Positions 1 through 38,943 of a stretch of DNA of 38,943 nucleotides are shown here, in pieces. Made by a program: the position numbers and the translations under genes. Source of the DNA: Paracoccaceae bacterium (GTDB lineage: Bacteria > Pseudomonadota > Alphaproteobacteria > Rhodobacterales > Rhodobacteraceae); NCBI GenBank assembly GCA_019090795.1, contig JAHRVG010000117.1:1-38943 (forward strand). Direction: 5' to 3'. The notes below the pieces were generated by a model. That model saw nothing but the letters and a program-made list of their open reading frames with translations. It did not search any database and was not told where the DNA came from. Every line of letters begins with the position of its first letter. Within the stretch, counting starts at the first letter, position 1.

Positions 1-175
1 CGATGGGCCACATCAGCAGTTCTTCGCTGTCTATTGCCTGACCACGTTTCAGGGTGCTGGAACGGGACTGGCTGCCAAGGGCATCAAGCTCCGGGTCTTT
101 GAGTTGGTCACAAAATCCGCCTGCTTCGGTATAGATCGAGCAGCGCTGGCATTTGCTGGCAGTTTTGGTTGTCAT
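1..175 (-). CDS. Crp/Fnr-family regulator, N-terminal part only
   Basis: The first 58 residues of a protein that runs off the left edge. It starts at the ATG ending at 175. A cysteine cluster C9-x2-C12-x9-C22 is followed by a stretch (FCDQL, then a Leu/Gly/Arg-rich segment) that resembles the start of Fnr-type sensors, in which N-terminal cysteines help hold an oxygen-sensitive Fe-S cluster. The fourth cysteine, the cyclic-nucleotide fold and the helix-turn-helix lie outside the window, so whether it is FnrL-, Dnr- or NnrR-like cannot be settled. It is transcribed away from the respiratory genes on its right, which carry four Fnr-type boxes, so it is a natural candidate for their regulator. 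That link is inference. Confidence 0.7.
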   Translation of the reverse strand, partial: MTTKTASKCQRCSIYTEAGGFCDQLKDPELDALGSQSRSSTLKRGQAIDSEELLMWPI

Positions 176-204
176 AAAAAGGGCTATCCCGATTGGAGAA
201 TCGC

Positions 205-227
205 GGTACACATTTGTGGTACACATT
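205..227. repeat. 10-bp direct repeat in the divergent promoter region
   Basis: The sequence GGTACACATT occurs at 205-214 and again at 218-227, 13 bases apart. It lies 30-52 bases upstream of the Fnr-family regulator start. It could be an operator for that gene or chance. The surrounding gap (176-380) shows no other clear feature and no good Fnr palindrome. Confidence 0.35.
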
Positions 228-380
228 GACGCCACCATAGTTGGGATATGTTTCATTAGGATTTGCTAAACGTTACATTTTGTTTCGAAGTATGAAGAAC
301 TGTACCAAATGCGGTGGGCGGTTGATCGCCCTTGCCTAAAGGCGCGCGCGTTCTAAACTTGCAGAAAATGTGGAAACCCT

Positions 381-683
381 ATGCACCGTATTCTGATTGT
401 CTTTGGCCTGACCACCGTGGTGATGTTGTTTATTTTTAACAGCGCTGACTGGTATGCAAAAAATGCAGCCCTGCCACGGTATTGCGAAAACCCGCAGCAA
501 ACTGTTGAAGTTGTGCGGGAAATACTGACTAGCGAAACCCCTGGAGAGGGCAAAAAACGCCGCCCTTATATTGTGGCGGCCAAGCTGATTTTTCTGGTGC
601 CGCAAGCGGAGAACGAACCAATGGCAGAATATATGACGCGGCTGCGCTATCGAATTTCCCAAGCTTGCGGCGTGCCGTTTTAA
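381..683 (+). CDS. Small membrane-anchored protein of unknown function (100 aa)
   Basis: I do not recognise a family. Residues 3-20 form one hydrophobic helix directly after the start, acting as an uncleaved signal anchor. About 75 mostly polar residues follow and probably lie in the periplasm. Only two cysteines (C35 and C96) are present and there is no CxxCH heme motif. The ribosome site is weak (GGAA six bases before the ATG). The gene lies upstream of the first Fnr-type box, so it is probably not in the same transcript as the CydA-like operon. It stands alone between the divergent regulator gene and that operon. Confidence 0.5.
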   Translation: MHRILIVFGLTTVVMLFIFNSADWYAKNAALPRYCENPQQTVEVVREILTSETPGEGKKRRPYIVAAKLIFLVPQAENEPMAEYMTRLRYRISQACGVPF

Positions 684-703
684 CTGGGTTAAACAGCTAA
701 ATC

Positions 704-717
704 TTGATGCCCGTCAA
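704..717. promoter_or_regulatory. Fnr/Dnr-type box upstream of the CydA-like operon
   Basis: TTGAT-GCCC-GTCAA matches the TTGAY-N4-RTCAA palindrome of Fnr-family regulators at every conserved position. It ends 63 bases before the GTG start at 781. That suits a class II position (box centred near -40), with AT-rich candidates for a -10 at about 735-749. Confidence 0.75.
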
Positions 718-780
718 TTACACGAATTTTCGATTATGTTCAGTTAAAAATCCGAAACGATGCGTATGAAGGGGTTAACT

Positions 781-906
781 GTGTCTGACAACAATGGAAA
801 CACACTGCTGGGCAAGCTGGTTTTTGCCGCAACTGCTGTGGCGATGGTGTATTTTTTCTGGTGGTTGCTGATCTATGACCACGGGGTCATTTCGGTTCAC
901 CACTAA
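781..906 (+). CDS. Micro-membrane protein (41 aa), possible accessory subunit of the CydA-like complex
   Basis: A short frame starts with GTG at 781, behind a strong ribosome site (AAGGGG ending 5 bases upstream). The peptide has a polar N-terminus, a single aromatic-rich transmembrane helix at about residues 12-31, and a His-rich tail (VHH). It is the first gene after the Fnr-type box and is followed 31 bases later by a second micro-membrane gene and then the CydA-like gene. Known cytochrome bd oxidases carry single-helix subunits (CydX, CydH), so a similar structural role is plausible but unproven. I see no sequence match to those families. Confidence 0.6.
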   Translation: MSDNNGNTLLGKLVFAATAVAMVYFFWWLLIYDHGVISVHH

Positions 907-937
907 ACGCGCAAAAGACAAAAGCAAGGACGGCAAA

Positions 938-1060
938 ATGGGAAAATACGTGGTATTTGTTGTGGCCATCGTGGGCTGGGCAGCCTTTTTCTATTTCATC
1001 GATAAATCAATCATGCAGGGGCAGGGTTTACCTGTCGGTGCTGATTTGATGCCGGTTTAA
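938..1060 (+). CDS. Second micro-membrane protein (40 aa)
   Basis: The frame starts at ATG 938 after an AAGGA ribosome site 6 bases upstream. Residues 4-20 are one hydrophobic helix, followed by a short polar tail ending DLMPV. The stop lies 12 bases before the CydA-like start. A longer reading from an ATG at 875 would overlap the previous micro-gene and lacks a ribosome site, so the short form is preferred. Its place in the operon suggests a small subunit or assembly factor of the membrane complex. No family was recognised. Confidence 0.6.
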   Translation: MGKYVVFVVAIVGWAAFFYFIDKSIMQGQGLPVGADLMPV

Positions 1061-1072
1061 GCGGAGATTGTT

Positions 1073-2830
1073 ATGAGACTGACCTATTTCATCGCTTTCT
1101 TTGCGACGCTGTTTGCGTTCGTAGTTCCCGAATTTGCCGCCGCCGCTGCTGATGTGGCCGAGGTTGTACTTGAAGGGGCGCCCAAGCCTTCCCGGATGGA
1201 CTATCCACTTATTGCAGGCATCAGTGCCCGCACCTTGGCCTGGAGCATGGCGCAGATGCACCTGTTTCTGGCGGCCTTTGTTCTGGCGGTGCCCCTGTTC
1301 GCGATTGCCACGGAATTCATGAGCGTTATCACCGGTGATGACCGCTTTGACAACATGGCGCGCGAGTTCATGAAGATCACCATGGCGGCCTATTCCCTGA
1401 CCGCGCTTGTGGGGGGGGGGTTGTTGCTCTCGTTACTGGTGTTTTACCCGCATTTGATGGGCTATCTGATCAAGGTTTTCCGCGGCCAAATGCTGATTTA
1501 CGCGGCCCTGTTTGGTCTCGAGTCCATCACGCTTTATATCTATTTCTACTCGTGGGATGCTCTGCGTCGGGGTAATCGCAAATACTATCACATGTCTATT
1601 GGCCTGTTGCTGAACACTGTTGGTCTGACGCTGATGTTTGTCGCCAACGCTTGGGCGTCTTTCATGATGTCACCGGCAGGCATTGCGCCCGATGGCGCGA
1701 TTACCGGCACGGTGTGGGAGGCAACTCGCAATCCGTTGTGGAACCCGCTGAACCTGCACCGTTTCCTGGCCAACATCGCTTACGGGGGTGCGATTGTGGG
1801 CGGATATGCTGCCTATATGTTCCTCTCGGAAAAAGACAAAAAGCTGAAAGAGCATTACGACTGGATGGGCTATACCTCCAACTTCATTGCAATCCTCGGT
1901 TTTATCCCGCTGCCCTTTGCCGGCTATTGGCTGATGGCCGAGATTTATGCCTATTCCCAGCAGATGGGGATCACCGCCATGGGTGGGATTTTGGCGTGGT
2001 TGTTTATCATTCAGGCTGTGCTGATCGGTACCATCATGCTGGCTGCGAATTATTATCTGTGGTCGGGCCTGATGCGCACGGATCGCGGCGCGCAATACAC
2101 AAAATACGTCAAATATATTGCGGTGGTGATTGTGGGCGGCTTCCTTGTCTGGGTGACACCGCACACGCTGATCCTGACCACCGACGAAATCCAGAACCTT
2201 GGCGGGACACATCATAAATTGCTAGGGCCGCTTGGGATTATGCCCGCGAAAAACACGGCGGTGAACCTGATGCTGGTGTTTACTTTCCTGTCTTTCCAGA
2301 TGTTCTATCGCTCGTCCCGTGTCCCTGTGGTGTCATGGGCAAAATCTGCCAATATGGTGATTGTCGCGCTTTACGTGGTGGGTATTGCTAATATCGTTGG
2401 CGCAGGGATTTACGGCTATATCACGCCAACAGTTTACAAGGTCGGGGCCTCGGTTCCCCAAGTTGTTACCACGCTGAGCATTATCATCGGTTCGGTGATC
2501 ATCGACGTGTTCATGCTACGCGGTGCCAAATCCGAAAAAGTCCATTGGGGCCGCATGACAGAACGTTCGCAATACGCGTTGTTTGTACTGCCGGTGGCCT
2601 TTACCTGGTTGATGGGTTTGATGGGGTATATTCGCTCCAGCCTGCGCACCAACTGGCATGTTTACACGGTCATGAAAGATAACTCCTCTGAGGCCTATAT
2701 TCCGACACTGGGCGATGCGGGGAACACCATCACCGGCATTACCTTGGCGTTTATGGCTGTTATGGTTTTTGTGTTCTGGCTTTCGCGGCTTGGGGCAACC
2801 AAGCAAAAAGGCACGGAGGGCGCGGTATGA
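1073..2830 (+). CDS. Cytochrome bd-like (CydA-superfamily) membrane subunit
   Basis: A multi-helix membrane protein of 585 aa with a signal-like first helix (1-25). The middle resembles CydA, subunit I of cytochrome bd. H63 sits where the high-spin heme ligand His19 of E. coli is expected. E150 in the ES...SWDAL stretch matches the Glu107 region, but the Glu99 equivalent appears to be a hydrophobic residue. H229 (LHRFLANIAYGG) matches the b558 ligand, and M400 may be its partner. The quinol-binding Q-loop of true quinol oxidases is not recognisable. No CydB gene is present. The ATG of the following cytochrome c gene overlaps its stop by four bases. CydA relatives without a quinol site are known and are thought to use other donors, so this is probably an oxygen (or NO) reductase or electron carrier fed by c-type cytochromes. 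Ligand assignments are by eye. The gene contains a run of ten G at 1411-1420. Confidence 0.75.
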   Translation: MRLTYFIAFFATLFAFVVPEFAAAAADVAEVVLEGAPKPSRMDYPLIAGISARTLAWSMAQMHLFLAAFVLAVPLFAIATEFMSVITGDDRFDNMAREFMKITMAAYSLTALVGGGLLLSLLVFYPHLMGYLIKVFRGQMLIYAALFGLESITLYIYFYSWDALRRGNRKYYHMSIGLLLNTVGLTLMFVANAWASFMMSPAGIAPDGAITGTVWEATRNPLWNPLNLHRFLANIAYGGAIVGGYAAYMFLSEKDKKLKEHYDWMGYTSNFIAILGFIPLPFAGYWLMAEIYAYSQQMGITAMGGILAWLFIIQAVLIGTIMLAANYYLWSGLMRTDRGAQYTKYVKYIAVVIVGGFLVWVTPHTLILTTDEIQNLGGTHHKLLGPLGIMPAKNTAVNLMLVFTFLSFQMFYRSSRVPVVSWAKSANMVIVALYVVGIANIVGAGIYGYITPTVYKVGASVPQVVTTLSIIIGSVIIDVFMLRGAKSEKVHWGRMTERSQYALFVLPVAFTWLMGLMGYIRSSLRTNWHVYTVMKDNSSEAYIPTLGDAGNTITGITLAFMAVMVFVFWLSRLGATKQKGTEGAV

Positions 2831-3960
2831 CTTTCCTGCGCGTTATGGGTTTCAGCATTGCGCTTTTGGCGTTTTATGCGATTTTTTCCAACTCTCTTCC
2901 GCAAGTGGAGCCTGACTTATCCGAACCTGTTGAGGTCTCGACCGACGGCCTCGATATGGATGGAATGATTGTATTGGGGGAGAAGCTGTTTTCGGGCAAA
3001 GGCACCTGTACGCTTTGCCACAACAATCTGGGCCGCGCGCCAGATACGCTGGAAATGGATCTGGCGGCCGCTTTTGCCGAGCGTCTGGCCGATCCCGGCT
3101 ATCAAGGTATCGCCGCTGGGGGAGAAGGGCCGGAAGCGGTCGAGACATACATTCGCGAGTCGTTGCAAGATCCGTCAGCCTATGTGGTTGCCGGTTTTGG
3201 CAAGAAGGGCACCAATGATAGGGAATCCCCGATGCCCATCGTTGACGGACCGCCGATTGAGCTGAGCAATGTTGAAATGAATGCAGTGATTGCGTTCTTG
3301 CAGGATCGCGCGTCAATGGACCCGACCGTGCCTTTACCAAGCGCGGAGGAGGCACCGAGCGAAGAGGAGCCTAGCGGCGAGGGTATGGTGGAAGCACCTG
3401 TCACCGATGCTTTGGCGGCAATTGGCAAGTTCAATTGCTCCGCCTGTCACGATCTGGATGGCAGCGGTGCTGATCTTGGGCCTGCCCTTGGGGGGATCGC
3501 CAACCGGATGAACCGTACTGCGCTTATGGGGGCTATTTTGGACCCGAATGCGGAAATTGCCGAAGGGTATGACGAGGGCCTGATGCCTGATGATCTGGGC
3601 GAGGAAATGCATGCGTCTGAATTGCTGTTGATTGTGGATTACCTGATGGCATTACCGGAACCCGAACCCTCTGATGAAAACGACGAGGAAGGCCCTGCCA
3701 CCAACGCGATTGATGCGCTGGATAACCATGGGTGTGGTGGTTGCCACGATCTCGATGGTTCCGAGGCCGAGCTTGGCCCCAAACTGAACGGCATTGCCAA
3801 CCGCATGAGCCGCGAAGAGCTCAAGGCGGCGATCCTTGATCCCAATGCGGTGATTTCCCAAGGGTTTGAAGCTGAACTGATGCCCGATGACTTTGCCGAT
3901 GATATTGTGGACAGCGAAATGACGCTGATCCTCGATTACCTGATGAACCTGCCGGAATAG
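2827..3960 (+). CDS. Membrane-anchored triheme cytochrome c
   Basis: 377 aa with one N-terminal helix (about 4-20) as membrane anchor and a periplasmic body. Three CxxCH motifs sit at C61-H65 (CTLCH), C204-H208 (CSACH) and C303-H307 (CGGCH). The second and third heme domains (about 195-278 and 294-377) are clear tandem copies sharing CHDLDGS, GIANRM, ILDPNA and LMPDD, each ending in a DYLM.LPE segment. The first domain is different. An acidic Glu/Ser/Pro linker (about 170-190) separates domains 1 and 2. Translation is coupled to the CydA-like gene by an ATGA overlap, which supports a role as direct electron partner or subunit of that complex. Confidence 0.85.
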   Translation: MTFLRVMGFSIALLAFYAIFSNSLPQVEPDLSEPVEVSTDGLDMDGMIVLGEKLFSGKGTCTLCHNNLGRAPDTLEMDLAAAFAERLADPGYQGIAAGGEGPEAVETYIRESLQDPSAYVVAGFGKKGTNDRESPMPIVDGPPIELSNVEMNAVIAFLQDRASMDPTVPLPSAEEAPSEEEPSGEGMVEAPVTDALAAIGKFNCSACHDLDGSGADLGPALGGIANRMNRTALMGAILDPNAEIAEGYDEGLMPDDLGEEMHASELLLIVDYLMALPEPEPSDENDEEGPATNAIDALDNHGCGGCHDLDGSEAELGPKLNGIANRMSREELKAAILDPNAVISQGFEAELMPDDFADDIVDSEMTLILDYLMNLPE

Positions 3961-3969
3961 GGAAAAACT

Positions 3970-6243
3970 ATGTCCATTCTTAAACATCCCCTGTTCCTAG
4001 CAATGCTCGTTCTGGGCGGGCTTTATGGGCTTTTTGCCCATGTGCTGAACCCGCCGCTGCCGCAATCCTTGTTGATCCAGTATATGGTGATCTGCTCGGT
4101 TGGTGTGCTGCTGGTTGTGACCTTTGACAATGCCACGGCCGCCAAATTTTTCAGCCCGCTGTTGGCGTTGTTTGGCGAACCTAAACTGATCCTGCTGCGC
4201 ATTGTAGCCTTTGCAGGTGTGGTTGCGGGTGTTGGCTTCCTGACATTCGAGAGCGTCAAACCAAACATCGTATCGCCTGTTGAGTTACGCACGGTTCACC
4301 CCGCACCGCCTTCCAGCATGAAGGCATATGGCAAGACATTCAACTTGTTGAAACTGGAAAACCCTTACCGCGCGGAATTTGACGAGCAATCAGATGAGTA
4401 CCAAGAGGTCGTCGCCGAAGGGGCTGAACTCTACTATAAAAACTGTATTTACTGTCATGGTGATCTACTGGACGGTACTGGCCATTTTGCCAAGGCGTTC
4501 ACCCCGCGCCCGATCAACTTTCAAGATGTCGGTATGATTGCACAGTTACAAGAGGCTTTCCTGTTCTGGCGCATCACCAAAGGTGGCCTTGGCCTGCCGC
4601 GCGAGGGCACACCTTGGGTTTCTGCCATGCCGGTCTGGGAGGAAATGCTTGAGGAAGACGAAGTCTGGAAAATCATTTCCTTCCTCTATGATTACACTGG
4701 GTTTGAGCCGCGCAGTTGGGAGCTGGAGGAAAAATCAGACGCGCCTGATCCCGAACCCGTTGATCCAAATGCGGAACTGGATTCAGATGCGATTGAAGCA
4801 ATCTACATGAAGCGCTGCTCGCAGTGCCACGGCGAGGATGGCGATGGGTTGGGGGTTGCTGGGGACCGGATGTACCCGGCACCGCGCGATTTCACCCTTG
4901 GCCTGTTCAAATATAAAACCACCAATGCGGATAGCGAATTCCCAACGGATGACGACTTTCGTCAAACCATTCGCGAAGGCCTGACTGGCACCGCGATGCC
5001 CGGTTGGAAATCACTGCTGAATGACAAGGAAATTGACGGCCTTATCTTGCTGATCAAGGAATTTGGCGGTTGGGACGAAGAAGAGCCCGAAGATTTGGGG
5101 CTAGAGCCAATCGACATGGCGTCAAAGCCTGCGGTCGTAACACCAGAGTTGCTGACACTAGGGCGTGAGCAGTTTTTGAAGGCCTGCAAGGAATGTCACG
5201 GCAATGAAGGGCGCGGCAATATCACGTCGGGCAAACGCCTCAAGGACGATTCTCAGGCACGTATTTGGCCCCGTAATTTGACCCGCCCTGAAACATGGCG
5301 TTGGACGGATGATGTGGATGAGGTGTTCCAACGTCTCAGCGCAGGTATTCCGGGTACACCAATGCCGGAACACTCTACCGCGATGAAGGCAGAAGACCGT
5401 TGGGCGATTGCCTATTACGTGATGACTTTGCGCGACAACACCACGCCTCTGAGCAAGGGTGATTCCGTGGTCCGTGCGGTACGGGTGGCGGGGGGGCTGC
5501 CAACCTCGCCCGGTGATCCGGCTTGGGATGTGGCCCCTGCGATGACGTTCTCGTTCTCGCCCAATGTGATCAAGGAGCCGCGCCTGTTTACGTCGCTTAA
5601 TGACATGGTAACAGTGCGGGCGTTGTATAACGACGACGATATTGCCATGCGGGTAGACGTGGATGATCGCACTTATTCGGTGCCGGGATCAGAGCTGGAA
5701 CGTCAGTATTACCTTGAGGACGTAGAGGCGACCCGTGATGCGATTGCGGTGCAGCTGCCTGCGGCCCTGTCTGGCACTTCCGAGAAGCCCTATTTCCGTC
5801 AGGGGGATCGCAAGAACCCTGTGAATATGTGGACATGGACCGCGCCCTCGGTAGAGCCTAAGCTGCCCCAGGTTGCGGTGATCAAGGATGCTACGGGGCA
5901 GGAGAAGGCCCCCAAGGCACGGGCGGATAGTTCCGCATTGATGGCGAATGGTGAATGGAAAGATGGCCGTTGGCAGGTCGTATTCAGGCGTGCGCTTGAA
6001 ACCGATGCGCCGGAGGATTTCCAGTTCTCCGAGGGGGTGTATACCCCCGTCGCATTTGCCAACTGGGATGGTGTGAACGGTGAAGAAGGCCTGCGCCAGA
6101 GCTTTACAGCCTGGTACTGGATTCTGCTGGAACCTACAGAAAACCCGACAAAAATAATGGGAATTGCGGCAGCGGCAGCGGCTTTGGCAGGATTGCTGTT
6201 CATCTTGATCGCATGGCGCGCGCGCCGACGTTTTAACGCATAA
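3970..6243 (+). CDS. Membrane triheme cytochrome c fused to a heme-b (ethylbenzene dehydrogenase gamma-like) domain
   Basis: 757 aa. The N-terminus has about three helices (5-25, 36-52, 73-93). Three cytochrome c domains follow with motifs at C159-H163 (CIYCH), C283-H287 (CSQCH) and C406-H410 (CKECH). Residues about 510-720 resemble the heme-binding gamma subunit of DMSO-reductase-family enzymes such as ethylbenzene dehydrogenase: WDVAP at the start, GDRKNPVNMWTW with M620 a possible axial ligand, and ANWDGVNGEEG near the end. A final helix (about 729-748) is followed by a basic tail. The gene starts 9 bases after the previous cytochrome gene, so the three form one electron-transfer unit. The fusion could pass electrons between periplasmic carriers and the CydA-like protein. 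The heme-b assignment is inferred from motif similarity. Confidence 0.8.
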   Translation: MSILKHPLFLAMLVLGGLYGLFAHVLNPPLPQSLLIQYMVICSVGVLLVVTFDNATAAKFFSPLLALFGEPKLILLRIVAFAGVVAGVGFLTFESVKPNIVSPVELRTVHPAPPSSMKAYGKTFNLLKLENPYRAEFDEQSDEYQEVVAEGAELYYKNCIYCHGDLLDGTGHFAKAFTPRPINFQDVGMIAQLQEAFLFWRITKGGLGLPREGTPWVSAMPVWEEMLEEDEVWKIISFLYDYTGFEPRSWELEEKSDAPDPEPVDPNAELDSDAIEAIYMKRCSQCHGEDGDGLGVAGDRMYPAPRDFTLGLFKYKTTNADSEFPTDDDFRQTIREGLTGTAMPGWKSLLNDKEIDGLILLIKEFGGWDEEEPEDLGLEPIDMASKPAVVTPELLTLGREQFLKACKECHGNEGRGNITSGKRLKDDSQARIWPRNLTRPETWRWTDDVDEVFQRLSAGIPGTPMPEHSTAMKAEDRWAIAYYVMTLRDNTTPLSKGDSVVRAVRVAGGLPTSPGDPAWDVAPAMTFSFSPNVIKEPRLFTSLNDMVTVRALYNDDDIAMRVDVDDRTYSVPGSELERQYYLEDVEATRDAIAVQLPAALSGTSEKPYFRQGDRKNPVNMWTWTAPSVEPKLPQVAVIKDATGQEKAPKARADSSALMANGEWKDGRWQVVFRRALETDAPEDFQFSEGVYTPVAFANWDGVNGEEGLRQSFTAWYWILLEPTENPTKIMGIAAAAAALAGLLFILIAWRARRRFNA

Positions 6244-6275
6244 AACTGCGGATTTTCTCAGGAAACCCCAAAATC

Positions 6276-6289
6276 TTGACGGGCGTCAA
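6276..6289. promoter_or_regulatory. Fnr/Dnr-type box upstream of the peroxidase-Rieske-molybdoenzyme operon
   Basis: TTGAC-GGGC-GTCAA is a perfect 5-bp inverted repeat. It lies 99 bases before the first start at 6389, leaving room for a promoter and a leader of roughly 65 bases. The box begins 32 bases after the stop of the preceding gene, so operon 2 probably has its own promoter. Confidence 0.78.
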
Positions 6290-6388
6290 TGACGCGCCGG
6301 TCCTGCATTGCGATTTTCGCGGCAGGACACAAATTTGGCTCACGACACAAAGTCCGAGTCGAATTCAATTAGCAAGAAAGGGAAATCA

Positions 6389-7507
6389 ATGAAGATATCT
6401 CGACTGAAACGCGGTTCCGCGCTGACGCTGGGGGCGGCTTTGATGTCTGCCACAGTTCTGGCCGGGTCTGCTTTTGCAGGCGACGCAATTGGGCCGGTTG
6501 TGGCACCAGAGGTGAACGCCGCCAAGGCAGAGCTGGGTAAACGCCTGTTCTTTGACAAACGCCTGTCAGGGGACGCAGCGATTTCATGCTCCACCTGTCA
6601 CCAGCCGGAAAAAGGCTTTGCCGACGGCTTGCCTCTGTCTCTGGCCTATCCCGGTTCCAAAGGGTTTCGCAACACGCCAACCCTGATCAACACTGCTTTG
6701 TCAGCGAACTGGTTTCACGATGGTCGCATAGGCACCAACCTGAACGATGTGACCCGTGAGATGATCACCGAAGATTATCTGATGAACATGGACATGCGCA
6801 TGATGCAAGAGCGTGTGAAGCAGGATCCACTTTATGTGGAAATGTTTGCAGCTGCCGGTTACGGCGAGCCATCGAATGGTTCCATCCGTAAAGCGATCCC
6901 GGAGTATCTGGCAACCCTGATTTCCAAGAACTCACCTTTCGACACAGGCACTATGTCTGATGGCGCGAAGCGTGGTCAGGAATTGTTTGAAGGCAAAGCC
7001 GGTTGTATCGATTGCCACAGTGGTCCTCGGTTCACGGACGACAAAGCCCACAATATGGGCGTGCCGGAAAATCCTGAAATCTGGTCCGATCCCATGCGTC
7101 ATATGACATATGCGGCTTTCGCCCAGTTCATGGGTGTCGAGAACTACATGAACATCCGTCAGGACGTTGGTGCGCAGATCATTCGCAATCCGGTTGACCG
7201 CTCTGATGTTGCCAGCTTCACCACGCCGACGTTGCGTGAGCTGAAGTACACAGCACCTTACATGCACAATGGCATGTTCCCCAGCCTGTCCGACATTGTT
7301 GCCTTCTATAATACTGGCGGCGAACATGTTCCAAATCTGGACGAGAAGGTACGGCCCCTTAATCTGACATTCCTCGAGCAGCAGGATCTCGTACGTTTCT
7401 TGGAGGCTCTGTCCGGTGATCCGCTCACTGGCCCAGAATATGTCTGGGAAGGCACAATTTCAACCAACTACCCCGCCATTGAAAACTGGCGCGAGCAGAA
7501 AAACTAA
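6389..7507 (+). CDS. Diheme cytochrome c peroxidase/MauG-like protein, IdrP1/P2-like
   Basis: 372 aa from the ATG at 6389, which has a good ribosome site (AAAGGGA). A TTG further upstream has none. Residues 1-30 are a Sec signal peptide ending AFA. Heme motifs are C67-H71 (CSTCH) and C206-H210 (CIDCH). Family hallmarks include TPTLI, NWFHDGR and PYMHNGMF near the C-terminus. Such proteins reduce hydrogen peroxide or carry out high-valent heme chemistry in the periplasm. In iodate-reducing bacteria, two of them (IdrP1, IdrP2) accompany the molybdoenzyme and are thought to remove peroxide formed by it. The pairing with a second copy and with the Rieske and molybdoenzyme genes is the basis for the IdrP-like label. 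Confidence 0.85.
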   Translation: MKISRLKRGSALTLGAALMSATVLAGSAFAGDAIGPVVAPEVNAAKAELGKRLFFDKRLSGDAAISCSTCHQPEKGFADGLPLSLAYPGSKGFRNTPTLINTALSANWFHDGRIGTNLNDVTREMITEDYLMNMDMRMMQERVKQDPLYVEMFAAAGYGEPSNGSIRKAIPEYLATLISKNSPFDTGTMSDGAKRGQELFEGKAGCIDCHSGPRFTDDKAHNMGVPENPEIWSDPMRHMTYAAFAQFMGVENYMNIRQDVGAQIIRNPVDRSDVASFTTPTLRELKYTAPYMHNGMFPSLSDIVAFYNTGGEHVPNLDEKVRPLNLTFLEQQDLVRFLEALSGDPLTGPEYVWEGTISTNYPAIENWREQKN

Positions 7508-7521
7508 GGAAGGAGAGCAAA

Positions 7522-8673
7522 ATGAAACCGATGAAAAATACTTTCCTTTTGCTGGCGAGTGTTGCTGCGATGGCAACGAATGTCGCAATGGCAAATGCGC
7601 AAAGCATGGCAGAAGTGCCACCGCTGGCAGCCTTGGGTGAACCTCCCATTCCCCATGACAACCAGCAAACCGATGCGAAAGTTGAATTGGGCAAAATCCT
7701 GTTCTGGGATCCGCGTATTGGCGGTGACGCCTCGACGGCTTGTGTTACCTGTCACGAACCCGATCAGGGTTGGGGCTTTGGTGACAGCTTGTCGCGCGGT
7801 TATCCAGGCACGGTTCACTGGCGCAACAGCCAATCCGTGATCAACTCGGCCTACCTTGGTCAGTTGTTCTGGGCTGGTTCGGCAGCATCCCTTGAAAAGC
7901 AAGCGCCAAGCGCTGCTAAGGGTGCGGTTGCAGGGAACGGTGAAAACGATGTGATGGAAACGCGGATGGCGTTCATTCCTGAATATCGCCGCCGGTTCAA
8001 TGAGGTCTTCGGCTCCGAGTATCCGCTTATTGGCGATGCGTGGCGTGCGATTGCGGCGTTTGAACGGACCTTGATCGTGAACGACACACCTGTTGATAAA
8101 TATCTGTCAGGCGATAAATCCGCCCTGAACGATGATCAAATCGCAGGCATGGAATTGTTCAACGGCAAGGCGGGCTGCATCCAGTGTCATAACGGCGCGC
8201 AGGCTACGGACGAGAAATACTACAATCTCGGCGTGCCCCCTGCGGAACGTTGGGAAGACGATGGATTGGCGCAAGTTACCTTCCGCTATGAAATCTTGGC
8301 CAAAGGCGTAACACAAGAAATGTATCGTGTGCTTAAGGATGATCCTGGGCTCTATTTCCGCTCCAAGGAAAAAGACCACATGGGTAAGTTCCGCACACCC
8401 CCTCTGCGCTACACCGCCTATACCGCTCCTTACATGCATAACGGTTCCTTTTGGGATCTGGAAGAAGTGGTTCAGTTCTACAACGCAGGCGGCGGTGAGA
8501 ATGATTTCACCGACGGCACCATGGCATCAACCAAATCCGACAAGATCAAGCCTTTGGGCCTGAGCGATGACGAGGTCGATCAACTGGTCGCGTTTCTGGA
8601 AGCCTTTAGCGGTGACGAACTACGTGTAGAGCCACCTGTATTGCCACCCTACGAAGCTTTGGCCTCTGAGTGA
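7522..8673 (+). CDS. Second diheme cytochrome c peroxidase/MauG-like protein, IdrP1/P2-like
   Basis: 383 aa, beginning 14 bases after the previous gene with a strong ribosome site (GGAAGGAGA). A signal peptide spans about 1-26 (ending ANA). Heme motifs are C74-H78 (CVTCH) and C219-H223 (CIQCH), and PYMHNGSF lies near the end. It is clearly homologous to its neighbour but well diverged: it has a longer interheme region and carries RNSQSVIN where the neighbour has RNTPTLIN. The two are therefore an old pair rather than a recent duplication. A periplasmic peroxidase partner of the molybdoenzyme is the most likely role. Confidence 0.85.
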   Translation: MKPMKNTFLLLASVAAMATNVAMANAQSMAEVPPLAALGEPPIPHDNQQTDAKVELGKILFWDPRIGGDASTACVTCHEPDQGWGFGDSLSRGYPGTVHWRNSQSVINSAYLGQLFWAGSAASLEKQAPSAAKGAVAGNGENDVMETRMAFIPEYRRRFNEVFGSEYPLIGDAWRAIAAFERTLIVNDTPVDKYLSGDKSALNDDQIAGMELFNGKAGCIQCHNGAQATDEKYYNLGVPPAERWEDDGLAQVTFRYEILAKGVTQEMYRVLKDDPGLYFRSKEKDHMGKFRTPPLRYTAYTAPYMHNGSFWDLEEVVQFYNAGGGENDFTDGTMASTKSDKIKPLGLSDDEVDQLVAFLEAFSGDELRVEPPVLPPYEALASE

Positions 8674-8693
8674 GCACACGGAAAGGAATGAAA

Positions 8694-9275
8694 ATGTCAC
8701 AAGAAGTGAAAAACGAAAGCGGCATGACCCGCAAGGAAGCGGCCAAGGCTGTCGGACACAAGTGTCTGGTATCCCGGCGTAACTTCCTGATCGGGACAGG
8801 TGTAACAACCACGATCATGATCACCATGAACGCGGGCACCAGTGAGGCCAAAGAAGTACCGGCGCAAATCACTGAGTATCCGCGCAAGTTCATCGCCAAA
8901 CTTTCCGAATTGAAAGAAGACGAACCGTTTGATTTCAACTATCCCGATGAAAGCGACTATTCTGAAAATATGGTCGTTAAGATGGGCGTGAAAGCAGGCG
9001 GCGGCGTTGGGCCGAACCAAGATGTGGTTGCATTCAACTATGCCTGTACTCACCAAGGTGGTTCACTGGACGGCAGCTATAAGAAAGACACAAAATCTTT
9101 GGGCGCCTGCCCATTGCATCTGTCGACTTATGATCTGACGCGCCACGGCATCCTGATTTCTGGTCAAGCCTATCAAAGCCTGCCGCAAATCCTGCTGGAA
9201 GTGGAAGGCGACGACATTTACGCAACTGGTATCTTTGGGCTGATTTACGGCCGCAAAGACAACCTTCAAGGTTAG
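8694..9275 (+). CDS. idrB: Rieske 2Fe-2S subunit with Tat signal (AioB/IdrB-like)
   Basis: 193 aa from the ATG at 8694, chosen because AAAGGA lies 6 bases upstream. A second ATG at 8688 is possible. A twin-arginine signal (SRRNFLIGTG, R28-R29) precedes the hydrophobic stretch. Rieske ligands are C118-T-H120 and C139-x2-H142 (CTHQG and CPLHLSTYD), lacking the disulfide cysteines of bc1 Rieske proteins. This is the small subunit of arsenite oxidase/iodate reductase-type enzymes. It takes electrons to or from the molybdoenzyme and carries the Tat signal for the complex. The gene stands 12 bases before the large-subunit gene. The symbol depends on the iodate assignment of the complex. Confidence 0.82.
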   Translation: MSQEVKNESGMTRKEAAKAVGHKCLVSRRNFLIGTGVTTTIMITMNAGTSEAKEVPAQITEYPRKFIAKLSELKEDEPFDFNYPDESDYSENMVVKMGVKAGGGVGPNQDVVAFNYACTHQGGSLDGSYKKDTKSLGACPLHLSTYDLTRHGILISGQAYQSLPQILLEVEGDDIYATGIFGLIYGRKDNLQG

Positions 9276-9287
9276 GAGAGGAAGAGC

Positions 9288-11966
9288 ATGTCTACTCCAT
9301 ATTATATTCCAGACGAAAACGTCCCTTTGCCACCGGTCGATGCAGAAGTGATCACTACAGCGTGTGATTATTGTATCGTGGCTTGTGGTTACAAAGTGTA
9401 CCGCTGGCCTGTTAAGGGCGGTAAAAACGGTGGCGCTACTGCAGACAGTAATGCGTTTGACGCGGATTTCCCTGTAGCACCACTTGGTCCATGGGTCGCA
9501 CCCAACCAGCACAACATCGTGTTGCACGAAGGCGAACCACACCACGTTGTGATTATTCCGGACAAAGACACTGAGTTCGTGAACACCGACGGCGACAGCT
9601 CGCTGCGTGGTGGTTGTATCGCGCAAAAGTGTTACAACCCGGAAAAACCAACACGGGATCGTCTGAAGTCGCCAATGATGCGGATCTACGGTATCCTTCA
9701 ACCCGTGACTTGGGATTTCGCGCTCGATATTGCTGCGGAAATCGGCAAATATGTGATCAAGAAACACGGTCACAATGCTTACGGTGTGAAAACCTTCAGC
9801 TATCAGTATATGGAAAACACTTACGCGATTTCCAAATACGCGCTGCGTCACATCAACACCGCCAACTTTACATTCCATGATACCCCGTCTGACGTTTCGT
9901 CAACACCGGGTTTCCGGGATGCGGGTTTTGACAACTTTGGCCCGGCCTATGAAGACTGGATGAATGCCGAAACACTGTTGATCTGTGGTACTGACCCCTA
10001 TGAAACCAAAACGATCCTGTTCACACAATGGATCATGAAGGGTATTCAGAACGGCCAGAAAGCCATCTTTATGGTGCCACGTAAAACAGCGGGCGTTGCA
10101 TACGCCGAGCAAAACGGCGGGCTGTATCTGGATGTCACTCCGGGCACCGATTTGCTGGTGGTTAACGCCATCGCGCGGATCATTGTTGAAAACGGTTGGC
10201 AGGACAAGGAATGGATCGAGAAGTGGGTCAACGACAAGTGGGGTTCTTCCTCTGGCTTTGGTCAGGGTACACGGAACACTCCTTGGCAGTGGCGTACAAC
10301 TTGGGGTAAATTCCAGACCAATGGTTTTGATGACTGGGCCAAATGGCTGCTGGCACAAGACGAGTTCAAGCTGGAAAATGCCGCAGAAGTTGCTGGCGTA
10401 GATGCGGCCAAAATTCAGCTCGCAGCTGAAATGATGGCGAAACCCAAAGCAGACGGCACCCGTCCTAAAACATCCGTGATGATCGAGAAGGGTTTCTATT
10501 GGTCCAACAACACCGGTAACACACAAGCGATTTCCGCACTTGGGATCATTGTGGGTGCAGGTGGTCGTCCGGGTCAGGTTATTGGCCGTGCGGGTGGACA
10601 CCAGCGTGGTGGCGTTAAAGGTGGTAAATACCCACGCAACAAGTCACCGATGAAACTTCCGGGTCGTCGTCGTCGCGCACTGGATACTGATACTTGGACA
10701 ATGGCAGGTCACACCCGCTTAGCCCACGTCATCGGTACCACATGGATCCAATCCATGCTGGGTTCCCAGCAAATGTCGGCACGTTTCCACGAGTTGACAC
10801 GGGGTAATCCGCACCAGATCCAGTCGATCAACCGCGAGAAAATCCTTGAAACCCTGAAAAAACGGGTCGATAGCGGCGGTATGGTTGTGGTGAACCAAGA
10901 TATTTATCTTGTTGATCCGATCGGGAACCAGTTCGCAGATATCATCTTCCCTGCAGCAACTTGGGGCGAAGAAGACTTCTTGCGTGCCAATGGCGAGCGT
11001 CGCATCCGTCTGTATCAAAAATTCTACGATGCACCGGGCGAAGCGAAACCGGATTGGTGGATCATTTCCCAACTTGCCAAGAAAATGGGCTTTTCGGGTT
11101 TTGATTGGGAAAACTCCAACGATGTTGCTGAGGAACTGGCCAAGTTCACACGGGGCAGCCGCAAAGACTTTAACATGGTCAAAGTGGCAGCGCACCGCGA
11201 GGGCAAAACACTGCATGAGAAGTTCCGCGAAATGGGAACCAACGGCATTCAGGGGCCGGTGTACATGAACGATGATGGCTCTCTTGAGGGTACCGTCCGA
11301 CTGCATGATACAACCCGCAAACTGGCGACGGATGGACCGGCTGCGTTGAACATGTTCAACAAAAAGCTGACCCACTTCAACAGCCAGACTGGGAAGTGTA
11401 ACATCCAAAAATCACCTTGGTCCTTGTTCTCGGATTATTGGGAATGGATGAAACCAAAAGGCGACGAGCTGTGGTGTACTTCTGGTCGTGCGAACGAACG
11501 TTGGCAGTCTGGTTTCGACGATACCCGACGTCCCTATATCGTGCAGCGTTGGCCTGACAACTGGGTTGAAATCAACGAAGAAGATGCAGCAAAACGCGGC
11601 ATTGAAAGCGGTGATATGGTTCTGTTGTCCAACGATCGCGTGCCAAGCCTGAAAGACACCACCCTTGGTGTTGAGGGTTCCGACTATTCCTTCACAGGTC
11701 AGTTGGCGAACGGCAATGTGGAATTGTCCGAGGCTGCGGTTACAGCGGTCGCGATGGTGACACGGGCGGTCAAGCCGGGGGTCATGTATATGGACTTCTT
11801 GCACGCAAGCCAGCCAGCCAATGCTTTGGCGGGTCGGGTTGTTGACTGGATTTCCGGTAACTACAACTACAAAATGGGAACTGCGAAGGTCGCCAAAATT
11901 GGTGAATCACCTTATAAAAACAGCTTCCGTTCAATGTCCTTCGCGCCGCGTGACATTGTGATCTAG
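9288..11966 (+). CDS. idrA: Molybdopterin oxidoreductase of the arsenite oxidase/iodate reductase family (IdrA-like)
   Basis: 892 aa. The N-terminus has C26-x2-C29-x3-C33 (CDYCIVACGY), followed by SSLRGG at 104-109, where arsenite oxidase has a serine instead of a fourth cysteine, so a 3Fe-4S cluster is expected. There is no signal peptide, so export should ride on the Tat signal of the Rieske subunit. By eye against AioA, the active-site Arg419 and His423 are kept (R434 and H438 in GRAGGHQ). The arsenite-contacting His195 position is a proline (about P207), and the nearby Glu203 position is Asp or Asn (215/216). That argues against arsenite oxidation and fits the IdrA branch, as do the two peroxidase genes. 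Iodate reduction to iodide is the leading function. Another oxyanion is possible. Confidence 0.72.
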   Translation: MSTPYYIPDENVPLPPVDAEVITTACDYCIVACGYKVYRWPVKGGKNGGATADSNAFDADFPVAPLGPWVAPNQHNIVLHEGEPHHVVIIPDKDTEFVNTDGDSSLRGGCIAQKCYNPEKPTRDRLKSPMMRIYGILQPVTWDFALDIAAEIGKYVIKKHGHNAYGVKTFSYQYMENTYAISKYALRHINTANFTFHDTPSDVSSTPGFRDAGFDNFGPAYEDWMNAETLLICGTDPYETKTILFTQWIMKGIQNGQKAIFMVPRKTAGVAYAEQNGGLYLDVTPGTDLLVVNAIARIIVENGWQDKEWIEKWVNDKWGSSSGFGQGTRNTPWQWRTTWGKFQTNGFDDWAKWLLAQDEFKLENAAEVAGVDAAKIQLAAEMMAKPKADGTRPKTSVMIEKGFYWSNNTGNTQAISALGIIVGAGGRPGQVIGRAGGHQRGGVKGGKYPRNKSPMKLPGRRRRALDTDTWTMAGHTRLAHVIGTTWIQSMLGSQQMSARFHELTRGNPHQIQSINREKILETLKKRVDSGGMVVVNQDIYLVDPIGNQFADIIFPAATWGEEDFLRANGERRIRLYQKFYDAPGEAKPDWWIISQLAKKMGFSGFDWENSNDVAEELAKFTRGSRKDFNMVKVAAHREGKTLHEKFREMGTNGIQGPVYMNDDGSLEGTVRLHDTTRKLATDGPAALNMFNKKLTHFNSQTGKCNIQKSPWSLFSDYWEWMKPKGDELWCTSGRANERWQSGFDDTRRPYIVQRWPDNWVEINEEDAAKRGIESGDMVLLSNDRVPSLKDTTLGVEGSDYSFTGQLANGNVELSEAAVTAVAMVTRAVKPGVMYMDFLHASQPANALAGRVVDWISGNYNYKMGTAKVAKIGESPYKNSFRSMSFAPRDIVI

Positions 11967-12013
11967 TGGGGTTTGGGCGGTCTTCTGGCTGCCCTAATCA
12001 CCCAAAAGTGTTC

Positions 12014-12050
12014 GCCGGCCACTGTGTAAATTGTGGCCGGTGTTCTGTTG
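12014..12050 (+). terminator. Hairpin after the molybdoenzyme gene
   Basis: CCGGCCAC (12015-12022) pairs perfectly with GTGGCCGG (12033-12040) around a 10-base loop and is followed by a T-rich but imperfect run. It lies 48 bases after the stop at 11966 and just before the next Fnr-type box, so it probably ends operon 2. Confidence 0.55.
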
Positions 12051-12051
12051 T

Positions 12052-12065
12052 TTGACATGGGTCAA
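12052..12065. promoter_or_regulatory. Fnr/Dnr-type box upstream of the HEAT-to-HemY operon
   Basis: TTGAC-ATGG-GTCAA is a perfect inverted repeat of the same form as the box at 6276. It ends 54 bases before the ATG at 12120. It is placed to activate the long run of genes to 20337. Confidence 0.78.
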
Positions 12066-12119
12066 AGAACAATCAAATATCCGAACTAATCTGTTGCAAA
12101 TGTAACAAAAGGTGGACCT

Positions 12120-14306
12120 ATGAAAACCAAAGCAGCCGACAGGTTAAGCGCTCTTCTCAAGGATGGAATCGATGTCCACCGCTGTGCTGCAGCTCGTGCA
12201 TTAGGGGCAATCGGATTGCCGCAATCCACAGCCGTTCTGGTCGAGGCATTGCTGGATGAAGATCCAGACGTACGGGTTGATGCCGCCACTGCGCTTGCAG
12301 AAGTGCTGGACCCGAAAACAGCGCGCAAGCTGATGGATAGTCTGATTGGTGATCCGGATGCAGACGTTAAAAAGGCAGTGATAACCGCACTTGTCACGAT
12401 GAATTACACACCGCTCATACCGATTCTGCGCCTGTTGACTGTCAGTCGGGGCGAAGAACAAATCGCTTGGGATGAAGAAGAATTTTATTCCGATGGCTGG
12501 GATTCCTGGGTCGATATTCAGGTTGAGGCCATTAACGGTTTGGGCCAGTTCGGAGATGAGGAAGCCATTCCCCACATTCTGGAAGCATTGAACGATGAAA
12601 TGGGCCAGGATCTGACAGAAATTGCCTATCAGGCGCTGGCGCAAATGGGCCAAGCGGGTGCCAAAGTGTTGGTTGAACAATACAGCCGCGGTATTCCCCG
12701 CCTGTGTCGTCGGCTTGCGCGAACGGTTGGCGGTTCGGACAACCCATATCTGGATGATCTGCGCGGCAAAATGCTGAGCGATGAGACTCCTGAAATTCGC
12801 CTTGTGGCCTTGCAGTACCTAGCGGCAGACGACGCTCGCCTTGCCCCCTTGTTTGGGGATGACGATGCCAGTGTGCGCGCGGGCGTGGTGCAACATGCAG
12901 GGTCTAAAAATCAGCCACTACTTTGGGATCTGATTGAGGATCCATCACCAGAAGTTCGCGCAGAAGTGTTCAAAATTATCGCTGCCAATCCTTCTGATTT
13001 CGGCGATGAAAAGCTGGTTGAAGCAGTCAAAAAGGCAATCCAAGGTGCACCAGAGGCGGCAAAGCAAGCCGCCCTTGCGTTGTTTGCTTTGCAGGGACCG
13101 AAGGTTGCCAAGGGGCTGACCCATGTTTTGGCCAACAAGGAAGTTCCGCGCGAATTCCGGATTGGTGTTTTAGAAACTCTTGAAAAAGCAGGTGAAGTCG
13201 CGGTTCCGGCCTTGCTGGAAGCGGCGGGCGATCCGGATCGCCAACTGCGCCTTGCCAGCTTGACCGTATTGGCGTATATCGCCTCCGACAGTCCTGATTG
13301 GCCAAATATTGCAGGAACCGGCTTGCTGGCGGCCTTGAAAGGTGAACTGGTTTTACCACCTGAGGAGGAACCCGAGGAAGAGGTTAAACCAGAGCCGGAA
13401 GTGGCGCCGGAACAGGCCGAGCTAGACGAGATTGCACAGGAAATCGACGATTCCCTGCCCTTGGTTGTAGAAGATGCGGCCTCTGGTTCCACCTTGCAGG
13501 CAATCATGGCCAACAAGCCGGACGTGCCCGAGCAAGAACCGGAAGAAATCGTTTTGGATGCCACACAGGAACGGTTGCTGGCGATGACCAATAGTCGCAA
13601 GCTTTCCAAACGCAAGGTGTCATGGGAAACATCCGTGGCCCCTTATCTAGATGTGCAGCGCTTTTCCGCGCGTTTGCTGGGGCAGGTGGTGAACGAGGAA
13701 GTAACCGCTAGTTTGGTTGCTATTCTGGATGCTGAAATTGATACAGAAACCCGTGATGCGGTGCTGTTTTCATTGGCCAGACATGGCGCAGAGACAGGGG
13801 CACTGCCGGAGGCCCTGAGAGTGCCGATGCGAGAATTGCTGGATAGTTCTGAATCTGAAACCAGGGTTCTGGCCACGCGGGTTCTGGGCTGGCTGTCGGA
13901 TGAAGGCGTTACCCAAGAACTGGCCAGCCAGCTAACCAATGCCGATCCATTGGTGCGGGTAGAAGCGGTGCAAGCGCTTGATCATCGCGGGGTGGCTGGA
14001 CCGGAAATTACTGCGGCACTAGAGGATCAGTACCTTGGTGTCGGTATCGCTGCTGCCCGTGCTTTGGCGCGCCTTCAAGGCGATGCTGCGGTTGACGCGC
14101 TGGTGAATTTTGCCGTTCAACATGATGGAATCTATCGTCGGGACATTGGTAAATTGCTCGGTGAATACGCGCCCAGAAAAGGTGCAGCACGTCTGATTGA
14201 TTTGCTAAACAACGAAGATTACAAAGATAAATGGCTGGTCGCAATTGATGCGCTGGCCGAGATATTCGTACAACCGGAACCCGCAGATACATTGCTGGTT
14301 GCCTGA
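12120..14306 (+). CDS. HEAT/PBS-lyase-like repeat protein
   Basis: 728 aa with no signal peptide or membrane helix, so probably cytoplasmic. The protein is built of repeated helical pairs of the HEAT_2 type. The pattern of A-x-RALG-x-IG or DPDVRVDAATAL-like motifs recurs throughout, most clearly at 20-115 and 560-720. An acidic Pro/Glu linker (about 415-460) divides an N-terminal repeat block from a C-terminal one. The ribosome site is GGTGG, 6 bases before the ATG. Such proteins are scaffolds or assembly factors, and some act in bilin attachment to proteins. Leading an operon with tetrapyrrole enzymes, this one may help assemble the redox complex. No specific function is demonstrated by sequence. 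Confidence 0.8.
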   Translation: MKTKAADRLSALLKDGIDVHRCAAARALGAIGLPQSTAVLVEALLDEDPDVRVDAATALAEVLDPKTARKLMDSLIGDPDADVKKAVITALVTMNYTPLIPILRLLTVSRGEEQIAWDEEEFYSDGWDSWVDIQVEAINGLGQFGDEEAIPHILEALNDEMGQDLTEIAYQALAQMGQAGAKVLVEQYSRGIPRLCRRLARTVGGSDNPYLDDLRGKMLSDETPEIRLVALQYLAADDARLAPLFGDDDASVRAGVVQHAGSKNQPLLWDLIEDPSPEVRAEVFKIIAANPSDFGDEKLVEAVKKAIQGAPEAAKQAALALFALQGPKVAKGLTHVLANKEVPREFRIGVLETLEKAGEVAVPALLEAAGDPDRQLRLASLTVLAYIASDSPDWPNIAGTGLLAALKGELVLPPEEEPEEEVKPEPEVAPEQAELDEIAQEIDDSLPLVVEDAASGSTLQAIMANKPDVPEQEPEEIVLDATQERLLAMTNSRKLSKRKVSWETSVAPYLDVQRFSARLLGQVVNEEVTASLVAILDAEIDTETRDAVLFSLARHGAETGALPEALRVPMRELLDSSESETRVLATRVLGWLSDEGVTQELASQLTNADPLVRVEAVQALDHRGVAGPEITAALEDQYLGVGIAAARALARLQGDAAVDALVNFAVQHDGIYRRDIGKLLGEYAPRKGAARLIDLLNNEDYKDKWLVAIDALAEIFVQPEPADTLLVA

Positions 14307-14332
14307 TATCACCCAATGAGAGAGGAAGACCA

Positions 14333-15073
14333 ATGACCAATTTTTTCACCAAATCCGCGGTTGCATTTGTGATGCTGGGTCTGGCCACTTCGGTCAGTGC
14401 CAAGGGCTATAAAGAAATTGAAGTGAGTGATGGGGGCAGCCTTGTCGGCACCGTTTCCGCAGGTGGGGCTGAGTCTGAATCCCGCAGCTACAACATTTCC
14501 AAAGACCCGGAAATCTGCGGTGAAGGCACGCGTGAAGTGCCGTTTGTTGAAATCAGTGAAACGGGTATGTTGATGAATGCTGTGGTGTTCCTGAACAAAG
14601 TGAAAGAGGGCAAAGCCTTTAACAAGGACGAGGTTGATCTGACCCTGACACAAGAAAAATGTGAGTTTGCCCCTGCTCTTGGTGTGATGGCCAACAAAGG
14701 CAAGCTGACGGCGATCAACTCTGATCATACATTGCACAACATCCACACCTATGAACAAATCGGCAAAGCGCGCCGTACGGTGATGAATGTATCCCAACCC
14801 AACGCAGGCGACACAGTGACCAAAGCGGTGAAACTGCGCAAAGGCAATGGCATGAAAGTAGAATGCGATGCGCATGATTTTATGCACAGCTTTGTTTATG
14901 TTGCAAAAAACCCCTATTATTCGGTTGTGAATGCCGAAGGTGGTTTTTCGATCGACGGTATTCCCGCAGGCACCTATGAGGTGAAAATGTGGCATGGCTT
15001 CTTGGGCGAGGTCGAGGTCGGAGACGTGACAATTAGCGCTGGTGGCGAATCCAGTATGGAACTGTCCTACTAA
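14333..15073 (+). CDS. Periplasmic cupredoxin-like protein with C-terminal beta-sandwich
   Basis: 246 aa with a Sec signal (1-23, ending VSA). A cupredoxin-like centre shows DHTLHNIH (H132/H135/H138) and, about 45 residues later, C178-x2-H181-x2-M184 (CDAHDFMH), the usual arrangement of type-1 copper ligands (His, Cys, His, Met). Residues about 195-246 resemble the small carboxypeptidase-regulatory-like domain (GGFSIDGIPAGTYEV). Cysteines C62 and C110 may form a disulfide. A good ribosome site (GAGAGGAAG) lies 26 bases after the HEAT gene. It is a likely soluble electron carrier, or copper-site protein, for the respiratory chain encoded upstream. Copper binding is inferred from ligand spacing. 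Confidence 0.72.
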   Translation: MTNFFTKSAVAFVMLGLATSVSAKGYKEIEVSDGGSLVGTVSAGGAESESRSYNISKDPEICGEGTREVPFVEISETGMLMNAVVFLNKVKEGKAFNKDEVDLTLTQEKCEFAPALGVMANKGKLTAINSDHTLHNIHTYEQIGKARRTVMNVSQPNAGDTVTKAVKLRKGNGMKVECDAHDFMHSFVYVAKNPYYSVVNAEGGFSIDGIPAGTYEVKMWHGFLGEVEVGDVTISAGGESSMELSY

Positions 15074-15090
15074 AATTGGAGCACCAGCCG

Positions 15091-15198
15091 ATGGTTACTA
15101 GACGCAAATTCAATACTTTCGATGTGTTTGTGCTGGCTGGCGCATTGGTTAATGTGGCCGTGGTGCTGCTGTTGGTGGGGTATTGGTTATTCAACTGA
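15091..15198 (+). CDS. Micro-membrane protein (35 aa)
   Basis: A short frame from ATG 15091 encodes a basic N-terminus (TRRKF) and one transmembrane helix at about residues 13-33. It begins 17 bases after the cupredoxin gene, with TTGGAG about 10 bases before the ATG. It overlaps the start of the next gene by 16 bases. It is the third single-helix peptide in the locus. Its function is unknown. A membrane tether or small subunit for a neighbouring periplasmic protein is possible. Confidence 0.5.
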   Translation: MVTRRKFNTFDVFVLAGALVNVAVVLLLVGYWLFN

Positions 15199-16031
15199 AA
15201 ACAGCATTTGCAGCCGCAATAAGCGCAATGGTTTTAGGGGCAGGAGCGTATGCGTTTCTTGCCCCTAACGCACCTGAGGGCATGATGCAGGTACCAGGCG
15301 GTTCAGCGGTGCTGGGGTATGTCTATTACACTGGTCTCTATGGGCCGATGTCCTATCATGTGGATGGGTTTTGGATCGACACATTTGAAGTCACTAATAC
15401 GCAGTATTCTGACTTTGTGGCGCAAACCGGTCACGCGTCGGCAGCTTTTCATGACGATGAAGAATTCAATATCGCGGATCAACCGGTGACAGGCGTTTTG
15501 TGGGACGATGCTGTGGCCTTTTGTTCTTGGGCGGGAAAACGTCTGCCTACGGAAATCGAATGGGAAAAGGCTGCGCGGGGTACGCAAGGCCAGATTTACC
15601 CTTGGGGTGCAGAGGCAGATTTCAGCCTAGCACATCTTGAGGGAACGGTACCTGTTTCGGTGAACAGTTTTGGGGCCGACATCAGCCCCTACGGGGTGCG
15701 CGGTATGGCGGGAAATGTGTCGGAATGGGTTTCCGACACACGCGAGGTTCGGGCGGGAATGTGTCATGACACCCATGAAATTCCACGAAACATTCCGCAG
15801 GAAATGCGCGATATTTTGGCGGAACTGAAGGCTGCCAATGGCGGAAAGCTGCCGGAATTATGTGTGTCGCCGGATGAAGTTGACCACTCGATACCTGCCG
15901 AGCCTTGTGCCTTTATCAAGGGCAATAGCTGGAATGGACGGCCCCATATGACGGTCGCCAGCAATCGAATGTGGGACTATACTAATTCCTATGCGGAATT
16001 TGTCGGGTTCCGCTGTGCAAAAAACAACTGA
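15183..16031 (+). CDS. FGE/SUMF1-superfamily protein, NirV-like, without catalytic cysteines
   Basis: About 282 aa. The start is uncertain: TTG at 15183 is the only start that keeps the N-terminal hydrophobic helix (about 5-28), and it overlaps the micro-gene upstream. The body has the formylglycine-generating-enzyme fold: MMQVPGGS, WIDTFEVTNTQY, RLPTEIEWEKAARG, YPWG, GMAGNVSEWVSD and the ending VGFRCA. The cysteine pair that true FGE uses near the C-terminus is absent: the KGNSW to R region has no Cys. An insert of about 60 residues with three cysteines (C194, C228, C244) precedes it. NirV, found next to copper nitrite reductase genes, belongs to this superfamily. Here it follows a cupredoxin gene, suggesting a role in maturing or supporting the periplasmic redox protein rather than sulfatase activation. 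Confidence 0.7.
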   Translation: MVIQLKTAFAAAISAMVLGAGAYAFLAPNAPEGMMQVPGGSAVLGYVYYTGLYGPMSYHVDGFWIDTFEVTNTQYSDFVAQTGHASAAFHDDEEFNIADQPVTGVLWDDAVAFCSWAGKRLPTEIEWEKAARGTQGQIYPWGAEADFSLAHLEGTVPVSVNSFGADISPYGVRGMAGNVSEWVSDTREVRAGMCHDTHEIPRNIPQEMRDILAELKAANGGKLPELCVSPDEVDHSIPAEPCAFIKGNSWNGRPHMTVASNRMWDYTNSYAEFVGFRCAKNN

Positions 16032-16041
16032 AGGGGAAAAC

Positions 16042-17682
16042 ATGGTTGTTAATTTGGCAATTGATGAGGGTACAGACCGTTCTGTGGGAACCGCACCTGT
16101 GTCTTTAAGGCGTATTCTGGTGGCGTTGGATCAGTCTGACTATGCCAATAACGCGATGAAACAGGCCACGCGTCTGTGCGGTGGTCAAATCACCGGCATT
16201 CACGCCTATGCGGCTAAACTGCATGATCGCCGTTTTAAGCAGATGGAAGGCGGTCTGCCGGAAAAATACCAGCGCGAGAGCGAGATGGAGCATCAGCGCG
16301 AGGTGCATGAAGATCTGATCGGCATGGGGCTGGGGCTGATTTCCGACAGCTATCATGATGCGGCAGCCAGAGTTGCCCAAAAGGCCAATATCCCCTTTGA
16401 TCGGCTTTCCCCTGAAGGCAAGAACTATGCCTGTTTGCTGGAGGCGATGAACAAGGGCGACCATGATGTTTTGTTCATCGGGGCCCTTGGTTTGGGGGCG
16501 GTTGCCGGCTCCACCATTGGCACGGTTTGCGAACGGGTTGCGCGGCGCGCGAATATTGATGTGTTTATCGCCAAAGACCGCCGACTGGCCATTGGCGATG
16601 GGCCAATTGTGGTGGGCATGGATGGATCACCCAAATCATTCGGCGCGCTGCTGACAGCGATTGATATTGCCAAACGGGTGGCGGCCCCGGTGCATGTGGT
16701 TGCCGCATATGATCCTTTCTATCATTATGTTGCCTTTAACAAAATTTCGACCGTTCTGGACGAAGAGGCAGGCAAGGTTTTCCGCTTTAAAGAACAAGAA
16801 CAACTGCACGAAGAGCTGATCGACGAGGGCATTGCCAAAATCTATCAGGCGCATCTGAACGTTGCCGAAACCGTTGCCAAAGACGCCGGTGTTGAGGTGG
16901 TTTGTGAGTTGGTAGCAGGCAAGCCTTATCAGGCGATTAAGAAATACGTGGAAAAACACAAGGCCAGCCTGTTGATGGTTGGTAAAACCGGCGTCCATGC
17001 CGACGATGGTCTGGATATTGGTGGCAACACTGAAAACCTGCTGCGCATGGTGCCCTGCCATATGTGGATCGGCATGGTTGAACATTTCCCGCCCTCTGAT
17101 GTGGTGGCCGAGGAAACGATTATGTGGTCGGATGAGGCCTCCGAGATGATCAACCGTGCACCTGAATTTGTGCGCGGCATTGCCCGTACCGGTGTGATCC
17201 GGCAAGCGCAAAAAGAGGGGCATACCTTTATCACCACTCGTTTTGTACAGGAAGTAATGTCCAAAATGATGCCCGGTGGTGGCGGTAGTAAGGAAGCGGC
17301 TCAGCAAAGTTTTGAGCGGCTGGAATGGGCAGATGATGCGCGCGCGATGCTGGAAGGGATCGCGGATGAACAGGTGCGCGAAAACATCGGATTGCGCGCT
17401 GAAAAATCAGCACGCCGTGATGCCAGCAACACGGTACAAACTGCCCACGTAGAGCCCTTCATGGCTGAGGCCGCGCTTGAACCTGCAAGCCGCGATGAAA
17501 TCACATGGCGCGCGGCGTCACTTGCGCGATTACAACGGGTGCCAGAGGCTTTTCGTGGGCAAGTGAAATCCGCGATTGAAAACTTTGCTCGGGATCGGGG
17601 TTTGTCTGTGGTTGATGGCGAGATTGAAGATGAAGCCTTTGCTGCCTCGCGCATGGCCATGTGTCCGGTGGACGAGGGTTAA
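16042..17682 (+). CDS. Double universal-stress-protein domain fused to three PCP_red-like domains
   Basis: 546 aa from ATG 16042, which has AAGGGG 5 bases upstream. Two Usp domains lie at about 23-180 (RRILVALDQSD) and 187-345 (IVVGMDGSP, LLMVGKTG). The C-terminal third holds three repeats of about 47 residues beginning at W362, W429 and W489 (WSDEASEMI, WADDARAML, WRAASLARL). Each has an E/A-rich helix, a P/D-E-x-V/F-R turn and a second basic helix. They resemble the PCP_red domain at the end of the protochlorophyllide reductase subunit BchB/ChlB, which covers the tetrapyrrole substrate. A cytoplasmic, tetrapyrrole- or nucleotide-binding regulatory or chaperone role is inferred. The next gene ends in the same domain. 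Confidence 0.75.
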   Translation: MVVNLAIDEGTDRSVGTAPVSLRRILVALDQSDYANNAMKQATRLCGGQITGIHAYAAKLHDRRFKQMEGGLPEKYQRESEMEHQREVHEDLIGMGLGLISDSYHDAAARVAQKANIPFDRLSPEGKNYACLLEAMNKGDHDVLFIGALGLGAVAGSTIGTVCERVARRANIDVFIAKDRRLAIGDGPIVVGMDGSPKSFGALLTAIDIAKRVAAPVHVVAAYDPFYHYVAFNKISTVLDEEAGKVFRFKEQEQLHEELIDEGIAKIYQAHLNVAETVAKDAGVEVVCELVAGKPYQAIKKYVEKHKASLLMVGKTGVHADDGLDIGGNTENLLRMVPCHMWIGMVEHFPPSDVVAEETIMWSDEASEMINRAPEFVRGIARTGVIRQAQKEGHTFITTRFVQEVMSKMMPGGGGSKEAAQQSFERLEWADDARAMLEGIADEQVRENIGLRAEKSARRDASNTVQTAHVEPFMAEAALEPASRDEITWRAASLARLQRVPEAFRGQVKSAIENFARDRGLSVVDGEIEDEAFAASRMAMCPVDEG

Positions 17683-17683
17683 C

Positions 17684-18955
17684 ATGGCAGATGCGCCCTA
17701 TCTGATTGCCCTGAATCTAACCGAACGCTGTAATCTGGCCTGCGACCATTGTTACCTTGACGCCAAGCACCTCAGCGAGGGGGGCAGTGATGAGCTGGGC
17801 ACTGCAGACCTGAAGCGCGTCATCGGTGAAATTGCCGAAGTCGGGCCAGAGGCGATGGTGGTACTAACCGGAGGGGAGCCAACCTTGCGCCCTGATTTGC
17901 CAGAGCTTGCAACCCATGCCAGCGCCCTCGGGTTGATGGTTGTGGTTGGCACAAACGGCATGTCGCTAACGCCTGCACGGATTAAAACCTTGCAACACTC
18001 TGGTGTGTCGGGTGTCGGTATTTCGATTGATTCCCTGAACCCTGATGTCCACGATGATTTCAGGGGCCGCAAAGGTGCGTGGCTGAAAACCATGCAGGGC
18101 ATTGATGCCTGCAAAGATGCCGGAATGCCGTTTCAAATCCATTTTTCCGCGACGGATAATACGGCGGACGAAATCGACGATATGGTGGGTTTTGCACGAG
18201 ATGCGGGCGCGATGGTTTTGAACGTGTTCTTTATGGTTTGCACCGGGCGGGGTGAGAAATACTCAGGTATTTCGGCGGAAAAGTATGATCGCGTATTGCG
18301 CCGTGTCGCCGTGGCGGCAAAACGTGAACAACGCCTGATGGTTCGGGCGAAGTGTGCGCCCCACTTTAAGCGGATCGCGATTGAGATGGACCCCGATTGG
18401 CCAATCACCGCTGCTCATGGTTATGACGCAGGGGGCTGTATCGCCGCCACCCGCTATGCACGGGTAACGCCAAACGGGGATGTAACACCTTGCCCTTACA
18501 TGGAGAATTCTGCCGGATCGGTGAACACGCAATCGTTTGCAGAAATCTGGAATGATGCACCTGTCTTGAATGCCTTGCGTGCGCCTAAACTCGAAGGCCG
18601 TTGTGGTGCATGCGAGTTCCAGAAATTATGCGGCGGCTGCCGTGCCCGCCCTTTGGCCTTGGATGGCAACATGATGGGCGAGGATAGCCTGTGCACGTAT
18701 CAACCTCAAGGCGGGGCTATTATTATGCCGATGATGCCTGCCGGTGGTGCAATGAAATGGGACGAGGATGCCGAGATTCATATCGCGCGCGTGCCGGGAT
18801 TCGTGCGCTCAATGGTGCGTCGCCGTGCCGAGGATTATGTGCGCGGCGAGGGCCGCTCTGAGGTGACAAAAGCAGACCTGACCTTGCTGGCCAAACGCCG
18901 TTTTGGCGATAATGGCCCGCCTGCGTTCATCAAAAACATGCGGAGGCCCAAGTGA
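17684..18955 (+). CDS. NirJ/AhbD-like radical SAM-SPASM enzyme with a C-terminal PCP_red-like domain
   Basis: 423 aa from ATG 17684, one base after the previous stop. The radical SAM motif is C16-x3-C20-x2-C23 (CNLACDHCY) and GGEP lies at 63-66. CAPHF (C224) and the SPASM cysteines C252, C270, C307, C310, C316, C319 and C337, with CGGCRAR, match the heme-biosynthesis branch containing NirJ (heme d1) and AhbD (siroheme-route heme synthase). Residues about 357-405 form a PCP_red-like domain (WDEDAEIHI, PGFVR, RAEDYVRGEG). It probably modifies side chains of a heme or porphyrin. No other heme d1 genes (nirS, nirF, nirDLGH) are seen, so a different modified heme or a peptide substrate remains possible. 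Confidence 0.78.
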   Translation: MADAPYLIALNLTERCNLACDHCYLDAKHLSEGGSDELGTADLKRVIGEIAEVGPEAMVVLTGGEPTLRPDLPELATHASALGLMVVVGTNGMSLTPARIKTLQHSGVSGVGISIDSLNPDVHDDFRGRKGAWLKTMQGIDACKDAGMPFQIHFSATDNTADEIDDMVGFARDAGAMVLNVFFMVCTGRGEKYSGISAEKYDRVLRRVAVAAKREQRLMVRAKCAPHFKRIAIEMDPDWPITAAHGYDAGGCIAATRYARVTPNGDVTPCPYMENSAGSVNTQSFAEIWNDAPVLNALRAPKLEGRCGACEFQKLCGGCRARPLALDGNMMGEDSLCTYQPQGGAIIMPMMPAGGAMKWDEDAEIHIARVPGFVRSMVRRRAEDYVRGEGRSEVTKADLTLLAKRRFGDNGPPAFIKNMRRPK

Positions 18956-20337
18956 CGCATGATGTGATTGTCATCGGGGGCGGGGTTTCCGGGCTGGCAA
19001 CAGCGCAGGCGCTGATGGCGCGGGGTCATGATGTGGCGGTTCTGGAACGACAGGTGATTGCCGGTGGCAATGCGATTTCAGAGCGTTTCGACGGCTTTTT
19101 AATGGAACACGGGCCTACGACATTCAACGCCTCGGTGCCCGAAGCAGTCGCGCATATTGCGGGGCTTGGATTGCTTGAAAGCGCCAGCGACCTTGGCCCC
19201 AATGTCAAGCGCCGCTATTTACGGGATCAGGGCAGGTTGACGGGTGTTTCTGCCCATCCGCTGGGCTTTTTCCGCTCGAACTACCTGTCCCCGATCGGGC
19301 GTCTTTCGATGCTGTTTGAGGGTTTTCGCCCGCGCAAGAAAACCGATGCCGAAGAAACCATCCACGCCTTTACCAGCCGCCGTTTTGGCCGGGAATTCGC
19401 TGACAAGGTGATTGATCCGATGGCGGCGGGGCTGTTTATGGGGGATTCGCATCAGCTGTCGATCAACGGTGCTTTTGCGCGATTGGCGTTGATGGAACAG
19501 GAACATGGCTCCATTACCCGCGGAATCTTAAAGGCCAAACGAGGAAGCGAGCCGGGGCGGCATTTGTATTCATGGCAAGGGGGTATTGGCACCATTCCGC
19601 AAGTTTTGGGACAGTGTCTAGGAACACGGGTACACACCGGAATCACCGTTTTAAAACTGTGCAAAACAGCCAATGGGTTTGAGTTGCACACCAGTGCCGG
19701 AATTCGCCAAACCCGTGCTGTCGTGCTGGCGGTGCAGCCGCATGTGGCAGCGGGGTTGCTTGAAAACCTTGATAGTGAAGCGGCCAGTGCTGCGGGTGAA
19801 ATTGCGGCCCCCCCCGTCAATGTGGTGTATCTCGGTTATCGGCGGGATCAGGTCACGCATCCACTGGACGGGTTGGGATTTTTATCCACCAAAGACAGAA
19901 ACCGGATCATTTCTGGCGCGCAGTTTTGTTCTACCATGTACGCAGGCCGTGCGCCCGATGGTTTTGTGTCGATTTCTGCCTACGCGGGTGGGGTGCGCAA
20001 TCCGGAACTGGCGCAGATGTCAGAGGTTGATCTGGTGGCGCAGGTGCAGGTTGAGCTGGCGGATTTACTGGGCATAAAGGGCGCACCGGTGTTGCAGCGC
20101 CTCCGCCGTTGGGCACTGGGATTGCCGCAATATACCCTTGGCCATACGGCGCGGGCGGCCATTCTGCAAACCACATCACAGCGCAATTCTGGTTTGTTTG
20201 TCACCGGAAATTTCCTGCAAGGGGTCTCTGTTGCAAATTGTCTGAGCACCGCGGTTCAAACGGCCAATGATATAGACCGCAGCCTTAATCATGGCCCTGA
20301 AATTCGTTGTTTTCAACATCAACAACATACTGCATAA
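18952..20337 (+). CDS. HemY-like FAD-dependent protoporphyrinogen/coproporphyrinogen oxidase
   Basis: 461 aa. It starts at a GTG that overlaps the previous stop (GTGA), with GGAGG about 5 bases upstream. The N-terminal FAD-binding motif is VIVIGGGVSGLATA, followed by an acidic residue in VAVLERQ. Further features shared with HemY/PPOX are the EHGPTTFN segment, the FADKVIDPMAAGLFMGD segment and the final LFVTGNFLQGVSV motif. The enzyme would oxidise a porphyrinogen, or a related tetrapyrrole, to the aromatic ring. Most alphaproteobacteria use HemJ for this step. A HemY-like gene tied by overlap to a NirJ/AhbD-like gene suggests a dedicated tetrapyrrole branch. The last roughly 20 residues (after TANDI) look unconserved. 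Confidence 0.82.
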   Translation: MTHDVIVIGGGVSGLATAQALMARGHDVAVLERQVIAGGNAISERFDGFLMEHGPTTFNASVPEAVAHIAGLGLLESASDLGPNVKRRYLRDQGRLTGVSAHPLGFFRSNYLSPIGRLSMLFEGFRPRKKTDAEETIHAFTSRRFGREFADKVIDPMAAGLFMGDSHQLSINGAFARLALMEQEHGSITRGILKAKRGSEPGRHLYSWQGGIGTIPQVLGQCLGTRVHTGITVLKLCKTANGFELHTSAGIRQTRAVVLAVQPHVAAGLLENLDSEAASAAGEIAAPPVNVVYLGYRRDQVTHPLDGLGFLSTKDRNRIISGAQFCSTMYAGRAPDGFVSISAYAGGVRNPELAQMSEVDLVAQVQVELADLLGIKGAPVLQRLRRWALGLPQYTLGHTARAAILQTTSQRNSGLFVTGNFLQGVSVANCLSTAVQTANDIDRSLNHGPEIRCFQHQQHTA

Positions 20338-20372
20338 TCGGTTGTCAGAAACAATCCAGAGCATGAACCTCC

Positions 20373-20849
20373 ATGACCGACCAAGCGCATTTCTCTTCTC
20401 TTATGTCCATCGAACCTGAATGGATTGATTACAACGGCCACCTAAATATGGCGTATTACAATGTGCTTTTTGATCGCGGGCTTGATGAAATCTGGACAAA
20501 AATTGGATTTGGCCCCGATTATGCAGCAAACAGTGGTTTTACCACCTATTCCGCCGAGTGCCATATTCGCTATTTACGCGAAGTCCATCAAGGCGATCAG
20601 GTTCGCGTGCGCTTTCACCTGCTGGATTACGATGAAAAGCGCCTGCATCTTTATCAAGAACTGATCCACTCTGATGGCTGGATTTCTGCTACGGCTGAGG
20701 GCCTGAGCCTGCATATTGATATGTCTGGGCCCCGTGTTGCCCCAATGCCTGCGGATATCCTCGCAAACGTGCGCGCCATTGCGCAAAAACATGCTGCCCT
20801 GCCCAAGCCTGCGAATATTGGCCGCCCCATCGGGATTCGCCGCAAGTAA
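20373..20849 (+). CDS. Hotdog-fold acyl-CoA thioesterase, possibly betainyl-CoA type
   Basis: 158 aa, close to the usual length of 4HBT thioesterases. The N-terminal EWIDYNGHLNMAYYNVLFDR segment carries the catalytic Asp-Tyr-Asn-Gly-His pattern. The closest remembered relatives are thioesterases of carnitine/betaine catabolism (betainyl-CoA thioesterase), with YSAECHIRYLREV following. It begins 35 bases after the HemY-like gene, with only a weak ribosome site, and faces the MoeA gene tail to tail. Whether it belongs to the upstream operon is unclear. The substrate is inferred. A link to the methylated-amine genes 12 kb away is tempting but unsupported. Confidence 0.72.
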   Translation: MTDQAHFSSLMSIEPEWIDYNGHLNMAYYNVLFDRGLDEIWTKIGFGPDYAANSGFTTYSAECHIRYLREVHQGDQVRVRFHLLDYDEKRLHLYQELIHSDGWISATAEGLSLHIDMSGPRVAPMPADILANVRAIAQKHAALPKPANIGRPIGIRRK

Positions 20850-20855
20850 CCTTGG

Positions 20856-22100
20856 CTAAAACGGGATGAACTCCAGAAGATCATCCTTGGCGATCTCTGC
20901 TACATTGGCCGGAATAACGGCCAACCCGTCGGCCAGCGATAGCAGTGCTACGCGTCCCGAAAAGCTGCTGTCGAGCAATTCTAACTGCTGCCCACCTTCA
21001 ACGTATCGTGCGGGGCGGAATTCGCAGCGGCCAGCATGTCGGCTGGTAGCCGCGCTGGCGCGTACCAGAATGCGGGATTGCGGCGTTTTTTCCAGCCCAG
21101 CACGTTTTTCCAGAATGCGCGCGCCAATAATCATCCAGGTAACAAAAGCCGACACCGGATTGCCCGGAAGGCCTATGAATATGGCCTTGCCTAGCGTGCC
21201 AAAAGTGATCGGTTTTCCCGGTTTGATAGCAACTTTCATAACCGACAATTTGCCGCCCAACTGTTCAAACAGACGCGGCATGTGATCTTCATCACCCACA
21301 GAAACACCGCCAGTGGTGATTACCATGTCGCAGGTGTTGCAGGCGTTTTCCAGTGCTGCGCCCAGTTGTTCTGGATCGTCTGGAATAGCGCCGAAATCAA
21401 TGATTTCAACCCAGTCCTTTTTCAGCGACGACAGCAGGGTATAGCGGTTTGAGTTCCAGATCTGGCCAGTTTCCAGCGGCTCTCCGGGCTGGCGTAATTC
21501 ACTGCCGGTGGAAAAGACGGCAACACGCAGATTGCGGCGTACCGGAACACGCCCCATTCCCACGGCCGCCAATGCGCCCGCTTGTCGGGGGCCGATCTCG
21601 ACATTTGCGGCAACCACGACCTGCCCCTTGGCCGCATCCCCTCCAAGGCTGCGGATATGTTGGCCCGGTTTAGGGCGGCGGCTGAAATGGATTGCGCCGT
21701 CGCGCAATTCGGTGTCTTCTTGCATGATCACCGCGTCAAAACCCGTGGGCACAATCGCGCCGGTCAGGATGCGCAGGGCAGTTCCCGCCTGCGGTGTGAC
21801 CTTGCCCGCATCCCCGGCGGCAATGCGCCCGCGAACCGCAAGCGACCACGGGCCATTGCCGGTTAAATCGCGGGTGCACAACAGATAGCCATCCATCGCA
21901 GAGTTATCAAACGGGGGCAGGGGCAGGGGAGAGATTGCGTCATGTGCCAGAACACGGCCCATGGAGTCGATCAGAGAGACAACCTCGATTTCCGCCACCG
22001 GACTGGCCAGTGCAAGGCCGCGTTCAATGGCGGTTTCCAGCGGGATCAGCTTGTCGTGTGGATTGTCGCAGCACCCCGCGTTGTCGGGCCCGGCGTTCAT
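20856..22100 (-). CDS. moeA: Molybdopterin molybdotransferase MoeA
   Basis: 414 aa from the ATG at 22100, which overlaps the stop of the upstream nitroreductase gene (ATGA) and has GGAAAGGGG before it. Characteristic stretches are PLPPFDNSAMDGY, DELRQPGEPL-type STGSEL, NSNRY, TTGGVSVGDED, KPGKPITFG and GLPGNPVSAF. MoeA inserts molybdate into adenylylated molybdopterin in the cytoplasm to complete the cofactor needed by enzymes such as the IdrA-like protein upstream. It is the second gene of an operon preceded by an Fnr-type box, so cofactor completion is probably induced together with the molybdoenzyme. It may be a second copy; the genome outside is unseen. Confidence 0.9.
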   Translation of the reverse strand: MNAGPDNAGCCDNPHDKLIPLETAIERGLALASPVAEIEVVSLIDSMGRVLAHDAISPLPLPPFDNSAMDGYLLCTRDLTGNGPWSLAVRGRIAAGDAGKVTPQAGTALRILTGAIVPTGFDAVIMQEDTELRDGAIHFSRRPKPGQHIRSLGGDAAKGQVVVAANVEIGPRQAGALAAVGMGRVPVRRNLRVAVFSTGSELRQPGEPLETGQIWNSNRYTLLSSLKKDWVEIIDFGAIPDDPEQLGAALENACNTCDMVITTGGVSVGDEDHMPRLFEQLGGKLSVMKVAIKPGKPITFGTLGKAIFIGLPGNPVSAFVTWMIIGARILEKRAGLEKTPQSRILVRASAATSRHAGRCEFRPARYVEGGQQLELLDSSFSGRVALLSLADGLAVIPANVAEIAKDDLLEFIPF

Positions 22101-22738
22101 GGCTGGCCCCTTTCCAGGGTGCCGTTCCATTGGGTCAGCAAGGATTGTGGATTTGCGCGTTCGCGGCGTTTGGGGGCAGCCGATGGTGTGCCGATGGTGA
22201 TGAAACACAAGAAGGTCTCGTTTTCCGCTAACCCGAGGGCCGCGCGGAAACTGGCGGTGCGTACCGCCTGCCCACTGAGCGCGCGGGCACCAAACCCCAT
22301 GGCGTGAACCGCCAACAAGACATTTTGCAATGCTGCCCCGCCAGAGGCGAGTTGATCGTCCCGATGCGGGACAGGTCCGTCAAGGTTCAGGCACAATACC
22401 AGCCCCAGCAAAACAGGCGCGCGGCTGGCTTTTTCGCGCGCGCGTGCCAGTGCTTCGTCGTCCGCATCAGGCAGACGCTCTTTCAGGGCCGCCTCGAATA
22501 CGTCGGCAAGGGCGGTTCGGCTGGAGAGCGGGAATTCAATAAATCGCCATGGCTGCAGTTTGCCGTGATCCGGTGCCGCGGCTGCGGCAGCCATCAATTG
22601 GGTGATCTGTGCGGGTGTTGGCCCAGGTGCTGCCAGACGTTTTGGCGAAACCGAGTGGCGGCTGAGGATTGTTTCCAGCACGGTATTTTCGGCGCTGTCG
22701 AAAGCAGTACCTGCTTGCGATTTAAACACTTTGTTCAT
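22097..22738 (-). CDS. Nitroreductase-family flavoprotein
   Basis: 213 aa from the ATG ending at 22738 (GAGGGG lies about 10 bases upstream). An in-frame ATG at 22759 is an alternative. The N-terminal SRHSVSPKRL segment and the LMAAAAAAPDHGKLQPWRFIEF stretch (broken here as SPKRL, AAPDHGKLQPW) carry the FMN-phosphate contacts of nitroreductases of the YdjA type. GGAALQNVLLAVHAMGFG is the usual dimer-interface helix. It would reduce a small organic or flavin-linked substrate with NAD(P)H. It shares an operon and a box with moeA. Why a nitroreductase is co-regulated with cofactor synthesis is not clear from sequence. Confidence 0.82.
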   Translation of the reverse strand: MNKVFKSQAGTAFDSAENTVLETILSRHSVSPKRLAAPGPTPAQITQLMAAAAAAPDHGKLQPWRFIEFPLSSRTALADVFEAALKERLPDADDEALARAREKASRAPVLLGLVLCLNLDGPVPHRDDQLASGGAALQNVLLAVHAMGFGARALSGQAVRTASFRAALGLAENETFLCFITIGTPSAAPKRRERANPQSLLTQWNGTLERGQP

Positions 22739-22812
22739 TGATTTCTGGCCCCTCTTCATTCCAACACGCTTTGGCGCTCGGGCCTTTATCGGCATTGTGG
22801 GGGGGCAGTTCC

Positions 22813-22826
22813 GTGACACAGATCAA
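22813..22826. promoter_or_regulatory. Fnr/Dnr-type box upstream of nitroreductase-moeA
   Basis: On the minus strand this reads TTGAT-CTGT-GTCAC, one mismatch from TTGAY-N4-RTCAA. It lies 74 bases upstream of the minus-strand start at 22738, a similar distance to the other three boxes in the locus. Confidence 0.62.
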
Positions 22827-22907
22827 ACAGGGGCGGCTATTTCGAGCCTTGAGCGTAACAAATGGTTATGCGGTGTAAAGACATGTAACAAACCCAAGGG
22901 CAGCTGT

Positions 22908-25148
22908 TTATTCCCCGTCAATTGTCTGTCGTAAAGCGCGCGCCAGACTGGCCATATTGACCGGCTTGGCCACCTTCCGGACATTTCCGAAATCCGCCGG
23001 AAGTTTGTCGTCGGAATGATAACTGCTGACCACCATTGCAGGCAGATCAGCGCGAATCTCGCGTAGGCGAGTGATCAACTCGCTACCGCTCATGTCGGGC
23101 ATCATCATATCCGTAACAACAATATCATAGCTTTCGGGATTGGTGCGGAACGCGTGTAGCGCCAGTGCCGGGTTTGAAAATGCCTCAACCCGATACCCCA
23201 GCCGTGCCATCATGCGGCGGATAGTGTAAAGCAGCTCCTCCTCGTCATCCACCAGCAGAATATGTTCGTGCCCCAGTTGAGGGGTGCTCTGGATCTCGTT
23301 CTGGTTTGTCAGCGCCTCATATTGCGGAAACAGCAGGGTAAAAGTGGTGCCATCAGAGCGGGAACTTTCCAGCATAACTTGACCGTCGGCCTCTTCGATC
23401 CAGTTGTGTACAATCGCGAGGCCGAGGCCGGTTCCCTTGCCGACGGGTTTAGTGGAAAAAAATGGCTCGAATACCTTTTTTTGCAGGTCAAGCGGGATGC
23501 CCGGCCCGTTGTCGCTGACCGTGATGCGCAGGGTTCCGATGGCATTTTGTGGCAGGGCATTCAGCCCACCGATACCGCCCTTTTCAATGCGGTCCAGCTG
23601 CAGGGTAATGGCACCGCCCCTGTCGCCAATGGCTTCAACTGCGTTGTGGCACAGGTTCATGATGATCTGGAAAAAAGCAGTGGGGTCAATGTCCGTTGCC
23701 AACGCGTGATCCTTGGCCCGCAAGTCGATCTGGATTGAAGGCGGGGTGGAAACGCGGATCAGCTCCAGTGCTTCCTCGATGGCACTGTGCAGATCCAGCC
23801 GCTGGGCCTGCCCGGGTTGCTGGCGCGCAAAAGTCAGCAGTTGCTGGATCAACGCCCGCGCCCGGCGCGAAGCAATTTCGATATGGCTGACCGAGGTCGC
23901 GATATCCTCGCAAGCGGGGCAATCCTCGGCATCCAGCTTGATCATTTCCGTGTTGCCGATGATGGTCATCAAAACATTGTTGAAATCATGGGCAACGGAC
24001 CCTGCCAGAATGCCCACCGCTTCCATTTTCTGCACCTGTGCAATCTGCTTGTCGACCCGGCGTTTCTCGGTGATATCCTCACCCATGCCAATGTAGTTGG
24101 TGATTGTTCCGGTTTCATCAAGCAGGGGCAACAGGCTGGTTGTGGCCCAATAGTGGCTCCCGTCCTTGCGCAAGTTTTTGAACACACCGAACCAAGGCTT
24201 TCCCTCAACAAGACCCTTCCATATTTCAGCATAAGTTGCCCCGCGGGTGTGGCCTGAACGCAAGATACCGGGGGAATGGCCGATCAGTTCGGCCTCGCTA
24301 TATCCAGTCATTTCCAATAATTTGCGGTTCACAAATTCAATCTTGCCTGCTGTGTCGGTAATAAGGATAGAGGCTGGGCTTTGTTGCACCACCCAGGCCA
24401 GCTTGCGCTCTTCCTCTTGTGCATGTTTACGGGCTTCGAGCTCTTTGATCTGAGCGGCGTTGCTGCGCAGGGCGCTGCCGATCAACGAATAAAAGAGCAA
24501 GGCAATACACCCTACCAGCCCCACCAGCAGGATCATTACCCCGACAAGTGATCGCACTAACCTGTCACCATCAGAAAGGGCAGTAACTATGTCATCTAGA
24601 TTGCGCTGCCGCTGATCGCGCCAGTGAGTTTCCAACAATTGCAATGCCGCAAGCGCGCCGGTGTCATTCACCCTCACCATGGCGTCAATTTCTTCGGATG
24701 TGCGGTTCTGGCCAATGCCAACAGTGATTATGTCGATATTTTCGGAATACTCCTGAACCACTTGCTGGATACGGTTCAAAGCGTCTTTCTCCACTGAATC
24801 AGGTTCAGAGTTTTGATAAATCTGAACAGTTTTCAGCAAGAGGGTGGTTTGCGCGCGCAGGGTGCGGGCATATTCTTCGTCCTGACGTAAAACGTAGTTC
24901 TTGAAGTTGTGGATCATGCCACCATAACCAAAATAACCGCGGATTTCCGAAATCCATATACCACGCGGGTCGGCGGCCTCGGAATACTCCTGCCAGCCTT
25001 CTTTGATCTGGCGAAACCGGGCACTGGTTTCGTAACTCAGCACCAGCATCACTGCCAAAATCAACAGCAGCGTACCGGCCCCCATTAAGGCAATCGGCAT
25101 CATGCGCAAGCGGCGTTTCAATCTGGTTTTGGATGGGTCTTGGGTCAC
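22908..25148 (-). CDS. Hybrid histidine kinase with PAS and receiver domains
   Basis: About 746 aa from a GTG at 25148 (GAAAGG six bases upstream). An upstream start is possible. TM1 (about 16-38) and TM2 (about 190-215) flank a periplasmic sensor region of about 150 residues with a striking [18 protein letters not shown] stretch near 71-88. A PAS domain follows ([16 protein letters not shown], then [10 protein letters not shown]), then the H-box GSVAHDFNN, an ATPase domain ([15 protein letters not shown]) and a C-terminal receiver at about 627-746 (LLVDDEEE, phospho-acceptor D680 in [10 protein letters not shown] in AKPVN). The gene is divergent from an OmpR-type regulator, a likely partner. 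The signal is unknown. Confidence 0.88.
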
Positions 25149-25294
25149 GTCAGGCCTTTCGGGGTTTAGTCCGGACCTTAGCCTAGAGACATAACAGTTT
25201 CCATATTTGAGCGAAGTTTTTTGAGAATGAGGGTGCACTGCTCACGACAATCGCTACATTGCAGAGGCATGATTCTAAACAAAAGAGGCGGGGA

Positions 25295-26020
25295 ATGAAA
25301 AAAGAACTGATCCTTGTTGTGGATGATGACCCGCAAATTACCTCCTTTTTGAAACGCTATCTGGAAAAACAGGAATATCGCGTGATCTGCGCTTCTGACG
25401 GGCGCGAAATGCAAGGTAAACTGGCCCGCGAAACGGTTGATTTGTGTATTCTAGACATTGGTTTGCCGGGAAAAAGCGGCCTTGATATCACCCGTGACCT
25501 GCGTGCGACATCCGACTTGCCAATTCTGGTGTTGTCAGGGCGCGACGAAACCTTTGATCGGGTGGTTGGGTTGGAGTTTGGGGCCGATGACTACATGGTT
25601 AAGCCGTTCGAGCCACGCGAGTTGTTGGCGCGTATTCGGACGATTTTGCGGCGCAGCAAGTCAGTTAGTCAAAGCAACGAGCAAACTGGTGCACCGAGTT
25701 ATCAATTCAGCAACTGGATCCTGAACTATAATGAGCGATCGCTTACGGAAATGGATAGCGGAGCGCTGGTCACTTTGACCACAACCGAGTTTGAAATCCT
25801 GCATTTGTTTGTCTCAAACCCAAACACGATTTTCAGCCGTAACCAGATACTCGACGCTGCCCGTGGCCGTGAGAGCTTTTCCGGTGATCGGGCGATTGAT
25901 GTGCACATTATGCGGTTGCGCAAGAAACTGTCGCCCGAACCCGCAGAGTCGGGCCTGATCAATACCGTGCATGGCATCGGCTACAGCTTTACCGCCCGTG
26001 TTACGAGGCTCACTGTCTGA
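25295..26020 (+). CDS. OmpR/PhoB-family response regulator
   Basis: 241 aa from ATG 25295 with AGAGGCGGGGA upstream. The receiver domain carries the acidic pocket VVDDD at 8-12, phospho-acceptor D54 (CILDIGLPG), and the conserved Lys in DYMVKPFEP. The C-terminal winged helix (about 135-235) has TTEFEILHLF, DVHIMRLRKKL and GIGYSF. It is probably paired with the divergent hybrid kinase at 22908-25148, sharing a 146-base promoter region. Targets are unknown. The BON-MscS gene lies immediately downstream and could be one. Confidence 0.92.
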   Translation: MKKELILVVDDDPQITSFLKRYLEKQEYRVICASDGREMQGKLARETVDLCILDIGLPGKSGLDITRDLRATSDLPILVLSGRDETFDRVVGLEFGADDYMVKPFEPRELLARIRTILRRSKSVSQSNEQTGAPSYQFSNWILNYNERSLTEMDSGALVTLTTTEFEILHLFVSNPNTIFSRNQILDAARGRESFSGDRAIDVHIMRLRKKLSPEPAESGLINTVHGIGYSFTARVTRLTV

Positions 26021-26056
26021 GCATTTTGGGCAAACAAGACAAGTTTCCAAAATGCT
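26020..26056. repeat. 10-bp perfect inverted repeat, terminator or operator
   Basis: AGCATTTTGG (26020-26029) and CCAAAATGCT (26047-26056) flank a 17-base spacer, starting on the last base of the response regulator stop codon. There is no clean T-run after it. It may be a weak terminator or a protein-binding site before the MscS gene. Confidence 0.5.
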
Positions 26057-26128
26057 TGATGGTCTCTTTCATGGCTGCTTGATTACCGCTATGCTCTGCC
26101 ACACATCGAAGTTTTCTATTTGGATACC

Positions 26129-27487
26129 ATGCGATATTTTTCATTAATCCTGGCCCTGATACTGGGCCTTTTCCAGCCTCTCATCCTCACAAGCCACACC
26201 TTTGCCCAGAGCAGCGATGCCCAACCGTCGGGCAAGATCTCGGTAGAGGACAGCGCCACACAGGATGCCGCTATTGCCGTGCGTATCCGTGATATTCTAA
26301 CCGAGCTGGGGAATTACAGCGATGTCACGGTTGCGGTTTCCAGCGGTATTGTGACCGTGCGCGGCACCACTCTTGATACTGCCGATGCCAGCCGCCTGAA
26401 TGATCTGGTCGGGCGGGTCGAGGGAGTTATCGCGATTGAAAACCACGTCACCGAAACCACAGATGTAGCCAAGCGCCTAAACCCGGCCGTGCAACGCTTC
26501 AAGGATCGCGCCCTGCAATTGCTGGCCTATTTGCCATTGCTGGCGATTGCTGCTGCTGCTTTTACTTTCGTAGTGATAATCGGATTCTTCATCGCGCGGC
26601 GAAAGCAGCCTTGGGACAAATTGGCCCCAAACAGCTTTATCGCTGATATCTACCGTCAGATTATCCGCCTTGCCACGATGATAGCAGCGCTGGTGGTGGC
26701 GTTGGATATACTGGGGGCAACCGCGCTGCTATCGACCATTTTAGGGGCGGCAGGGATCATCGGGCTGGCTATCGGTTTTGCCGTGCGCGACACGGTGGAA
26801 AACTTCATTTCCTCAATCATGCTGTCAGTGCGCCAGCCGTTTCGCCCCAATGATACGGTTGAAATTGGTGGTGATACCGGCAAAGTCATTCGACTGACCA
26901 GCCGTGCAACTATCCTGTTGTCCTTTGACGGTAATCATATCCGTATTCCCAACGCGACTGTGTTCAAAAGCCGCATCGTCAATTATTCCCGCAATGATGA
27001 GCGCCGCTTTCAGTTTGATCTCGGCGTTGCGCCGGACACCGATCTGGCATTGGCTCGTTCTGTGGGACTGAAAGTACTGGCCGACCTGCCTTTTGTGCTG
27101 GACGTTCCAGCACCATCCTTCAAGATTAAAGTCGTCGGTGACAGCACGATCACACTGACCTTTAATGGCTGGGTGATGCAGGCCTCCACCAGCCTTGCCA
27201 TGGCCCGCAGCGAGGCTATCCGCCTTTGCCTCAACGCCTTTACGCTGGCGGGCATTTCAATGCCGGAGCCGACATACCGCTTGATTACCGATCTGGATGC
27301 AGCAGGTAAAACTGAGGCCGAATCTGCCAGCAATAAACGCCCTGTAGCGCAGAAAGTGGCACCTGTTCTGAGCGCGGAACATATGGATGACGGTATGGAT
27401 CAGGCGCTGGAAAAACTTGTAAACGCAGAGCGTGAAGAGCTGAAAGACGAAGACTTGCTTAACCGCGAGGGGGCAGTTCAGGAGTAG
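26129..27487 (+). CDS. Mechanosensitive channel (MscS family) with a periplasmic BON domain
   Basis: 452 aa from ATG 26129. A TTG nine bases upstream is in frame but has no better ribosome site. A signal peptide spans about 1-26 (TFAQ). A BON domain at about 46-110 (VRIRDILTEL, VTVRGTT, GVIAIENHV) is followed by a helix at about 131-155 and two or three more helices, including the Gly/Ala-rich pore helix IIGLAIGFAVRDTVENF. The soluble beta domain has RPFRPNDTVEIGG and IPNATVFKS. The channel would open under osmotic stress. BON domains bind membranes or peptidoglycan-associated partners. Its 3' end overlaps the convergent gene on the other strand by 29 bases. Confidence 0.88.
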   Translation: MRYFSLILALILGLFQPLILTSHTFAQSSDAQPSGKISVEDSATQDAAIAVRIRDILTELGNYSDVTVAVSSGIVTVRGTTLDTADASRLNDLVGRVEGVIAIENHVTETTDVAKRLNPAVQRFKDRALQLLAYLPLLAIAAAAFTFVVIIGFFIARRKQPWDKLAPNSFIADIYRQIIRLATMIAALVVALDILGATALLSTILGAAGIIGLAIGFAVRDTVENFISSIMLSVRQPFRPNDTVEIGGDTGKVIRLTSRATILLSFDGNHIRIPNATVFKSRIVNYSRNDERRFQFDLGVAPDTDLALARSVGLKVLADLPFVLDVPAPSFKIKVVGDSTITLTFNGWVMQASTSLAMARSEAIRLCLNAFTLAGISMPEPTYRLITDLDAAGKTEAESASNKRPVAQKVAPVLSAEHMDDGMDQALEKLVNAEREELKDEDLLNREGAVQE

Positions 27488-29378
27488 TTAGAAAACCCTG
27501 AATGGCCTGTCTGGTGTTGGTACGGATATCGGCGCGCCGGTATTCTGCTACAAAGCGGGAGTAGAGATTGGTGCCGATGAAAAACGGCAGCGTTGTTTTC
27601 TGTTCCTGTGCGTCCAACACACCGGATGCCAGAAATGCCTGCCAATCTGTGTGCGCGATACCGCAGATTTGTTCGCGCGGTTTGCCTGCTTCGTGGATCC
27701 GGATCCAGACCAGAAACCGCGCCGCCTCTTTGGCGATGGACAACCAGCATTCGCCCTGAATATCAACGCCGCAAATAACGCCATCCGCGTAATGGGCGTT
27801 GATGCCAACAAAATCTCCATGGGTTGCCGCCTGAATGACTGTGCAGCCCCTGGTTTCACTGGCGCGGCGGCGCAGGTCGGTAAGTAATTTTTGTAACAGG
27901 GCTGTGTCCTGTGGATCGGTAACGGGGGCCAGGTTGATTTTTCGCAAGGTATTCACCCAGTACCCCGCCCCAAAAGTCGTCTGCCTGCGCCGTGATTGCG
28001 TATAGGCCGCAAGCCATGCGCCGCTGTGGTGCAACAAGGTGCTGCGCTTGGCGGGGTTTGCAGCGCTGATTGCATCGCTTAGGCGGGGGCCTTGTGCCAT
28101 ACTCAACACCACCACACCCTCTTGGGGGAAAGCATAGAGGCAACGGTTCACCTGATTGGCCCCTTGGTTCATTGTCTGGCTCAGGTGATCCAGTTCTTTT
28201 TGCATGTTTAGAATGGTCTGGGCAGCATCGGGGTGCACAAAGCGTTTCACCACCACTTTTTCGCCGTTAACCTTTGCGGCGAAAACCTGACTGGTGTCAG
28301 ATATTTTCAAGGTCTCGACAATCTTGCAACTGCGGATTTCCGGCTTTTGCTGCAACAGGACTGCTAATTCCAGCGCAACAGCCGCCGCATCCCGCCAGTT
28401 GGCGGGGCTGTTCAGGCCCAGTTTCTGTGCCGTGAACCCCAAAGCCGCAAACTTGTCCAACAACTTTTGGGCAAAATCAGGATCGTCGACAGACAGGCAG
28501 TTTTCCTGAAAATACCAATAAATAAACTGGGCATAACCGCCATCTCGCGCCAGAGCACGGGCAAGGCTTGCGCTATAATCACCCAGGTTTGTAACGGTTT
28601 CGGCAAAATGGTGGAAATCGGATTTGCCAAACAAAATGGCAGGTTTGCGATGCAGAAAACCCTCGATTGAAACCGCAGAGTTGAACGATACCGTTACAGC
28701 GCAGTCCTTTAGAATATCGTGAATATTTGCATCCGTCGGGATCAGCTCTAACCCCTCTGCCATCAACCGGCGCACCAGATTTGCGTCCGCAATCTGGTTG
28801 CTGTTGGGATGTGCCTTGACGATCACCGGACGCCCAGCGGCATTGGCGGCAACCACGCGCAACATTTCCTCGGTGCTGCAATGGGCAACGCCTTGCTCTT
28901 GGGGCAAACCACCTTGCAGAAATACTGCTATCGCCCCAGCGGGGAGGGTTTCGCGATCGGTTTTCTGGTTGTAGCGCGACTGCCTTTTGTTCACATATTT
29001 TTGGCGCATGGATTTGAAAAATGCCATGGCATCGCGGAAATTTACCGCCTTTGGATCATAGGTTTCTGCGCTAACCCCGCTGTTGTACAATACACCTTGG
29101 GGATCCAGATGCCAGAACGGCGGGATATAGGCGATGGTGGCGTTCAGGGCGTTGGGCTGCTGGACCCAGCCATTTTCGATGATGTGCAGGTCGGTTTTAT
29201 TCACCAGCCCGTCCTGCGCGCCGGGATTTCGCAAGCGTTGATTCCGCACCACAGCCTGCACAGTGCCACCGCGGGTCTCGATCACCTGTTTGATTTTGGC
29301 GTAAAGTTCTAGATGCCCGCGTTTGTGGTAATCATGCACAAAGCGTTCAGGCAGATGGAAAATTACCCTTGCGCTCAT
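27459..29378 (-). CDS. Fusion of a capsule-polysaccharide-type transferase and an APH-like kinase
   Basis: 639 aa. The first half resembles KpsS/KpsC-type capsular polysaccharide proteins: IAVFLQGGLPQEQG, VIVKAHPNSN, and the NSAVSIEGFLHRKPAILFGKS region typical of GT-B-like folds (together about 150-260). From about 355 on it has a protein-kinase-like (aminoglycoside phosphotransferase/lipopolysaccharide kinase) domain: VVVKRFV with the ATP-anchoring lysine, the catalytic loop HGDFVGIN (520-527) and metal-binding D539 in VDIQGE. A role in making and phosphorylating surface glycan is plausible. The ATG overlaps the stop of the threonine aldolase gene by four bases. There is no signal peptide. 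Confidence 0.68.
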   Translation of the reverse strand: MSARVIFHLPERFVHDYHKRGHLELYAKIKQVIETRGGTVQAVVRNQRLRNPGAQDGLVNKTDLHIIENGWVQQPNALNATIAYIPPFWHLDPQGVLYNSGVSAETYDPKAVNFRDAMAFFKSMRQKYVNKRQSRYNQKTDRETLPAGAIAVFLQGGLPQEQGVAHCSTEEMLRVVAANAAGRPVIVKAHPNSNQIADANLVRRLMAEGLELIPTDANIHDILKDCAVTVSFNSAVSIEGFLHRKPAILFGKSDFHHFAETVTNLGDYSASLARALARDGGYAQFIYWYFQENCLSVDDPDFAQKLLDKFAALGFTAQKLGLNSPANWRDAAAVALELAVLLQQKPEIRSCKIVETLKISDTSQVFAAKVNGEKVVVKRFVHPDAAQTILNMQKELDHLSQTMNQGANQVNRCLYAFPQEGVVVLSMAQGPRLSDAISAANPAKRSTLLHHSGAWLAAYTQSRRRQTTFGAGYWVNTLRKINLAPVTDPQDTALLQKLLTDLRRRASETRGCTVIQAATHGDFVGINAHYADGVICGVDIQGECWLSIAKEAARFLVWIRIHEAGKPREQICGIAHTDWQAFLASGVLDAQEQKTTLPFFIGTNLYSRFVAEYRRADIRTNTRQAIQGFLTTPELPPRG

Positions 29379-30427
29379 CCGCGAACCAAGGCGGCGAACC
29401 GGTCGATTTCCGCGTCAGTGGTGGACCAGTTGCACACTAGTCGGGCATTGAGGAATTCGTCTGCCGGACCGCTGTCCGGGTGCCCGCCCGGTTCATCGTA
29501 ATAATAAGCCCCTGCTGCCTTTGCCCGTTCGTGCCCGGCGCGGTGCCAGCCGCAATACATCAGATTGGCATCGCGGGTATACAGGGTGCGAAAACCCTCG
29601 ATCGGGGAGAGCTTTTCCTCCAGCCGCGCGCCAGCTGCGTTGGCTTGTGTTGCCAGACGTATCCATAAATCATCAGTTAGATAGGCCTCCATTTGCGCAG
29701 ATAAAAACCGATGCTTGGAAAACAGGTGCCCCGCCCGTTTGCGGCGCAATTCGAACTCCCAAGCCTTTTCGGGATCAAATAATACTACCGCCTCGACCCC
29801 CATTAACCCGTTTTTGGTGCCGCCAAAACTGACCACATCAATGCCCGCTTTCCACGTCATATCCGCAGGTGTGCACCCCAGTGCCACCATCGCATTGGCA
29901 AAACGCGCGCCGTCCAGATGACAGGCGATGCCGTTCTCTTTGGCAATCGCCGTCAAGGTGCGGATTTCGTCCAGCGTGTAAACCGACCCTGCTTCGGTGA
30001 CATTGGTCAGCGACAGGCTGCCCATTTGCACCTGATGCACATCGCCCTTGCGATAGTTGGCCAGTTGCGCTTTGAAAACCTCGGGTGTTATCTTGCCATC
30101 TGTGCCGCCCAGATTGGTCAGCTTGGCCCCGTTGGTGTAAAACTCCGGCGCGCCGCATTCATCAACTGCAATGTGGGATTTCTCATAACAGAAAACTGTC
30201 TGCCAGGGGGCGGTGTATACCGCCAGTGCCAGCGAATTGGCAGCCGTTCCTGTTGCCACCAGATAGACAGCAGCGTCGGGTGCTTCAAAAACCGAACGAA
30301 TTTGTGCTGTGACTCGCTGCATCGCCTCGTCAGCGCCGTAAGAGGAGGCATAGCCCTCATTTGCGCGGGTGATTGCGTTCATTGCCTCTGGGCAAACCGG
30401 GGCCATGTTGTCAGAACCGAAAATCAT
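29375..30427 (-). CDS. Low-specificity threonine aldolase
   Basis: 350 aa, normal for the family. The ATG at 30427 overlaps the stop of the YcgN-like gene by one base (TGATG), with AAAGG eight bases before it. A GTG one codon earlier is possible. The PLP lysine is K205 in SFGGTKNG and the ring-stacking Asp is D172 in HLDGARFAN. FGSDNMAPVCPEAM at the start is typical. It cleaves L-threonine/allo-threonine to glycine and acetaldehyde in the cytoplasm. Glycine from this reaction could meet the sarcosine/one-carbon genes further right, but the operon partners here are a YcgN protein and a glycan enzyme, so that link is speculative. Confidence 0.92.
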   Translation of the reverse strand: MIFGSDNMAPVCPEAMNAITRANEGYASSYGADEAMQRVTAQIRSVFEAPDAAVYLVATGTAANSLALAVYTAPWQTVFCYEKSHIAVDECGAPEFYTNGAKLTNLGGTDGKITPEVFKAQLANYRKGDVHQVQMGSLSLTNVTEAGSVYTLDEIRTLTAIAKENGIACHLDGARFANAMVALGCTPADMTWKAGIDVVSFGGTKNGLMGVEAVVLFDPEKAWEFELRRKRAGHLFSKHRFLSAQMEAYLTDDLWIRLATQANAAGARLEEKLSPIEGFRTLYTRDANLMYCGWHRAGHERAKAAGAYYYDEPGGHPDSGPADEFLNARLVCNWSTTDAEIDRFAALVRG

Positions 30428-30897
30428 CACCTAAACCTTTGCTCCATGTGATCAACAAGATCCTCTTCCTCTACTTCGTATTCCGGCACAACCAATCCGG
30501 CAACGCTTTTGTAGGCCTCGTGAACACTGGTGTTAGAGCCACTTATCAGTGGGTGCCAGTCAAACAACGGCTTGCCTTCATGCAACAAACGATAAGCGCA
30601 GGTAGAGGGCATCCAGTGGGCGTTGCGATCAATGTTTTCAGGTGTCAGGGACACGCAATCCTTCACCAGCTGGCGGCGCAGGGCATAGCTGGAACAGGTG
30701 CAATTACCAATGTCGAACAGACGGCAGGTGACGTTGGTATAATAAATATCCTCCGTGTCCTCGTCCTCCATTTTGATCAGACAACACCGCCCGCAGCCAT
30801 CACACAGAGCTTCCCATTCCGGCTTACTCAGGTCTTCCAGCGCGGTTTTTTCCCAAAAACGGTCGCGCAGGCCGGTTCGGTCAATGTGGGTGCTCAT
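30427..30897 (-). CDS. YcgN/UPF0260-family cysteine-cluster protein
   Basis: 156 aa from ATG 30897 (AAAGG four bases upstream). An N-terminal extension is possible but has no start signal. The cysteine cluster CDGCGRCC (C32, C35, C38, C39) plus later cysteines in NCTCSSYALR and CAYRLL are hallmarks of the YkgJ/YcgN group, thought to bind zinc or iron. FDWHPLISG and the acidic C-terminus are typical of the family. It is the first gene of a three-gene, tightly overlapping operon with threonine aldolase and the glycan enzyme. The biochemical role of the family is unknown. Confidence 0.85.
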   Translation of the reverse strand: MSTHIDRTGLRDRFWEKTALEDLSKPEWEALCDGCGRCCLIKMEDEDTEDIYYTNVTCRLFDIGNCTCSSYALRRQLVKDCVSLTPENIDRNAHWMPSTCAYRLLHEGKPLFDWHPLISGSNTSVHEAYKSVAGLVVPEYEVEEEDLVDHMEQRFR

Positions 30898-30990
30898 GGG
30901 GCCTTTGTGGACCAGAACGGGAATGGGTGAAAGGGAAATTGCACGCAAGGGGTCGGGCGGTTATTCTGGGCGTCAGAGCAGGAGATTAAT

Positions 30991-31689
30991 ATGCGGGAAA
31001 CCGATCTTTACGCCCCGGTGAAAACCTTTCTGGAGGCACAGGGGTATGAGGTGAAAGCCGAGGTGCGCGATTGTGATATTGTAGCGGTGCGCGGGGGGGA
31101 AGATCCCGTTATTATCGAGCTAAAACTCTCGTTGTCACTGGCGCTGTTGATGCAGGGTGTGAGCCGTCAAGCGATGACGGATGCGGTTTATGTGGCGGTG
31201 CCTGCGGGCAAGGGCAAGCGCTGGCTGGGGCAGATCAAAGATGCGGTGAAGCTGTGCCGCCGTCTTGGCCTTGGCCTGATGTCGGTGCGTTCCAGTGGCG
31301 TGGTGGTGCATGTGGACCCCGGCCCCTATAAGCCTCGCAAGGTAAAAAAACGCCGCGAGGCCTTGCTAAAGGAATTCCAGCGTCGTGTGGGCGATCCCAA
31401 TACCGGCGGGCAGACACGGCGTAAAATCATCACCGCCTACCGCCAGGATGCACTGCGTATTGCGCGGCATCTAGCGGCAGAGGGGCAGGGCAAGCCCGCC
31501 GCGATTGCCAAAGTGCTGGATGTTCCAAAAGCAGCCACTATCCTGCAAAAAGACCACTACGGTTGGTTTGAGAGGGTGGATCGCGGTGTGTATGAATTGC
31601 GCGACGCGGGGCAGGCGGCGTTGGTGGATTTCAAGGATGTGCTGGCGGGGATGCCGGAAGACACATCGCCGGACCTAAAGGTCGAATAA
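30991..31689 (+). CDS. DUF2161-family protein, nuclease-like fold
   Basis: 232 aa with a good ribosome site (CAGGAG, 6-7 bases before the ATG). The N-terminal half (TDLYAPVKTFLEAQGYEVKAEV, DCDIVAVRG, VIIELKLSLSLALLMQ) carries a D...E-x-K pattern (E45-x-K47) like PD-(D/E)xK nucleases. The C-terminal half looks like a winged helix (GKPAAIAKVLDVPKAATILQ, HYGWFERVDRGVYEL). It is common in Rhodobacteraceae as a single gene. Its function is unknown; DNA binding or cleavage is suggested only by fold resemblance. The 3' end overlaps the convergent racemase-like gene by 15 bases. Confidence 0.8.
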   Translation: MRETDLYAPVKTFLEAQGYEVKAEVRDCDIVAVRGGEDPVIIELKLSLSLALLMQGVSRQAMTDAVYVAVPAGKGKRWLGQIKDAVKLCRRLGLGLMSVRSSGVVVHVDPGPYKPRKVKKRREALLKEFQRRVGDPNTGGQTRRKIITAYRQDALRIARHLAAEGQGKPAAIAKVLDVPKAATILQKDHYGWFERVDRGVYELRDAGQAALVDFKDVLAGMPEDTSPDLKVE

Positions 31690-32400
31690 CCGGCCAAAAC
31701 CCGTTGCCACAGGCCAAACTCCAAGCGATAGTCCAACAGCGTGGATCATCGCCTGATTAGAGGTAATAACCGGTTTTTTCAATGCTGCCTCGATTTGTGA
31801 TATAGCCTCAACCGCGCGCAAGTCGGTGCAGGCCATCACGATTGCATCCGCGTCAGGGTGGTCCGCCTGTAGCGCCAGTTCCACGATTTGCCCGACCGTC
31901 AATTCGCCTTGTTGATGGCTGTTCAAGGTGCCCTCGACTTTTGCTATATTTACCGTTTCAAACCCGGCCTGATCCAGAAATGCAACCGCCTGACGATTTA
32001 TCGCCCCCACATAGGGCGAGGCAAATCCGATCTGTCTGGCGTTCACCGCTTGCAGCCCCTTCACCAATGCCCCCGCAGCGGTAACGGCAGGAACGCCCAT
32101 TTCAGCTTGGATACGCGCTGCAAGCCGTCTGTCAAATGCAACTCCATGGGTCAGGGTGGCGGAGGTGCAGCCGTAAAGCACCATGTCAGGGCGAACCCCC
32201 GCAATCAGGCGTAGCGCTGCCGAAATATCCGCGCCCCCCATATCCTGCATCTGGCCCGCATCGGGTATTTCATCCAGATCATACCCGCCAATGCGGGTGA
32301 AATGGAATGTGGTATTGGCGGGGCACATGTGCCCAAGATCAGGTTCCAGATTGGTGTTGGTAAAAGGGATCAAAACCCCGATCTTAAAATTGCGCTGCAT
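31675..32400 (-). CDS. Asp/Glu racemase-superfamily enzyme, maleate isomerase/arylmalonate decarboxylase-like
   Basis: 241 aa from ATG 32400, with GAGGG about 9 bases upstream. Two catalytic-type cysteines are seen: C78 in LYGCTSAT and C191 in VMACTDLR, the pair that maleate isomerase uses. The start, KIGVLIPFTNTNLEPD, binds the substrate carboxylate in relatives. Reactions known in this family are maleate-fumarate isomerisation, hydantoin racemisation and decarboxylation of malonates. The gene starts 11 bases after soxG and seems to be the last member of the sarcosine oxidase operon, which is not a standard arrangement. The substrate is not predictable. Confidence 0.8.
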   Translation of the reverse strand: MQRNFKIGVLIPFTNTNLEPDLGHMCPANTTFHFTRIGGYDLDEIPDAGQMQDMGGADISAALRLIAGVRPDMVLYGCTSATLTHGVAFDRRLAARIQAEMGVPAVTAAGALVKGLQAVNARQIGFASPYVGAINRQAVAFLDQAGFETVNIAKVEGTLNSHQQGELTVGQIVELALQADHPDADAIVMACTDLRAVEAISQIEAALKKPVITSNQAMIHAVGLSLGVWPVATGFGRLFDL

Positions 32401-32411
32401 TGTCACCGCCC

Positions 32412-32915
32412 TCAACTCTGCATGTGCTTCCAGATTGCCTCCAGATAACAACGCTGGATGTGCAGGCGATAGCAGGTTAGCGACTGCCAACGGTAAATCA
32501 GGGTCGCAAAACCGTGAAATTGCCGCGCAACAGTGCCGGAGGGGAGATCAATGCTCAGCTCGGTCCCTGAATTCAGCAGATCAATCGCTTGCGGCCCGTC
32601 GATTTCGATCACGCTATAAGCTCCGGTCATGTCGGAAACAGCAACGCCTCTTTCATCCCAACCCTCCGCTTGCTGGCCCCCGTTCACCACCAGTAAACGG
32701 TCGCGGCGCAGGCGCAGGGCGTAGGGTTGCCCTGTTACGATATCTGGCCAGCCAAACGCCTGTTTTTGGCCCGACACAGCCAGACAGGCCGCGATAGGAC
32801 CGCTGATCAGCGTTTGGCAAGTTAGAGGTATTAGCGACAGCTCAAACCCGTCTCCGGCGATGGTTGCGCGCTCCTGCCCAAGGGGGGTATCCCATTTCGT
32901 GCTGTCATCCCGCAT
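32412..32915 (-). CDS. soxG: Sarcosine oxidase gamma subunit
   Basis: 167 aa, overlapping the end of soxA by 11 bases. The gamma subunit is a small YgfZ/GcvT-like protein completing the heterotetramer that oxidises sarcosine to glycine and 5,10-methylene-tetrahydrofolate. Similarity is weak, as is usual for this subunit, but VSDMTGAYSVIEIDGPQAIDLL, followed by a GFATLIYRW segment, fits the family, and the position after soxBDA is canonical. It probably has a structural rather than catalytic role. Confidence 0.82.
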   Translation of the reverse strand: MRDDSTKWDTPLGQERATIAGDGFELSLIPLTCQTLISGPIAACLAVSGQKQAFGWPDIVTGQPYALRLRRDRLLVVNGGQQAEGWDERGVAVSDMTGAYSVIEIDGPQAIDLLNSGTELSIDLPSGTVARQFHGFATLIYRWQSLTCYRLHIQRCYLEAIWKHMQS

Positions 32916-35694
32916 TTAAGCGCGCTCCCTTGGGATCCAGAAATACCGGTGACACAACGGTAGCTGTGTTTTGCTGATCCATATGCCAGATCGTCAAGGT
33001 TTCCCCCATCCGTTCCGTCCCTTTTTCCACCAGTGCCAGAGCAATCGGTTGTCCAATGCTCGGGCTGTTGTAACTTGATGTGACAACCCCGATCGAATGT
33101 AAACCGGATGCGGACTTTTCGACCAAATGCGCACCTGTGGCCAGGGCAACCGCCCCGTCCGGCACCCTTAGCCCCACCAACTGGCGGCGATCCTCTCGGT
33201 TGGCATTGTCGGTGTGCAATCCCCTGTCTCCGACAAAGGCTGCGGTTTTCTTGGCGCGTGGAATGGCAAAACCCAGATCATGGGGCATGACCTCGCCATC
33301 GGTATCCTTGCCGACGATGATGTAACCCTTTTCGGCGCGCAATACAGACAAGGCCTCAACCCCGATTGGCCCCGCGCCCAAAGGTTTACCTGCCAAGATC
33401 ACCGCATCCCACAGGGCGTGCACCTTATCCACCGGAACCGAGATCTCATAGCTGGTATCGCCAGTAAAACTAACCCGTGCCACCCGTGCGGCAGCCTGTT
33501 TAAACCGAGTTTCGCGCCACGTCATATGTGGGAAATCTGCCAGATCAATGCTCAAATCCAGCTGGGCCATAATCTCGCGTGCTTTGGGGCCGGTCACGGT
33601 TACAGTGGGCCAGTTCTGTGTGCAGTCGTGAATAAATATCCGGTCGGGATCATTCCCGTCCTGCCGCCAGCTTTCCAGCGCCGCAGTGACGCTCTCCACA
33701 TGGGACGAGGAGCAGGAAATCACAAAATGGTTGTCGGCCAACCGTGCGATCACCCCATCATCATACACAATTCCGCCCTCGGTCAGCATGAACCCGTAAC
33801 GGATACACCCGGTTTTGAGCGTTGAGATCGTGTTGTAATAGATGAAATTTACAAAAGAGGCAGCATCCGGTCCCATCACCTCGATTTTGCCCAAGGGCGA
33901 TGCGTCCAGAATACCCGCCGCATTGCGCGCCCTCAAAACCTCGCGCGTGATGTCCCGGGCACCGTACCAGCCGGGCCGCAACCAACCGCCATACTCCCCC
34001 AGAGCCGCTCCTGCCGCACGGTGGCGATCCTCCAGCACCAGCCGTTTCAGCGGGTTGAACAACTGCCCCCGCCGCGCGCCGCCATAGAGCCCGATCGGCA
34101 CTGGAACAAACGGCGGGCGGAATGTGGTGGTACCAACCTCGGGAATGGAGCGCCCTTGCAAAGCCGCCATTGCCGCCAGCCCCGTCATGTTCGAGGTCTT
34201 GCCCTGATCTGACGCCATACCAAGGGTGGTGTAGCGTTTCAGATGTTCGACCGAAGCATAGTTCTCCCGCGCCGCCAACTCGATGTCTTTGAGCGTCACA
34301 TCATGCTGAAAGTCGATCCATTGTCGGGCTTTGGCGTCGGGTTTTGGCCAAAGCGGGGTGATCCGGTAGGTTGATTTTTGTTTCGGGACTGGGGCACCGA
34401 TGGCCTTCGCGCGGGCCTCTGATAGGGCGTTATCCAGATCAAACGTGCCATTTGCCGCCCCTGCCGCGCGCATGTTGTCGGGTGCTTTACCGGGGATAAA
34501 GGCCGCAAGGTTTTCGTCCCAGTCCAGCTTGCCCCCCGCGTGCCGCCACAGATGCACTACCGGCGTCAGCCCGCTGGATGCCAGCAGGGTATCGCAGTCA
34601 AAGCGCTGCCCGTTCATTTCCACCCCGTGTAACACCTTGTTGCCAAGTGCCTTGGCTTGCCCCTGTGTCGCATCCAGCACGCGCACCTCACCACCGGCCC
34701 GCCGCAAGATTTCAGCCGCCGGTTCCACAAAGCTGTTGTTTGAAAGCACGGCAATCTTACGCCCGACCAGAACCCCGTAACGGGCAAGATATTCCAGCGC
34801 TCCATCCAGTGACATCACGCCTGGGCGGTCGTTATTGGCGAAAGTAACGGGGCGATCCGTTGCGCCAGTTGCCATCAATATCCGCTTTGCCCGTACCCGC
34901 CACAGAGTCGGGGCAAGGCCAAAGCCTTTGTCCTGCGCCAGAGCAACCATGTTGTGATCGTAAACACCAAAGGCTGTGGTTGCAGGCATTAACCGCCCGC
35001 CCGCGGCCTCGATGGCACGGCATTGCCTAGCCACCCATTGCGCAGGTTTCACCCCCTCGATGTCTTTGCTGCGCCGATACAGACCACCACCAAATTCGGG
35101 ATGATCATCGACCAGTATCACCGATTGCCCGGCCTGTGCGGCCGCCTGTGCACCAGCAAGGCCTGCCGGCCCGCCGCCAATTACCAGCAAATCGCAACGG
35201 ATGTTGTGTTGTTCAGACTGGTAGCCTTCTATTATTTCGGAACCCAGATGGCCAAGCCCGGCCATTTTGCGGATCACCGGCTCGAACAAATGCCAATGCG
35301 GCCACTTGAAGGTTTTATAGTAAAAGCCTGCGGGCATGAACCTGTGAAAGCGGTCGAACACGCCTTTGATGTCGAACTGCGCCGAGGGATAGGCGTTCAC
35401 CGCCCGCGCGCTCATGCCCTCAACAAGGTGGGTTGTAGTAGCCGGACAATTTGGCAGGCTCACATCCTTCAGCGTTAGATCAAATATCGCATTGGGATCG
35501 TCAAACCACACCCCCCAGACCCCGCGCGGGCGGTGATATTTGAAACTGCGGCCCACAATCCGCACCCCGTTCGCCAGCAAGGCAGAGGCCAGCGTGTCGC
35601 CCTTGACCCCCTGATATTTGCGTCCGTCAAAGGTAAAATCCAATGTCTGTTCGCGGTTGATCAGCCCGCCCTTTGCTATGCGAAACCCGCTCAT
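32905..35694 (-). CDS. soxA: Sarcosine oxidase alpha subunit
   Basis: 929 aa, somewhat under the roughly 1000 typical. The N-terminus has the 2Fe-2S-like fold segment of the family (FDGRKYQGVKGDTLASALLANG, RSFKYHRPRG). An NAD-binding Rossmann domain begins at LLVIGGGPAGLAGAQ (about 168-182), with ATGATDRP later. The C-terminal half (about 560-929) is a GcvT/aminomethyltransferase-like folate domain (YGGWLRPGWYGARD, GCIRYGFMLTEGG, TGDTSYEISVP, GVEALSVLRAEKGY, EVMPHDLGF). It transfers the methyl-derived carbon to tetrahydrofolate. It is coupled to soxD by an ATGA overlap. Confidence 0.95.
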   Translation of the reverse strand: MSGFRIAKGGLINREQTLDFTFDGRKYQGVKGDTLASALLANGVRIVGRSFKYHRPRGVWGVWFDDPNAIFDLTLKDVSLPNCPATTTHLVEGMSARAVNAYPSAQFDIKGVFDRFHRFMPAGFYYKTFKWPHWHLFEPVIRKMAGLGHLGSEIIEGYQSEQHNIRCDLLVIGGGPAGLAGAQAAAQAGQSVILVDDHPEFGGGLYRRSKDIEGVKPAQWVARQCRAIEAAGGRLMPATTAFGVYDHNMVALAQDKGFGLAPTLWRVRAKRILMATGATDRPVTFANNDRPGVMSLDGALEYLARYGVLVGRKIAVLSNNSFVEPAAEILRRAGGEVRVLDATQGQAKALGNKVLHGVEMNGQRFDCDTLLASSGLTPVVHLWRHAGGKLDWDENLAAFIPGKAPDNMRAAGAANGTFDLDNALSEARAKAIGAPVPKQKSTYRITPLWPKPDAKARQWIDFQHDVTLKDIELAARENYASVEHLKRYTTLGMASDQGKTSNMTGLAAMAALQGRSIPEVGTTTFRPPFVPVPIGLYGGARRGQLFNPLKRLVLEDRHRAAGAALGEYGGWLRPGWYGARDITREVLRARNAAGILDASPLGKIEVMGPDAASFVNFIYYNTISTLKTGCIRYGFMLTEGGIVYDDGVIARLADNHFVISCSSSHVESVTAALESWRQDGNDPDRIFIHDCTQNWPTVTVTGPKAREIMAQLDLSIDLADFPHMTWRETRFKQAAARVARVSFTGDTSYEISVPVDKVHALWDAVILAGKPLGAGPIGVEALSVLRAEKGYIIVGKDTDGEVMPHDLGFAIPRAKKTAAFVGDRGLHTDNANREDRRQLVGLRVPDGAVALATGAHLVEKSASGLHSIGVVTSSYNSPSIGQPIALALVEKGTERMGETLTIWHMDQQNTATVVSPVFLDPKGARLNAG

Positions 35695-35957
35695 GGCTTG
35701 TTCTTTCGCAATTGTTCAACGCCAAGAACCGCCATGGAAACTGAATCGCGGCGCAGGATAAAGATTTCGGCGCAGGGGCTGTGCATCCAGACCTCACGAA
35801 CCTCGCCCATGGTGTTTTTCTGGGTGTAGAGATAATCGGCCCAATCGGCGGCGGAAACCTTGCGGGTTGTGTCGGGGCGGATTTTGCCCGCCTCGCCGGC
35901 AAAGTGGAATTCCTGTTCGTTGCGCAGACCGCAAAAAGGGCAGGGGAATTGTTGCAT
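35691..35957 (-). CDS. soxD: Sarcosine oxidase delta subunit
   Basis: 88 aa, typical length. The zinc-binding start CPFCGLRNEQEF (C6, C9) is followed by GEAGKIRP and the conserved W-HSPCAEIF segment (C62), together giving the metal site of the delta subunit. It lies 11 bases after soxB and overlaps the start of soxA by four bases. The subunit stabilises the heterotetramer. Confidence 0.93.
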   Translation of the reverse strand: MQQFPCPFCGLRNEQEFHFAGEAGKIRPDTTRKVSAADWADYLYTQKNTMGEVREVWMHSPCAEIFILRRDSVSMAVLGVEQLRKNKP

Positions 35958-35968
35958 GTCTCGGCCTC

Positions 35969-37216
35969 CTAATGCGCGATGCCGGATGCGGCACCCTCAT
36001 CCACCAGATACCCGCTTCGAAACCGGTCCAGATCAAACGGGCGGCTGATGGCGTGGTGCGTGCCCGTCGCCAGCAAATGCGCAAACAGATAGCCCCCTGC
36101 GGGGATCGCCTTGAATCCGCCGGTGCCCCAGCCGCAATTCAAGAACAGCCCGTCAACGCCGCTAGGCCCGATCACCGGCGAGCTATCCGGTGTCACATCC
36201 ACAATCCCGGCCCAATGGCGCAGCAGTTTGACCTTGGCCACAGCGGGGGCCATTTCGATCAGGCCTGAGAGAACGGCCTCTTGCATCGGCAGGTTGCCGC
36301 GCTGCCCATAGGATGGTACCCGATCCAGCCCGCCGCCTATCACCAGCCCGCCTTTGTCGGATTGACTGAAATAGGTGCCAGCCGAGGGTGAAAACGCTAC
36401 GGTGTCGATCACCGGTTTTAACGGTTCGGACACAAATGCCTGCAACGCATAAGACTGGATGGGCAGGCTAACCCCTGCCATCTGTGCCAGTGCTGAGGAG
36501 TGCCCCGCGACTGCTGCCCCGATACGCCCTGCACGGATTGTGCCCTTGCTGGTCTCGACCCCCTTGCAAACGCCGCCCTCGACAATTACATCCAGTACTT
36601 CGCAATTCTGGATGATATCCACCCCCCGTTGATCTGCGCCCCGCGCATAACCCCAAGCCACCGCATCGTGACGCCCGGTGCCCGCACGGCCCTGAAATAC
36701 CGCGCCGTGGATGGGGTAGCGCGCATCGTCGCGAAAATTCAGTACCGGTGCGCGTTTGCGTACATCCTCGGGCCCGAGCAAATCCGCATCAACACCGTTC
36801 AACCGCATAGCGTTCACGGTGCGTGCCGCAATTTCCATTTCCGGCTGCGAATGCGCCAGTATCAACATACCACGCTGGGAAAACATCACGTTGTAATTCA
36901 AATCGCGCGACAGGCCCTCATAAAGTTTCATTGACAATTCATAGAGCGCGACACTTTCGGGATAAAAGTAATTCGAGCGGATCACCGTAGTGTTGCGTCC
37001 GGTGTTACCGCCGCCGAGCCAACCCTTTTCCAGCACCGCAATGCGCCCCACATTGTGGTTCTTGGCCAGATAATAAGCCGTCGCCAAGCCGTGCCCGCCA
37101 CCGCCGATGATGATCACATCATATTCAGCACGCGGCTTGGGGCTGCGCCATGCAGGTTTCCAACCAGTGTGGTTGCGCAAGGCCTCGCGCAGCAGGGAAA
37201 ATGCGGAATAGGTCAT
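35969..37216 (-). CDS. soxB: Sarcosine oxidase beta subunit
   Basis: 415 aa from ATG 37216, giving the characteristic family start MTYSAFSLLREAL. A longer frame upstream lacks homology. The FAD-binding motif DVIIIGGGGHGLATAYYLAK lies at about 31-50. GNTGRNTTVIRSNYF includes the region where the beta subunit holds covalent FMN, and NCGWGTGGFKAIPAGG closes the flavin domain. This subunit oxidises sarcosine. It is the first gene of soxBDAG and is divergent from the MttB-family gene, sharing a promoter region of 116 bases. Confidence 0.94.
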   Translation of the reverse strand: MTYSAFSLLREALRNHTGWKPAWRSPKPRAEYDVIIIGGGGHGLATAYYLAKNHNVGRIAVLEKGWLGGGNTGRNTTVIRSNYFYPESVALYELSMKLYEGLSRDLNYNVMFSQRGMLILAHSQPEMEIAARTVNAMRLNGVDADLLGPEDVRKRAPVLNFRDDARYPIHGAVFQGRAGTGRHDAVAWGYARGADQRGVDIIQNCEVLDVIVEGGVCKGVETSKGTIRAGRIGAAVAGHSSALAQMAGVSLPIQSYALQAFVSEPLKPVIDTVAFSPSAGTYFSQSDKGGLVIGGGLDRVPSYGQRGNLPMQEAVLSGLIEMAPAVAKVKLLRHWAGIVDVTPDSSPVIGPSGVDGLFLNCGWGTGGFKAIPAGGYLFAHLLATGTHHAISRPFDLDRFRSGYLVDEGAASGIAH

Positions 37217-37332
37217 GGGTTTCGCGGTCTGTTGTTTGGGCGATCTTAACTCAACTGAAAATAGGTCTAAACACAAATTTATGGACAGGGGTGTACTTTC
37301 TTGCCATCGTCGGTGGGATCGGAGGATTCTCG

Positions 37333-38877
37333 ATGAGACAGGAAACCACGGGCTGTAAATCGACCAAGCGCCGCCGTCGCTCTTCGTCAAGCGATGCTAA
37401 GCCGGTGCGTATGACGCGTTACAGCCCCCTGCGGCATCCCTTTGCACCGCAAAAGGTTTTTTCTGAGGATGAGATCAACAACATCCACAACACAGCCTTG
37501 CGCGTGTTGCAGGAACTTGGCCTTAAGATACTGTTGCCACAAGCCCGCAAGATTTTCGCTGCTGCGGGGGCGCGGGTGGTTGATCAACTGGTTTTTATTG
37601 GCAGTGATATGGTTCAGGCAGCGTTGCAGTCTGCGCCTGCCTCTATTCGGTTGCGCGCCGCAAATCCGGTGCGTGAACAGGTGTATGAGGAAGGCGCAAT
37701 GCTGTTTTCCGCTGGCTCTGGCTGCCCCAACGCAAACGATCTGATACGCGGACGGCGTGCGGGCAGCCTGCGCGATTATGAAGAAGCGTTAAAACTGGTG
37801 CAAAGCTTTGATGTGATCCACAAACTCGGCCCCTGTGTGGAACCCCAAGACATCCCGATCCACCTGCGCCACTATGAAATGATGCGGGCGCAACTTGAAT
37901 TCAGCGATAAACCGATGTTTGTCTATGCACGTGGTTCTGCGCAGGTGCTTGAGAGTTTCGAACTGATCCAGCGGGCGCTTAATCTGTCTGACGAAGCGTT
38001 TAAAAATGGTGTTTGGGCCACTACGATCATTAATACCAATTCCCCCAGAATGCTGGACCGCCCCATGGCGCAAGGCATCATTGATTTTGCGCGCGCTGGC
38101 CAGATGAGTATTATCACCCCGTTTTGCCTTGCTGGTGCCATGGCCCCGATCACCGTGGCCGGGGCGCTGACCTTGCAACATGCCGAGGCACTGGCCGGGA
38201 TCACGCTGGCGCAACTGGCACGCAAGGGTGCGCCGGTCAGTTATGGCGGATTTAGTTCCAATGTTGATATGAAATCCGGCGCGCCTGCCTTTGGCACTCC
38301 GGAACATGTGAAAATGCAGCTCGGAGGGGGGCAACTGGCACGCCATATCAGCCTGCCGTGGCGCGCGGCCACGGGGGCTGCATCCAACGTGCCGGATATG
38401 CAAGCCGCCAACGAGACGCAAATGGCGATGTGGGGCGCGCTGATGGCGAATGCCACGCTGACGGTACATGCTGCGGGCTGGCTCGAGGGTGGGTTAACTT
38501 TTGGCTATGAGAAATTCATCAATGACGTTGAAGTGCTGCAAATGCTGGCGGAATTATGTGTGAAACCACAGGGAAATGATGCCGAAATCGGTTTTGAAGC
38601 GCTGGCAGATGTGGAACCGGGTGGTCATTTCTTTGCCACGCAACACACGATGGATCGCTACAAAAATGCGTTTTACACGCCGCTGGTCTCTGATCTGGGC
38701 AATTTTGGTACTTGGCAGGAAGGCGGGGCGAAAACCTCGACGCAGCGGGCGAGCGTGGTCTGGCAGCAGGTGCTGGCGGATTTTAAGCGCCCGCCGACCG
38801 GGGCAGAGGCAGCGGCATGTGTGCAATCGTTTATTGCAGAGCGCAAGGCCGCCGGTGGCGCGCCACCGATGGACTGA
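37333..38877 (+). CDS. MttB-family (trimethylamine/betaine) corrinoid methyltransferase, non-pyrrolysine
   Basis: 514 aa from ATG 37333, with GGAGG seven bases upstream. A basic Ser/Arg-rich head (TKRRRRSSSS) is followed by a TIM-barrel methyltransferase: SEDEINNIHNTALRVLQELG, LFSAGSGCPN, LRDYEEALKLVQ, ITPFCLAGAMAPITVAGAL and the TAVHAAG-like Gly-rich end. The frame has no internal TAG, so it is not a pyrrolysine trimethylamine methyltransferase. Known non-Pyl relatives include glycine betaine methyltransferase (MtgB). In marine alphaproteobacteria such genes accompany sarcosine/dimethylglycine enzymes. It would move a methyl group from a quaternary amine to a corrinoid protein, but no corrinoid protein gene is in the window. 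The stop at 38877 is followed by 66 bases with nothing recognised. Confidence 0.88.
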   Translation: MRQETTGCKSTKRRRRSSSSDAKPVRMTRYSPLRHPFAPQKVFSEDEINNIHNTALRVLQELGLKILLPQARKIFAAAGARVVDQLVFIGSDMVQAALQSAPASIRLRAANPVREQVYEEGAMLFSAGSGCPNANDLIRGRRAGSLRDYEEALKLVQSFDVIHKLGPCVEPQDIPIHLRHYEMMRAQLEFSDKPMFVYARGSAQVLESFELIQRALNLSDEAFKNGVWATTIINTNSPRMLDRPMAQGIIDFARAGQMSIITPFCLAGAMAPITVAGALTLQHAEALAGITLAQLARKGAPVSYGGFSSNVDMKSGAPAFGTPEHVKMQLGGGQLARHISLPWRAATGAASNVPDMQAANETQMAMWGALMANATLTVHAAGWLEGGLTFGYEKFINDVEVLQMLAELCVKPQGNDAEIGFEALADVEPGGHFFATQHTMDRYKNAFYTPLVSDLGNFGTWQEGGAKTSTQRASVVWQQVLADFKRPPTGAEAAACVQSFIAERKAAGGAPPMD

Positions 38878-38943
38878 TTTCGTAGATTAAGTTGTATAGC
38901 GTTCCTACCAGCCGGGACGAGTTGTCGCAGCTTTTTCGTTGAC

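Follow-up and report, generated by a model that had tools for sequence, protein, structure and literature searches.

Iodate-reductase islands of the idrABP1P2 type are known from Pseudomonas SCT, Denitromonas IR-12, Azoarcus DN11 and Roseovarius azorensis, and the surroundings of the idr genes are called poorly conserved in the published account (PMC8692401, in the excerpts available). A second set of described systems comprises the 14-helix bd-like/OR-N CydA proteins and the TO_1 complexes, from Nitrospina, Nitrospira and Manganitrophaceae. Excerpted sources portray them as resembling CydA in part, as having 14 helices and lacking a quinol loop, and as accompanied by c cytochromes and a heme b domain in the periplasm; the proteins of Nitrospina and Nitrospira are described there with function unproven (PMC3578206, PMC10839748). 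We analysed one whole contig (C112) of 38,943 b, the window, from a host described as a marine bacterium, and found genes of both kinds together. The original prediction had suggested that they form an undescribed respiratory system. The bd-like protein type is already described; what appears undescribed is its union with iodate-reductase genes and a cofactor block.

The predicted gene content (CydA-like, tri-heme cytochromes, idr set, cupredoxin, NirV-like, radical SAM and HemY), recovered by profile searches except for the cupredoxin, falls into two modules. Module 2 consists of IdrP1P2BA, a HEAT-repeat protein and a two-component system, and is found alone too. These genes, with two neighbours (MoeA and nitroreductase), are:

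6389 to 7507, forward strand: IdrP-type diheme protein 1 (MauG/CCP family; PF03150)
7522 to 8673, forward strand: IdrP-type diheme protein 2 (MauG/CCP family; PF03150)
8670 to 9275, forward strand: IdrB-type Rieske subunit (TIGR02694 above cut-off; Tat-like signal SRRNFLIG by eye)
9288 to 11966, forward strand: IdrA-type molybdopterin subunit (TIGR02693 above cut-off)
12120 to 14306, forward strand: HEAT-repeat protein (PF13646), which stays linked to idrA in loci lacking the bd-like gene
20856 to 22208, reverse strand: MoeA-type molybdenum cofactor enzyme (PF03453/PF00994/PF03454)
22097 to 22738, reverse strand: nitroreductase-family protein (PF00881)
22908 to 25238, reverse strand: Idr-linked PAS histidine kinase with receiver domain (domain profiles)
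25259 to 26020, forward strand: OmpR-type response regulator, the kinase's partner (domain profiles)

The second operon holds all four genes of the idrABP1P2 set, as predicted, in the order P-P-B-A, and shares the Tat-like Rieske protein and two CCP-like dihemes with the known islands; unlike them, the window adds a bd-like complex, a tetrapyrrole block, the HEAT protein and Fnr boxes. A cluster on an Azonexus plasmid, whose IdrA is 50% identical, carries moaA and genes for a c-type cytochrome and a sigma-54 regulator in place of these additions. IdrP1P2BA, the HEAT protein and the two-component system also occur without the bd-like gene, and the kinase/regulator pair adjoins idrP in 7 of 11 loci fetched from genomes with IdrA but without that gene. 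This pair (22908-26020), like two microprotein genes of operon 1 (781-906, 938-1060), had been overlooked in the original prediction.

In a tree of 65 rows, IdrA grouped with idr-type homologues and two of three AioA rows fell on the sister side; L061, the third, sits misplaced on a very long branch, and no row is a characterised IdrA by name. IdrA here is probably an iodate reductase. The best characterised relatives of IdrA are arsenite oxidases, and the enzyme could conceivably run in reverse, oxidising an arsenite-like or reduced iodine substrate, with electrons passing through c cytochromes to the bd-like complex and there to O2, by analogy with what nitrite oxidisers may do. Consistent with this, IdrA-positive hosts of bd-like genes include records titled Sedimenticola and Thiodiazotropha, which have a sulfur-oxidising habit. 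Likewise, genes of the bd-like, NxrC and cupredoxin-like types are found alongside nitrite oxidoreductase (PMC3578206, excerpted). However, IdrA groups apart from AioA (the misplaced third row aside), Fnr-type boxes mark the island, and marine alphaproteobacteria with idr reduce iodate, one of them being induced by it (PMC11445184, excerpted), so we regard the reverse route as highly improbable.

Module 1 consists of the bd-like membrane protein, two microproteins and tri-heme c/EB_dh cytochromes, and travels with the Usp/radical-SAM/HemY block. Its genes are:

781 to 906, forward strand: single-TM microprotein a, 41 aa, putative small subunit of the bd-like complex (homologues 37-82% identical)
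938 to 1060, forward strand: single-TM microprotein b, 40 aa (motif like FxxxDxxIMxxQGLPL, by eye)
1073 to 2830, forward strand: bd-like membrane subunit, 585 aa (PF01654)
2827 to 3960, forward strand: tri-heme cytochrome c (PF00034; three CxxCH in the translation)
3970 to 6243, forward strand: tri-heme cytochrome c fused to an EB_dh (heme b) domain (PF13442, PF09459)

Upstream of the bd-like gene, 83 of 89 loci carry an ORF for a hydrophobic product of 28-90 aa (a raw count, without shuffle control). By profile and fold, the bd-like protein belongs to the bd superfamily: all ten Foldseek matches of its AF2 model (pLDDT 77) with E up to 0.001 were cytochrome bd entries. Its whole-chain fit to bd structures was loose (TM 0.38-0.46 by query, rmsd 12-19 A). 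With the canonical CydAB quinol oxidase it shares this profile and fold and the conserved His19, Glu107 and His186 positions, but none of the window proteins scanned matched a CydB family, and the model shows no long inter-helix loop of the Q-loop kind. Aligned with E. coli bd-II, the protein has an invariant Tyr143 in place of Glu99, and the Glu445 equivalent appears lost, in a C-terminal part scoring only 0.4 bits. CydA has nine helices, whereas the bd-like protein has 14 long predicted helices after an N-terminal one, i.e. five more. The likeness to OR-N/14-helix proteins is judged by the description in PMC3578206 (excerpted); in contrast to OR-N/TO_1 complexes, the bd-like gene here is single and is joined to IdrA instead of nitrite oxidoreductase. 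The host genome has no long bd-like paralogue and thus no paralogue pair of the CydAA' kind; such a paralogue is present in 20 of 50 relatives.

The third operon continues downstream of the HEAT gene with a cupredoxin-like gene, an FGE/NirV-like gene and the cofactor block (Usp, radical SAM and HemY):

14333 to 15073, forward strand: cupredoxin-like periplasmic protein (H135, C178, H181 and M184 invariant in 54 sequences)
15183 to 16031, forward strand: FGE/NirV-like protein (PF03781), a variable member present in few loci
15991 to 17682, forward strand: tandem Usp domains with PCP_red domains (PF00582, PF08369), the marker of the block
17684 to 18955, forward strand: SPASM radical SAM protein (NirJ/AhbD relative) with a PCP_red domain (domain profiles)
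18952 to 20337, forward strand: HemY-type (proto/coproporphyrinogen) oxidase (TIGR00562, 242.4 bits against a cut-off of 97.85)

The cupredoxin-like protein matches no Pfam copper family. For the radical SAM protein, the best NCBIfam relatives are NirJ2 (TIGR04055, 300.9 bits) and AhbD (282.4 bits), both well below the equivalog cut-offs of 500; its CxxxCxxC and further cysteines are invariant in 42 sequences, and it differs from NirJ and AhbD in its C-terminal PCP_red domain and its linkage to the bd-like complex. Besides HemY, the genome encodes HemJ. In the literature searched, we found no description of a Usp/radical SAM/HemY block beside a bd-like gene.

The Usp marker was found in 49 of the 50 genomes carrying the bd-like gene; these include 13 of the 14 genomes without IdrA. 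None of the 13 same-family genomes with IdrA but without the bd-like gene had it. Hence, the idea of a special heme, which the original prediction had attached to the system as a whole, belongs to the bd-like complex and not to iodate reduction, and the cofactor chemistry of the block probably serves that complex.

The co-occurrence in relatives on which the original prediction hung was found. In a class sample of 289 genomes, 10 carried the bd-like gene, 11 carried IdrA and 7 carried both (Fisher 1e-9), and in a same-family sample of 345 genomes all 7 with the bd-like gene were among the 20 with IdrA (Fisher 7e-10); the host genome is counted in both samples and the values ignore shared ancestry. 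Among 50 genomes picked for the bd-like gene, 36 had IdrA, 26 of them on the same contig with gaps of about 2.8-27 kb; the 14 without it include Mariprofundus, Gallionellales and Nitrospinae records, and some drafts may be incomplete. The two genes occur together in alphaproteobacterial, gammaproteobacterial, Deltaproteobacteria-titled and Nitrospirae-titled genomes, linkage recurs in alpha- and gammaproteobacterial loci whose gene orders differ, and IdrA and bd-like distances are correlated (r 0.51, 39 genomes, 0 of 2000 permutations, ancestry again ignored). Hence, the modules are joined non-randomly. Since 13 of the 20 family genomes with IdrA have no bd-like gene, Idr does not need it; the reading of one respiratory system gains from co-occurrence well above chance, but what it described separates into two modules and is not indivisible.

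Both modules are patchy and each also occurs alone, as would be expected if two independent, horizontally moving respiratory cassettes accumulated in the same islands with no functional contact. The recurrent linkage with differing gene orders, the correlated distances and the Fnr boxes common to both modules in close relatives argue against this, and we consider it improbable. The strong linkage would also suit a bd-like complex whose substrate is something that iodate reduction yields (hypoiodous acid, iodine or O2 from it), so that it would close the pathway by detoxifying this product or saving energy. In published models hypoiodous acid is the end point, peroxide or O2 arises as a by-product, and a terminal oxygen reductase is left unnamed (PMC8692401, excerpted). 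Such a substrate is hypothetical, and 13 of the 20 family genomes with IdrA manage without the complex; this is, if anything, a shade more improbable.

Linkage kept despite rearrangement is also compatible with the bd-like complex being a membrane electron wire rather than an oxidase, connecting the quinone pool or another membrane donor with the periplasmic cytochromes that feed IdrAB, and so supplying the dedicated membrane link missing from the classical idr cluster. That cluster has no quinone oxidoreductase according to the Denitromonas paper (PMC8692401, excerpted). In addition, bd-like genes lie within nitrite-oxidoreductase clusters of Nitrospina, Nitrospira and the anaerobic Kuenenia, and an alternative-complex-III role has been proposed for them (PMC3578206, excerpted). 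The same source reports relatives without quinol-binding residues, the model here lacks a predicted Q-loop-type loop, and 14 bd-like genomes, 13 with the Usp marker, have no IdrA (draft gaps allowing); we therefore rate the wire as rather unlikely. Also unlikely, though a little less so, is one iodine-respiring machine, in which a bd-like complex carrying a modified heme from a new pathway swaps electrons directly with IdrAB via the tri-heme/EB_dh cytochromes, conserving the energy of iodate reduction or consuming hypoiodous acid. HemY and the NirJ/AhbD-like radical SAM enzyme would form its heme pathway, with PCP_red domains as possible tetrapyrrole carriers.

Fnr/FixK boxes were searched as exact TTGAN6TCAA. 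The window has 4 exact copies against 0.76 expected, a number reached in 0 of 100 shuffles; three lie upstream of operons, and the one at 11346 lies within idrA. The upstream boxes, given without strand, and the regulator gene are:

704 to 717: Fnr/FixK box 1 (TTGATGCCCGTCAA), exact, 63 bases before the start at 781
6276 to 6289: Fnr/FixK box 2 (TTGACGGGCGTCAA), exact, 99 bases before the start at 6389
12052 to 12065: Fnr/FixK box 3 (TTGACATGGGTCAA), exact, 54 bases before the start at 12120
22813 to 22826: imperfect Fnr box 4 (GTGACACAGATCAA), one mismatch, 74 bases before the reverse-strand start at 22738
1 to 175, reverse strand: N-terminal part of an Fnr-family regulator (first ~58 codons, only the N-terminal cysteines present)

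Of the Fnr palindromes predicted before four operons, the first three are exact. Sites with at most one mismatch are as frequent in the window as by chance (18 vs 17.6), so box 4 alone is not significant; the nitroreductase gene is preceded by an exact box in the near relative G341 and in L139. Counting the window, only 15 loci, most of them from close relatives, could be tested for a box upstream of microprotein gene a, and 13 have an exact one (0.07 expected); exact copies also precede idrP in 16 of 57 loci (0.2 expected; 41 without) and the HEAT gene in 7 of 59 (0.13 expected; 52 without). Upstream control regions had none (kinase 0/21, regulator 0/15), and in 92 loci the 250-base stretch ahead of the bd-like gene had none either. 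Hence, exact boxes recur mainly in close relatives and Fnr control is not general. The predicted Fnr-family gene is indeed at the edge, but as an N-terminal fragment, since the window is a whole contig whose end cuts it. In the five relatives read (L090, L092, L093, L094 and L243), full-length orthologues are oriented divergently from operon 1. They have an ETVSR helix and the four cysteines of the Fnr type, which we take to be the marks of an FNR-type regulator. The island as predicted is therefore borne out in its gene content, co-occurrence and first three boxes, but not in its fourth box or a complete Fnr gene.

Our preferred explanation, held tentatively and with somewhat less than even confidence, is a respiratory island for low oxygen in which a bd-like terminal complex and iodate reductase both draw on the c-type cytochromes, while the tetrapyrrole genes work for the bd-like complex. 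It draws on the gene families, the Fnr boxes and their conservation, co-occurrence, Usp tracking, correlated distances and the bd fold. Fnr/FixK-type low-oxygen control would join the two modules. In the first, a 14-helix (OR-N-like) complex with microprotein subunits and tri-heme c/EB_dh cytochromes would probably be fed by periplasmic cytochrome c and probably reduce O2, with the Usp-PCP_red, radical SAM-PCP_red and HemY block building its tetrapyrrole or fitting it. The second would place periplasmic IdrAB with IdrP1P2, the HEAT protein, MoeA and the two-component system. Shared cytochromes and the cupredoxin could then route electrons to O2 (bd-like) and to iodate (IdrAB) as oxygen runs out, and the bd-like complex may keep O2 low around an oxygen-sensitive Idr.

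In agreement with this low-oxygen island, excerpted sources state that OR-N is likely cytochrome-c fed (PMC10839748), that washed R. azorensis cells under air show no iodate reduction and that idr is induced there by static growth plus iodate (PMC11445184). Against it count the Glu99 to Tyr143 change, the apparent loss of the Glu445 equivalent, the loose fit to bd structures, the restricted spread of the Fnr boxes and the 13 family IdrA genomes without the bd-like gene; in the literature consulted we also found no activity shown for any bacterial OR-N complex. An O2-only role is weakened by a related gene, of function called enigmatic, in the strict anaerobe Kuenenia (N. gracilis paper, PMC3578206, excerpted). 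A plain parallel acceptor, moreover, does not obviously explain linkage kept through gene-order changes.

The membrane wiring of iodate respiration is not settled, the published cluster having no dedicated quinone oxidoreductase in the excerpts of PMC8692401. The island offers a candidate membrane partner for IdrA, in a pairing that recurs in distant bacteria and could reveal the membrane connection of iodine respiration. For the enigmatic bd-like complexes with 14 helices, which have been proposed to act as terminal oxidases in organisms that oxidise nitrite or manganese, the Usp/radical-SAM/HemY block provides a genetic partner. The heme that these complexes carry and the substrate that they reduce become genetically addressable in Rhodobacterales, which should grow more easily than most other hosts of such genes.

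We found that the window, 38,943 bases long, is one entire contig; the draft genome to which it belongs measures 3.6 Mb. Gene identities were taken from Pfam and NCBIfam scans of its proteins; these bore out the gene content listed for the island in the original prediction and added a two-component pair that it had not counted:

Operon 1 (bd-like gene at 1073-2830, forward strand): a pair of single-TM microproteins, a bd-subunit-I-like protein and two tri-heme cytochromes, one a cytochrome c and the other joined to an EB_dh heme b domain
Operon 2 (idrA at 9288-11966, forward strand): the idr gene set, that is, two MauG/CCP-type dihemes, a Rieske subunit (TIGR02694, arsenite-oxidase-type) and a molybdopterin subunit (TIGR02693)
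Operon 3 (Usp + PCP_red gene at 15991-17682, forward strand): HEAT protein, cupredoxin, FGE/NirV-like protein, Usp + PCP_red, radical SAM + PCP_red and HemY
Opposite strand, beyond operon 3: MoeA and a nitroreductase
22908-26020, beyond MoeA and the nitroreductase: PAS histidine kinase and OmpR-type regulator

Farther along, 32905-38877 holds a sarcosine-oxidase-like gene together with FAD oxidoreductase and MTTB (trimethylamine methyltransferase) genes; this part may concern methylated amines and have no relation to the island. Among the best 80 of at least 564 matches, the records closest by the bd-like gene include Aliiroseovarius, Roseovarius and Marinosulfonomonas titles.

All four operons had been predicted to lie behind an Fnr-type box. 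We found four exact TTGAN6TCAA sites in the window versus 0.76 expected, and 0 of 100 shuffles held as many; three lie 54-99 bases ahead of operons 1-3, and one lies within idrA. Hence, the claim stands for three operons, but the fourth box has one mismatch, and since sites with at most one mismatch occur at chance frequency in the window, we do not accept it alone as independent evidence. Across homologous loci (window included), an exact box lies within 250 bases upstream of the first microprotein gene in 13/15 loci (expected 0.07), the first idrP gene in 16/57 (0.2), the HEAT gene in 7/59 (0.13), usp in 10/49 (0.12) and the nitroreductase gene in 2/3 (0). Within the same distance, none was seen ahead of the histidine kinase (0/21) or regulator (0/15) gene. 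The 92 regions directly ahead of the bd-like gene also held none, which is not a promoter test because microprotein genes often intervene. In this survey, upstream ends were taken from alignment starts, expectations came from 60 mononucleotide shuffles per region, and we passed over loci L17x and L18x (repeats), any region shorter than 150 bases and any duplicate region. Hence, the boxes are genuine and are conserved in loci close to the window, and the majority of distant loci are without an exact one. The divergent Fnr gene is truncated in the window; in the five relatives read it is complete, with Fnr-type cysteines and an ETVSR helix.

The original prediction was to fall if its operons did not co-occur in relatives, and we found that the bd-like gene and idrA do. 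In the class sample (289 genomes, the window's own counted), the bd-like gene is strong in 10 genomes, an eleventh match being weak (25% identity), and idr-type IdrA (at least 56% identity) is present in 11 of the 12 genomes matched; both occur together in seven (Fisher 1e-9, shared ancestry not corrected). In the family sample (345 genomes, again including the window's own), IdrA matched 40 genomes, 20 of which were counted at 45% identity or more, the others being 31-34% identical and arsenite-oxidase-like; all seven genomes with the bd-like gene fall among these 20. Scanning contigs with the bd-like alignment gave at least 564 relatives. The best 80 loci were kept, and 50 of their genomes, chosen mostly by useful flank length, were searched whole; since these 80 loci are the top of at least 564 matches, the sample is weighted toward proteins closely related to that of the window. 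IdrA is present in 36 of these 50 genomes, on the same contig about 2.8-27 kb away in 26 and on another draft contig in 10.

Gene order differs among loci: the window type runs cyd-idr-HEAT-usp, gammaproteobacterial loci are divergent, (hemY rSAM usp cupredoxin HEAT)/(cyd idr), and the type with two bd-like paralogues runs idr-HEAT-cupredoxin-cydA2-cydA-usp. Distances of IdrA and the bd-like protein correlate across 39 genomes (Mantel r 0.51, 0/2000 permutations), common ancestry being uncorrected. We consider it quite unlikely that the bd-like and Idr modules are merely hitch-hiking together.

The idea that the four operons form one system failed, since the modules separate in relatives: 14 of the 50 bd-like genomes are without IdrA, and the sampled genomes with IdrA alone are without the Usp marker (the tandem Usp + PCP_red gene, which stands for the cofactor block). 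We therefore reject a single indivisible four-operon system. That the bd-like complex serves as an electron wire to IdrAB we regard as somewhat unlikely.

The Usp marker occurs in 49 of the 50 bd-like genomes, among them 13 of the 14 without IdrA, although in 10 of the 49 the match stops near residue 430, ahead of the C-terminal PCP_red stretch. It also occurs in 6/6 additional bd-like genomes of the family, and the nine class-sample genomes that carry it all belong to the 10 with the bd-like gene. Among genomes with IdrA but without the bd-like gene, it is absent from all 13 in the family sample and all four in the class sample, and on these counts we reject a special heme for Idr or HEAT. 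In the Nitrospirae class search of genome G336 (10 genomes only), four carried it. Genome-by-genome tracking used the Usp gene alone, and the radical SAM and HemY genes, judged from the loci read, adjoin it in many. Because of this distribution and these neighbors, we assign the predicted tetrapyrrole block to the bd-like complex.

The HEAT gene follows idrA in 8/8 fetched loci of a clade of 73-76% IdrA identity without the bd-like gene and in three more class-sample genomes without it. It does so in none of three IdrA loci of greater distance. Where a genome is without the bd-like gene, its HEAT matches are 29-37% identical and could include other HEAT proteins. The kinase-regulator pair is close to idrP in 7 of 11 family loci without the bd-like gene. 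Because both are found near idr genes where the bd-like gene is absent, we judge from gene neighborhoods that, in this part of the tree, the two-component system and HEAT belong to Idr. The PAS histidine kinase and OmpR-type regulator were seen next to idr clusters whether or not the bd-like gene was there (window; L232, L233, L235, L236, L239-L241), and the pair is a candidate iodate sensor.

In the IdrA tree, which over-represents bd-like genomes because of the way these 50 were picked, 13 rows without the bd-like gene, every one of the window's class, form a clade inside a larger set of rows that have it, and this nesting suggests a single loss. A group with Azonexus and Thiothrix plasmid clusters is set apart, with c-type cytochromes, moaA and a sigma-54 regulator as neighbors; the labels of the Vibrio, Azonexus and Thiothrix rows do not come from genome searches. 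The tree disfavors a plain arsenite oxidase identity for IdrA. A scan of viral sequences gave no IdrA matches. A plasmid of Vibrio sp. THAF190c (L252) carries an idr cluster on a 1.7-Mb replicon, with IdrA 65% identical to the window's; the bd-like gene was not found within 12 kb of it.

By profile alignment to E. coli bd-II (7ose), H63, E150 and H229 of the bd-like protein, invariant in 39 sequences, match His19, Glu107 and His186, and an invariant Tyr143 stands at the Glu99 position. The C-terminal part aligns weakly, and the alignment suggests that the Glu445 equivalent is lost. In the AlphaFold2 model (39 sequences, mean pLDDT 77), the N-terminal helix is followed by 14 long ones, and there is no long loop of the Q-loop kind. 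All ten Foldseek matches with E at most 0.001 are cytochrome bd entries, with a loose whole-chain fit.

The protein thus matches a set of enigmatic bd-like oxidases from Nitrospina, Nitrospira and Kuenenia, which PMC3578206 describes as having 14 helices, conserved N-terminal heme ligands and no quinol site. It is also consistent with the OR-N family, probably cytochrome-c fed and of unproven function (PMC10839748, PMC12342949), and with the TO_1 complex of Mn oxidisers, which has a periplasmic cytochrome b (PMC9040806). An oxidative lithotrophic chain is very improbable in our estimate. In Nitrospira marina, which has seven bd-like genes, four UspA proteins increase at low O2 and adjoin operons that increase with them (PMC8115632).

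A longer bd-like paralogue (~720 aa), absent from the window genome, occurs in 20 of the 50 relatives, 18 of these with IdrA, and adjoins cupredoxin and c cytochromes (L038:3336-5480, L049:15409-17580, L042:15385-17562 and relatives). Small hydrophobic ORFs precede the bd-like gene in 83/89 loci, a count made without a shuffle control. In the window, the conserved single-TM microproteins (781-906, 938-1060) are FFWWLLIY-like and FxxxDxxIMxxQGLPL-like, and by eye the latter motif is common to several small ORFs. They are probably small subunits of bd-like complexes.

HemJ is a porphyrinogen oxidase, and since the genome carries it, HemY, which scores above its curated cut-off, is the second such enzyme. 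For the radical SAM protein, the closest families are NirJ2 and AhbD, yet it scores far under both cut-offs; its cluster cysteines are invariant in 42 sequences, and the genome holds two more distant relatives (32% and 30%). PCP_red domains, familiar from protochlorophyllide reductase, are fused to the Usp and radical SAM proteins (15991-18955), and no chlorophyll families matched the other window proteins scanned. We infer that the bd-like complex receives an unusual tetrapyrrole which this block either makes or delivers.

Tentatively, the reading we favor is that low oxygen, through Fnr, would turn on the bd-like terminal complex, that Fnr and the two-component system would together turn on the periplasmic iodate reductase, and that c-type cytochromes and the cupredoxin would serve both. 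According to PMC11445184, three marine alphaproteobacteria with idr genes reduce iodate mostly in static culture, R. azorensis idr is induced by static growth plus iodate, and its washed cells reduce no iodate under air. Consumption of iodine intermediates by the bd-like complex seems improbable.

Among the open-access papers listed by our searches, we found none that connects iodate or the idr genes to cytochrome bd, HEAT or heme biosynthesis, or bd-like proteins to radical SAM, Usp or HemY. The Denitromonas paper describes poorly conserved genes around idrABP1P2 and an idr cluster without a quinone oxidoreductase (PMC8692401). We regard the window's island as a form of the iodate-reduction island that appears undescribed, and as a new setting for a bd-like complex that is known though uncharacterised.
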